Positions 1 through 64,000 of a stretch of DNA of 64,000 nucleotides are shown here, one piece after another (the first letter of the stretch is position 1; every line of letters starts with the position of its first letter). The stretch lies in contig CM068540.1 in assembly GCA_035048495.1 (NCBI GenBank), positions 8,540,829-8,604,828 on the forward strand, given 5' to 3'. Both the position numbers and the translations under genes were made by a program. Under the pieces are notes generated by a model. That model was not told where the DNA came from, did not search any database, and saw nothing but the letters and a program-made list of their open reading frames with translations. Origin of the DNA: Euptelea pleiosperma. Taxonomy: Eukaryota; Streptophyta; Magnoliopsida; Ranunculales; Eupteleaceae.

Positions 1-903
1 GTACAAAAGACGTTTTGGAAAGAATGGATTTACATTGAGTTTGTGAAGAGGATTTTAAAGAAAGAAAGATACATGGTAGCTATCAAACAAAAGATAGGTC
101 CCACTTGCTGAGAAAAGAATGATTTAGCGTAAAGATACATTGCTGGAAATTCTTGATGAAATGGCCGGACAGATGGTGGCCTTCCAAAATGGCCACCATA
201 CTCATTAAAGCATGGGACGTGGGATATGTTCCAAAAAAGAGGAAGATGCTTGAGGATATAAAAAGAAAAGAAGAGTAAAGAAGCAGAGGCTGGTCGAACC
301 CTAAAATCTATCATCCTCTTACTCTCTCTTCTCTCTTAATCTCATCTCTCCATTTCTAACCCTACGTCCTCTCTTCACTCACAAGAAGTAGCCGCTACCA
401 TGTTTTTCCCTGTTGGAAGAACACCACCATCAGATTCGCGTTAACCACACCACCGTTCCTTGCTGTGGTGAACATCGTCTTCGCCAAGCTGCTAGCCATA
501 CCACCTGCAGGTCACCTGCAACTCACGGACAACACCACCTCGTTGGATTGCTGGACCGACAACCACCTTCACCTCCACTGCCATTCTCACCTCCCAACAT
601 CACCTGCAACTCATTGTTGCACTACCCCAGATCATCCTCCCTCCTCCTTGGAGGCCACCTTCCCTCCTTGCTATAATCATCTCTCTAAAGCCATGTTTTA
701 AATCCATCACATCACTATTCTCACCCATTTTTTTAAAATTTTTTCCGTCATTGGTATGTTCTTGTTTGCGTAAACTCACTCGAGTGCGGATCGACATTAG
801 ACACGAGTTCTGTACAACTCTAAAATCTTGCATGAAATTGGATCATTAAAAATGTGTTGATTTTAGGGATTCTGATTCGACGACATGAAAAAACCTTAAA
901 TCA
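1..903 (+). mobile_element. 3' part of an old Athila-like LTR (5' end outside window)
   Basis: This stretch has the same order of landmarks as the complete Athila LTRs further right. It has a TATA box (tataaaa, 257-263), then a cgaaccctaa motif about 35 bp later, a CT-rich leader, gcaactc-containing repeats (about 500-620), and a U5-like segment with gagtgcggatcgacat (about 783-798). In the younger LTRs that U5 segment reads cgagtgcggatcgacatcc. It ends near 903 with no primer-binding site after it, so it is either a solo LTR or the 3' LTR of an element lying to the left. Similarity is clear only in blocks, so it is old. Short ORFs inside it are not considered genes. Confidence 0.5.
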
Positions 904-1379
904 TATACCTCTATAAATTCTAGACTCCAGTGGTTTAAAATTAGTGTGCATGTGAATTTTTAAGATAAAACTTTATGAATTTTCACAAAATGTAAACTAG
1001 TAAATTAGACTAATCTTTAAATTTTCCAGAATTTTTACAGTGATTTAGTCAGATTTTACTGTGTTAAGTCTCGATTCTAGAATTTTTCTTAAAAGTTAAT
1101 GCCCATCAATTTTAAATTTGTTTAAGTATAGCAAAAACTAATAAATTCTACTCAATACAAAATTTTGATTTTCATAATTTTTTCTAATTTTTGGGTTCTT
1201 TTTGAATAAAATTCTAAACAAAAACAAATTTTGCAGAATCAAAAGAAAAAATAGAAAACTACCGAGAAAACAAAAATTAAACAAAACTACACATCATTAA
1301 CTTCAAGAATTGGAATTCAGAAATAGAGTAATGATGTAAAGCTCACAGCTCTCAGGAAATAGACAAGTAAGAATACCCA
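904..1379. other. AT-rich spacer, no gene recognised
   Basis: AT-rich sequence between the LTR remnant and the copia remnant. No domain, repeat or RNA gene is visible. It may be decayed pol of the neighbouring minus-strand copia element, but no reading frame supports this. Confidence 0.4.
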
Positions 1380-4026
1380 AAAGACTTGGGTCATAGGTAC
1401 AGTGAAGCTTAGACACAGTATAGCAACCATCCTTATTTCTATCTTCTTTCAGGATGGTTCTTCCAAACTTTTCAAAGATATCGCAACCATACTCAGAAAA
1501 ATGAACAATATTTTATTTTTCTGGTCACATATCTAATTAATACTCAGGATGTTTCCCTTAATACCCTCAATATAGAGCACTTTGTCTAAAGTAGAAATAC
1601 CATTTGCAATAACAGTTCCCTTTCTAGTAATACGTCCACAACTGCCATCAACATATATCATCGTATTATTACCTTGGAGTTTTTGAAATATTTTGAACAT
1701 TTTCATGTCTCTAGTGACATGCCTAAAACATTCACTATCAAGTACCCAAGTATAACCTTTTTGGTGGAGTTCACACTACACCTTAGAGAATCTTTTCATA
1801 CTCAGACGAATCTAACTCTAGGTGTTTTGGACGAAGATGGAGTAACATTTTCTGTCTCTCTTCTCATTTGAGTCACATGACTTCTGAGGCTTTCTAAGTT
1901 TTTCAAGAAATTTAATTTTCTTACTCAGTTCCTCAAACCTTTTATGAAGGTCTATCATTCATTGAGAAATACTCACTTGATTCACTTTAGATTTATTCTT
2001 GGGAGGAATCTGGTTATTTTTCCACAACTTGAGGCAATCCTACACAAGGTGGCTTTTATTTAAAAGTATACACATGTGATTGATTTTAGCATTCTCGGTC
2101 TGGTAGGACTGGCAATGGATCAGGTTCGAGTCGGATTGGTACTGATTTGGTACCGATCCAATAAGAAATCCAATTGATCTGAACGCAATTGGATCAATAA
2201 AATTCAGTTCCCTAACCGATCCGATATGATTAGATCGGTTCCGGGTCCGATCCGATCCGATCCCGTATGTATATAATACATATACATGTATAGTCCCATT
2301 AGGCATATATTAAAATAATATATATTTAAATACATTTATGCAATTAAATATACATCTATATAATATATATTATATATAGTTTAGATATCAGGTCTATATC
2401 AGATAGGTACAAGGTCGATCCGGCACCGATCCGATAAGAAATCTGATCGACAATCTGTGATCCGATACCGATCCGATAACGAAAAATAAGGTTCCGGACT
2501 CGGGTTTTTCAGATCGGATTGGATCTCGGTTTTGATCTGATCCATTTCCAGCCCTACGATCTGGTCAACCTTGGAAGTGGTCAACATTCTAGCTTTTACA
2601 AATTGATATCGAGCTTTGCAGTGCTCGAAGAGAAACAAGATAGATCTTTTTCTAAATTAAACACTTATTTTTATAGAGATATCTTGTCAAAGTTACAAGT
2701 ATGGAAATCGAATTCCAAAAACTTGTTTTATTTTTTAAGAGACTTATTCTCTTCTTCCAAATGGCCAACTAATACTAGTAGTTCTTTAGTATCTAGTTAT
2801 AAGGCATTTTTCTCAGAGTCTAGACTTTTGACTTTTTCAAATAAAACATTATTTGCCTTAATAATTTTCTTGAATTCTCATAGAGCTCTTTAAAAGTCAT
2901 TTTAGAGTCATTCGAGTCCTCACTACAGGAATTATCAGAACTCTCTGCATTAACATTGGTGATCTCAAATCTTTGAGTACCATTAGGACTACTCAATCTA
3001 GCAATGAATGCTGTGAAATTTTCAGCACTCTCACTGTCACTTGAATCATTAGATTTTTCAAAATTTGTCTCATCATCCCATGTGGCATTTAATACTTTGG
3101 CTTTGCCCTTATCATCTTTAATTGGGTACACGTTAGCATAGTGTCCATATCCATAGCACTTAAATACTGTGATTCATCAGACTTTCCATCTTTCTTAGAT
3201 TTGTCTATTTTGTTAAACCGTCCATGGGTCTAGATCGATCCTTCAATCTATTAGAAGATTTACTGTTAAATTTGTCTTGCCTAAGGCGGAAGAACTATAT
3301 GAATTTCTTCACAAATAAAGCAAGATTTTCTTTAGAGTTAGATTCTGAATCTGGCGCTTGAGCTTTTGAAGCTTTCAAGGCTATGCCCTTAAGTTTCTTT
3401 GGTTGTCTCATGTTTTCTTCAAAAGTTTGAAGAGACCCTACTAACTCGTCAATCTTTAGAGAGTCAACATCTTTGCTTTCCTCGATTACAATAACCTCTG
3501 TCAAGAATCTCTCTGGCAGAGAGATCTCAGAACTTTTCTGACCACTTTGATTCATGTATAATCTCTCCCAGATTGTAGGCAGAGTTAACTATATCACTGA
3601 GTTTAGCATAAAACTTAGTGAACATTCTGTTCTCATCCATTAGTATGGATTCGCACTGGATAGTAAGCATTTGTAGTTTAACAATCTTAACTGTTGGCAT
3701 ACCCCCATGGCTGGTCTCTAAGATATCACATGCTTTCTTAGCCAGCTTACAATTTGAGACCCTTCAGAACTTATTTCTGCCAATTGTATTAAAGATCGCA
3801 TTTAAACCCTTGCTATTTAAGCAACATTCATCATAGTCCTCCTTGGACCATTTATCTTTGGATTTAGTAATAATGACATTATCCACTGCAATAGTGGGAG
3901 GGGTCCATCCATCCAAACTCTTTCGTCGATGGATTTAAGGAATGCACGCATTTTTGCTTTTCAATATGCATAATCCTCTCTATCGAAGAATGGAGGCCTA
4001 GATGTGTTTCTGCCTTCTCTTTGCAT
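1380..4026 (-). pseudogene. Ty1/copia gag and N-terminal pol remnant
   Basis: Read on the minus strand, this starts at a Met codon (4026-4024) and gives a copia Gag. There is a PPFFDREDYAYxKAKMRAF-like start, then SLPERFLTEVIVIEESKDVD and LVGSLQTFE (about 3300-3550). A decayed zinc knuckle follows (KCYGYGHYANVYP, about 3125-3165; the first and last Cys are lost). A Ser/Asp-rich tail (2820-3131) and KARMLTTSKVDQ come next. Pol begins with a protease-like stretch, WVLDSECFRHVT, followed by a GAG-pre-integrase-like segment (VLYIEGIKGN, SEYGCDIFEKFG) that fades near 1380. RT, RNase H and a second LTR are not visible. Several stops and frameshifts make it a pseudogene. A hAT-type element interrupts it at 2104-2556; the host reading frame continues on both sides. 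Its own LTR and primer site lie at 6511-7881, separated by another insertion. Confidence 0.75.
2104..2556. mobile_element. Non-autonomous hAT-type element inside copia gag
   Basis: A 453-bp insertion. Its termini are inverted: TAGGACTGGCAATGGATCAG at the left, and the complement of TAGGGCTGGAAATGGATCAG at the right. The flanks are 8-bp direct repeats CGGTCTGG (2096-2103) and CGATCTGG (2557-2564), one mismatch, as expected of the hAT superfamily. Subterminal regions are dense in GGATCGGATC-type motifs, and the core is an AT-rich run. No transposase is encoded. The copia frame it interrupts resumes on the other side, which supports the boundaries. Confidence 0.75.
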
Positions 4027-4062
4027 CTTTTGGCAAATCGAGAAAGAACAAACTATAATCAT

Positions 4063-6472
4063 TGTAATACCCTGAACTTTTATTTAGAGGTATTAGTATA
4101 AATTAACTATAAAATGGTAAAAATTGACATCTTGAAATTTTTTTTCAACTTTATTCTTTATCTACAATATTCTATCATGTCACGTAGAAATAAATTTGAA
4201 AACTTTGTCAGAACATTTATATCATGACACAGGGAATTTCATTATAATGGCACTAGAACTGATTTTCATACATGTGTACATGTACTGTAGTAATGTAGGG
4301 ATATTCTGTGTACTGGATAACCAACTTAATTAACTAAGACCATAATTTTAAATGACGTGTTATTTTAAAAATAATAATGTTTTTAAATGACAAATGTTAC
4401 TTAGGCTTTTTTAATCAACAAGTTGTCACCATTGAGACATTTTTTATTCTTATCACATTTTGATATTTTACAAAAAAATATCAATTCACCAGTTCTCTTA
4501 AACTCCCTTTTGCTCTCTAAACTCTCTAGAGTTTTTTTTTGTTCTAGTTTTAGTTCTTGGTGGTGGAGGTTTTAGTTCTAAAAATTAGAACTAGATAGGT
4601 ACGAATATTATCTTCTAGTTTGTGATTCATTTAGTTAAATTCTTGTTATATGATTTTATGAGTTATGTTTTTTATCATTTTTCTTATGATTAATTTAGAT
4701 GTTCGTGGCTTATGTTTTTATCATTTTTCTTAATGATTATGTTGTTCATCGTCATAATAAGGCATTCTCATTTGGGTTGGGTATTAGACAGGAGTACGCA
4801 TAGGTTCTACGACCTGGAAGTATATATTAGGCGGGAGTGCGCATGGACTCTGCGTCCCAAAAGTTTGGTATTAAACGGGAGTGCGCATAGGCTCTGCGGC
4901 CCAAAGGAACCCTAAAGAATTAAAAAGGGCTTGATACCGTAGGGTGAAAGACTCCAAACCCCTGCAGAAGAACCTATGGGTTGGACTTGTGAAAAAAAGG
5001 GATGTGTGCAATTTTTTTTGCGTTCATTCAATGGGATCATCGTCATCATCATTATCATCTTCATCATATTTTTCATCTTCAATCATGTACCCATGTACTC
5101 TTAATCTATGCATGTATTTAAATTAAATGAACTACAAACATATGATTATCCTGTAGAATGTGTTGGGTGAAAGCTTACGGTTTATACCGAACAAAATTTA
5201 AGATTTCATAAAAGAATAAGAGATGAATCATTTACGGGGAAGACATTATGGACAAGACGGAGTTTGATGATTAAGATTGCTTTGTTTTATTTTTTAAGGT
5301 TTATGGATGTTCAAAGATGATTTGTTCATGTTGGGATTGATTAAATATTGTAATTCACGTTTTGACATTTTTCTAAATTTTTGGATTACTTTGATTTACC
5401 CGACGTCCTAGACGAGAATATTCGTTAAATATTTTCTTGATATTCAAATAATACAATTTCAAAGGAGTTTATTTTTTTAACTAGTTTTAATATTTTATAG
5501 AATATTTTGAGAATTTAATTTAGTATTTTCTGTTCTGTGTAACTCTGCAAAGTGAACATCGTAGCTAATGTCCTGTCCAAACATAACATAATAGTCAACT
5601 TCAATTAAGTTTTTGGCCTATTTATAATGGAAATCTATCTTTTGGCTGAACACAAAATATATGGGGCTTCAAGTTAGCTTTCCAGAATTATATACTTGGT
5701 CACTAAATTCAATCGGAGCTATCCTGTAGACCTATTTTACTAACTGACTATCAGTTATAAATTTTTAATAAATTCTGATTTTTTTTAATTTTTGCTCACA
5801 TTTGTATAACAGAACCTATACTATATTATTTGATAGAAAAATAATTTTAGTACTATGAAATGCATATATCACTTGCTGGATTTCATATTGAATTGACCCC
5901 CAAATTATACGACTAAGTTAGAAAAAAATGAACCAATTGAGTTTTGTCAGTCACTTTTAGAAAACTGCGAATAATTGTAAAACCACTAAAAGTATTAAAA
6001 AATATCAATTTTTGCCAAAGTGTCTTTTCTAAAGTTGTTTCTTATGATTTTTAAAATAAAATTCTCGAAGTAAAAAATTTGACATACTTTGAATGTTGAC
6101 CAAAAGTTGACCATTTTCTTTGAACATCGAAAATTAAATTTCAAAACTATCTTAAATGAGTGTTTTGGCTTAAGTGCTTTCACAAAAAAATGTTTGATAT
6201 AAATTCTAGGTAATTATAGAGATCCTAATTAATGATTTTGGCTAAAATTAAAAGTTTGACTTTGATTTTGACTTCGGTTAGTTCACCGTAATAACTTGTT
6301 TACGCTTTCATATTATTTTGACTATTGGGTTGAACCGTTCTTTAACAATTGCGATGATGATTCTTGGTGTTTTATTTAATATTTTATTTTTATCACACCC
6401 TGGATCTTGGGTAAAGAGGTTGATCCATAGGCATTCGAGTCGGGTCAGGGTGCCCGGATTCAGGGCCTGACA
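4063..6472 (+). mobile_element. Probable solo LTR of a Ty3/gypsy chromovirus-type element
   Basis: This block separates the copia gag start (4026) from the copia primer site (6511-6528), which should be adjacent, so it is an insertion. It begins TGTAATACCCTGAAC and ends GGGCCTGACA. These are typical termini of plant chromovirus LTRs. It has no coding content and is AT-rich, with an internal triple repeat (4779-4911). I found no convincing target-site duplication (ATCAT at the left, AGCAG at the right). The boundaries are therefore uncertain by some bases, and the superfamily is inferred from the termini only. Confidence 0.42.
4779..4911 (+). repeat. Three tandem copies of a ~44-bp unit
   Basis: Three diverged units each read roughly as GTATTARRCRGGAGTRCGCA followed by a tctgcgnccc-like half. 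They start near 4779, 4823 and 4867. Repeats of this sort are common in the U3 of long plant LTRs, and the array lies inside the probable solo LTR. Confidence 0.6.
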
Positions 6473-6510
6473 AGCAGGAACTTCACTCGGGTTGTTAAAT
6501 AGTTTAGGAG

Positions 6511-6528
6511 TGAACCTCTCTAATACCA
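6511..6528 (-). other. Copia primer-binding site (tRNA-Met type)
   Basis: Minus strand reads TGGTATTAGAGAGGTTCA. The first 11 bases resemble the plant copia site TGGTATCAGAGC, complementary to initiator tRNA-Met. It lies two bases inside the LTR boundary at 6531, which fixes the polarity of this element as minus. Confidence 0.65.
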
Positions 6529-6530
6529 AT

Positions 6531-7881
6531 TGAAAGTTTGTCTTTTGATCTCCTAGATACCTAGAAGGGGGTTGAATAGGTAATTAAAAATTCTTCGATT
6601 AATACTAACAATCTAATTCAGTTATTAGATTGGGTAGTTTGAAATCGCATACATTCGCAAGTGATTTATAATAATGATTATTACAACCGACTTAGATCGA
6701 ATATATCTCCTTGACATATTATCTCTTAATCATTTGTTATAATCGAAACAATGTGCAGAATAACAGTAAACAAACCACTACATATGCGATTTTTATCGTG
6801 GAAACCTTTTTCAAGGAAAAACGACGAGACCATGTCTAGATGTCAAAGGATCATTAATCGAAAAGTTATGAGTTTACAGAAGTTACATATACAACACCGT
6901 TTACATAAAACATACAACCCTCGACTAATTGTCGATGCGTCCAAGTCCTCTGGCTCCATGTATCGAGTCAACGAGCGCCCTTTTGATCACGATCCCCTTG
7001 CCGATGTTTAGATTGGTACACCTCAAACCTACCCTTCGACCGATACACACCAATCTTATTTACACTTGCCGGTCCAGCCCCAAAAATGAAGGATTCGATA
7101 CACCCCGACTCCTCTAATGTTGCTCAATAGTGATTGAGTCACTTCAAGTTATGATCATGGAGAGGAAAACCTAAATGGCATTAAAGTGGCCAACCTGGGT
7201 TTTTCTCTCTAGACGCTCGACTCTAAAAAATGATGGAACAATAAAACTCTTGTAACTTTGAGAATTTATTATCAATGAATGTGTATCTAATAATAGCTAG
7301 GGGATGATTTTATATAGTGAGAGCTAAGAGCTAAGGGTAAGCAAGAGGTGGGGGAGTAGAGAACTTAAATTTTGGATAAAAAAAAATTGTTTCATTTGTT
7401 AGTTCAATCGAGTGGGTCTCAGGGTCCAATCGACCGGACTTCTCAAAAGTTCTATCCAGTCGATTGGAAAGTTCTATCCAATCGATTGGGTATAGGGTCC
7501 AATCGATTGTACTGGCCAGTCCAATCGATTGGACTTCCTCAAGTTTAATTTCTAAATGGCTCTAAAGCCATGAACTGAAGTATTGTTCCGTGACTCAAAT
7601 TTTTGGCAAATTGATTAATTAATTCTCCTATATCTATGGACACTAAGTCGCTTACCATAGTAATGAGTGGGCATGTTCATAAATTGACAAACTACGAATC
7701 TTCAGATGAATCTTTCTTCAATCTTTTGAGTCTTCAATCTTCGTCTTTTATTCTTTAGGTAGTCAATGAGTGATGCATACCATGACATACTCAAGGCCTT
7801 ACTAACATATGTAGGATCGGTTACAAGGTATTTTATGTCACATAGAATTATGCCAAATAGAATATGAGTATATTCCTTACA
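6531..7881 (-). mobile_element. 5' LTR of the minus-strand copia element
   Basis: On the minus strand it runs from TGTAAGGAATATACTC (7881) to GACAAACTTTCA (6531), so it has TG...CA ends and is 1351 bp long. A TATA box (CTATATAAAA on the minus strand, 7309-7318) has the right orientation. About 100-240 bp upstream of it lie repeated palindromes of the form CCAATCGATTGG (7405-7545), probably enhancer-like repeats. The gag remnant to the left belongs to it. The other LTR is not in the window. The base composition and short ORFs give no sign of a host gene. Confidence 0.7.
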
Positions 7882-7889
7882 GCTATGGT

Positions 7890-10800
7890 GACCTCAATGA
7901 CTGCTTAGCCTCGTGTGCCAACTTGGATTACTGGCAGTGGAGCCTCTGCACATATCACCGCATATCTCCAATCTAACTTTGCAAGATGAGTATCGTGGTT
8001 TAAATGGGGTTATGGTTAGTAATGGTGTAGGTTTGTTGATATCTCACGTTGGCTCCACATCTTTTAGTCATAATTACCACATTTTTCCATTTGAAAAATG
8101 TTTTGCACTATCCATCTATCTTCACTAATTTACTTTCAGTAAATCAATTTACATGAGATAATAACTGTTATTTTATCTTTCGTGTGGATGATTTTTTTGT
8201 GAAGGACATCAAATCGGGGAGGACGCTTTTTCACGGCAAGTGATAATGGGCTATCCAATTCATCTTCCACTAAGCTTCTCTAATAATCATGTTTTTTGCT
8301 TTCTTTGGTGATCAGGTTGCTTCCTCTGTCTGGCATCAATGTTTAGGCCATCAGGCCTCTTCAATTCTATAACATTTGGTGGCTCACAAGTCTTTACATC
8401 TATAGGGTTTTACATAAAATAAGTTATCTTTTTGTGAGTCATGTCCTCTGGGAAAGAGTAGTAAGTTAGCATTTTCTTTATCCAATTTGTAACTTCAAGG
8501 CCTTTGGAATTAATTCATTTCAACGTTTGGACATCACCTCACTTCTCAATAAAAAGGATCAAAATATTATCTTCTATTTGTTGATGATTTCTCTAAATAT
8601 ACGTGGGTTCTCCAATGCGATTCAAACATGAAGTTTATGATTATTTTGTGAAATGTAGAACTCAGGTTCAAAATCTTCTCTCGTGTGCCATTAAAGCTCT
8701 TCAAACAGATGGCGGTGGCAGTCACCCATTTCAATCATTTTTGTTGCAACATGGAATTTCTCATCGTATGTCTTGTCTAGACACACCTGAACAAAATGGA
8801 GTTTCAGAAAGCAAACATCATCATGTTGTTGACACGTGCCTTACTCTATTAACTCAGGCAGGGATGGCACTTACTTATTGGGTGGAAGCTTTTAATACAT
8901 CGGTTTATCTTATTAATCGACTTCCAATGAAACAACTTAATCATCTTTCTCCTTATGAAAAGTTGTTTCATCACCCCCCTACACTACCCTTTGTGTCTTT
9001 TGTTGCTCTTACTTTTCTTACCTTCGACCCTATAATAAAAATAAACTTGAACTTAGATCCAAGCATTGTCTGTTCTTAGGTTATTCTCTTCATCATCAAG
9101 GCTATCGGTGTCTTGACATGGACATGCAATGGACGGGTAAACTTTCAAGTCCATGAAGGTATCTCCCATATCATCTCTGCGCATGGAAACAACTTTTCCG
9201 GTATTGATTCCCCCATCACCACCCATTCCAACTTTATCTTCGTTAACTCAACCAGCAACACCTAACCCTTCACCCGCTTTACCCTTAGCAACTCATAATG
9301 ATCTACCCATCCATACAAGCATCCCCCTACCATGGCTCCTCCTCCCATCGAGGTGCCCTTCGGTCTACTAACCCCATCCCTCCATCAAATTCATCCCAGC
9401 CAATGCAAACTCGCCTCCAAACTGGCACCTATAAACCCAATCCTTGTCAAGCCTTGCTTGCTTGCCAATACTACTACATACTCGTCTGAACCTACATGTT
9501 ACAGTCAAGCTATCAAAAGTTCAGATTGGCGTATGACAATGTGTACAGAATTTAATGCTCTTCAAAAAGTAGGAATGCTATCTCTTGTTCCTCCCTCACC
9601 ACAAATGCATTACTTCTTAATAAGTGGATTTTCAGACTTAAGCGAAAATCTGATGGGAGCCTTGAGTGCTATAAACCTCGACTTGTTATGCATGGTTTTC
9701 ATCAACAAAAGGGCTTGATTATAATGAAACATTTAATCATTTGGTAAAGCATACTACATTTCTTGCTTTAGCTATTCATCAAAACTGACCTCTTCGTCAC
9801 CTTGATGTCTACAATGATTTTCTTCATGAGAATCTAAATGAAGAAGTTTATATGTGACAACTAAAAGGGTTTAAGGATCATAATTTTTCATATTATGTAT
9901 GTCGACTTCGAAGATCTATACATGGCCTCAAACAAGCCCCTAGAGCTTGGTTTCAACGATTCTCAGACTATTTGGAGAAACTGGGTTTCAGTGCATCTAA
10001 AACAGACTCTTCTCTATTTGTTTATCATCATAGTGGAATATTTCTCATTCTTATTATTTATATTGATGATATAGTTGATTATAGGTAAGTTGATTACAGG
10101 TAACAACGTTACTCAGATTTTCCAGCTTCTCAACTCTCTTGGCAAGTTGTTTGCCATGAAGGACTTGAGCCGACTCCATTACTTTCTTGGCTTTGAAGCT
10201 CAGTTCTCCAAGGAGGGCCTCTATTTTACTCAAACTAAATATGATGTTGATATCCTCCAACGTCTTCCCATGGAACATATCAAGCTTTACACCACTCCTG
10301 CTGCATGTGGTCAAAAGATGGCACAATTTGACGGTGATCCTCTTGATGATCCAACTGAGTATCGTAGTGTCGTCGGTGCATTTCAATACCTCACTCTTAC
10401 ATGCCCAGATGTAGCATTTACAATTAATCAAGTGTGTCAACATATGCATCATCCCCAATAAACCATTGGACTGCTGACAAGCAAATTCTTCGATATGTTA
10501 AAGGCTCTATTAATGAAGGACTCATCTTTCAGCCTAACATGTTGCAACTCGAAGCTTTTTCTGATGCGGACTATGCTGGGAGTCCTATCGACCGTTGTTC
10601 TATTGGCGGACATTGTGTTTATCTTGGGCAAAATCTTATTTCTTAGAGCTCAAAGAAACAGTTGACGGTTTCTCGATCTAGTGCAAAATTTGAATATCAC
10701 TAACTTGCTTTATAGCTACTGAAATTTCATGGCTCCGACAATTGCTTTGTGATCTCCACATTTATCTCACCATGGCCCAGTTAATTTGGTGTGATAATGT

Positions 10801-11024
10801 TAGCTCAATTTCAATAGCTTTCAATCCGATATTCCATGGTCATACGAAACATTGTTGATTATCATTATGTGAGAGAGAAAATTGTTAGTAATTAACTTCA
10901 AGTGCGGTATATTCATACCCTTGATCAAGTTGTCTATAAATTCACCAAAGGTTTAGCTCCGGTTCATTTTCAACAGTTAAAAGACTATCTGACGATCATC
11001 TCTCAACCCACCAGCTTGAGGGGG
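7890..11024 (+). pseudogene. Ale/Hopscotch-like Ty1/copia pol pseudogene
   Basis: A 5'-truncated pol read in several frames. The protease motif (about 7924-7965) reads WITGSGASAHIT, so the catalytic Asp of DSGA is Gly. GAG-pre-integrase is recognisable (WHQCLGHQASSI, about 8325). Integrase core follows (8560-9080; ALQTDGGG, LDTPEQNGVSESKHHHVV, INRLPMKQLN). Next are a Pro-rich linker (9150-9450) and RT (about 9480-10460), with YIDD at 10059-10070. RNase H comes last (10440-10900; FSDADYAGSPIDRCS, then HTKH). Stops and frameshifts are frequent. A 15-bp tandem duplication just after YIDD (10073-10102) is one visible lesion. It ends in the polypurine tract cttgaggggg (11015-11024). Gag and the 5' LTR are missing at the junction with the neighbouring copia LTR (7881). 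Family placement rests on motif wording I recognise from the Ale lineage. Confidence 0.8.
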
Positions 11025-11287
11025 TGTGACGAATTAGAAGATCTGATCAAAGTACAAGATCCCGCTGATCGTGCAAAGCCTCAACCGAATCCCCCTTATC
11101 TCTATCTTTGATTCATTTATTTTGAATTTTAAATTATTTTCTTGAATAGTGAATCAGGATCTTATCCCTTCCAAAATCTGTTGCATCCCTAAAAGGCAAG
11201 GGATCACAAAACATGTATAAGAAGCAATATGTAACCACTTGAAAAGTAAGGAAAATCATTATTTTATATTTTTATTGTTTTACTTTT
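11025..11287 (+). mobile_element. 3' LTR of the Ale-like copia (right limit uncertain)
   Basis: Starts TGTGACGAATTAG directly after the polypurine tract. A short LTR is expected for this lineage. The right end could not be fixed: no clear CA terminus or target duplication was found before the fold-back element that follows. Confidence 0.45.
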
Positions 11288-11682
11288 GGGTCGGGCTCCG
11301 TTGACAACCCTAAAATGATAGGATTCTGTACAGGACACAAATATGTGCCACATGGCACACTCTTAGAGGACGCTGACTGTATGGATGTTTGGCCAATCCC
11401 TAGGTGGGCCTAGAAAGAAAATTTAGCCTAATTAGTGATTTCTAGGCGTTGGATCTTTGTACCTCAAATACTGATAGAATTCCCACAGTTGAGATCAACC
11501 CATGAAAATAAGTCCAATCCAATGTCTATAAATCACTAGTCAGGCTGAATTTTGGTTGTAGGTCCACCTAGGGATTGGCCAAACATCCATACGGTCAGAG
11601 TCCTCCAAGAGTGTGCCACGCGGCATATATTTTGTCCTATACAGAATCCTGTCATTTTAGGCCTGTCAACGGAGCCTGACCC
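11288..11682. mobile_element. Fold-back MITE with ~120-bp terminal inverted repeats
   Basis: The left arm begins GGGTCGGGCTCCGTTGACA. It is matched in inverted orientation by the right arm, which ends ...TGTCAACGGAGCCTGACCC. Pairing continues for about 120 bp on each side (to about 11410 and from about 11563) with scattered mismatches and short indels. The unpaired centre is about 150 bp. The flanks tttactttt and tttattatt agree at 7 of 9 positions, which would fit a Mutator-type 9-bp duplication, but both are AT-rich. There is no ORF of note. Confidence 0.7.
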
Positions 11683-11913
11683 TTTATTATTATATATATT
11701 GATTTCCATTTTCAATAAAACATAAATGACGAACCACAAAATGATACGACTGTTAAATCAGTCATAATGCTTTTTGTATCATATAACATAACGGAGTTGT
11801 AGTGTTACCTTTATAACAACGGTATAAACATTTTTTTAAACTACGTACAAGTTTTTATAATTCATGAAAATTTTCTCGATTGTCCCATAGAATAGACAAA
11901 TCCAGATTGTGGA

Positions 11914-12402
11914 TGTGGATATCATATCCACCAAGTATCCTGAGGTCTAACTATGCACCCCTATAACACCATAACACTATCGCGATACACTGGATCACCT
12001 CTCTTATTACCTAAGATAGAACTATTTCCATTCTTGAATGATTTTAATTCTGGTTTAGCTCTTTTACAAGAAAACTTTCTATTTGCTACCTTTCATTGTT
12101 TTTATAGGATTAAAAGTATTTGTCTCTATTTATAGCCCCTCCGCCGATTGGGAGAGAGGATGGAAGGTCAAGCTTTGTACATTGTAACATCTCGATTATA
12201 TTGGATTACCTCTGAGGAGGCCAAGGATGTATTCACCTGAACTACAACGACGAACCTTGTAAAAATGGTCATCTCTCTCTTATCTCTCTTAGTTGTCTTA
12301 TTTTGTTTATTTGATTATATTTATGTTTGATATCTACTTATTGTTGTTTGTGGTGTGTGATTCAGAAGAAATTCAACGGTGATCCTAAATCTACCCACCA
12401 CA
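11914..12402 (+). mobile_element. X, first (5') LTR
   Basis: 489 bp, from TGTGGATATC to CCACCACA, with a TATA-like tatttatagc near 12127-12136. Its 3' two thirds match 26084-26419 and 62460-62836. The most strongly shared block is around gattgggagagaggatg (about 12147 in this copy). Confidence 0.75.
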
Positions 12403-12405
12403 AAA

Positions 12406-12423
12406 TGGCAGTATCTATGGGAA
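12406..12423 (+). other. X primer-binding site
   Basis: TGGCAGTATCTATGGGAA sits three bases after the LTR end. The second copy (26422-26439) reads TGGCAGTATCTGTGGGAA. It resembles the TGGCGCCGTCTGTGGGAA site of Tat/Retand-type elements, with changes in the middle. The internal sequence then runs to 12591, where the Y LTR begins. Confidence 0.55.
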
Positions 12424-15400
12424 GACGACGCAAAGTTGTGTCATCATGAAAAAAATAATTAAGAAAAAAGAGAAAGAAAAAGTTCCAGCAGCACTTTGGT
12501 ACCTAGGCTAGTGCCCCAATCAACATTGCTACCTACCGCCTCGTCTTAATGCCGACTAACAAGTCTGAACCGCCATTCCATGCAAGCTGAGTGATATTCG
12601 CTCAAAAGTGTTTATTTTAAGCAATTATCCTTTAAGCGTTATCACACTCTCCTACGTAAAACTGCTCTATTTATCCACTTTTCTACTTAAGAGTCTTTTT
12701 TATTGCGTAGAACACATTTTTCTGGACGAAATGATATATTTGCATGCATTAAACACATTTTCAGAAGTCTAGATATTAAGCCATTTTGATCAAGTCTCAT
12801 TACGTGCTTTTTCTATTGCAGGAAATCTGAGTGGACAATTTCAATGGAATGTGGGCCCACAATCAACCTCCAGAACCAATAATCAAAGCTCAGAGAGCCA
12901 GTTGACTTAGACAAGAAGATATAGACCAAGTGCAGGAAGAGCGAGAGGATCAAAAAGCTTGAGAGACGACCAAGAGAGAAAGAGAGACAAGCCCCCAGCG
13001 AAGAGACTAAGGAGATTAAAGCTCAACCAACTAAATCCTGAGTTCCACATCCAATGGTCATCATTTGCTCTCTCTTTTAGATCCAACTACTTACATATCC
13101 TCCATCTGTCAGATCGTCAGATCATCCATCCATTACCAAATTATCCAATCATCAGATCATCAAAATCTTCCGATCTTCAGATCATCCGATATTCATATTT
13201 CTAGATCTTTTGATCTACCTATCATCCAATAATTAGATCAAATAATCCTCAGATGAGATGATCATCTTTAATCCAATGGCCAAAAATCTACAAATTACTG
13301 GCCTTTTAGCCCGCCTAACCTCTAGTCCTTTGGCTCACTATCCTACTAACCGATCATTGGCCGATATGTGGCATCACTTCTTGGCTTATTGGCCCACCAC
13401 CATAAGGGTCCACGGCCTATCACTTATCTTGGCCCATTGCCTAACTCTCACAGGCCCAATCCTTGTGGACCTCATGGCCTTGGTTCACCATTTGATCCTA
13501 TGTGGACATGCCACCTCAAGTGAACCCCACATCACCAATAATAGCTTCAAAGGCCCACACGTGGACCCCACTTAGTGCTAGGCCACCTCACATGTGTGGT
13601 CCCCTATTTCCACAACATCTCAACCTTGGTGGGCCCCATGATTTCCTAAAGGGATTCAATGCTTCCCATATTTCTCTCTTGGAGAAAATCCCACGATTTC
13701 CTCTTCTTCTTCTTCTTCTTCTTCTCTCATTACAGTTGCTGCCTCTGCAACTCCAGCGACCACCACTGCAATGTGTTGCAGTACCACCGTCCTCAACCGG
13801 ACTGCTCGCATCTTGTCGGTGATCACCACCATGAGGACCACCAACACCCACGTTAACCCCCTCAACGTGCTACTCGTGCCCAATCGTAGCCATCAGCTAC
13901 CGCCCCTTCTCCAGCATGCTTCTAAAGCACCACCAGCTCTTCTCCTCCTTCCACAACTGCCTGCAACATTGCCCCCTGCCCTCCGGCAACTGCCTCCAAA
14001 ATGTAAGGGCTGCCTCTTCGTCTTCTCCTCCTCCTTCTTGTTCTTGTTCTTCTTTTCTTGCCGAAGTTGCAGACCTGCAACTCCAGCCGGCAGAACCAGT
14101 GCCTCCTCTTCTTCTCCTCACTCTGATCTCCCCCCAAGCTGCTACCAGCAACAGCAGGTCGCCACCATCTCCGCCGACAACTTGAACTTCCAGCAACAAC
14201 CACGCCCTCATCCAAACACCACCGCCAGCCACCACTTGTATTGGTTCAGTCCGGTGACCTCCATTGAATTCGACCACCGTTGCCTCTTCTCTTACAATTC
14301 CAGTATGCCCCCAACGGTGCTCCTCTACCGTTTTCTCCAATCCAGCTACCGTCTTCACCAACCCAGCTACCATCAACTCAGGCTATCACCCCGCAACCAG
14401 CATCACCTCCTTTATCAACAACATCATCTTCTTTCTACCCTCTCACCATTGCACTCACTTGGCTAATCCATGGCCAATCTCCACCGACATTCACCTTCCC
14501 AATCCAAGCAAACACATGGCCGGCAAAACCACCATTTCTCATTGGCTAAATTGTTCATCAATGGCCAATTCTCCGGTAAGTCTCTGATATTCGCTCAAAA
14601 GTGCTTATTTTAAGCAATTATCCTTTTAGCGTTATTGCATTCTCCTACGTAAAATACTCTATTTACCTACTTTTCTACGTAAGAGTCTCTTCTGTTGCGT
14701 AGAACACACTTTTCTGGACGAAATGGTATATTTGCATGCATTAAACACATTTTCGGAAGTCTAAATATTAAGCCGTTCTGATAAAGTCTCATTACGCGCT
14801 TCTTCTGTCGCAGGAAACCCCGATGGGACGATTCTCGAGACTTGAGGGCCCAAATCGATCATGAAAGCCCATTATCAAAGCTTAAAGAGCCCACATGCTA
14901 TGACTAGAAGATATGGGCCAAATATGGGCTGAAGAAGAGGACAAAAAAAAAAAGCCGGCCCAAAGAACGAAGAGAGCAGGAGAGCCAATGACCAAGAGAC
15001 GGACCAAAGCGTTTAAAGCCACATGAGTCAGCAAGGAATGATAGTCGACTCTACTGGAGAAGCGTGAGGATGGTCACAGTGAAGACCAGGGTTCCAGACC
15101 CTCCGCCAGTGCTTTTTTCCATTTTTTTGATACTTTTTATCTCATCTCTTCTTATTCTCTCTCTCTCTTCATCTCTCGATCCTCGAATCTACTGACTTAA
15201 CCCCAGAACTCCTACCCTTCGGCTCTATCTCATCTCCCTTAGCTTTCTGACCGTTGGATCTTCCATCGGACCGTTGGATCTTCAATCGGACCGTTGGATC
15301 TCTCTAGATCCGTCGATCTACCAATCTGGGTCCCAATCAAGTCACCATCCATCCGATCGCCATCAGAATGTCTGTCACATCATATTGTGAGACGATGGAC

Positions 15401-15551
15401 ATCATCAGTCCATGTGGGCCAATAGCCGGGCCCATCATCATCGACCCGCTGTCCGACCAGTTAGTGGACCCCGTGAATTTCAAAATAATTTTAATTAAAA
15501 AATGGGGGGTCCACTAAATGGGGAGATTCCCCATAGAAAAGTAGGTTTTTA

Positions 15552-15601
<50 letters not shown>

Positions 15602-15663
15602 AATTATTTTTCTTATTTTTTTTATTCAAAAAAGCCCCTATTTCCATTAAAGGAAATAGGGAA

Positions 15664-15699
15664 GCTTTAAAAGGAGAAGGATAGGGGTTCGTTCGAACC
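15664..15699 (+). promoter_or_regulatory. Predicted core promoter and start region of the A LTR
   Basis: A TATA-like ctttaaaagg is followed at about 20 bp by a perfect inverted repeat GGGTTCG-tt-CGAACCC and then ctaatccc. The same block is in the other LTRs (in C, tttataagagg precedes the same palindrome). Its position after U3 and before the CT-rich leader suggests the transcription start. This is inference from position. Confidence 0.5.
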
Positions 15700-15821
15700 C
15701 TAATCCCTCTCCCCTCTTCTCCTCTCCTTCCCCTTTACTCTTCCCGTCGTTTTTGGCCACATCTTCCTCCTCCTTTCTTCTTTCTCGTTTTTCCTTCTCT
15801 TCATCTTCTTCACCATTCTTC

Positions 15822-15849
15822 GCCGGAGTTGCAGGTTTGCAACTCCGGC
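15822..15849 (+). repeat. Hairpin 1 of the A LTR leader
   Basis: GCCGGAGTTGCA-GGTT-TGCAACTCCGGC: a perfect 12-bp stem with a four-base loop. An identical copy is in the 3' LTR. Confidence 0.9.
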
Positions 15850-15980
15850 CGTCCTTCTTCCTTCTTCTCTTCTCTTTCTTCTCTTCCTTCTCTTCGTCCC
15901 TCTTCCTCTCTTCCCTTTCTTCTTTCCTCTTCTTCTTCTCTTCTTCTTCTTCTTCTTCTTCTTCTTCTTCTTCTTTTACC

Positions 15981-16004
15981 GGCCGGAGTTGCAGAACTCC
16001 GGCC
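15981..16004 (+). repeat. Hairpin 2 of the A LTR leader
   Basis: GGCCGGAGTT-GCAG-AACTCCGGCC: a perfect 10-bp stem with a four-base loop, directly after the (TTC)n microsatellite. Confidence 0.9.
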
Positions 16005-16653
16005 ACCTCGTCTTCTTCACGTTTTTCTCCTCTTCCAGCCACTGCCCAACCCCTTGCTCACCTCCCCAGCGTCCTCCACGATCTCTTTTGGAGGTCCACC
16101 GCCCTCAGCCATCACCAGCGTGTGCAACTGCTTGCTGTCAAAACCGCACCACCCAGCCCACCGGACTGGTTCGCCTCCGTCTCCTCTTCTCTCCGGCAAC
16201 GCCCCCTCCTTCTCCACCTGCTACGCCTGCCCCCACTTCTTCCTCCCTGATCCTCCTCTTCCACCAGTCCGTCTTCTCCACTCGAACAACCAGCTGCCCA
16301 CCGCCTGCAACTTCTTGGGTTCGCCTGCTGCTGCACGTCACCTCCGCCTCATTGCTCCGCCTCCTTCCTAGCGTCCCAGCAGCCACGCACCAGCAGCTGC
16401 TGCCCTTCCTCAAGCAGATCATCCTCTCCACAACCTCCACCGTTGCTGCCACCTTCCAGAACGTGCAACCTTGCACGTATTCCACCTGTGAGCACCGCCT
16501 CTTCCACCTTCAATTTGCAGGTATTTGTGAGATATAAAAAAAAAATGAACCAAAAGAAAAGGGGAAGAAAAGAGAATTGGCGATTCATCCTTCATGCAAG
16601 CCACGCCTCCACCATTTGATCTTCTTCGCTGCCATGCACCACAACTCCATTGA

Positions 16654-16679
16654 CCGGAGTTGCAAACCTGCAACTCCGG
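16654..16679 (+). repeat. Hairpin 3 of the A LTR leader
   Basis: CCGGAGTTGCA-AACC-TGCAACTCCGG: a perfect 11-bp stem with a four-base loop, about 95 bp upstream of the conserved donor-like GGTAAGT. Confidence 0.9.
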
Positions 16680-17210
16680 CAATCTTCATGACCACATCTC
16701 TTGCGGTGCTACCCACCAAGATCCTCCTTGTTTCTCTTGCTGCCCCATGTCTTGGCTGTGCACCCGATCATTGGTAAGTCTAAGGTATTGTTTCTTTCTC
16801 TCTATTCTTTTTTTTTTATTTTTACTTTTCATTTTCTCTCTCTAGATTTCTTCTTTCTCTCTCTATATGTCCTCTCTCTCTAGATCTCTCTAGTTCTCTC
16901 TTTCTCTCTCTAGTTTATTTTTTTTAACGCTTTATAATTTAGTTATTTTTACTTGATTGTAAGAGACATGTTCGAATGAATGAAGTTGATTTGAATAAAA
17001 TTGTGTTCCATTTTCAGGAAATTTTCTGTCATTTTATGTTCCTATTCGCGCTAATCAGACTAATCCCGAGTGCGGATCGACATCCGACACGAATCCCTAT
17101 ACAAATCTGTCAATTTTGCAGGATAATCAGGATAAAATCGGATAAAATTACAAATCTTGTTGAAGTTAGGGTTTCCGTAACCAACGACGCAGAAAAATCC
17201 TACTTTCAAA

Positions 17211-17228
17211 TGGCGCCGCTGCCGCTCG
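17211..17228 (+). other. A primer-binding site (variant tRNA-Asp type)
   Basis: TGGCGCCGCTGCCGCTCG lies two bases after the LTR. The standard Athila site, seen perfectly in Y, is TGGCGCCGTTGCCGGGGA. The variant keeps the first 14 bases with one change (T to C at base 9) and then departs. C carries the same variant, and B has it with one further change. Confidence 0.7.
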
Positions 17229-19009
17229 GGTGTTCGGGAGTGCGAAAAAGGACGTAAAGATGGAATTGGAAAGTTGCTAAATCGGGAAGCTGCTCAATTT
17301 GGACAGCCTGACCTTTTCTGGAAACTTTCTATTTTTTGTTTTTAGTGATTTTTAGCAGTATTTTAAATTACTATTTTTAATGCCTCGGAAGGCCGAGTGC
17401 AAAGTTGTAATAATTTAGGAATTTTAACTGCCTTCCAAATAACTGCTAGATCTTGTTCTAGGGTTTTTTAGAAACCCTAGATTAAGTGGAAATTACCAAA
17501 AAAATAATAAATTCAAAATTCAAAAAAATTAGGGTTTTATATTCTGCAGATTTTTAGAAATCACCAATCAAGGATTTGCGATTTTTGGAAAGATTCCAAA
17601 ATCTTGATACTCTGCTTAATTAGGGTTTCCCCTCTTAGAAGTTTCCTCTTTAGAAGAATTTCTATCTTTAGAAATCTTCCGAATTTGGAAAAGTCTGCAA
17701 AAGGAAACGCCCCAAATCTAGCAGAATTTCAATTTTGGGAAATTTCCCAAAATTATAAGGGATCTCACAATCAAATCTTTCTTGGAAGATCTCCACAGTT
17801 CGGGAAACTTTCCAATCTAGGTATTTTCCAATCTGGGAATTCCTAAATTTTAACCCATCTCGAATTTGGAAACTCATTCAAAAACTTGCCTAAATTCAGT
17901 GCTTGTTCAGTGAACCCTAAAAAGGCAAGGATCTTCCAAATAGAATCCCACATACCTAGACCGTGCGATCTAACTGTTTCTGCAGGAACACGATCCAGTG
18001 TGGGTAGAGAGCGAAAGCTCAAAGAGGTGGAGTCGGGCCCAAGCCCATTAGGATACCCCTCTCTAACCCACGGAGGAGACCCCGTGGCGTGGCCCGCGGG
18101 AGGTAAGTCTCTATCCTCGCCTTGAGTGCGATACAGAGCATATTGGGTGAATCATTGCCGCTTGTCTATTTGCTTTTGCTTACATATTATTCGACTTGCG
18201 TGGCGTGGTCGTTAATCAATCAACTCTAAGAGAGCAGACCCAGCTCCAAAATTGAAACTGGTGGGATTTCATCACCCACCTCATCACTCCAGCTGAAATT
18301 GATCCCCAAGATCCATTTAATTAAAAAGAATCAAGAAGTAGAGCCAATTAGCCCGGTGTTCGAGGAAAAATCCACGCAAAGCGAACCCGCTTAACATCCA
18401 ATCGAAATAAGACCACGAGCGCGGGTCCCTGTTGTCTAACACACCCATAAGTCCCTGCTACTCAAGTACACTGAGCTCGACGTGGCATCTTGGACTATTC
18501 GGCGGTTAGTTGCGTGTGGACTAGGAACACGCACCAACCCTAGCTTAACCCGAGGGAACACTCTTCTTCTACACTTGACCAATCCGGTTAGTCTGGGACG
18601 TACTTAAGACAGCCATTGTGCCGCACGTCTGTCTAGGCTTCGGATTGCCTTGTTGTTGACTAGAGTTAGTACTAAAGGATTCGCTCTGAAGAGTGTAGCC
18701 TGGTGAGAACCTCTGAGTGCATACAGTTAGTCCGGCGGCTAAAAGATAAACCAGTGGTCCGCCCACTGTCATAATCTACTCTAGCCCCAAAACTAACAAG
18801 ATAATGCCTAAAATATATCCTGATTGTTTAGAATAGGATTATCTGTGCTTGGTGTGCATCATTTAGAATCACTACTCCAGTGTCTCCTTTTGGCAACTTT
18901 TTGCCAAATCTTGGGCTTACTTTTTCAAGTAGAAGCCCAGTTGGACCTGCCTTAACCTTTTACTGACTCGATCTGAGAGTTAGTCCATCGTACCCCTCCA
19001 TCGCCTCTA
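17229..19009 (+). other. Long untranslated leader of element A
   Basis: About 1.78 kb with no ORF of note. It is shared with C (41311-42990) and, inverted, with B (56205-57725 and about 38189-38440). It contains the inverted pair ctagggttt/aaaccctag (17458-17466 and 17472-17480) and further tagggttt (telo-box-like) motifs. It also has repeated ggaaa/tttcc-rich oligomers (17590-17850) and a good splice-donor match, GGAGGTAAGTCTC (about 18100). Function is unknown; a packaging or dimerisation region is expected here in LTR elements. Confidence 0.6.
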
Positions 19010-20863
19010 ATGGCAGATGAACGGCCTCTGTATGAGACCTACTACAGTTTCTGTGAGACTCGAGGTGATCACTCTCAACAATGGTATGACAATTCTGCGT
19101 ATCATCATGATACTCCAGTCTCGCACACTTCTACAGGGTATGATAATCACCGAGATCCGGAGTACAATTCTGTACTCCAAGAGCTTAAAAATTCAGTCTC
19201 TGCCCTTCGTGCCGCGGTCCAGCAACCTGTGCACCATTCCCAGTCTGTAGGATATTACCCTCCTATCCAGCAAGATGTCAGTACCTTTCCATCTCCAATG
19301 CAGACCTCCTATGACAACACTTATTATCCGGATAATAGGAGTCACCATAACTTTGGTTGGGAACAGTCTGCCCTCCCGCAGCAATTGCCGCAGGATAATT
19401 ATCCTTCCGGGTTCCATCAACCCAATGGAGAGTATGACTGGCAATACTCGCAATCCCAGTACCCGTCATATCCACAGAATGACTATTCTGATCAACAGTG
19501 GGCCCCTCAGGATTTTCAGAGTCAGCAACTAGTCCCAGACTCCACATTGCCTTACAACTTTCATACCCAGTCGGACTACAATCAAGAGTTCGCACCTCAG
19601 CTCCCCTTGGCTGAACCACCTCCGTTGGCTACTAAACCCGGTCTAGAGGACCTTCTCTCTCAGTACATTGCCCAGCAACAACAGTATTTCCAAGGTCTAG
19701 AGCACCAACAACAGTTATCTATGGAGAGCTTGGAGCAACGTCTAGTTCAATTAGAAAATGAGAGAGAGGAAGCCAACTTCACTAGCCCACCAATAGCCTA
19801 TCTAGAGGAGAGTGACATGGCCACTGTCTATAATGAGGAGTCCTACAATTGGACCAAGTACCAGAATTGCCAGGATGAAATAGAAGTTGTTACCACCCCT
19901 AGATCAAGCTTGATTATTGAGGAACCAGTGTATCCTTATACGGTGCCTTTAAAAGCACCACATCCTGAACATACCTCAGAGCAACCTATTTCTCACTCTC
20001 CCACTGCTGCTTCTAACCTGGACCCTGAAGATGATCATCATGACACTGAGCTGTGTCTCGATTGTAGGATCCCAACTGTCATTGATCTACCGTTCCTCCC
20101 CACCTCCCTTGGATTGTGCAACAATAGTGATGAACCCGAGTCTCAATCTTTGGTGCCCTTAACAGCATCAACTTCTAGACCGAGCCCAGAGAAACCCAGT
20201 TCCATCTCTATCTCTGATAATTCTTCCTTTGCCCTGGATGCAGACATTCTCACTGATGAGCCATGTCTAGAACATGGGACGCCCACTGTCCTGGACCTAC
20301 CGTTCCCCACCGAGGATGAACATATTGAATGTAGGGATTGGAACATCCCTATCACATTAGGAAATATCGAGGAAGAGGTCAACAATTTTCACCCGCTACC
20401 CTACGTCAATATTATCGATGACCCGTGTGCCGTAGCGAGTCTAATCCAGGACTCTCCCAAGGATATATTATCCAAGTGTCATGAACACTGTGAGTTTGAC
20501 TTCATCTCGAAGTCCAATACTTCTGGTATTACTGATCTGCAGGAGTCTGCTCCATTCAGATACATTCCCGTAAAACTCAATGAGTTTGCGGCTCTGCTAA
20601 CCACGGTCAGAGAACCCACTACTACTCCCCTCTCAGTCTTTACTGAGAAGCTTCTATCCCTCCCCACTGAACTAAATATTTTTGCGGGTCTGCTCAGAGA
20701 AACCACTCCTACTCTCCTTTCAATCTTTACTGAGAAGATTCGATCCCTCCCAGATCAACTCCGTACTTTTGCCGGTCTGCTCAGAGAGCTCACTGTCCTT
20801 CTCTCAGTCTACACTGAGAAAGACCTGTTCTACACAGGTATACCTAGACAAGGGATAGGATAA
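19010..20863 (+). CDS. 617-aa Gag-linker-derived protein of the non-autonomous Athila element A
   Basis: An uninterrupted ORF, the only one in element A. Its N-terminal 300 residues follow the second half of Gag from element C. ENSQHW-like GDHSQQW is at about residue 20. The helix NSVLQELKNSVSALRAAV, then PSGFHQPNGEYD, a Gln-rich coiled-coil-like stretch (EDLLSQYIAQQQQ...LEQRLVQLENE, about 213-260) and NCQDEIEVVTTPRSS come next. The capsid core, the CCHC knuckle and the protease are missing. After a Ser/Pro/Asp-rich part with a duplicated PTV(I/L)DLPF motif, CRDWNIPITLGNIEEEVN and CAVASLIQDSPKDIL match the segment just downstream of protease in C. The tail (about 522-607) has three repeats around FAGLLRE..LLS(V/I)(F/Y)TEK. 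The ATG was chosen because homology to C starts within a few codons. It may be a Gag-interacting or RNA-binding accessory; function is unknown. Confidence 0.8.
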   Translation: MADERPLYETYYSFCETRGDHSQQWYDNSAYHHDTPVSHTSTGYDNHRDPEYNSVLQELKNSVSALRAAVQQPVHHSQSVGYYPPIQQDVSTFPSPMQTSYDNTYYPDNRSHHNFGWEQSALPQQLPQDNYPSGFHQPNGEYDWQYSQSQYPSYPQNDYSDQQWAPQDFQSQQLVPDSTLPYNFHTQSDYNQEFAPQLPLAEPPPLATKPGLEDLLSQYIAQQQQYFQGLEHQQQLSMESLEQRLVQLENEREEANFTSPPIAYLEESDMATVYNEESYNWTKYQNCQDEIEVVTTPRSSLIIEEPVYPYTVPLKAPHPEHTSEQPISHSPTAASNLDPEDDHHDTELCLDCRIPTVIDLPFLPTSLGLCNNSDEPESQSLVPLTASTSRPSPEKPSSISISDNSSFALDADILTDEPCLEHGTPTVLDLPFPTEDEHIECRDWNIPITLGNIEEEVNNFHPLPYVNIIDDPCAVASLIQDSPKDILSKCHEHCEFDFISKSNTSGITDLQESAPFRYIPVKLNEFAALLTTVREPTTTPLSVFTEKLLSLPTELNIFAGLLRETTPTLLSIFTEKIRSLPDQLRTFAGLLRELTVLLSVYTEKDLFYTGIPRQGIG

Positions 20864-21268
20864 TTGTTTCCGTTCCACCTTAGGTGTCAGGAAGACTGCA
20901 GATTCACTCAGTCTCCATGAGTTTTAACCTGGTTGGGGGTACTTGATATACCCCCGTCATGTCTGGCTGAAGACGTAAAACTTAGCGCTTTCGGAAAGGC
21001 AATTCCGGTATTCCTAGAGTACATGAGTCTCATGCATTTGTGATTATTGTTATATCTCTGAAAATGCAGGTACATTCATTCTCCCAATCATCAGGTATCA
21101 CACACTGTCGAGTTTCTGTCGACTTGGTAACATCCTTCCTGAATCTTTGCATCATCATCACTGATTTGTTATCATTTTATGTCCCGGTCATGAGCACCGA
21201 GGACGGTGCTATATTTTGGTTGGGGGTGGGTATTTACCAAAACTCATGTATTCCTTTTGATAAATATA

Positions 21269-21299
<31 letters not shown>

Positions 21300-22844
21300 A
21301 AGGTTATTTTTTGGGTGATTTCCGATGTTCTCCAAAAGTTTTCTAGAATTTCAAAAATGTGTCAAATACCCTGACTTTGATTAGCTGAAAACCTCCGTTA
21401 AGTCAGTATTGAGGATGTCAATTTTTGTTTAAAGTTAGCGTTGAATCAAGTCAAGCGTGGCTACAGCAGGTTTGAAAACTCAGAAAAACTCAGATTTGGC
21501 ACAATTGTACACTATCAACATCAGAGTCGTCCTAAGTTTTGAAACTCTAGAGATCCTGTGAGAAGAATTGTGGAGACCTAACCCAGTGAGCTTTCGAGCC
21601 TTTAATCATTTCAGAGAGTTATACAATAATCCTGAGTCAATGGATGACTCACTATTCTTCATGCCCGCAATATTCGTTGAGAGATCTCATTATCTTTTGC
21701 TTCGATCATGGAACTCGGAACGACATCAACATTGGATTACTACGACAGAACCTTCTCTATATTCAGTCAAGACAGTATACATGATAGTGCAAACCCTAGA
21801 AAATGATTTAGGCCATTTTTCTGAACCATTCAGCCTTTTTACTCACCTGAATTATACTTCACTAGAAACCCCTTGAGCCATTCTATAAAAGCCTTTTCTT
21901 TGTAAACCCATCATCCTAAAATCCAGTCTAGCTACGAAGCATGACTGTCTACCCTTATTTTGAGATGAACAAAAGAATAACTGATGTGGGTGTACCGTGA
22001 AAAAAAAAAAAGTAAAGAAGAAGAATCAAAAGGAAAAGAAAGTGGTTCAAGCCAAAAACAAAATATAGAAAGAAAGTATGAAGAAGAGCTGAAAAGAAAT
22101 TGAGCAGTCTCAGAAATATCAAGAAAAAGAGAAAAATACGAAAAAAGGAAAAAGAACCAGATAATGGTGTTACGTCGCAGGAAAAATTCAAGAAAATGGC
22201 AATATCCTCTCAAGATCTTTGAAATCCTGTATTCCTTTATCTCTCTACACCTGACCTAAGCCTCATTACAACCCAGGAAAGTCCTACTTGATTCTAGGAT
22301 AGCACGATCATAAAATGTGGAGATTGGAGAAAGAGAAGCTATAGAGTTTGATCTGACGTTCCCAAGTGAAGTGGTATTCCAATCATGAGATCTTCTTCTG
22401 TTAAAGATGTCCTTCCTTCAAATAAAACATATGTGAGATCTTTTGCCTCTTTATATTAAATACATCTCCTCACATATAAATTGAGAGAAAAGAAGAAAAC
22501 CCTTCTTGTGTGATTCTATTCTGAGTGCTAAACATGTGAGATTTGAGGTCAAGGCATAAAAACTTAGAGGTGATCTGAAAATCTTTACTGTCGGATGATG
22601 AGAATGTTGAGCACACACACACGCAGAGTCTGACTATTCTGGGTCATGATTATCAGTCTGTAGTCTTGCCAAAACTTTCAAACTCTTCGCTAGCATGTAA
22701 CTGTTTTTGCATCCATTCAATAATTTGACGAACGGTGTTTTCCCGGAGCTAATATGAAAAAGTGTGCAGCATGTGCAGAGCCCTTTTAAGCTCATTTATT
22801 TCGCACTAATTGCCAAGGATTGGCAATATGCTGGTTGGGGGTTG
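20864..22844 (+). other. Non-coding 3' region and polypurine tract of element A
   Basis: About 1.98 kb shared with C (48772-50702) and B (33892-35834, inverted). It holds GGTTGGGGGT three times: just after the ORF (20931-20940), at 21218-21227, and in the polypurine tract next to the LTR (22833-22844). It also has an A tract (about 21277-21298). Athila elements often carry an env-like ORF here; none is present. The 102-codon frame at 21568-21876 has no intact counterpart in C, so I did not call it. Confidence 0.7.
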
Positions 22845-23810
22845 TGATATTCGCTCAAAAGTGCTTATTTTAAGCAATTATCCTTTTAGCGTTATTGCAT
22901 TCTCCTACGTAAAATACTCTATTTACCTACTTTTCTACGTAAGAGTCTCTTCTGTTGCGTAGAACACACTTTTCTGGACGAAATGGTATATTTGCATGCA
23001 TTAAACACATTTTCGGAAGTCTAAATATTAAGCCGTTCTGATAAAGTCTCATTACGCGCTTCTTCTGTCGCAGGAAACCCCGATGGGACGATTCTCGAGA
23101 CTTGTGGGCCCAAATCGATCATGAAAGCCCATTATCAAAGCTTAAAGAGCCCACATGCTATGACTAGAAGATATGGGCCAAATATGGGCTGAAGAAGAGG
23201 ACAAAAAAAAAAGCCGGCCCAAAGAACGAAGAGAGCAGGAGAGCCAATGACCAAGAGACGGACCAAAGCGTTTAAAGCCACATGAGTCAGCAAGGAATGA
23301 TAGTCGACTCTACTGGAGAAGCGTGAGGATGGTCACAGTGAAGACCAGGGTTCCAGACCCTCCGCCAGTGCTTTTTTCCATTTTTTTGATACTTTTTATC
23401 TCATCTCTTCTTATTCTCTCTCTCTCTTCATCTCTCGATCCTCGAATCTACTGACTTAACCCCAGAACTCCTACCCTTCGGCTCTATCTCATCTCCCTTA
23501 GCTTTCTGACCGTTGGATCTTCCATCGGACCGTTGGATCTTCAATCGGACCGTTGGATCTCTCTAGATCCGTCGATCTACCAATCTGGGTCCCAATCAAG
23601 TCACCATCCATCCGATCGCCATCAGAATGTCTGTCACATCATATTGTGAGACGATGGACATCATCAGTCCATGTGGGCCAATAGCCGGGCCCATCATCAT
23701 CGACCCGCTGTCCGACCAGTTAGTGGACCCCGTGAATTTCAAAATAATTTTAATTAAAAAATGGGGGGTCCACTAAATGGGGAGATTCCCCATAGAAAAG
23801 TAGGTTTTTA

Positions 23811-23860
<50 letters not shown>

Positions 23861-25467
23861 AATTATTTTTCTTATTTTTTTTATTCAAAAAAGCCCCTAT
23901 TTCCATTAAAGGAAATAGGGAAGCTTTAAAAGGAGAAGGATAGGGGTTCGTTCGAACCCTAATCCCTCTCCCCTCTTCTCCTCTCCTTCCCCTTTACTCT
24001 TCCCGTCGTTTTTGGCCACATCTTCCTCCTCCTTTCTTCTTTCTCGTTTTTCCTTCTCTTCATCTTCTTCACCATTCTTCGCCGGAGTTGCAGGTTTGCA
24101 ACTCCGGCCGTCCTTCTTCCTTCTTCTCTTCTCTTTCTTCTCTTCCTTCTCTTCGTCCCTCTTCCTCTCTTCCCTTTCTTCTTTCCTCTTCTTCTTCTCT
24201 TCTTCTTCTTCTTCTTCTTCTTCTTCTTCTTCTTTTACCGGCCGGAGTTGCAGAACTCCGGCCACCTCGTCTTCTTCACGTTTTTCTCCTCTTCCAGCCA
24301 CTGCCCAACCCCTTGCTCACCTCCCCAGCGTCCTCCACGATCTCTTTTGGAGGTCCACCGCCCTCAGCCATCACCAGCGTGTGCAACTGCTTGCTGTCAA
24401 AACCGCACCACCCAGCCCACCGGACTGGTTCGCCTCCGTCTCCTCTTCTCTCCGGCAACGCCCCCTCCTTCTCCACCTGCTACGCCTGCCCCCACTTCTT
24501 CCTCCCTGATCCTCCTCTTCCACCAGTCCGTCTTCTCCACTCGAACAACCAGCTGCCCACCGCCTGCAACTTCTTGGGTTCGCCTGCTGCTGCACGTCAC
24601 CTCCGCCTCATTGCTCCGCCTCCTTCCTAGCGTCCCAGCAGCCACGCACCAGCAGCTGCTGCCCTTCCTCAAGCAGATCATCCTCTCCACAACCTCCACC
24701 GTTGCTGCCACCTTCCAGAACGTGCAACCTTGCACGTATTCCACCTGTGAGCACCGCCTCTTCCACCTTCAATTTGCAGGTATTTGTGAGATATAAAAAA
24801 AAAATGAACCAAAAGAAAAGGGGAAGAAAAGAGAATTGGCGATTCATCCTTCATGCAAGCCACGCCTCCACCATTTGATCTTCTTCGCTGCCATGCACCA
24901 CAACTCCATTGACCGGAGTTGCAAACCTGCAACTCCGGCAATCTTCATGACCACATCTCTTGCGGTGCTACCCACCAAGATCCTCCTTGTTTCTCTTGCT
25001 GCCCCATGTCTTGGCTGTGCACCCGATCATTGGTAAGTCTAAGGTATTGTTTCTTTCTCTCTATTCTTTTTTTTTTATTTTTACTTTTCATTTTCTCTCT
25101 CTAGATTTCTTCTTTCTCTCTCTATATGTCCTCTCTCTCTAGATCTCTCTAGTTCTCTCTTTCTCTCTCTAGTTTATTTTTTTTAACGCTTTATAATTTA
25201 GTTATTTTTACTTGATTGTAAGAGACATGTTCGAATGAATGAAGTTGATTTGAATAAAATTGTGTTCCATTTTCAGGAAATTTTCTGTCATTTTATGTTC
25301 CTATTCGCGCTAATCAGACTAATCCCGAGTGCGGATCGACATCCGACACGAATCCCTATACAAATCTGTCAATTTTGCAGGATAATCAGGATAAAATCGG
25401 ATAAAATTACAAATCTTGTTGAAGTTAGGGTTTCCGTAACCAACGACGCAGAAAAATCCTACTTTCA
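22845..25467 (+). mobile_element. A, 3' LTR
   Basis: 2623 bp, practically identical to the 5' LTR (one visible substitution, one homopolymer base). It is followed by the second GTCTC of the target duplication and then by the rest of the Y LTR. Confidence 0.93.
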
Positions 25468-26060
25468 GTCTCCAAAGGTAAATCCTCTCTTCTCTTTCTC
25501 TCTCCACCCTCACTTTCTCTCTCTACCTCCCATTTTCTCTCTCTAGAATACCCTTCTCTCTCTCTCCTCTCTTCTCTTTGCTACTGTCTTCTCTCTCTAA
25601 AAATTCTCAACTTTCTCTTTCTACCTCTCTCATCATCTTTATCTTGCTTTCTAGATTAATTTTCTGTTATTTGCTTAAGTAGTGGGATTTAAGCATTGTA
25701 AGCTTTATTGTGTTTGAGGAATAAGAATTGAATTTTAGCATGTTTGTTCTCTCTCAATCTCCTTTCATGTTTGTTGATTTAGTTTGTAGTTTTGATAAAT
25801 TCTCTCTCCAAAAATTACTGAAAAAGTTTTAAATCAATCCACCATTTTCACCTCTCCACGCTTTTCTGAGAAAAATCCGTCATTTTATGTTCTTTATTTG
25901 TGCTAACTAACCCCGAGTGCGGACAATATCCGACATACTTTCCGCTCTGCAAGCATTCTGCATTTTTGTAGGATTTGAGTTAAAGTGAACCGAAAAAATA
26001 CAAATTTTGTTGATTCTAGGGTTTTCGATCTAACGACACAGAAAAAACCCTAGTTTCAAA

Positions 26061-26078
26061 TGGCGCCGTTGCCGGGGA
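26061..26078 (+). other. Y primer-binding site (tRNA-Asp)
   Basis: TGGCGCCGTTGCCGGGGA, the standard site of Athila-type elements, complementary to the 3' end of tRNA-Asp. It is the only surviving internal piece of Y; about 6 bp later the sequence becomes X LTR. Confidence 0.85.
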
Positions 26079-26083
26079 AACTT

Positions 26084-26419
26084 TCTCTTACAAGAAAACT
26101 TTCTATTTGCTACCTTCATTGTTCTTATAGGATTAAAAGTATTTGTCTCTATTTATAGCCCCTCCACCGATTGGGAGAGAGGATGGAAGGTCAAGCATTA
26201 TACATTGTAACCTCTCGATTATATTGGATTACCTCCGAAGAGGATGTATTCACCTGAATTACAACGACGAACCTTGTAAAAATGGTCATCTCTCTCTTAT
26301 CTCTCTCAGTTGTCTTATTTTGTTTATTTGATTATATTTATGTTTGATATCTACTTATTGTTGTTTATGGCGTGTGATTCAGAGGAAATTCAACAGTGAT
26401 CCTAAATCTACCCACCACA
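26084..26419 (+). mobile_element. X, second LTR, truncated at its 5' side
   Basis: Matches 12062-12402 from ctcttacaagaaaac onward and ends at the same CCACCACA. It is followed by the X primer site (26422-26439) and the same early internal sequence. It passes without a break through the point where Y is inserted in the first copy (ctgag at about 26604-26608). It therefore preserves the empty site. Its upstream end is a deletion junction with the Y primer region. Confidence 0.8.
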
Positions 26420-26749
26420 AAATGGCAGTATCTGTGGGAAGACGACGCAAAGTTGTGTCATCACGAAAAAAATGAAAAAGAAAAGAAAGAAAGAAAAAGT
26501 TCCAGCAGCACTTCAGTACCTAGGCCGGTGCCCCAGTCAACACCGCTACTTGCCGCCTCATCTTAATGCCTGCTAGCAAGTCCGAATCGCCGTTTCATGG
26601 AAGCTGAGCATCGCTCCCTATCCGATGTTCATAACCCCAAGTCGAGGAAGCCTTTGTGCCAACTTGCAGCACTGCTCAAAGAAATAAAAAATTAAACAAG
26701 ATATAAAAAAGAAAAAGAAGGAGAATATGGGGTTTCAACACCTGTTCTA

Positions 26750-27027
26750 TAGCCCAGCCAGCATCATCTGTAGCCTAGCTAACCCAGCCAACATCTTGTA
26801 TAACCTAGATAGCCTGGCCAATCTCTTTAATAGCCTCGCTAACATCCTCTGTAGCCCAACTACCATCATCCGTAGCTCGACCGTCATCCTCCATAGCCCA
26901 GCTAGCTTGACCAATATCATGCGTAATCTGGATAGCTCGTCTAACATCCTCCATATCCTGGCCGCCATCATTTTCAGTTCTACCATCATCCACTATAGCT
27001 CAACCTGCATCCTCCATAGCTCGGCCA
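26750..27027 (+). repeat. Minisatellite with 21- and 30-bp units in X
   Basis: Diverged tandem units such as tagcctcgctaacatcctctg, tagcccaactaccatcatccg and tagctcgaccgtcatcctcca (21 bp) alternate with 30-bp versions. All units are multiples of 3, so frames stay open on both strands, but there is no sign of a real protein. Tandem repeats near the internal ends are known for Tat-type elements. Confidence 0.65.
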
Positions 27028-27329
27028 AACACCCCATCCTCCTTCACCAATGACGGGGACACTCCACGACAATGGAGCAACACTCGATGTTCCTCGTGGA
27101 TGCCCATAAAAATTGGGGTTTTTAGTCCCTACGACGGTAGCACCTCCGCCATCATGCCACAACCTACAGCCATCCATAGTTATGATAAGTATATTCCTTG
27201 TGTTGTAAATTCCAGAACAACTAGGTATTTACGTAATCTCCATATAATCAATTGTCGAGGACTTGGAGAATGGGACTCAGTGATTCTAAGAAAGACTATG
27301 AAGCAATCCCTGAGGGGCAGTGGGGACTT

Positions 27330-28200
27330 GAGTTTGAGGACTTATGAAAAGATTTAGAGTCTCATTTGGACACAATTGAAGTCCCCCAAGCCTATTATGA
27401 GAAACCCCATCTCCTAAAATCCTAAATGCATGCTTTGTTCAAAGGGGCCGACTGGACTTGGAGATGGAGCGACCGGTGGGAAAAGGCCACCGGTCGACTA
27501 ATCAAGAGGGACTGGTCATGGTCGGTCGACCGACCTTGAGGAGCATTTTCCTCCCATCTCATTCGACTATAAATACCCCTCACCCTACACATTATGCTTA
27601 CCAATTCACTCTGCCTTCTCTTGAGTTCTTCATCTTCCAAGAAAATTTTTTGTGCTCTCCTTGCTTGCTTCGACGATTCTTCTAGCTGCTATTTGTGGGA
27701 GATTGACTTTGGTGGTTTGCCCTCTACAACACTATGGGTGATTCATGTGGTTAGTCCGAGCTGCTTTGTTTTGCGCTTCATGATCAACATCGAAACTATG
27801 TTCCTCACCAATCTCGATTGGGAGGTAACCTTGGTTGTTAGTTGAGAGTTTTGAAAAACACTCCAGATTATTATATATCATCTTTTATTATTGTATTGCT
27901 TAAGTCAAGAGGAATCTTGACTGAGCTGGAGTTTCAATTGGGACCTTACTCTGTCCATATCGATTGCGATCGAGATCTAGTCTTTTACCTTGTTCAATAT
28001 TGTAAGGTTGCTTAGATATTAAATTAAAATGGTGTGAAGCTCTAGGAGCTATTTGGAAAGTGGACGTAGGACTTGATTCACCGATCCACTATAACTACTC
28101 TCGTGTTGTGGATTGTTGTCTCTTTGCCTTATCACTTTATGTTGATTATTTTCTTATATACAAGCATATTAGTAATTAACTTGGAACATTTTTAAAATAG
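27330..28200 (+). mobile_element. Probable copia (SIRE/Maximus-type) LTR remnant
   Basis: A TATA box tataaata (27568-27575) is preceded by two dyads: a 10-bp inverted pair cgaccggtgg/ccaccggtcg (27470-27479, 27487-27496) and the 16-bp palindrome GGTCGGTCGACCGACC (27520-27535). Further on, agtggacgtagg (28059-28070) and gatccactataa (28083-28094) form the motif pair I associate with R/U5 of SIRE-type LTRs. The boundaries are uncertain and no primer site follows, so it may be a solo LTR or fragment. Confidence 0.38.
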
Positions 28201-29255
28201 ACTTCTTCACCTCCTCTAGGTCATCTCGTATAAATATCAAGGGAACTTCAAGCTCCACCATCTATCGCCGACACTACCACACCAATTAATAGCCTACAAG
28301 CCTGTAACGACTAAAAAGAAGCAAAAAATGAAGCAGTCCCTTCTCCACTTGATGCCAATTGTCATTACACTTGCAACATCTGCTAGCCCCCAGTTGTGGC
28401 TGCACTACCACTATCACTAACTGCCTTGCTTCACCTACCTCTTGCAGCCACTGCCTCGTCCTGTTTGCCTCTTACAGCTAAAAAATGGAAGCAAAACCTC
28501 GATGCACCACGGTCGATCTACTCACCTCCATGGCAACAGTAAGTGCGACCTCCAACTACCCAAGACGAAGAAGCTCATGTCTCTCCACTGTGACATGCAG
28601 CCCCTCCATGGACCTACATCAAAGAAAAAAATAGAACTAAAAGCAAATAAGCAAGCATAATGAAAGAATTAGAGAGGAGAGAAGATGGGTGCTCATCGTA
28701 CCATATTTCACATCGTCGTCACTGCCACACAAAGAAAAAGAAGATGTCGTATGAAGACTCGCAAAAGCTCTGTTGTGACGTAAAGGGTGTACACCATAGT
28801 TGGTGTACTCACCCTCCATTTTTCTTTCTTTTTGTGTATGTTGCAACTTGATTGTGGGCCCAGACCGGTCCATGTTTAGGTCAAATTTTTTGGGCCCTAT
28901 AGCCATACACATGCGCACAATCCCTTGTCTAGACCCTATATCGAGCCTATTTAGCCCACATATCATAGGGCCCAAAACCCATACCTCGCCACCATGTTTG
29001 GCAGTAAATCATACTTGGGGGCTAACCCTGAGCCTCATTGCCCCACTAGAATATCGGATTTGATTGTTCGCATAACATCCGATTGGTGGCTCCAGCATAC
29101 ATTACCTCCTCTTTTGACCATCATATTATCAAATCTGGTTGTTATCTACACAATTCGATCAATCAATCCAACCTATACTTGGGGGCCTACCCCGAGACAC
29201 ATAACCTTTTCGCCTCTCAAATTGGGGGCTTCATCATCCAACTTACCGTCACTGA

Positions 29256-30053
29256 TAAGCCTATCAATGGATAGTCAAAAATTCAAATCCGCTTCGAATC
29301 CATATTCAAAATTTTAGATATTATCCAAAAAATTTGGATATCAGATTCGAATTTGCATATTTTATGATATTTTGAATCGATTTCGGATACGGATACGGAA
29401 TTGACATATCCACTTCGATAATATCTTATCCAAAACATCTTTAAGGGCTTTTTTTTTTTGTCTTTTTCCCTTATTTTTAACAAACCCTTACGATTGCCCT
29501 AGATCTTCATTCTTTTGTCTCTCTCGTCTCTCAACTCACAAACGACGCCTCCGTGCCTCCCCCCCACAATGTCGCCATAAGTTTTTCCTTCCCTCCACGA
29601 TGCCTTTCTCTTTCTCTCAGTCACCCCTAATAGCAGATTCGGCGGATACAAGCTCTGATCTTGGTAAAAATGTTTGGTTTTGAATGAGCCTAGTTGGATT
29701 TATTACCTTCTTTCTTTCTCTAATTTTGTTTCTCTGGTAGAGGTAGGGATCGATCATCGGTTATGGCTGTCAATTGAATAGGTTGGTGAATCAACACCAA
29801 TTTGGCCACGGGTTTGTGGGAAGATGAGACTGAAACTGATTGAGAAGTTGGTTTTTTTTTGTGCGTGTGTGCGTGCATGTGTGTGTGTGCTTAATATTTT
29901 CAATCAAATTGAATATTATTCGGATATCCGATAATCTTATCGAATTCGAATTCGCATATTGATTCCGAATATTCATCGAATTTCGAATCGGATTCGGATA
30001 CCGAATATTTTTTCAGTTTGAAATTCGGATATGCTTATTATTTGATAGCCCTA
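29256..30053. mobile_element. hAT-type non-autonomous element in X
   Basis: 798 bp. Inverted ends: TAAGCCTATCAA (left) and, from the right inward, TAGGGCTATCAA. The flanking 8-bp repeats are GTCACTGA (29248-29255) and GTCATTGA (30054-30061), one mismatch. Both subterminal regions are rich in ATATCCGAATTC-like motifs. The centre (about 29440-29780) differs in composition: CT-rich, with a splice-donor-like cttggtaaaaatg. It may be captured genomic sequence. A GT-rich microsatellite sits at about 29855-29890. No transposase. Confidence 0.6.
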
Positions 30054-30556
30054 GTCATTGATCGATTGCTAGATCACATACCAAGTACTTAGTGCCTAGC
30101 CAAGACTAGGCATGGCATAAGCCTTAGGCATGTCTCCCTTGCAAATATTAGTCACAAGCCCTGCAAGCCCCATGCACAACACAAAATTGCTCATGCATAA
30201 AGTCCTAGGACTGCAAAACCTGATTGAGTTTAGCACAACAGTCCTTGGTCTGTTCGATCGCATGACAGTCTTTGATTCATCATCTCGGCCATATAGTAGC
30301 CAACTTCTCTGCTTATACTATTCGATTGGTTTAAATATCGGTTATCAAGCTAAAGCCTTATATACTGAACAAGTTCCCAAGCAAATATAAGCCCTAGGCA
30401 TGTCTTAGAGTCACTACATAACAAGCAAACATAAAGTCCTGACTCGAATCAGCTTACAACTCTTTTTTATCATCTCAACATCATTTGGCACTATCTTTGT
30501 TTATCTCGGAAACAAACCATCTCATGCCGACGATCTTCACCTCCAAGAGGGGCTAA

Positions 30557-30571
30557 TGTGGATAACTTATC
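30557..30571 (+). mobile_element. X 3' LTR, first 15 bp (rest at 62383-62836)
   Basis: TGTGGATAACTTATC follows the polypurine tract. The LTR is then cut by element E and resumes about 31.8 kb further on. The last five bases, TTATC, are the left copy of the E target duplication. Confidence 0.65.
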
Positions 30572-30999
30572 TGGAAAGGATAAAATCGGATTTACCGTCC
30601 AATCTCCGATCCTCCCTCCACAAGCAATAATCAAACAGTAATTAATTAACAATAGTAATAAAATTAAAAGTATAAATCACAAAACAACACCATACGTACG
30701 CGGTTCGTCGTCGGTCTCTTGCCGGGGACTACGTCCACGGGAGGCTGGCCATGGGCAATCTTTCATTCTCCAAATATATTCTTTACCATTACAAAATAGC
30801 CCATTTCCCTTACATTCAGCCTCCCTCTCCCTCTCCAGCCCCCTCTCTCCCTTTTGTTTATGTAAATTTTTCTTTTGATATGCTCCCCTCTGCCACATGT
30901 CAGCCTAAGATGCTCTCTAAGAGTTTTGGAAAATGATTAAGTGCTTCGCGGGTGTATTAGTCGTGATACATACAAGTTTACTATTTTTATGTATCTACA
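30572..30999 (-). mobile_element. E, 3' LTR
   Basis: 428 bp, same length as the right copy and clearly homologous over the whole length, with scattered substitutions (for example taaatcac versus taaattac). Next to it at 31003-31013 is the polypurine tract on the minus strand. Confidence 0.8.
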
Positions 31000-31116
31000 A
31001 TAAGCCCCCTCTCGGGGGTGGAGCTCGATCCAAAGCGATGGTCCGCCTCCAAGAAAATAAGTCAATATTCAAAAAATTCACAGATCTCCTTTATCTTCGC
31101 ATGTGCTTTTGCATAC

Positions 31117-33891
31117 TGAAAGTAGGATTTTTCCGCGTCGTTGGTACGGAAACCCTAACTTCAACACATTTTTAATTAATCCGAGACTTTTAACCTGTAG
31201 AATGAGCAATTTTGCACAGTGGCTTGTGTCGGATGTCGATCCGCACTCGGGATTAGTCGGATTAGCGCGAATAAGAACATAAAATGATGGGAAATTTGCA
31301 GAGAATGGAACATAATATTATTCAAATCAACTTCATTCAATCGAACATGTCTCTTACAATCAAGTAAAAATAACTAAATTATAAAGCATAAAAAAAAAGA
31401 ATAAACTAGAGAGAGAAGGAGAGAACTAAAGAGAGAAAATAGAGAAATCTAGAGAGAGAAATTAGAGAGGAGATTGTAGAGATAGAGAGAGAAATAAGAG
31501 AGTGGTAGAGAGAGGAATAGAGTCTTAGAGAGATAGAAAAGCAATCTATAAAGAGAAAAGCGAGAAGAGAGAGAAGAGAAAGAAGAGAGAGATTAGGAAA
31601 CTCACCGCAATCTTACCATAGACGATGATGGTGGCTGGCCTTGGAGGAGAATGTGGTGCGATAATGGCATCCCGAGGTGGTAATGGAACACCACGAAACC
31701 AGTCACCAATAGAGGTGGGTTGCGTGGTGAAAAGTCATGGAGGAGCACCATCGGTGGTTGTTGCTGCCGGTCTTGAGAAGAGGAAGATGCTTTCGTGGAG
31801 GACACGCACAGCCTCGGAGAGGGGAGTCAGGTAGGGGTGATCCCTTCTTTTTCTCTCTTTCTCATCTTCTCTCCTTCCTCTTTTCTTTGCTGCCTTTTTC
31901 TTTTATTTTTTTTTGTTTGTTTTCTTTTCTTTTTTTTTTCTTGAAGGATGGCAGAAGAGAGAGGATGGAGAGCACGGAGGTGCTACTGGTTGCTGGCCGA
32001 TGTGGGGGAGGAAGGGAATAAGGTGGAAGGCGGTAATGGTGCTGGAATGGTGAGACGGTGGTGGTATGGGACGTGGATGCAGGCGGACTTGTAAAAGATG
32101 CTGATGTTGAGGCAGCAGGTTGGTGGTGCAGGGGGTTAACGGTGTTGAACAAGAGAGAGAAGAGAGGATGGTGAAGGACGGTGGAGGTTGTGCTGGGCGG
32201 TGGTGAAGCTTCAACCGAAAATGATTATTGTGGAAACGGCACGGCCTGCAACTAAGTTGCAGGCATTGTTTGATGGATTAATAGTGGTGGCAGCAGGCGG
32301 TCGTTGTGGAAGACGAGAAGAAGAAGGTGAAGAAGGAGACGGAGAGGGCGGTTCTTGATGTGGTGACCAGAGTTGCAGGCTGCAACTCCGGTAAGCAAAC
32401 GTGAACAAGAAGCGGTGCTGTCCGTGGCAGCAAGCTCTGCTGCGCACAGGCGGAGGGGGGAAGCTTTAGATGAAGGAGAAGTAGAACGAGACAGCAGAAG
32501 AAGAAGAGAAGAAGGAGGCGGCCAGAGTTCTGCAACTCCGGCCGGAATGAAGAAGAAGAAGAAGAAGAAGAAGAAGAAGAAGAAGAAGAGGAGGAGGAAA
32601 GAAGGAAGAAGAAAGGGAAGAGAGGAAGAGGAAAGAAGAGAAGGAAGAGAAGAAAGAGAAGAGAAGAAGGAAGAAGGACGGCCGGAGTTGCAAACCTGCA
32701 ACTCCGGCGAAGAATGGTGAAGGAGACGAAGAAGAAAGGAGGAAGAAGAGGAGAAAGAAGTCGCCGGGAAGAAGGGAAAGGATAGGGGGAAGGAGAGGAG
32801 GAGATTGGAGGGGGATTAGGGTTCGAACGAACCCCTATCCTTCTCCTTTTAAAGCTCCCTATTTCCTTTAATGGAAATAGGGTATTTTTTGAAAATAAAA
32901 AATATGAAAAATATATATTTTTTTTTTTTTAAGTAAAAACCTACTTTTCTATGGGGAATCTCCCCAATTAGTGGACCCCCCATTTAATTAAAATTATTTT
33001 GAAATTCGCGGGGTCCACTAACTGGTCGGACAGCGGGTCGATGAAGATGGGCCCGGCTATTGGCCCTCATGGATTGATGATGTCCATCGTTTCACAAGAT
33101 GATGTGACAGACAGTCTGATGGCGATCGGATGGATGGTGACTTGATTGGGACTCAGATTGGTAGATCGACGGATCTAGAGAGATCCAACGGTCCGATTGA
33201 AGATCCAACGGTCCGATGGAAGATCTAACGGTCGAAAAGCTAAGGGAGATGAGATAGAGCCGATGGGCAGGAGTTTTGGGGTTAGGTCAGTAGATTCGAG
33301 GACCGAGAGATGAAGAGAGAGAGAATAAGGAGAGATGAGAGAGAAAGTATCAGAAAATAGAGAGAAAAGCACTGGCAGAGGGTCTGGAACCCTGGTCTTC
33401 ACTGTGACCATCCTCACGCTTCTCCAGTAGAGTCGACCATCATTCTTTGCTGACTCATGTGGCTTTAAACGCTTTGGTCCGTCTCTTGGTCATTGGCTCT
33501 CCTACTCTCTTCGTTCTTTGGGCCAGCTTTTTGATCATCTTATTCAGCCCATATTTGGCCCATATCTTCTAGTCATAGCATGTGGGCTTGTTAAGCTTTG
33601 ATAATGGGCTTTCATGATCGATTTGGGCCCACAAGTCTCGAGAATCGTCCCATCGGGGTTTCCTGCGACAGAAGAAGCGCGTAATGAGACTTTATCAGAA
33701 CGGCTTAATATTTAGACTTCCAAAAATGTGTTTAATGCATGCAAATATACCATTTCGTCCAAAAAAGTGTGTTCTACGCAACAGAAGAGACTCTTACGTA
33801 GAAAAGTAGGTAAATAGAGTATTTTACGTAGGAGAATGCAATAACGCTAAAAGGATAATTACTTAAAATAAGCACTTTTGAGCGAATATCA
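31117..33891 (-). mobile_element. B, 3' LTR
   Basis: 2775 bp. On the minus strand it starts TGATATTCGCTC at 33891 and ends CCTACTTTCA-like at 31117. It carries the GGAGTTGCA/TGCAACTCC hairpin near 32369-32393 and 32683-32708, a diverged one near 32521-32542 and a shorter cctgcaactaagttgcagg near 32240. The donor-like site TATGGTAAG is at about 31619-31612 (minus). The A tract upstream of the promoter is much shorter than in A and C. Confidence 0.9.
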
Positions 33892-35834
33892 CAACCCCCT
33901 ACCAGCATATTGCCAATCCTTGGCAATTAGTGCGAAATAAATGAGCTTAAAAGGGCTCTGCACATGCTGCACACTTTTTCATATTAGCTCCGGGAAAACA
34001 CCGTTCGTCAAATCATTGAATGGATGCAAAAATAGTTACATGCTAGCGAAGAGTTGGAAAGTTTTGGCAAGACTACAGACTGATAATCATGACCCAGAAT
34101 AGTCAGACTCTGCGTGTGTGTGTGCTCAACATTCTCATCATCCTACACTAAAGATTTCCAGATCACCTCTAAGTTTTTATGCCTCGACCTCAAATCTCAC
34201 ATGTTTAGCACTCAGAATAGAATCACACAAGAAGGGTTTTCTTCTTTTCTCTCAATTTATATGTGAGGAGATGTGTTGATGAAAGTAAAGATCTCACATA
34301 TGTATTATTTGAAGGAAGGACATCTTTAACAGAAGAAGATCTCATGATTGGAATACCACTTCACTCGGGAACGTCAGATCAAACTCTATAGCTTCTCTTT
34401 CTCCAATCTCCATATTTTATGATCGTGCTATCCTAGAATCAAGTAGGACTTTCCTGGGTTGTAATGAGGCTTAGGTCAGGTGTAGAAAAATAAAGGTATA
34501 TAGGATTTCAAAGATCTTGAGAGGATATTGCCATTTTCTTGCATTTTTCCTACGGCGTAACACCATTATCTGGTTCTTTTTCCTTTTTTTGTATTTTTCT
34601 CTTTTTCTTGATATTTCTGAGACTGCTCAATTTCTTTTCAGCTCTTTTTCATACTTTCTTTCCATATTTTGTTTTCAGCTTGAACCATTTTTTTTCTTTG
34701 GATTTTTCTTCTTTACTTTTCTTTTCACGGTATACCCACATCAGTTATTCTTTTGTCCATCTCAAAATAAGGGTATCCAGTCATGCTTCATAGCTATACT
34801 GGATTTTAGGTTGATGGGTTTACAAAGAAAAGGCTTTTATAAAAGGGTTCAAGGGGTTTTTAGTGAAGTATAATTCAGGTGAGTAAAAAGGCTGAATGGT
34901 TCAGAAAAATGGCCTAAATCATTTTCTAGGGTTTGCACTATCATGTATACTGTTTTGACTGGATACAGAGAAGGTTCTGTCGTAGTAATCCAATGTTGAT
35001 GTCATTCCGAGTTCCATGATCGAAGCAAAAGATAATGAGATCTCTCAATGAATATTGCGGGCATGAAGAATAGTAAGTCATCCATTGACTCAGGATTATT
35101 GTATAACTCTCTGAAATGATTAAAGGCTCGAAAGCTCACTGGGTTAGGTCTCCACAATTATTCTCACAGGATCTCCAGAATTCCTAAACTTAGGATGACT
35201 CTGATATTGATAGTGTACAATTGTGCCGAATATGAGTTTTTCTGAGTTTTCAAACCTGCTGTAGTCACGCTTGAATTGACTCAACGCTAACTTTAAACAA
35301 AAATTGACATCCTCAATACTGACTTAACGGAGGTTTTCAGCTAATCAAAGTCAGGGTATTTGACACATTTTTTGAAATTCTAGAAAACTTTTGGAGAACA
35401 TCGGAAATTACCCCAAAAATAAAAAGTTTTTTTTTTTTTTTTTATCAAAATGAAGACATGAGTTTTGGTAATTACCCCACCCCCAACCAAAATATAGCAC
35501 CGTCCTCGGTGCTCATTACCGGGACATAAAATGATAAAAATTCAGTGATGATGATGCAAAAGTTCAGGAAGGATGTTACCAAGTCCGCAGAAACTCGACA
35601 GTGTGTGATACCTGATGATCGGAAGAATGAATGTACCTGCATTGCCAAAGATATAACAATAATCACAAATGCATGAGACTCATGTACTCTAGGAATACCG
35701 GAATTGCCTTTCCGAAAGCGCTAAATTTTACGTCTTCAGCTAGACATGACGGGGGTATATCAAGTACCCCCAACCAGGATAAAACTCATGGAGACTGAGT
35801 GAATCTGCAGTCTTCCTGACACCTAAGGTGGAAC
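33892..35834 (-). other. B polypurine tract and 3' non-coding region
   Basis: On the minus strand it matches 20864-22844 of A and 48772-50702 of C. Polypurine tract GGTAGGGGGTTG is at 33903-33892 (minus). No ORF is conserved here. Confidence 0.75.
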
Positions 35835-35842
35835 AGAGACAA

Positions 35843-36015
35843 CTATCCTATCCCTTGTCTAGGTATACCTGTGTAGAATAGGTCTTTCTCAGTGTAAATT
35901 GAGAGAAGGGCATTGAGCTCTCTGAGCAGACTGACAAAAGTACGGAGTTGATCTGGGAGGGATCGAAGCTTCTCAGTAAAGATTGAGAGAAGAGTAGGAG
36001 TGGTTTCTCTGAGCA
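35843..36015 (-). pseudogene. B: 3' remnant of the 617-aa-type ORF
   Basis: On the minus strand it encodes the last ~57 residues, with LLRETTPTLLSIFTEK and the end LFYTGIPRQGIG, matching residues ~561-617 of the A protein. Upstream it is joined to LTR sequence. The resulting open frame (from 36235) is a fusion of LTR and ORF, not an ancestral gene. Confidence 0.8.
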
Positions 36016-36021
36016 GGATAA

Positions 36022-37607
36022 AATCGTTGGTTACGGAAACCCTAACTTCAACAAGATTTGTAATTTTATCCGATTTTATCCTGATTATCCTGCAAAATTG
36101 ACAGATTTGTATAGGGATTCGTGTCGGATGTCGATCCGCACTCGGGATTAGTCTGATTAGCGCGAATAGGAACATAAAATGACAGAAAATTTCCTGAAAA
36201 TGGAACACAATTTTATTCAAATCAACTTCATTCATTCGAACATGTCTCTTACAATCAAGTAAAAATAACTAAATTATAAAGCGTTAAAAAAAATAAACTA
36301 GAGAGAGAAAGAGAGAACTAGAGAGATCTAGAGAGAGAGGACATATAGAGAGAGAAAGAAGAAATCTAGAGAGAGAAAATGAAAAGTAAAAATAAAAAAA
36401 AAAGAATAGAGAGAAAGAAACAATACCTTAGACTTACCAATGATCGGGTGCACAGCCAAGACATGGGGCAGCAAGAGAAACAAGGAGGATCTTGGTGGGT
36501 AGCACCGCAAGAGATGTGGTCATGAAGATTGCCGGAGTTGCAGGTTTGCAACTCCGGTCAATGGAGTTGTGGTGCATGGCAGCGAAGAAGATCAAATGGT
36601 GGAGGCGTGGCTTGCATGAAGGATGAATCGCCAATTCTCTTTTCTTCCCCTTTTCTTTTGGTTCATTTTTTTTTTATATCTCACAAATACCTGCAAATTG
36701 AAGGTGGAAGAGGCGGTGCTCACAGGTGGAATACGTGCAAGGTTGCACGTTCTGGAAGGTGGCAGCAACGGTGGAGGTTGTGGAGAGGATGATCTGCTTG
36801 AGGAAGGGCAGCAGCTGCTGGTGCGTGGCTGCTGGGACGCTAGGAAGGAGGCGGAGCAATGAGGCGGAGGTGACGTGCAGCAGCAGGCGAACCCAAGAAG
36901 TTGCAGGCGGTGGGCAGCTGGTTGTTCGAGTGGAGAAGACGGACTGGTGGAAGAGGAGGATCAGGGAGGAAGAAGTGGGGGCAGGCGTAGCAGGTGGAGA
37001 AGGAGGGGGCGTTGCCGGAGAGAAGAGGAGACGGAGGCGAACCAGTCCGGTGGGCTGGGTGGTGCGGTTTTGACAGCAAGCAGTTGCACACGCTGGTGAT
37101 GGCTGAGGGCGGTGGACCTCCAAAAGAGATCGTGGAGGACGCTGGGGAGGTGAGCAAGGGGTTGGGCAGTGGCTGGAAGAGGAGAAAAACGTGAAGAAGA
37201 CGAGGTGGCCGGAGTTCTGCAACTCCGGCCGGTAAAAGAAGAAGAAGAAGAAGAAGAAGAAGAAGAAGAAGAGAAGAAGAAGAGGAAAGAAGAAAGGGAA
37301 GAGAGGAAGAGGGACGAAGAGAAGGAAGAGAAGAAAGAGAAGAGAAGAAGGAAGAAGGACGGCCGGAGTTGCAAACCTGCAACTCCGGCGAAGAATGGTG
37401 AAGAAGATGAAGAGAAGGAAAAACGAGAAAGAAGAAAGGAGGAGGAAGATGTGGCCAAAAACGACGGGAAGAGTAAAGGGGAAGGAGAGGAGAAGAGGGG
37501 AGAGGGATTAGGGTTCGAACGAACCCCTATCCTTCTCCTTTTAAAGCTTCCCTATTTCCTTTAATGGAAATAGGGGCTTTTTTGAATAAAAAAAATAAGA
37601 AAAATAA
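36022..37607 (-). mobile_element. A-type LTR fragment embedded in the ORF of B
   Basis: About 1586 bp in the same orientation as B. It corresponds to A LTR positions ~15598 to ~17188: from just after the A tract, through promoter, hairpins and U5, stopping about 19 bp before the LTR end. It is nearly identical to the LTR of A and differs from the LTRs of B. No target duplication. The junction at 36014-36026 is a 13-base caggataaaatcg whose exact inverse lies at 36071-36083. Because it spans U3-R-U5 continuously, it derives from a DNA LTR rather than from one end of an RNA. Confidence 0.8.
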
Positions 37608-37612
37608 TTTTG

Positions 37613-38188
37613 TTGATTGTAGTCCGACTGGGTATGAAAGTTGTAAGGCAAAGTGGAGTCTGGGACTAGTTGCTGACTCTGAAAATCCTGAGGGGCCCAC
37701 TGTTGATCAGAATAGTCATTCTGTGGATATGACGGGTACTGGGATTGCGAGTATTGCCAGTCATACTCTCCATTGTGTTGATGGAACCCGGAAGGATAAT
37801 TATCCTGCGGCAGTTGCTGCGGGAGGGCAGACTGTTCCCAACCAAAGTTATTGTGACTCCTATTATCCGGATAATAAGTGTTGTCATAGGAGGTCTGCAT
37901 TGGAAATGGAAAGGTACAAACATCTTGCTGGATAGGAGGGTAATATCCTACAGACTGGGAATGGTGCACAGGTTGCTAGACCGCGGCACGAAGGGCAGAG
38001 ATTGAATTTTTAAGGTCTTGGAGTATAGAATTGTACTCCGGATCTCGGTGATTATCATACTCTGTAGAAGTGTGCGCGACTGGAGTATCATGATGATACG
38101 CAGAATTGTCATACCATTGTTGAGAGTGATCACCTCGATTCTCACAGAAACTGTAGTAGGTCTCATACAGAGGCCGTTCATCTACCAT
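37613..38188 (-). pseudogene. B: 5' remnant of the 617-aa-type ORF
   Basis: On the minus strand it starts at ATG (38188) with VDERPLYETYYSFCENRGDH and matches the first ~192 residues of the A protein closely. A TAG (37978-37976) replaces the CAG found in A, after about 70 codons. The ORF is then cut at 37613 by the LTR fragment. It shows that the A-type protein existed in at least two elements and that A is not a private rearrangement. Confidence 0.85.
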
Positions 38189-38440
38189 TAGAGGCGATGG
38201 AGGGGTGCGGTGGACTAACTCTCAGATCGAGTCAGTAAAAGGTGAGGACAGGTCCAACTGGGCTTCTACTTGAAAAAGTAAGCCCAAGATTTGGCAAAAA
38301 GTTGCCAAAAGGAGATACTGGAGTGGTGATTCTAAATGATGCACACCAAGCACAGATAATCCTATTCTAAACAATCAGGATATATGTTAGGCATTATCTT
38401 GTTAGTTTTGGGGCTGGAGTAGATTATGACAGTGGGCGGA

Positions 38441-39404
38441 TGATATTCGCTCAAAAGTGCTTATTTTAAGCAATTATCCTGTTAGCGTTATTGCATTCTC
38501 CCACATTAAAATACTCTATTTATCTACTTTTCTACGTAAGAGTCTCTTTTGTTGCGTAGAACACACTTTTCTGGACGAAATGGTATATTTGCATGCATTA
38601 AACACATTTTCGAAAGTCTAGACATGAAGTCATTCTGATAGAGTCTCATTACGCGCTTCTTCTGTCGCAGGAAACCCCGATGGGACGATTCTCGAGACTT
38701 GTGGGCCCAAATCGATCATGAGAGCCCATTATCAAAGCTTAAAGAGCCCACATGCTATGACTAGAAGATATGGGCCAAATAGGGGCTGAATCAGAGGACC
38801 AAAAAGCCGGCCCAAATAACGAAGAGAGCAGGAGAGCCAATGACCAAGAGACGGACCAAAGCGTTTAAAGCCACATGAGTCAGCAAAGAATGATAGTCGA
38901 CTCTACTGGAGAAGCGTGAGGATGGTCACAGTGAAGACCAGGGTTCCAGACCCTCCGCCAGTGCTTTTTTCCATTTTTTTTTGATACTTTTTCTCTCATC
39001 TCTCCTTATTCTCTCTCTCTCTTCATCTCTCGGTCCTCGAATCTACTGACCTAACCCCAGAACTCCTGCCCATCAGCTCTATCTCATCTCCCTTAGCTTT
39101 CTGACCGTTGGATCTTCCATCGGACCGTTGGATCTTCAATCGGACCGTTGGATCTCTTTAGATCCGTCGATCCACCAATCTGAGTCCCAATCAAGTCACC
39201 ATCCATCCGATCGCCATCAGAATGTCTATCACATCATCTTGTGAGACGATGGACATCATCAGTCCATGTGGGCCAATAGCCGGGCCCATCATCATCGACC
39301 CGCTGTCCGACCAGTTAGTGGACCCCGTGAATTTCAAAATAATTTTAATAAAAAATGGGGGGTCCACTAATTGGGGAGATTCCCCATCATAAAGTAGGTT
39401 TTTA

Positions 39405-39444
<40 letters not shown>

Positions 39445-41290
39445 TTTTTTTATTCAAAAAATACCCTATTTCCATTAATGGAAATAGGGAGCTTTATAAG
39501 AGGAGGGAGAAGGGTTCGTTCGAACCCTAATCCCCCCCTTTCTCTTCCATTCTCTCCCCCTATCAATCCCGCACGGATCCCACCTCTCTTGGCGGCTGTT
39601 TTTCCTCGACTTCTCCTCCATCTTCGTCATCTTCTTCATCATTTTTCCACCGGAGTTGCAGCCTGCAACTCCGGCCACCACTGCAACATCTTTTTGGCCC
39701 ACGCCCTCATATTTTCTCCCCCTCATTCTATTCTCTCTAGCTATCAAGCCATCACCACCAGTTTGGGTGGCGATCCCATTTCCGTCTCCTCTCTTGCTGC
39801 CTCTCCAACCCGCCTGCAAGGCCTAAAACTTGGCAGCGCCTCCACTCAACAACCGATCTCATCCTTCCATGCATGGCTATCAATCCCACCTGTAGCTCGC
39901 ACCACAGCAACAGTAGCAACTCCCCCTAGCCGATCGGTAAGTTCTTCTTCTTCTGCCTCTTCTAACAAGAAAACTTCCATTACCGGAGTTGCAGACCTGC
40001 AACTCCGGTCGTTCTGAAATAGCACCGCCTCTGCCGTCCTCACCTTGGACTCCAGTCCACCATTAAAGCCTCTCCCCACCTACTGCTATCACGGCCTGCA
40101 ACCTTTGCAGGCCGACCTTCTCTAGTCGTGTTCACTGATCTACAACCTCCACACAACCCATCCTCAACGTGATCTGGAGTTGCAGGTTCACCGTCTCCTT
40201 CATCACCATCACGACCTGCAACTCTGAGTTGCAGGTCCGCCCTCATATTTTCTCCCCTCTCATCTCAACTCCTCTCTTCACCGTTCTTTCTCCCTTGAGA
40301 AAAGGAGAGCAAAAACAAGAAAAAAAAAAAAAAAAATATTTTCAAGATCACCGGAGTTGCAACCTGCAACTCCGGCGAGCACCATTGAAACCGGCGACCT
40401 TCTTCTTTCTCTTTCCTTCTCTCCATCCCTCAAGCAAACCCAGCCACCGTCACCCTCCTCCTCTTCTTCACCGTTCCACAAACAAAAAGAAAAAAAAAAA
40501 AACCAAAAAAGAGAAGAAGAAGAGGACGTCTGCCCTCCACCTCGCCTTCACATCAGTCTCCACTTGCAGCAACCAGCGCCTCCATCATCACCGACTCCTA
40601 CCTGCTGGAGTGCCAGCCCAGCTCGCCAGCAACCACCAAGGGTTCTCACTCTTGATGGCTCCTTCCACGGTCTCAACTCCATCATGGCCGACCTACTACA
40701 AGTCCAAATCTGATCTCCTCCGTCGATGCCAAACTCTGATAAGTCCTATGGTAATACTCTCCTCTCTAAACTCAATCACTCAATTCTCTCTCTAAGCCTT
40801 TCCACTTTCTCTCTCTAGAATATACCTCCTCTCTCTCTACCTTTCTCTCTCTATCTCCCTTCTATTTCATGCTTTCTAGTTAATTTTTGAAATTTATTTA
40901 TGCACCAATCAGTTTCAAGATTATTGTAAGTTACTTTTCATTTGAATAAAGATGGTTAATTTCTTTAGTTTTGCTTATTATATTATGTTCTTCTTATTTT
41001 CTCTCTCATCATTTTAGCAGATAATGGTTCACTCTAAAATTTATAAAATCAATCATATTTTAATCCCGTGATCATCATTCTCACCCTTCAATCTCTTCTT
41101 TTTAGCAATTTTTGAGAAAAACCCGTCATTTTATGTCCTTGATTTGCATGAACTAATCCCGAGTGCGGATCGACATCCGACACGAATCCCTATACAAAAG
41201 CTCATATTTTGCAGGATAATCGGATCAAATTACAAATATTATTGAGATTAGGGTTTCCGTAACCAACGACGCGGAAAAACCCTACTTTCA
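38441..41290 (+). mobile_element. C, 5' LTR
   Basis: 2850 bp, TGATATTCGC...CCTACTTTCA. An A tract of 33 (39408-39440) lies upstream of tttataagagg (about 39493) and the GGGTTCG-tt-CGAACCC palindrome (about 39513-39528). Five inverted-repeat hairpins follow: 39650-39674, 39982-40009, 40093-40113, 40213-40237 and 40351-40375. A donor-like ATGGTAAT is at 40749-40756 and acceptor-like TTTTGCAG ends at 41214. Confidence 0.92.
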
Positions 41291-41292
41291 AA

Positions 41293-41310
41293 TGGCGCCG
41301 CTGCCGCTCG
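41293..41310 (+). other. C primer-binding site (variant tRNA-Asp type)
   Basis: TGGCGCCGCTGCCGCTCG, identical to that of A, two bases after the LTR. Confidence 0.7.
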
Positions 41311-42990
41311 GGTGTTCGGGAGTGCGAAAAAGGACGTAAAGACGGAATTGGAAAGTTGCTGAATCGGAAAGCTGCTCAATTTGGACAGCCCGACCTTTTT
41401 CGGGAAACTTTCTACTTTTTGTTTTTATTGATTTTTAGCAGTTTTTAAATTACTATTTTTAATGCCTCGGAAGGCCGAGTGCAATTTGTAATAATTTAGG
41501 AATTTTACTGCTTTCCATATAACTGCTAGATCTTGTTCTTGGGTTTTTTAGAAACCCTAGATTAAGTGGAAATTACCAAAAAAATTAAAAAATCAAAATT
41601 CAAAAAAATTAGGGGTTTTATATTCTGCAGATTTTTAGAAATCACCAATCCAGGATTTGCGATTTTTGGAAAGATTCTAAAATCTTGAAACTTTGCTAAA
41701 TTAGGGTTTCCCCTTTTAGAAGTTTCCTCTTTAGAAGAATTTCTATCTTTAGAAATCTTCCGAATTTGGAAAAGTCTGCAAAAGGAAACGCCCCATATCT
41801 AGTAGAATTTCAATTTTGGGAAATTTCCCAAAATTATAAGGGATCTCGCAATAAAATCTTTCTTGGAAGATCTCCACAGTTCGGGAAACTTTCCAATCTA
41901 GGTATTTTCCAATTTGGGAATTCCTAAATTTTAAACCATCTCGAATTTGGAAACTAATTCAAAAACTTGCCTAAATTCAGTGCTTGTTCAGTGAACCCTA
42001 AAAAGGCAAGGATCTTCCAAATAGAATCCCACATACCTAGACCGTGCGATCTAACTGTTTCTGCAGGAACACGATCCAGTGTGGGTAGAGAGCGAAAGCT
42101 CAAAGAGGTGGAGTCGGGCCCAAGCCCATTAGGATACCCCTCTCTAACCCACGGAGGCGACCCCGTGGCGTGGCCCACGGGAGGTAAGTCTCTATCCTCG
42201 CCTTGAGTGCGATACAGAGCATATTGGGTGCATCATTGCCGCTTGTCTATTTGCTTTCGCATCCATATTCTTCGACTTGCGTGGCGTGGCCGTTAATCAA
42301 TCAACTCTAAGAGAGCAGACCCAGCTCCAAATTGAAACTGGTGGGATTTCATCACCCACCTCATCACTCCAGCTGATATTGATCCCCAGGATCCATCTAT
42401 AATAAAAAGAATCAAGAAGTAGCGCCAATTAGCCCGGTGTTCGAGGAAAAATCCACGCAAAGCGAACCCGCTTAACATCCAATCGAAATAAGACCACGAG
42501 CGCGGGTCCCTGTTGTCTAACACACCCATAAGTCCCTGCTACTCAAGTACACTGAGCTCGACGTGGCATCTTGGACTATTCGGCGATTAGTTGCGTGTGG
42601 ACTAGGAACACGCATCAACCCTAGCTTAACCCGAGGGAACACTCTTCTTATCCACTTGACATATCCGGTTAGTCTGGGACGTACTTAAGTCAGCCATTGT
42701 GCCGCACGTCTGTCTAGGCTTCGGATTGCCTTGTTGTTAACTAGAGTTAGTACTAAAGGATTCGCTCTGAAGAGTGTAGCCTGGTGAGAACCTCTGAGTG
42801 CAAAACAGTTAGTCCGGCGGTTAAAAGATAAACCAGTGGTCCGCCCACTGTCATAATCTACTCTAGCCCCAAAACTAACAAAGATAATTCCTAAAATATA
42901 TCCTGATTGCTTAGAATAGGATTATCTGTGCTTGGTGTGCATCATTTAGGATAGTGTTCCTCTCTGGCAACTTTTTGCCAAGTATAGAGC
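41311..42990 (+). other. Leader of element C
   Basis: About 1.68 kb, non-coding, closely similar to the leader of A up to about 42950. It then diverges just upstream of the ORFs, where A and C differ in coding content. Confidence 0.65.
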
Positions 42991-45267
42991 TTGCCTCATT
43001 CGCGTATGCCCGGTTGGACTCGCCCGAACAAACGCTTGGTTCGATTTGAGAATCACGTACCTACAGTGGATCCTCCACTGAATTCTTCCCCATCTCTTTC
43101 CCCACCCGCCTCCCCCAGTACTACTACCTTTGTAGTCATGGCAGTCGAACGACCTCTTATCGAGACGTTCGCTCCTATCTCTGCCAATCCGCCCACTTGC
43201 ATTGTTCTCCCACCTACTACGGCGGTACAATTTGAGATCAGGCCGCAGACGATCCAAATGCTGCCTACCTTTCGTGGTCTCCCAAGAGAAGACCCATATT
43301 CCCATATTCGGGAATTCCAACATGTCATCCTACTTTTCAAGAATCAGAACCTCGATGATGACAATGTGCGTCTGCGAGTTTTCCCATTCTCGCTCAAAGA
43401 CCGAGCCTCAGATTGGCTCTACTCCTTACCCGCTGATTCAATCAGCAGTTGGAAAGAATTGGTGGGCAAATTCATGTCTAAATTCTACCCCATGACTCGG
43501 ACCAACCAAATGAAGCAACTCATTCAGGACTTTAGACAGAAGTCCGATGAGAAATTTTTTGAAGCATGGGATAGATTCCAAGACTACCTGACTAAGTGTC
43601 CCCACCATAGCATCGACAAGGGCAATCTTGTCCACGTCTTCTATAAGGGACTTACTGATGAGTCCCGGACCATGGTAGAGTCAATGTGCCAAGGAAAATT
43701 CCTGCACCAAACTCCGACCGATGCATACAAATTCTTGGGAGAGTTAGGAGAAAACTCTCAACATTGGACGACTGACTCAGAGTTCAGTCGAACCACTTCG
43801 GTCCAAAGGACAACCAAGGGACATGATGCTACAGCTGATACTGAGCTTCGATCAGTCATTCAAGAGTTGAGCAAGTCAGTCTCGGCACTGGCTGTGTCTG
43901 TCCAAAAACCTACTCAACAGTCTACCCCAGTCATGCATGTGGGACATGAGAGCCCTATGGAATCCTGCACCCTCTGTCTGCAACCCTCTCATACTACTGA
44001 GCATTGTCCTTTGAATGAAGGATGGTCTAATCCTCTTCAGGAAGAAGTTTGTGCTTTCAGCACATACAAACCACCCACTCAGAACTCGTATAGTCAATCT
44101 TATCATCCGGACACGAGAAACCACCCTAACTTCTCTTGGAGACCTCATTCTACTCAACCACAAGCTCAACCTCCGCGTCAGCCTCAGGGCATGTATCCTC
44201 CTGGGTTCAATCAACCCAATAGGCAATTCAATCAGGGACAATATCAGCAGAATCAGTACCCATCTACTCAGAACCAGCAGTTCCAACAGGGTCAATACTC
44301 TGGACAACAGAGCACATTTCAGAATCAGCAAAGAGTTCCCCAGAACTTTCAGAACCAACAGATTGTCCCAACTAATTCTTCCGCCTATAACTATAATGCC
44401 CCGATGAGCTCGAGTCGCGAATTGGTGCCTCAGCTCCCTTTAGCTGTTCCCCAACAGTCGGTCCCCAAATCTGGTATCGAAGACCTTCTAGCTCAACTCA
44501 TTACTCAGCAACAACAATCTATGCAACGCCTAGAGCAACAGCAACAGCAATCCATGCTTCGTCTAGAGCAACGTCTAGGTAACTTGGAAGCTGAGAAAGC
44601 TAAGGGGATCTTTCCTAGCCAACCCATTGCCAACCCTAAAGGAAATGCCAAAGGGGCAGTATATGAGATCGGATCCCAATCTCAAAGCCAGAATGAGAAT
44701 TGTCAAGGGGAGGTGCAAGCTGTAACCACCCTACGATCTGGAAAAACTGTGGACATGGGAGTCCAACCACCATCGGTGCCATCTCCGGCACCCATCACTC
44801 GCACAGAGGAAACTAGTCCTAATCCTACCTCTGCTTCTTCTACCTCTGCACCAACATCAGATATCCCTGTGCAGAAATCTAAGGCTAAAGACAAACCCAT
44901 TTGTCGAGTAAAGCCTCCCTTCCCGGACAGACTTGTCCAAGATAAGCGGGATCAGCAATTCTCTGAAATCTTAGATGTCTTTAAAGACGTCCAGATCAAT
45001 ATCCCATTCCTTTCTGCTATCAAGCAAATCCCTTCCTATGCCAAATTCCTCAAGGACTTGTGCACAGTTAAGCGGCGTACGCATGTACCCAAAGCTGCCT
45101 TTTTGGCCGAAAAAGCTACCGCGTTCATTCAACGCAATAGTGTGATCAAACACAAGGATCCAGGTAGCCCAACTGTCCAATGTGAAATTGGTGACAACTT
45201 TAGCTGCACTGCCTTGCTAGATTTAGGGGCTAGCGTTAACCTCATCCCGTTCTCGGTATATCAGTAG
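42991..45267 (+). CDS. gag: Athila Gag plus N-terminal protease of element C
   Basis: 758 codons ending in TAG. The N-terminal ~35 residues are poorly conserved; the Athila Gag capsid domain runs from about residue 70 to 255 (IQMLPTFRGLPREDPYSHIR, DRASDWLYSLPADSI, FYPMTRTNQMK, KCPHHSIDKGNLV, FLGELGENSQHW). A CCHC knuckle CTLCLQPSHTTEHC begins at residue 326. A Gln-rich linker follows (about 390-530, with EDLLAQLITQQQQ). Residues ~630-758 are the start of protease, with the catalytic DLGASVN at residue 744. The TAG falls 15 residues later, within protease, and the following codons continue in the same frame. Gag packages the element RNA; protease would process Gag-Pol. A later Met near residue 51 (MAVERPLIETF) is an alternative start, as conservation begins there. 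Confidence 0.9.
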   Translation: MPHSRMPGWTRPNKRLVRFENHVPTVDPPLNSSPSLSPPASPSTTTFVVMAVERPLIETFAPISANPPTCIVLPPTTAVQFEIRPQTIQMLPTFRGLPREDPYSHIREFQHVILLFKNQNLDDDNVRLRVFPFSLKDRASDWLYSLPADSISSWKELVGKFMSKFYPMTRTNQMKQLIQDFRQKSDEKFFEAWDRFQDYLTKCPHHSIDKGNLVHVFYKGLTDESRTMVESMCQGKFLHQTPTDAYKFLGELGENSQHWTTDSEFSRTTSVQRTTKGHDATADTELRSVIQELSKSVSALAVSVQKPTQQSTPVMHVGHESPMESCTLCLQPSHTTEHCPLNEGWSNPLQEEVCAFSTYKPPTQNSYSQSYHPDTRNHPNFSWRPHSTQPQAQPPRQPQGMYPPGFNQPNRQFNQGQYQQNQYPSTQNQQFQQGQYSGQQSTFQNQQRVPQNFQNQQIVPTNSSAYNYNAPMSSSRELVPQLPLAVPQQSVPKSGIEDLLAQLITQQQQSMQRLEQQQQQSMLRLEQRLGNLEAEKAKGIFPSQPIANPKGNAKGAVYEIGSQSQSQNENCQGEVQAVTTLRSGKTVDMGVQPPSVPSPAPITRTEETSPNPTSASSTSAPTSDIPVQKSKAKDKPICRVKPPFPDRLVQDKRDQQFSEILDVFKDVQINIPFLSAIKQIPSYAKFLKDLCTVKRRTHVPKAAFLAEKATAFIQRNSVIKHKDPGSPTVQCEIGDNFSCTALLDLGASVNLIPFSVYQ

Positions 45268-45282
45268 TTAGGACTGAAAGAT

Positions 45283-48200
45283 ATGAAGCCTACCAATGTC
45301 ACCCTAAAATTGGCTGATCAGTCCATCAAGATTCCAAGAGGAATCATTGAAGATGTCCTAGTAAAAGTCGCTGACTTTTATTATCCTGTGGACTTTATCA
45401 TTCTAGACACCGAGCCGTGTCAGGATAACCGCATTCCGGTCATCTTAGGCCGTCCATTCCTTGCCACCGCGAATGCACACATCGGTTGCCGGGACGGAAA
45501 CATGTCCATTGCTTTCGGAAACCTCAAAGCTGAGGTCAATATCTTTCGTTTAATGCAACAAGATGCCGATCGCGAAGTGACCGATGAAATGTGTGCCGTT
45601 GAGAGTCTAATCCCGGACTCCACCGAAGATATTCTTAAACAGTGTCTAGCACACTTTGGGGCTGACTTTGCAACAGAGTCAGCTATTTCTGATCTCAATG
45701 ATCTTTTGGAGACTGCTCCACTGCTAGAGATCCCCGCTCCACTCATCGAGTTCGAGCCTCTGATAACCATGGCCAGAGAACCCATCATTCCTTTACCTAC
45801 TGAAGTCAAACCTCTTCAATCCGTGTCTTCTGTGACACCTATTTCTACTCCATCTGCTTCAAAATTGGAGCTTAAGCCTCTTCCAACAGATCTTTCCTAT
45901 GCCTATCTTGGTTCTAAGGAAACCTACCCTGTCATTATTGCTTCCGCTTTGTCTGAGAGTGAACGTAAGAAACTTCTCGAGCTGCTCAACGAGCACAAAT
46001 CTGCGATAGGTTGGACTATAGATGATATTCGTGGCATAGACCCCTCGGTGTGCCAACATCACATCTATCTCGAGGATGAATCCAAAACCTCTCGAGAACA
46101 CCAGAGGAGGTTGAACCCCGTCTTGAAGGATGTAGTCCGGGATGAGGTCCTTAAACTGTTAGATGCGGGTATCATTTATCCCATCTCCGATAGCAAATGG
46201 GTGAGTCCTATTCATGTCGTCCCTAAAAAGGCAGGATTCACAGTTGTGGAAAATGAGAACAAGGAAATGGTAACCCAGCGCCTGAAGAAAGGGTGGAGAG
46301 TCTGCATCGATTACCGACGACTCAACACCAACACTAGGAAGGACCATTTTCCTTTACCCTTCATAGACCAGATGTTGGAGAGACTAGCAGGTCATTCCTA
46401 TTACTGCTTCCTTGATGGTTACTCAGGGTATAATCAAATACCCATCGCCCCTGAGGATCACGAGAAGACAACTTTCACCTGTCCCTTTGGCACTTTTGCC
46501 TACAAGCGCATGCCCTTTGGCCTCTGCAATGCACCCGCGACCTTTCAAAGGTGTATGATGAGCATATTCTCTGACATGGTGGAAAAATTCCTCGAAGTCT
46601 TTATGGACGACTTCTCAGTCTTTGGGTCATCCTTTGATGACTGTCTGAACCATCTAGGGCTGGTACTTCAACGCTGTCAGGACAAGCGACTTGTCCTCAA
46701 TTGGGAGAAATGCCACTTCATGGTGAAGAAGGGCATTGTTCTGGGACATGTCATTTCCCATCAGGGCATTGAGGTCGACAAAGCTAAAATCGATATCATC
46801 TCGACCTTGCCCATTCCTAAGTCCGTACGTGACATCCGATCCTTTTTGGGACACGGAGGATTCTATAGGCGATTCATCAAGGACTTCTCTCAAATCGCTC
46901 GACCTCTGTCCCATCTTCTGGCTAAAGATAGTCCTTTCGACTTTAATGCTGACTGTGTCAAGGCATTTGAGCGTCTCAAATCTGAGCTCACTACTGCGCC
47001 CATTATCCGTCCCCCGGACTGGACTCTACCTTTCGAGGTAATGTGCGATGCTTCTGACTACGCATTAGGCGCCGTTCTAGGGCAGAGAGTTGACAAAAGG
47101 TCACACGTGATCTACTACGCGAGCAAAACTCTTAACTCTGCCCAAATGAATTACTCTACCACTGAGAAAGAACTCCTGGCGGTAGTCTTCGCCCTTGATA
47201 AATTCCGTCAGTACCTCTTAGCCACTAAGGTGGTTGTGTACACTGATCATGCAGCCCTTCGTTATCTCATGTCGAAAAAGGAAACCAAACCTCGATTAAT
47301 TCGATGGATTCTCTTACTGCAGGAATTCGACCTCGAGATTAAGGATAAGAAAGGAACTGAGAATGTAGTGGCTGATCACTTGTCTAGACTGACTTTAGAG
47401 TCATCCTTCGACACCCAGCCCATCCCTGAAACCTTTCCAGACGAACAACTGTTCGCCATCTCTGTTAATCCTTGGTATGCTGACATTGTCAATTACCTTG
47501 TCACCGAAGAAATGCCGTCACACTGGTCAAAACAGGACAAAAGCCAATTCCTAGCAAGAGTTAAGTACTACTCTTGGGATGACCCTTATTTGTATAAATA
47601 CTGTCCTGACCAGATCATTCGTCTCTGTGTCCCTGAGTCGGACCAACTCAATATCTTATCCTCGTGTCATGACCAACCTTGTGGTGGTCATTTCAGCACT
47701 AAGAAGACTGCAGAAAAAGTGCTGCAATGCGGATTCTACTGGCCCACATTATTTAAAGATGCCCACATCTACAGCAAAACCTGTCCTAATTGCCAGCATC
47801 TAGGCCGCATCTCCCAGAGGAACATGATGCCCCTCACTCCCATCCAGGTCGATGAAATATTTGACATTTGGGGCATCGACTTCATGGGCCCCTTTCCCGT
47901 TTCCTATGGTTTTGAGTACATTCTCCTTGCGGTAGACTATGTATCCAAATGGATAGAAGCCATTCCCACCAAGACCAATGACCACAAAGTGGTGGTCAAA
48001 TTCCTAAAGGAGTTCATCTTCGCTCGATTCGGTGCCCCTAAGGCCATCATCAGTGATGGGGGCACCCATTTCTGCAATAAGATATTCGAGAACTTAATGA
48101 AGAAGTATGGGGTAACCCACAAGGTTGCCCTAGCTTATCATCCGCAGACTAGTGGTCAAGTAGAGGTCTCTAATCGTCAGATCAAGCAGATCTTGGAGAA

Positions 48201-48771
48201 GACAGTCAATACCACACGTAAAGACTGGTCTACTCGTCTCACTGATGCTTTATGGGCATACAGAACCGCCTACAAGACCCCACTCAATATGTCTCCCTAT
48301 CGTCTCGTCTTTGGGAAACCCTGTCATCTACCGGTAGAGATTGAACATCGTGCTCTGTGGGCCATTAAGAAGCTCAACTTCGACCTCGACTCTGCAGGGG
48401 AAGAGCGAAAACTTCAAATGAATGAGTTAGAAGAACTCAGAAATGATGCCTACAACTTGTCCAAGAATTACAAAGCCAAAATGAAGTGGATACATGACAA
48501 GAGCATCCTCAGGAAAGAGTTCCATCCAGGACAGAAGGTCCTTCTTTATAATTCTCGTCTCCATCTCTTCCCTGGGAAACTGAAATCTAGGTGGACCGGT
48601 CCTTATACGGTCACCGCAGTCACACCCTTCGGGGCAATCACTATTGAGGATCCCAAGGATCACTCCTCATTCCAGGTCAATGGTCAGCGTCTTAAGCAAT
48701 TCCATGAACTTGATGTGTCGTTCATTCAGACTTTTGAAATTGATCTCATCAATCCTGTCTATGTCGACTGA
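45283..48771 (+). CDS. pol: Athila Pol of element C: protease end, RT, RNase H, integrase
   Basis: 1162 codons from the first Met after the TAG; translation in the same frame is open from 45268. The protease C-terminal part has [10 protein letters not shown] at residues 53-62. [25 protein letters not shown], and the catalytic FMDD at residues 440-443. RNase [42 protein letters not shown]. Integrase: HHCC zinc region, then a catalytic triad D866, D925, E961 with the classical 35-residue spacing, and a C-terminal GPY-type module ([18 protein letters not shown]). No extra domain or chromodomain, as expected for Athila. All catalytic residues I can check are present. Whether the upstream TAG is read through or is a disabling mutation is unresolved. 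The residue after VYQ is usually Lys, Gln or Arg in related proteases, and a CAG to TAG change would explain it. Confidence 0.92.
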
Positions 48772-50702
48772 TGATCTACTCAGTCTCCTGTGCTCCAACT
48801 TGGTTGGGGGTGCCTGTCACCCCCGTCATGTCTGGCTGAAGACGTAAAACTTAGCGCTTTCGGAAAGGCAATTCCGGTATTCCTAGAGTACATGAGTCTC
48901 ATGCATTTGTTATTACTGTTATATCTCTGAAAATGCAGGTACATTCATTCTCCCGATCATCAGGTACCAAACACTGTCGAATTTCTGCCGACTTGGTAAC
49001 ATCCTTCCTGAACTTTTGCATCATCATCACTGAATTTTTATCATTTTATGTCCCGGTAATGAGCACCGAGGACGGTGCTATATTTTGGTTGGGGGTGGGT
49101 ATTTACCAAAACTCATGTATTCCTTTTGATAAATATATAAAAAAAAAAAAAAAAAAAAGAAGGTTGTTTTTGGGGTGATTTCCGATGTTCTCCAAAAGTT
49201 TTCTAGAATTTCAAAAATGTGTCAAATACCCCGACTTTGATTAGCTGAAAACCTCCGTTAAGTCAGTATTGAGGATGTCAATTTTTGTTTAAGGTTAGCT
49301 TTGAGTCAAGTCAAGCGTGGCTACAGCAGGTTTGAAAACTCAGAAAAACTCAGATTTGGCACAATTGTACACTATCAACATCAGAGTCATCCTAAGTTTT
49401 GAAACTCTAGAGATCCTGTGAGAATAATTGTGGAGACCTAACCCAGTGAGCTTTCGAGCCTTTAATCAATTCAGAGTGTTATACAACAATTCTGAGTCAC
49501 AAGATGACTCACTATTCTTCATGCCCGCAATATTCGTTGAGAGATCTCATTATCTTTTGCTTCGATCATAAAACTCGGAACGACATCAACATTGGATTAC
49601 TACGACAGAACCTTCTTTGTATCCAGTCAAGACAGTATACATGATAGTGCAAACCCTAGAAAATGATTTAGGCCATTTTTTCTGAACCATTCAGCCTTTT
49701 TACTCACCTGAATTATACTTCACTAGAAACCCCTTGAACCCTTCTATAAAAGCCTTTTCTTTGTAAGCCCATTAACCAAAAACCCAGTTTAGCTACGAAG
49801 TGTTACTAGCTACCCTACTTTTGAGAAGGATAAAAAATAACTGATGTGGGTGTACCGTGAAAAGAAAAGTAAAGAAGAAAAATCAAAAGGAAAAGAAAGT
49901 GGTTCAAGCTGAAAACAAAATATGGAAAGAAAGTATGAAAAAGTGCTGAAAAGAAATTGAGCAGTCTCAAAAATATCAAGAACAAGAGAAAAATATGAAA
50001 AAAAGGAAAAAGAACCAGATAATGGTGTTACGTCGCAGGAAAAATACAAGAAAATGACAATATCCTCTCAAGATCTTTGAAATCCTGTATCCCTTTATCT
50101 CTCTACACCTGACCTAAGCCTCATTACAACCCAGGAAAGTCCTACTTGATTCTAGGATAGTACGATCATAAAATGTGGAGATTGGAGAAAGAGAAGCTAT
50201 AGAGTTTGATCTGACGTTCCCGAGTGAAGTGGTATTCCAATCATGAGATCTTCTTCTGTTAAAGATGTCCTTCCTTCAAATAAAACATATGTGAGATCTT
50301 TTGCCTCTTTATATTAAATATATCTCCTCACATATAAATTGAGAGAAAAGAAGAAAACCCTTCTTGTGTGATTCTATTCTGAGTGCTAAACATGTGAGAT
50401 TTGAGGTCGAGGCATAAAAACTTAGAGGTGATTTGGAAATCTTTACTGTCGGATGATGAGAATGTTGAGCACACACACACGCAGAGTCTGAATATTCTGG
50501 GTCATGATTATCAGTCTGTAGTCTTGCCAAAACTCTCCAACTCTTCGCTAGCATGTAACTATTTTTGCATCAATTCAATGATTTGACGAACGGTGTTTTC
50601 CCTGAGCTAATATGAAAAAGTGTGCAGCATGTGCAGAGCCCTTTTAAGCTCACTTATTTCGCACTAATTGCCAAGGATTGGCAATATGCTGGTTGGGGGT
50701 TG
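48772..50702 (+). other. 3' non-coding region and polypurine tract of element C
   Basis: About 1.93 kb, similar to that of A. GGTTGGGGGT occurs at 48802-48811, 49087-49096 and 50691-50700; the last is the polypurine tract next to the LTR. No env-like ORF. An A tract lies at about 49138-49158. Confidence 0.75.
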
Positions 50703-52973
50703 TGATATTCGCTCAAAAGTGCTTATTTTAAGCAATTATCCTGTTAGCGTTATTGCATTCTCCCACATTAAAATACTCTATTTATCTACTTTTCTACGTA
50801 AGAGTCTCTTTTGTTGCGTAGAACACACTTTTCTGGACGAAATGGTATATTTGCATGCATTAAACACATTTTCGAAAGTCTAGACATGAAGTCATTCTGA
50901 TAGAGTCTCATTACGCGCTTCTTCTGTCGCAGGAAACCCCGATGGGACGATTCTCGAGACTTGTGGGCCCAAATCGATCATGAGAGCCCATTATCAAAGC
51001 TTAAAGAGCCCACATGCTATGACTAGAAGATATGGGCCAAATAGGGGCTGAATCAGAGGACCAAAAAGCCGGCCCAAATAACGAAGAGAGCAGGAGAGCC
51101 AATGACCAAGAGACGGACCAAAGCGTTTAAAGCCACATGAGTCAGCAAAGAATGATAGTCGACTCTACTGGAGAAGCGTGAGGATGGTCACAGTGAAGAC
51201 CAGGGTTCCAGACCCTCCGCCAGTGCTTTTTTCCATTTTTTTTTGATACTTTTTCTCTCATCTCTCCTTATTCTCTCTCTCTCTTCATCTCTCGGTCCTC
51301 GAATCTACTGACCTAACCCCAGAACTCCTGCCCATCAGCTCTGAAAGTAGGTATTTTCCGCGTCGTTGGTTACGGAAACCCTAACCTCAACAAGATTTGT
51401 AATTTTATCCGATTTTATCCTGATTATCCTGCAAAATTGACAGATTTGTATAGGGATTCGTGTCGGATGTCGATCCGCACTCGGGATTAGTCTGATTAGC
51501 GCGAATAGGAACATAAAATGACAGAAAATTTCCTGAAAATAGAACACAATTTTATTCAAATCAACTTCATTCATTCGAACATGTCTCTTACAATCAAGTA
51601 AAAATAACTAAATTATAAAGCGTTAAAAAAAATAAACTAGAGAGAGAAAGAGAGAACTAGAGAGATCTAGAGAGAGAGGACATATAGAGAGAGAAAGAAG
51701 AAATCTAGAGAGAGAAAATGAAAAGTAAAAATAAAAAAAAAGAATAGAGAGAAAGAAACAATACCTTAGACTTACCAATGATCGGGTGCACAGCCAAGAC
51801 ATGGGGCAGCAAGAGAAACAAGGAGGATCTTGGTGGGTAGCACCGCAAGAGATGTGGTCATGAAGATTGCCGGAGTTGCAGGTTTGCAACTCCGGTCAAT
51901 GGAGTTGTGGTGCATGGCAGCGAAGAAGATCAAATGGTGGAGGCGTGGCTTGCATGAAGGATGAATCACCAATTCTCTTTTCTTCCCCTTTTCTTTTGGT
52001 TCATTTTTTTTTATATCTCACAAATACCTGCAAATTGAAGGTGGAAGAGGCGGTGCTCACAGGTGGAATACGTGCAAGGTTGCACGTTCTGGAAGGTGGC
52101 AGCAACGGTGGAAGTTGTGGAGAGGATGATCTGCTTGAGGAAGGGCAGCAGCTGCTGGTGCGTGGCTGCTGGGACGCTAGGAAGGAGGCGGAGCAATGAG
52201 GCGGAGGTGACGTGCAGCAGCAGGCGAACCCAAGAAGTTGCAGGCGGTGGGCAGCTGGTTGTTCGAGTGGAGAAGACGGACTGGTGGAAGAGGAGGATCA
52301 GGGAGGAAGAAGTGGGGGCAGGCGTAGCAGGTGGAGAAGGAGGGGGCGTTGCCGGAGAGAAGAGGAGACGGAGGCGAACCAGTCCGGTGGGCTGGGTGAG
52401 AGGGGAACAGGCGGTGGTGGTGGACTGGTTAACGTGAACCAGTCCGCCGGAGGAGTTTAAAAACTCGCCTGCTGGTTGCAGGCGCAAGTGGAGGTGCAGC
52501 TGGAGGCTGGCGGTCGTGCAGCAGCAAGGAGAGAAGAAGAAAAAGAGAAGAAGAAAGGAAGAAGAAGAAGGCGGAGACGGCCGGAGTTCTGCAACTCCGG
52601 CCGGACGAAGAAAAGAAAAAAAAAAGAAGAAGAAAAGAAGAAGAAGAAGAAGAAGACGAGAAGGAGAAGAAGAAAGAAGAAAGGGAAGAGAGGAAGAGGG
52701 ATGAAGAGAAGAAAGAGAAGAGAAGAAGGACGGCCGGAGTTGCAAACCTGCAACTCCGGCGAAGAATGGTGAAGAAGATGAAGAGAAGGAAAAACGAGAA
52801 AGAAGAAAGGAGGAGGAAGATGGGGCCAAAAACGACGGGAAGAGTAAAAGGGGAAGGAGAGGAGAAGAGGGGAGAGGGATTAGGGTTCGAACGAACCCTT
52901 CTCCTTCCTCTTATAAAGCTCCCTATTTCCATTAATGGAAATAGGGTATTTTTTAAATAAAAAAAATATTTTT

Positions 52974-53023
<50 letters not shown>

Positions 53024-54313
53024 TAAAATGCTACTTTTCTATGGGGAATCTCCCCAATTAGTGGACCCCCCATTTAATTAAAATTATTTTTGAAATTCGC
53101 GGGGTCCACTAACTGGTCGGACAGCGGGTCGATGCTGATGGGCCCGGCTACTGGCCCACATGGACTGATGATGTCCATCGTCTCACAAGATGATGTGACG
53201 GGCATTCTGAAGGCGATCGGATGGATGGTGACTTGATTGGGACTCAGATTGGTAGATCGACGGATCTAGAGAGATCCAACGGTCCGATTGAAGATCCAAC
53301 GGTCCGATGGAAGATCCAACGGTCAGAAAGCTAAGGGAGATGAGATAGAGCCGATGGGCAGGAGTTCTGGGGTTAGGTCAGTAGATTCGAGGACTGAGAG
53401 ATGAAGAGAGAGAGAGAATAAGGAGAGATGAGAGAAAAAGTATCAAAAAAAATGGAAAAAAGCACTGGCGGAGGGTCTGGAACCCTGTTCTTCACTGTGA
53501 CCATCCTCACGCTTCTCCAGTAGAGTCGACTATCATTCTTTGCTGACTCATGTGGCTTTAAACGCTTTGGTCCGTCTCTTGGTCATTGGCTCTCCGGCTC
53601 TCTTCGTTCTTTGGGCCGACTTTATGGTCCTCTTATTCAGCCCATATTTGGCCCATATCTTCTAGTCATAGCATGTGGGCTCTTTAAGCTTTGATAATGG
53701 GCTTTCATGATCGATTTGGGCCCACAAGTCTTGAGAATCGTCCCATCGGGTTTCCTGCGACAGAAGAAGCGCGTAATGAGACTTTATCAGAACGGCTTAA
53801 TATCTAGACTTCCGAAAATGTGTTTAATGCATGCAAATATACCATTTCGTCCAGAAAAGTGTGTTCTACGCAACAGAAGAGACTCTTACGTAGAAAAGTA
53901 GGTAAATAGAGTATTTTACGTAGGAGAATGCAATAACGCTAAAAGGATAATTGCTTAAAATAAGCACTTTTGAGCGAATATCAAGCTCTATCTCATCTCC
54001 CTTAGCTTTCTGACCGTTGGATCTTCCATCGGACCGTTGGATCTTCAATCGGACCGTTGGATCTCTTTAGATCCGTCGATCCACCAATCTGAGTCCCAAT
54101 CAAGTCACCATCCATCCGATCGCCATCAGAATGTCTATCACATCATCTTGTGAGACGATGGACATCATCAGTCCATGTGGGCCAATAGCCGGGCCCATCA
54201 TCATCGACCCGCTGTCCGACCAGTTAGTGGACCCCGTGAATTTCAAAATAATTTTAATAAAAAATGGGGGGTCCACTAATTGGGGAGATTCCCCATCATA
54301 AAGTAGGTTTTTA

Positions 54314-54356
<43 letters not shown>

Positions 54357-56199
54357 TTTTTATTCAAAAAATACCCTATTTCCATTAATGGAAATAGGGA
54401 GCTTTATAAGAGGAGGGAGAAGGGTTCGTTCGAACCCTAATCCCCCCCTTTCTCTTCCATTCTCTCCCCCTATCAATCCCGCACGGATCCCACCTCTCTT
54501 GGCGGCTGTTTTTCCTCGACTTCTCCTCCATCTTCGTCATCTTCTTCATCATTTTTCCACCGGAGTTGCAGCCTGCAACTCCGGCCACCACTGCAACATC
54601 TCTTTGGCCCACGCCCTCATATTTTCTCCCCCTCATTCTATTCTCTCTAGCTATCAAGCCATCACCACCAGTTTGGGTGGCGATCCCATTTCCGTCTCCT
54701 CTCTTGCTGCCTCTCCAACCCGCCTGCAAGGCCTAAAACTTGGCAGCGCCTCCACTCAACAACCGATCTCATCCTTCCATGCATGGCTATCAATCCCACC
54801 TGTAGCTCGCACCACAGCAACAGTAGCAACTCCCCCTAGCCGATCGGTAAGTTCTTCTTCTTCTGCCTCTTCTAACAAGAAAACTTCCATTACCGGAGTT
54901 GCAGACCTGCAACTCCGGTCGTTCTGAAATAGCACCGCCTCTGCCGTCCTCACCTTGGACTCCAGTCCACCATTAAAGCCTCTCCCCACCTACTGCTATC
55001 ACGGCCTGCAACCTTTGCAGGCCGACCTTCTCTAGTCGTGTTCACTGATCTACAACCTCCACACAACCCATCCTCAACGTGATCTGGAGTTGCAGGTTCA
55101 CCGTCTCCTTCATCACCATCACGACCTGCAACTCTGAGTTGCAGGTCCGCCCTCATATTTTCTCCCCTCTCATCTCAACTCCTCTCTTCACCGTTCTTTC
55201 TCCCTTGAGAAAAGGAGAGCAAAAACAAGAAAAAAAAAAAAAAAATATTTTCAAGATCACCGGAGTTGCAACCTGCAACTCCGGCGAGCACCATTGAAAC
55301 CGGCGACCTTCTTCTTTCTCTTTCCTTCTCTCCATCCCTCAAATAAACCCAGCCACCGTCACCCTCCTCCTCTTCTTCACCGTTCCACAAACAAAAAGAA
55401 AAAAAAAAAAACCAAAAAAGAGAAGAAGAAGAGGACGTCTGCCCTCCACCTCGCCTTCACATCAGTCTCCACTTGCAGCAACCAGCGCCTCCATCATCAC
55501 CGACTCCTACCTGCTGGAGTGCCAGCCCAGCTCGCCAGCAACCACCAAGGGTTCTCACTCTTGATGGCTCCTTCCACGGTCTCAACTCCATCATGGCCGA
55601 CCTACTACAAGTCCAAATCTGATCTCCTCCGTCGATGCCAAACTCTGATAAGTCCTATGGTAATACTCTCCTCTCTAAACTCAATCACTCAATTCTCTCT
55701 CTAAGCCTTTCCACTTTCTCTCTCTAGAATATACCTCCTCTCTCTCTACCTTTCTCTCTCTATCTCCCTTCTATTTCATGCTTTCTAGTTAATTTTTGAA
55801 ATTTATTTATGCACCAATCAGTTTCAAGATTATTGTAAGTTACTTTTCATTTGAATAAAGATGGTTAATTTCTTTAGTTTTGCTTATTATATTATGTTCT
55901 TCTTATTTTCTCTCTCATCATTTTAGCAGATAATGGTTCACTCTAAAATTTATAAAATCAATCATATTTTAATCCCGTGATCATCATTCTCACCCTTCAA
56001 TCTCTTCTTTTTAGCAATTTTTGAGAAAAACCCGTCATTTTATGTCCTTGATTTGCATGAACTAATCCCGAGTGCGGATCGACATCCGACACGAATCCCT
56101 ATACAAAAGCTCATATTTTGCAGGATAATCGGATCAAATTACAAATATTATTGAGATTAGGGTTTCCGTAACCAACGACGCGGAAAAACCCTACTTTCA
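50703..56199 (+). mobile_element. C, 3' LTR, split by solo LTR D
   Basis: Pieces 50703-51341 and 53989-56199 join to exactly 2850 bp, the length of the 5' LTR. The cut lies in cccatcagctctatctcatc, duplicated as AGCTC on both sides of D. The hairpins recur at about 54560-54584, 54892-54919, 55003-55023, 55123-55147 and 55260-55284. Confidence 0.92.
51342..53983 (-). mobile_element. Element D: solo LTR of the Athila family
   Basis: 2642 bp, minus strand, TGATATTCGC (53983) to TACTTTCA (51342). It is flanked by AGCTC (51337-51341 and 53984-53988), so it is a solo LTR produced by LTR-LTR recombination. From 51342 to about 52400 it is almost identical to the A LTR. From 52400 to about 52590 it has unrelated sequence (aaactcgcctgctggttgc and around), and beyond 52600 it resembles the group again with its own differences. 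It thus looks mosaic. Hairpins lie at about 51869-51894, 52579-52602 and 52734-52760. The T run at 52976-53020 is the minus-strand A tract. Confidence 0.9.
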
Positions 56200-56204
56200 G
56201 CGGA

Positions 56205-57743
56205 CCACTGGTTTATCTCTTAGCCGCCGGACTAACTGTATGCACTCAGAGGTTCTCACCAGGCTACACTCTTCAGAGCGAATCCTTTAGTACTAACTCT
56301 AGTCAACAACAAGGCAATCCGAAGCCTAGACAGACGTGCGGCACAATGGCTGTCTTAAGTACGTCCCAGACTAACCGGATTGGTCAAGTGTATAAGAAGA
56401 GGATTCCCTCGGGTTAAGCTAGGGTTGGTGCGTGTTCCTAGTCCACACGCAACTAACCGCCGAATAGTCCAAGATGCCACGTCGAGCTCAGTGTACTTGA
56501 GTAGCAGGGACTTATGGGTGTGTTAGACAACAGGGACCCGCGCTCGTGGTCTTATTTCGATTGGATGTTAAGCGGGTTCGTTTTATGTGGATTTTTCCTC
56601 GAACACCGGGCTAATTGGCTCTACTTCTTGATTCTTTTTAATTAAATGGAGCCTTGGGATCAAATCAGTTGGAATGATGAGGTGGGTGATGAAATCCCAC
56701 CAGTTTCAATTTGGAGCTGGGTCTGCTCTCTTAGAGTTGATTGATTAACGGCCACGCCACGCAAGTCGAAGAATATGGATGCGAAAGCAAATAGACAAGC
56801 GGCAATGATTCACCCAATAACACCGTATCGCACTCAAGGCGAGGATAGGGACTTACCTCCCGTGGGCCACGCCACGGGGTCGCCTCCGTGGGTTAGAGAG
56901 GGGTATCCTAATGGGCTTGGGCCCGACTCCACCTCTTTGAGCTTTCGCTCTCGACCCACACTGGATCGTGTTCCTGCAGAAAAGTTAGATCGCACGGTCT
57001 AGGTATTTGGGATTCTATTTTGGAAGATCCTTGCCTTTTTAGGGTTCACTGAACAAGCACTAGATTTAGGCAAGTTTTTGAATTAGTTTCCAAATTCGAG
57101 ATGGGTTAAAATTTAAGAATTCCCAGATTGGAAAATACCTAGATTGAAAAGTTTCCCGAACGGTGGAGATCTTCCAAGAAAGATTTGATTGCGAGATCCC
57201 TTATAATTTTGGGAAATTTCCCAAAATTGAAATTCTGCTAGATTTGGGATGTTTCCTTTTGCAGACTTTTCCAAATTCGGAAGATTTCTAAAGATAGAAA
57301 TTCTTCTAAAGAGGAAACTTCTAAGAGGGGAAACCCTAATTAACAGAGTTTCAAGATTTTGGAATCTTTCCAAAAATCGCAAATCCTTGATTGGTGATTT
57401 CTAAAAATCTGCAGAATATAAAACCCTAATTTTTTGAATTTTGATTTTTTAATTTTTTTGGTAATTTCCACTTAATCTAGGGTTTCTAAAAAACCCTAGA
57501 ACAAGATCTAGCAGTTATATGGAAAGCAGTAAAATTCCTAAATTATTACAAATTGCACTCGGCCTTCCGAGGCATTAAAAATAGTAATTTAAAAAATGCT
57601 AAAAATCAACAAAAATAAAAAATAGAAAGTTTCCCGAAAAGGTCGGGCTGGCCAAATTGAGCAGCTTTTCGCTTCAGCAACTTTCCAATTCCGTCTTTAC
57701 ATCCTTTTTCGCACTTCCGGTCACCCGAGCGGCAGCGACGCCA
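56205..57743 (-). other. B leader (5' part) and primer-binding site
   Basis: On the minus strand this is the leader of B from its primer site to the point where C is inserted. The site (57743-57726, minus) reads TGGCGTCGCTGCCGCTCG: the A/C variant with one more change. The leader continues on the far side of C at 38440. Confidence 0.75.
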
Positions 57744-57745
57744 TT

Positions 57746-60532
57746 TGAAAGTAGGATTTTTTCGCGTCGTTGGTACGGAAACCCTAACTTCAACACATTT
57801 TTAATTAATCCGAGACTTTTAACCTGTAAAATGAGCAATTTTGCACAGTGGCTTGTGTCGGATGTCGATCCGCACTCGGGATTAGTCGGATTAGCGCGAA
57901 TAAGAACATAAAATGACGGGAAATTTGTAGAGAATGGAACATAATATTATTCAAATCAACTTCATTCAATCGAACATGTCTCTTACAATCAAGTAAAAAT
58001 AACTAAATTATAAAGCATAAAAAAAAGAATAAACTAGAGAGAGAAGGAGAGAACTAGAGAGAGAAAATAGAGAAATCTAGAGAGAGAAATTAGAGAGGAG
58101 ATTGTAGAGATAGAGAGAGAAATAAGAGAGTGGTAGAGAGAGGAATAGAGTCTTAGAGAGATAGAAAAGCAATCTATAAAGAGAAAAGCGAGAAGAGAGA
58201 GAAGAGAAAGAAGAGAGAGATTAGGAAACTCACCGCAATCTTACCATAGACGATGATGGTGGCTGGCCTTGGAGGAGAATGTGGTGCGATAATGGCATCC
58301 CGAGGTGGTAATGGAACACCACAAAACCAGTCACCAATAGAGGTGGGTTGCGTGGTGAAAAGTCATGGAGGAGCACCATCGGTGGTTGTTGCTGCCGGTC
58401 TTGAGAAGAGGAAGATGCTTTCGTGGAGGACACGCACAGCCTCGGAGAGGGGAGTCAGGTAGGGGTGATCCCTTCTTTTTCTCTCTTTCTCATCTTCTCT
58501 CCTTCCTCTTTTCTTTGCTGCCTTTTTCTTTTATTTTTTTTTGTTTGTTTTCTTTTCTTTTTTTTTTCTTGAAGGATGGCAGAAGAGAGAGGATGGAGAG
58601 CACGGAGGTGCTACTGGTTGCTGGCCGATGTGGGGGAGGAAGGGAATAAGGTGGAAGGCGGTAATGGTGCTGGAATGGTGAGACGGTGGTGGTATGGGAC
58701 GTGGATGCAGGCGGACTTGTAAAAGATGCTGATGTTGAGGCAGCAGGTTGGTGGTGCAGGGGGTTAACGGTGTTGAACAAGAGAGAGAAGAGAGGATGGT
58801 GAAGGACGGTGGCGGTTGTGCTGGGCGGTGGTGAAGCTTCAACCGAAAATGATTATTGTGGAAACGGCACGGCCTGCAACTAAGTTGCAGGCATTGTTTG
58901 ATGGATTAATAGTGGTGGCAGCAGGCGGTCGTTGTGGAAGACGAGAAGAAGAAGGTGAAGAAGGAGACGGAGAGGGCGGTTCTTGACGTGGTGACCGGAG
59001 TTGCAGGCTGCAACTCCGGTAAGCAAACGTGAACAAGAAGCGGTGCTGTCTGTGGCAGCAAGCTCTGCTGCGCACAGGCGGAGGGGGGAAGCTTTAGATG
59101 AAGGAGAAGTAGAACGAGACAGCAGAAGAAGAAGAGAAGAAGGAGGCGGCCGGAGTTCTGCAACTCCAGCCGGAATGAAGAAGAAGAAGAAGAAGAAGAA
59201 GAAGAAGAAGAAGAAGAAGAAGAAGAGGAGGAAAGAAGGAAGAAGAAAGGGAAGAGAGGAAGAGGAAAGAAGAGAAGGAAGAGAAGAAAGAGAAGAGAAG
59301 AAGGAAGAAGGACGGTCGGAGTTGCAAACCTGCAACTCCGGCGAAGAATGGTGAAGGAGACGAAGAAGAAAGGAGGAAGAAGAGGAGAAAGAAGTCGCCG
59401 AGAAGAAGGGAAAGGATAGGGGGAAGGAGAGGAGGAGATTGGAGGGGGATTAGGGTTCGAACGAACCCCTATCCTTCTCCTTTTAAAGCTCCCTATTTCC
59501 TTTAATGGAAATAGGGTATTTTTTGAAAATAAAAAATATGAAAAATATATATATATATATATTTTTTTTAAGTAAAAACCTACTTTTCTATGGGGAATCT
59601 CCCCAATTAGTGGACCCCCCATTTAATTAAAATTATTTTGAAATTCGCGGGGTCCACTAACTGGTCGGACAGCGGGTCGATGAAGATGGGCCCGGCTATT
59701 GGCCCTCATGGATTGATGATGTCCATCGTCTCACAAGATGATGTGACAGACAGTCTGATGGCGATCGGATGGATGGTGACTTGATTGGGACTCAGATTGG
59801 TAGATCGACGGATCTAGAGAGATCCAACGGTCCGATTGAAGATCCAACGGTCCGATGGAAGATCTAACGGTCGGAAAGCTAAGGGAGATGAGATAGAGCC
59901 GATGGGCAGGAGTTTTGGGGTTAGGTTAGTAGATTCGAGGACCGAGAGATGAAGAGAGAGAGAGAATAAGGAGAGATGAGAGAGAAAGTATCAGAAAATA
60001 GAGAGAAAAGCACTAGCGGAGGGTCTGGAACCCTGGTCTTCACTGTGACCATCCTCACGCTTCTCCAGTAGAGTCGACCATCATTCTTTGCTGACTCATG
60101 TGGCTTTAAACGCTTTGGTCCGTCTCTTGGTCATTGGCTCTCCTACTCTCTTCGTTCTTTGGGCCGGCTTTTTGGTCCTCTTATTCAGCCCATATTTGGG
60201 CCATATCTTCTAGTCATAGCATGTGGGCTTGTTAAGCTTTGATAATGGGCTTTCATGATCGATTTGGGCCCACAAGTCTCGAGAATCGTCCCATCGGGGT
60301 TTCCTGCTACAGAAGAAGCGCGTAATGAGACTTTATCAGAACGGCTTAATATTTAGACTTCCAAAAATGTGTTTAATGCATGCAAATATACCATTTCGTC
60401 CAGAAAAGTGTGTTCTACGCAACAGAAGAGACTCTTACGTAGAAAAGTAGGTAAATAGAGTATTTTACGTAGGAGAATGCAATAACGCTAAAAGGATAAT
60501 TGCTTAAAATAAGCACTTTTGAGCGAATATCA
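57746..60532 (-). mobile_element. B, 5' LTR
   Basis: 2787 bp, minus strand, from TGATATTCGC (60532) to TACTTTCA (57746). It has better-preserved hairpins than the 3' LTR: the one near 58996-59020 is ccggagttgcag..., where the 3' LTR has ccagagttgcag. It is followed by the second CATAC. Confidence 0.9.
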
Positions 60533-60699
60533 CATACCCTCAAATACTATTCTGAAAATCAAGAATTAAATCATAATCGAGAATGATATCATAATTGATG
60601 CCTTTGAATAATACTGAGAACAATGCCATGTCTGAGAATAATAATCGAGAATAATACTGGCTGAGCCTGATCTTCTCTTTGTAGACATTTTGAAAATGA

Positions 60700-60890
60700 T
60701 ATCCAATCATAATACTGCAATAGCTCAATATCTAATAATAATATTGCGGTAGCTCAATAGCTGAGAATAATGTTGCGATAGCTCAATATCTGAGAATAAT
60801 GCTATGATAGCTCAATACCTAAGAATAATGATGCGATAGCTCAATATTTGAGAATAATGCTGTGATAGCTCAATATCGAGAATAATTTTC
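60700..60890 (-). repeat. Tandem array 1 in E (29-30-bp unit)
   Basis: About six diverged copies of a unit close to ctgagaataatgctgcgata followed by gctcaatat. Looser gagaataat repeats extend to both sides (60540-61050). Confidence 0.7.
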
Positions 60891-61059
60891 AATATTTGAG
60901 AATAATAAATATCTGAGAAAGATAGCCAAGAATAATATTTCGATAGCCAAACTGCGATAGTTGATATCTTAGTATAATATCATGTCTGAGGGAGATAGTC
61001 GAGAATAATTCCGGTCGAGAACAATAATCGAGAATAATATTGACTGAGAATAATTGACG

Positions 61060-61450
61060 TTCATTTTGGATGGCCAAAACCAATGCCGTTCATTTTTTTA
61101 TGGCCGAAGCCGATCCCGTTCATGTTTGGATGGCCGAAGCCGATCCTGTTCATTTTTGGATGACCGAAGTCGATCACGTTCATGTTTGGATGGCTGAAGC
61201 CAATCCTGTTCATTTTGGATGGCCGAAGTCGATCCCGTTCATATTGGGATAGTCGAAGTCGATCCCGTTCATATTGGATGGCCGAAGCTGATCCCGTTCA
61301 TATTGGGATAGCCGAAGCCGATCCCATTCATATTGGATGGCCGAAGCCGATCCCGTTCATATTGGGATAGCCGAAGCCGATCCCATTCATTTTGGATGGC
61401 CGAAGCCGATCCCGTTCATTTTTGATGGCCAAAGCCGATCCCGTTCATTT
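61060..61450 (-). repeat. Tandem array 2 in E (29-30-bp unit, ~13 copies)
   Basis: Units read ttcatnttggatggccgaag followed by ccgatcccg. About 13 contiguous copies, some alternating between ttggatggcc and ttgggatagc. No spacers, so not a CRISPR-like structure. An incidental open frame runs through it. Confidence 0.85.
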
Positions 61451-61918
61451 GCATACTTGTGTCAGTTGGCTGAGCCCAATCTCCTATAGAGCTCCATACG
61501 TTCATTCATTCATTACATGCACATAATTTCAAAGGACCAACTCAGTCGAGACTAGAATCAATCAGGAAACTTCTATCATCCGGATATCTTGTCGAAATCT
61601 AGGCCGTCATTTCTCTGTCAATTATCTTGACTTGCTTTTCACATAAAATGCTAGAAACATAATAGAAATTCAATCTTTAATCAAATTCTCATGGTCTCAA
61701 GGGAGCTCGGGCTACACTACTCTTCTTTTCGTCACCCCTCCTTTAACAAGCCCCCAAGTCAGAGGGTTGGGCTTGGCTCAACTTTGCCAAACCCCCAAGT
61801 CTGATGGTCGAGCCTTCGTGACCCATAGGTCAATATTCATACTAAATCTGGACTTTCTTGGTCGATCAAGTTTAAGTCGGCCAACTATGTGGTTTGAACA
61901 CTTTTATCTCACGTGGTC

Positions 61919-61946
61919 GTGGGTTCGATTCCCACAGACAGCGCCA
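61919..61946 (-). other. E primer-binding region with a tRNA T-arm and acceptor copy
   Basis: The minus strand carries TGGCGCTGTCTGTGGGAA as primer site (61946-61929). The plus strand reads like the 3' end of a tRNA: T stem GTGGG, loop TTCGATT, CCCAC (61919-61935), acceptor strand AGACAGC, G, then CCA (61944-61946). Similarity to tRNA-Lys-like sequence seems to continue upstream (cttttatctcacgtggtc, 61901-61918). This is complementarity to the primer tRNA well beyond the usual ~18 bases, not a tRNA gene: no 5' half is present. Confidence 0.7.
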
Positions 61947-61949
61947 AAT

Positions 61950-62377
61950 TGGAAGGGATAAAATCGGATTTACTGTCCGATCTTCAATCCTCCCTCCACA
62001 AGCAATAATCAGACAGTAATCAATTAACAATAGTAATAAAATTAAAAGTATAAATTACAAAACAACACCATATGTACATGGTTCATCGCCGGTCTCTGGC
62101 CGGCGACTACGTCCACGGGAGGCCGGCCATGGCCAATCTTCATTCTCCAAGTATATTCTTTACCATTACAAAATAGCCCATTTTCCTTACATTCAGCTTC
62201 CCTCTCCCTCTCCAGCCCTGTCTCTCCCTTTTGTTTTTGTAAATTCTTCTTTTTATATGCTCCCCTCTGCCACGTGTCAACCTAAGAGGCTCTCTAAGGG
62301 TTTTGGAAAATGATTAAGTGCTTTGCAGGGTGTATCAGTCGTGATACATACAAGTTTACTATTTTTATGTATCTACA
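61950..62377 (-). mobile_element. E, 5' LTR
   Basis: 428 bp. Minus-strand TATA box gcatataaaaag (62260-62249). It lies between the primer site and the target duplication ATATC. Confidence 0.8.
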
Positions 62378-62382
62378 ATATC

Positions 62383-62836
62383 CATCAACACGTATTCCAA
62401 GGTCCAATCGTACACCCTATTTGAATCACCTATCATATTACCTACGATGTCACTATTTTCATTCTTGTGGGATTCTAATTCTTGCTCAACTCTCTTACTA
62501 AGAAACTTTCTATTTGCTATATTTCCATGTTCTAATAGGATTAGAAGTATTTGTGTCTATTTATAGCTAGGCCCTCCACCGATTGGGAGAGAGGATGAAA
62601 GGTCAAGCATTGTACATTGTAATCTACCGATTATAGTGGATTGCCTCCGAGGATGCCGAAGATGTAGTCACTAGAACTCTAGCGTCGAACCTCGTAAAAA
62701 CAGTCATCTCTCTCTAATGTATATTATCGTATTTTGTTTATTTGATTATATTTATGCTTGATGATCTTTGCTTATTGTTGTTTATGGTGTGTGATTTGGA
62801 GGAAATCCAACGGCAATCCCGGATCTACCCACCACA
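62383..62836 (+). mobile_element. X 3' LTR, main part
   Basis: Continues the X LTR begun at 30557. Matches 11930-12402 throughout but with more divergence, and ends CCACCACA. GTAGA follows, pairing with GTGGA before 11914. Confidence 0.75.
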
Positions 62837-64000
62837 GTAGACATCATCGGATCACATTGATTCCTAATTAACTCCTAGTTTAAATGTGATCAAGAAGATT
62901 GCTTTGACCCCTTTTTTGGTGAAAGTCTTTGATTCACTAAATGTAGGCTAAATATGTCCCCAAAAATGTGTGGAGTGTGGTATGGACAATATCTGAGAAT
63001 TCATGGCTTATGAATTTTTCTGGTTCTCTACACCTTTTCATGACGTCTCTTCAACCTGCTTTCTTCATCGTTTTCCCCCATAATTTATCTCTGGGTGGGA
63101 TGATAGAGAGAGTTCATTGTACACCGTCTCTCTCTCTCTCTGTATCGTTCCACGGTGAGGGCATATTTTGTCAAATAATACCAAGGATGGGTTTCCATGC
63201 AAATGCAGGTAAGACTGTCATGCTTTGAATCTTCTTTTTCCCATTTAACAGTTTTGATTTTTTGAAATATTATTCCATGTTTTGTCTGGTAGAGGGGGTC
63301 ATAGTTTTAATGAAGTCTTCCACAATTGACCGTTTAACAGTTACCATTCCCCCATGTGGTCCTAAGGTGAACATCATCGTCTCCCTTCCTGGTCAGCAAA
63401 GTTCTACTCCGAAAAGTCTAGGGGAGGGAAACGATGATGTCCTCCTGAGGAGTACGTTTCCCGCTAGTCAGCAAAGTTCTACTCGTGACTTTCCCTTCTC
63501 ATTTCTGATTTAGATGTCTACGACACGTATGTACGTTTGTCGCGCGTGAGGGAGAGAGATAAGATATGCCACGAGCCAACATAAAACCGTGTCGTGAAAT
63601 TACTGTAGTATCATCCCCACTAGGTCCAGACCATTGATGGTCTCCGAGATTTGCTGGATCTAAGGACGATGATAGCAGTTCGGGACTCTTCCAAAATATC
63701 TGACACGTACGTCAAGACCTAAACCCAACCCACGTTAAACCCTTGGTTAGTTTGTTAAGGGTGGTTAATAAAGGGTGCGTGTCAGACATTTTGGGAGGGG
63801 ACCTTCAAAAGTGAATTTTTTCTCGCAGGTCCGTTGCCACACTCATTTGGCCTATCATGTTGTGACACGTGAGGGCCAGATGCTACCTAAACCAAAACTA
63901 ATTCTCTCGATTACCTTGACCTTCTCTCCACATGTCACAACATGATAGGGGGTTGAAGCATCTCCTCAACCAAATGGGTGAGGAAAGGTTTTTCGACGAT
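62837..64000. other. Right flank: non-coding, with short inverted and direct repeats
   Basis: No gene is supported. Visible structures are: an 18-bp direct repeat gtcagcaaagttctactc (63392-63409 and 63465-63482) beside an inverted pair around catcatcgtctccct; an inverted pair aaaatatctgacacgtac / gtgcgtgtcagacatttt (63693-63710, 63775-63792); and an inverted pair ctatcatgttgtgacacgtg / cacatgtcacaacatgatag (63852-63871, 63929-63948). These look like small decayed MITEs. Short ORFs (such as 62968-63228) show no recognisable domain. Confidence 0.5.

Follow-up and report, generated by a model that had tools for sequence, protein, structure and literature searches.

A capsid-less, Gag-derived open reading frame in a non-autonomous Athila-type retrotransposon family of Euptelea pleiosperma

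The stretch of DNA analyzed here, a 64,000-nt window of the Euptelea pleiosperma genome, contains three related LTR retrotransposons, termed A, B and C (Table 1). Element A has an LTR pair, a target duplication, and PBS and polypurine regions (the latter two judged by eye); its LTRs are 99.92% identical over 2624 aligned positions, and it is a very young insertion. A domain search found neither an RT nor an integrase domain in it, and no env was seen; a tRNA scan found no tRNA. A and C are of one lineage: LTR, leader and 3' region are common to them, and the ORF of A is closest to C Gag (187 bits, versus at most 23 bits against the 120 Gag relatives that were fetched). This is putatively the Athila lineage of Ty3/gypsy. 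The alignments agree with an earlier note on this DNA that A, B and C share their LTR ends and PBS region as well as the leader and 3' region. Assignment of A to the LARD or TRIM classes, defined by having no coding capacity, is ruled out by its ORF and by the genome-wide copies of that ORF.

Table 1. Features of the window (assembly GCA_035048495.1, contig CM068540.1, 8,540,829-8,604,828, forward strand); all positions are those of the window
Feature	Position	Strand	Remarks
Element A, non-autonomous Athila type	14585..25467	+	LTR pair; target duplication GTCTC
Element A 5' LTR	14585-17208	+	
Element A leader	17209..19009	+	PBS region at its 5' end
617-aa capsid-less Gag-derived ORF	19010..20863	+	Open frame; alignment to C Gag/Pol
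Probable retained Gag N-terminal peptide, aa 1-11	19010..19042	+	8/11 identical to C Gag 50-60
Post-capsid Gag linker, aa 12-200	19043..19609	+	Acidic; rich in Q/Y/P over aa 81-200; purifying selection on aa 1-200
Predicted long helix, aa 212-254	19643..19771	+	Blocks 211-250 pLDDT 53-71, the model's highest
Linker end, protease tail (partly doubled), next Pol segment, aa 259-600	19784..20809	+	Amino-acid neutral, frame kept
87-nt in-frame repeats near ORF end	20607..20787	+	
C-terminal tail, aa 601-617	20810..20860	+	Hardly varies among 7 open copies; all kinds of change are rare
Element A 3' region	20864..22844	+	C homology restarts at 20894
Element A 3' LTR	22845-25467	+	
Element B, A's family	31117..60532	-	LTRs 57746-60532 and 31117-33891; duplication GTATG; split by inserted C
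B ORF 3' end fragment	35844..36016	-	
LTR piece, 1588 nt, replacing the middle of B's ORF	36024..37611	-	100% identical to A's LTR
B ORF 5' fragment, 192 codons	37613..38188	-	Stop at codon 71
Element C, copy of the potentially autonomous C-type	38441..56199	+	5' LTR 38441-41290, 3' LTR from 50703; duplication GCGGA
C Gag frame	42991..45267	+	Capsid domain PF03732, aa 130-222
CX2CX4HX4C stretch of C Gag, aa 326-339	43966..44007	+	Not in A
C Pol: RT, RNase H, integrase	45283..48771	+	In Gag's frame
Solo LTR within C's 3' LTR	51342..53983	-	Duplication GAGCT

The ORF of A is open over all 617 residues, as the earlier note had claimed. Its alignment to C covers C Gag 246-601 (38% identity) and C Pol 36-176 (40%); the linker and post-protease matches named in that note thus stand, but not its view that nothing else aligns, as the protease tail is included (a 22-residue piece of it being present twice; E 0.002) and the Gag start is probably kept as well. 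The N-terminal peptide gives an E of 0.24 by itself, and its support comes from its location at the very start of the ORF. C Gag 61-245, which holds the capsid, has no counterpart in the alignment; the CX2CX4HX4C stretch, presumably a zinc knuckle, is likewise lost, as are the protease core and the RT-to-integrase part, and no Pfam model matched the ORF at E up to 1. The first 200 residues contain 1 K and 4-5 R versus 24-25 D+E (five copies counted), and this paucity of basic residues would make a protein-protein role seem likelier than RNA binding. Fold prediction for the whole protein was poor (mean pLDDT 31), and one whole unit of the 87-nt repeats is missing in several family copies.

Element B, whose LTRs are 98.5% identical, had been taken for the bearer of an older copy of this ORF; that description had to be abandoned, as an LTR piece has replaced the middle of the frame (the counterpart of A 19586-20689) and the 5' fragment has a stop. 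In C, the domain search recovered Gag, RT, RNase H and integrase in this order, with one in-frame stop between the Gag and Pol parts at a position where two other C-type copies have a sense codon. Judging from frame lengths, the autonomy formerly ascribed to C is potentially that of the C-type family: 82 of the 150 scored capsid matches sit in frames that run to 1900 aa or longer (proximity having been checked for those positions noticed as close together). C Gag has 243 relatives in the protein database; of the best 120, those that carry a name are from plants.

The leader of A is 94.7-98.7% identical to that of C per 150-nt window, up to ~18860, and the 3' region from 20894 is mostly 93-99% identical (lowest window 87.7%); in between, over a stretch that starts ~150 nt upstream of the ATG and ends 30 nt past the stop, identity is ~40%. 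The 3' regions of A and C diverge by 4.7%, versus a coding dS of about 1.9. That A and C are alike here because the 3' region is intrinsically conserved is ruled out by its 30% divergence between C and D, the latter a yardstick copy with 2 stops and therefore partly decayed. One further copy has an ORF 100% (rounded) identical to that of A and a 3' region that differs by 4.3% in a mosaic pattern. Trees lacking flank exchange were not rejected in AU tests (p 0.12, 0.10 and 0.096). The computations show that leader and 3' region are nearly alike in A and C-type elements, whereas the coding parts are far apart.

A is a member of a large, recently active non-autonomous family. No stop is present in 65 of the 71 A-type copies scored, these being the best-ranked of 6325 candidates in a score ranking that favours intact copies. 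Their listed frames span 599-635 aa, which leaves no room for a capsid, and 20 of them have another copy within 20 kb, so that the 71 are not independent. Retrieval by LTR, blind to the ORF, yielded 13 distinct copies (L003-L005 counted once), six of them fully open; stops are present in B, L018, L025, L020, L041, L009 and L064. The earlier note had proposed searching for further copies and would have read a scarcity of intact ones as decay; many are open.

Distinct indels, binned by position within 4 nt with ends excluded, are multiples of 3 in 16 of 17 cases in the ORF (10 copies). The leader has 1 such indel out of 31 (8 copies, one of whose leaders, that of L032, is by our reading from a C-type element), and the 3' region has 5 out of 35 (7 copies; Fisher P 2e-11); a larger set of 19 copies gave 19 of 21 for the ORF. 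Across the 40 best genome matches for each part, net length is changed in 37 of the 3' regions (11 by multiples of 3) and in seven of the ORFs (5 by multiples of 3). One of the 40, C7:15225211, changed by +2, reads as a single frame and may reflect an alignment-end effect; six copies were hand-picked from these matches with their net lengths visible at the choice. In nine pairs, independent according to a FastTree tree and excluding B and L025, 5 stops were counted versus 32.7 expected, or 6 with the one case filtered by the script, which skipped any codon that is a stop in the first-listed copy. Within residues 259-617, the counts are 3 versus 16.2 in these nine pairs, the fair set, and 0 versus 6.9 in six pairs of copies that were already open. 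The comparison of A with L020, at a dS of 0.43, has one stop versus 17.4 expected and only indels that are multiples of 3. As these computations show, selection holds the ORF open.

At the amino-acid level, pN/pS of residues 1-200 is 0.35 and 0.42 of the neutral null, with 0 of 400 simulations as low. The pS of this part resembles that of residues 259-480 (0.063 and 0.062), whereas its pN is lower (0.015 versus 0.039); hence, the constraint acts on the protein, and the first 200 residues are, by this computation, constrained as such. Relative to the simulated null, pN/pS over the whole ORF is 0.72-0.83 in pooled pairs and 0.86-0.87 in single old pairs; for C Gag, the value on this scale is 0.20-0.27. 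Residues 259-617 lie at 0.90-0.91 of the null (not significant), and at 1.34 for A versus L020, above 0.98 of the null; the helical part gives 1.03-1.25 in pooled pairs and 0.39 for A versus L020. In the latter comparison residues 481-560 reach a ratio of 2.09, above 0.995 of simulations, in one of many tests. The null rates derive from the flanks, which may themselves recombine. Plain NG86 dN/dS was discarded as evidence: in comparisons with A its values of 0.51-0.74 suggest selection, yet the neutral null itself is ~0.66-0.71, and for this reason the argument uses regional tests and tests scaled to the null. Single comparisons against that null were not significant for pN/pS (P 0.07-0.67). 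Whole-ORF dN/dS taken alone is weak evidence; purifying selection is strong for the frame and residues 1-200 and weak for the rest. The selected role suggested in the earlier note is supported by in-frame indels, missing stops, the constrained first 200 residues and the many open copies, while the dN/dS near 1 that it named as contrary evidence is partly seen: residues 1-200 are clearly below neutral, the whole ORF mildly so and the remainder approximately neutral.

Taken together, we consider it rather probable that A is a helper-dependent partner mobilized in trans by C-type elements, and that its selected Gag-remnant ORF most likely co-assembles with helper Gag. To elaborate, A would descend from a gag-pol element through in-frame loss of the capsid, zinc knuckle, protease core and RT-RNase H-integrase. 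Mobilization of the A family by C-type elements is suggested by the shared ends and near-identical LTRs. Template switching may exchange flanks between the two, which would imply that both RNAs share particles. The disordered Q/Y/P-rich linker would co-assemble with the matching linker of helper Gag, the helical segment taking part less certainly, and newly made A protein would carry A RNA to the sites where the helper assembles. Ahead of the conserved tail, the fast-evolving C-terminal part would serve as a spacer.

The frame might alternatively be kept for translation itself, with an open frame shielding the RNA from decay or aiding packaging and the residues free to vary. Residues 259-617, which hold their frame with fewer stops than expected at approximately neutral pN/pS, would suit this; we nevertheless deem it unlikely, since residues 1-200 are constrained as protein at ordinary pS and C-type elements have an equally long 3' region. 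Lower still we place an interfering Gag fragment that depresses helper activity, for which a partial Gag in a family with ends common to its helper, and the gag-derived restriction factor of Ty1, offer parallels; that factor derives from the capsid gene (PMC7055915), whereas A has no capsid match, and a helper-dependent element gains little from stopping its helper. Equally improbable is a protein acting on the host, for example against silencing, rather than on helper particles: fast evolution and the possible replacement excess in residues 481-560 point that way, but the constrained part is the Gag-derived linker and not the fast part. Finally, a decaying deletion remnant, open only through the youth of its copies, might account for the broken copies and for a whole-ORF pN/pS not far below neutral, but is rejected as very improbable by the frame and stop tests, by the 65 stop-free copies among the 71 scored and by L020, still so nearly open at its distance from A.

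Relatives of the A ORF beyond this genome did not reach thresholds in the protein database or viral contigs: the database that gave the 243 C Gag matches yielded 0 of 4891 candidates at E 0.001 and 0 of 5081 at E 1, and no relative was confirmed among the viral contigs. Among solved structures there were only 2 matches (E 0.4). In open-licence papers, including passages of PMC11963269, we noticed no capsid-less plant Gag ORF. By a bolder and tentative generalization, transposon satellites with a capsid-less Gag as their only protein might use it as a disordered assembly tag that recruits satellite RNA to helper particles, with template switching constantly renewing their noncoding ends from the helper.

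A coding frame in helper-dependent elements is usually read as a supply of Gag; A lacks a capsid that it could provide, but selection acts on its frame. A high-copy element unable to move alone keeps a shell-less remnant of its partner's particle protein, apparently under selection, which makes it an unusual test of such partnerships and a natural experiment separating the post-capsid linker from the capsid. The plant carries both partners in many near-identical copies, in which the role of the linker can be tested, and shared ends versus a private ORF may record which RNAs shared particles. Barley BARE-2 and soybean SNRE/SARE are non-autonomous partners that share or swap LTRs; we know of no capsid-less Gag ORF in them. 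TR-GAG elements likewise have a Gag-derived ORF between LTRs and no pol, but encode a Gag domain, whereas no Gag domain model matches A. More generally, the capsid domain of Gag-keeping elements (TR-GAG, Quinta, Athila gag families) is missing from the A ORF.

The disordered prion-like domain of Ty1 Gag is needed for retrotransposition and particle assembly (PMC10372613), its likeness to A being compositional only. In non-autonomous endogenous pararetroviruses of grasses, noncoding regulatory sequences are homogenized with those of their partners by recombination, as may be the case here, but these are not LTR elements (PMC5491270). Wheat RLG_Quinta, paired with RLG_Cereba, is helper-dependent, as A probably is, with LTR parts and PBS in common, a coding part similar as protein but barely as DNA and an extra domain of unknown function; it differs in keeping GAG, which it is thought to supply (PMC11302176). 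The non-autonomous Athila families of Arabidopsis are of the Athila lineage, as A putatively is, and pol-less, with open ORFs under purifying selection and inter-family recombination, but keep gag or gag and env (Marco and Marin 2008, PMC2410132), whereas A shows no env and has lost the zinc knuckle along with any match to the capsid. Gag is kept in both, which fits the rule of whole Gag or nothing invoked in the earlier note, and these two, the Arabidopsis Athila gag families and wheat Quinta/Cereba, are the closest precedents for the capsid-less Gag ORF of the Athila satellites.

Element A, whose very recent insertion is indicated by its near-identical LTRs and the GTCTC duplication, combines a helper-dependent structure with an ORF whose frame is under selection and whose product is constrained in its N-terminal 200 residues. 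For its 617-aa product, no Pfam domain was matched at E up to 1, and a domain search returned no RT or integrase match. Residues 12-317 align with C Gag 246-601 (38%) and 409-556 with C Pol 36-176 (40%), with 345-366 aligning to part of the same protease tail as the latter (E 0.002); residues 1-11 are identical to the Gag start of C at 8/11 places (E 0.24 alone), and the 87-nt repeats closing the ORF resemble, by eye, the C segment directly before RT. The alignment offers no counterpart for C's capsid, zinc-knuckle-like stretch, protease core or Pol past the match. L020, an older copy, aligns with Gag from residue 246 onward, with no capsid match. The best scores of A's product are to C Gag (187 bits) and C Pol (86 bits); the 120 fetched relatives of C Gag include no near relative of it, each scoring at most 23 bits.

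Features of the window
Feature	Positions	Strand	Remarks
Element A	14585-25467	+	LTRs ~2624 nt, 99.92% identical; target duplication GTCTC
ORF of A	19010-20863		617 aa
Element B	31117-60532	minus	Older member, split by C; ORF damaged internally
Element C	38441-56199		gag-pol copy: Gag, RT, RNase H, integrase domains
Stop in C	~45.27 kb		In frame, at end of Gag frame, between Gag and Pol parts
LTR piece in B	36024-37611		1588 nt, identical to A's LTR; replaces 1.1 kb of B's ORF
Broken ORF copy in B	37613-38188		Codon 71 is a stop
Old LTR start fragment	12592-12929		338 nt, 83% identical to A's LTR
Short tandem repeats	61057-61451		Unit ~30 nt (self-matches)
ORF	8603-9079		Resembles, by eye, part of Ty1/copia integrase

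Two other C-type copies, i.e., members of C's family, have a sense codon at C's Gag/Pol stop site. The LTR piece in B looks like a recent ectopic event. The codon-71 stop position of B is found again in another broken copy, L018, by recurrence or exchange.

The frame of the ORF is retained through insertion and deletion. Among indels relative to A, 16/17 distinct ones in the ORF (10 copies) are multiples of three, as against 1/31 in eight leaders (5' LTR to ORF) and 5/35 in the 3' region (ORF to 3' LTR) of seven copies (Fisher P 2e-11). Across 19 copies the ORF figure is 19/21, both exceptions sitting in partial copies that also carry stops. Among the best 40 genome matches for each region, A itself included, net length is altered in 37 for the 3' region (11 by multiples of three) and in 7 for the ORF (5 by multiples of three). 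Nine pairs hold 6 stops (5 from the script count plus one that the script filtered) versus 32.7 expected, and L020, at dS 0.43 from A, holds one versus 17.4.

At the level of residues, observed pN/pS was set against neutral simulations with context-dependent rates taken from the flanks, for which the null is ~0.68 rather than 1. For the whole ORF, 6 independent pairs of open copies give 0.72 of this null value; with 9 pairs the figure is 0.81, and smaller pair sets yield 0.76 and 0.83. For the same 6 and 9 pairs, residues 1-200 stand at 0.35 and 0.42, with 0/400 simulations as low, residues 201-258, the helical part, at 1.25 and 1.03, and residues 259-617 at 0.90 and 0.91, which is not significant. 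A versus L020 gives 0.61, 0.39 and 1.34 for these three segments. Since pS is equal in residues 1-200 and 259-480 (0.063 and 0.062) and pN is not (0.015 versus 0.039), the difference lies in the protein. Applied to C Gag, the method yields 0.20-0.27 overall and 0.06-0.10 for the capsid, and is thus able to detect strong constraint.

With the ORF as protein query against the 613-Mb genome, 71 copies were scored of 6325 first-look candidates; in this score-ranked list 65 are stop-free and 63 cover the entire protein in one piece. Twenty of these 71 copies have another one within 20 kb, where a uniform distribution would give 0.4, and A-type tandem arrays with a period of 8.2-8.6 kb occur at C2:24846708-24906490 (G000), C6:29442427, C6:43756711, C6:46173159, C12:31074791, C12:31696383 and on C36 (L003-L005). 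C-type elements also have close neighbours, 11.2-12.5 kb apart among positions noticed as close. A fairer sample came from tracing downstream each of the 38 matches to the LTR start located beyond the window (a short 54-nt match omitted), with upstream tracing of 2 whole stretches and short probes at 20/24 listed places. Counting the three identical ORFs of the C36 array once, it holds 13 distinct copies: six fully open (L003, L008, L035, L037, L062, L063), L006 open up to where it is cut off, and six with stops, four of them partial. Six of six further copies from the DNA match list are open.

The flanks of A and the C-type are similar across dissimilar coding parts: A and C diverge by 3.2% over the leader and by 4.7% over the 3' region, with coding dS ~1.9 (pS 0.69). 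Between C and L034, which carries 2 stops, the 3' region is 30% divergent and synonymous sites are saturated; hence, this region is not simply conserved. L034:3486-6309 represents a third Athila type, D, with pol pN 0.09 and pS saturated versus C. The 3' tree places C amid A-type copies (bootstrap 98-100%), although by the AU test the alternative keeps p 0.12, and the leader tree leaves two C-type copies ungrouped (AU p 0.10). One copy, its ORF 100% (rounded) to A, matches A's 3' region exactly for 200 nt and is then 11% and 6% off; at 21894-22094 it is like C, L003 and L037, and afterwards A-like again. We take this mosaic as the probable outcome of gene conversion or of template switching, the latter of which would imply shared particles.

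As for the presumed helper, 82/150 scored C-type capsid matches lie in frames of at least 1900 aa. Residues 1-200 of the A protein are acidic, with one lysine, and 81-200 are Q/Y/P-rich. Residues 1-200 match the helper's own linker and probably co-assemble with it, a reading made plausible, though only as an analogy, by Ty1 Gag, whose disordered prion-like domain is required for assembly (PMC10372613). The C-terminal part would then be a spacer ahead of a conserved tail, the latter point being weak because every sort of change is scarce there.

Arabidopsis has Athila families without pol whose gag ORFs are under selection (PMC2410132), and wheat Quinta and Cereba have ends in common and hardly any coding DNA in common (PMC11302176). 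We noticed no capsid-less case in open-licence literature listings. Both the Arabidopsis and the wheat systems keep Gag, whereas A's ORF has no capsid match; A is therefore set outside this Gag-keeping class, though related to it in kind.
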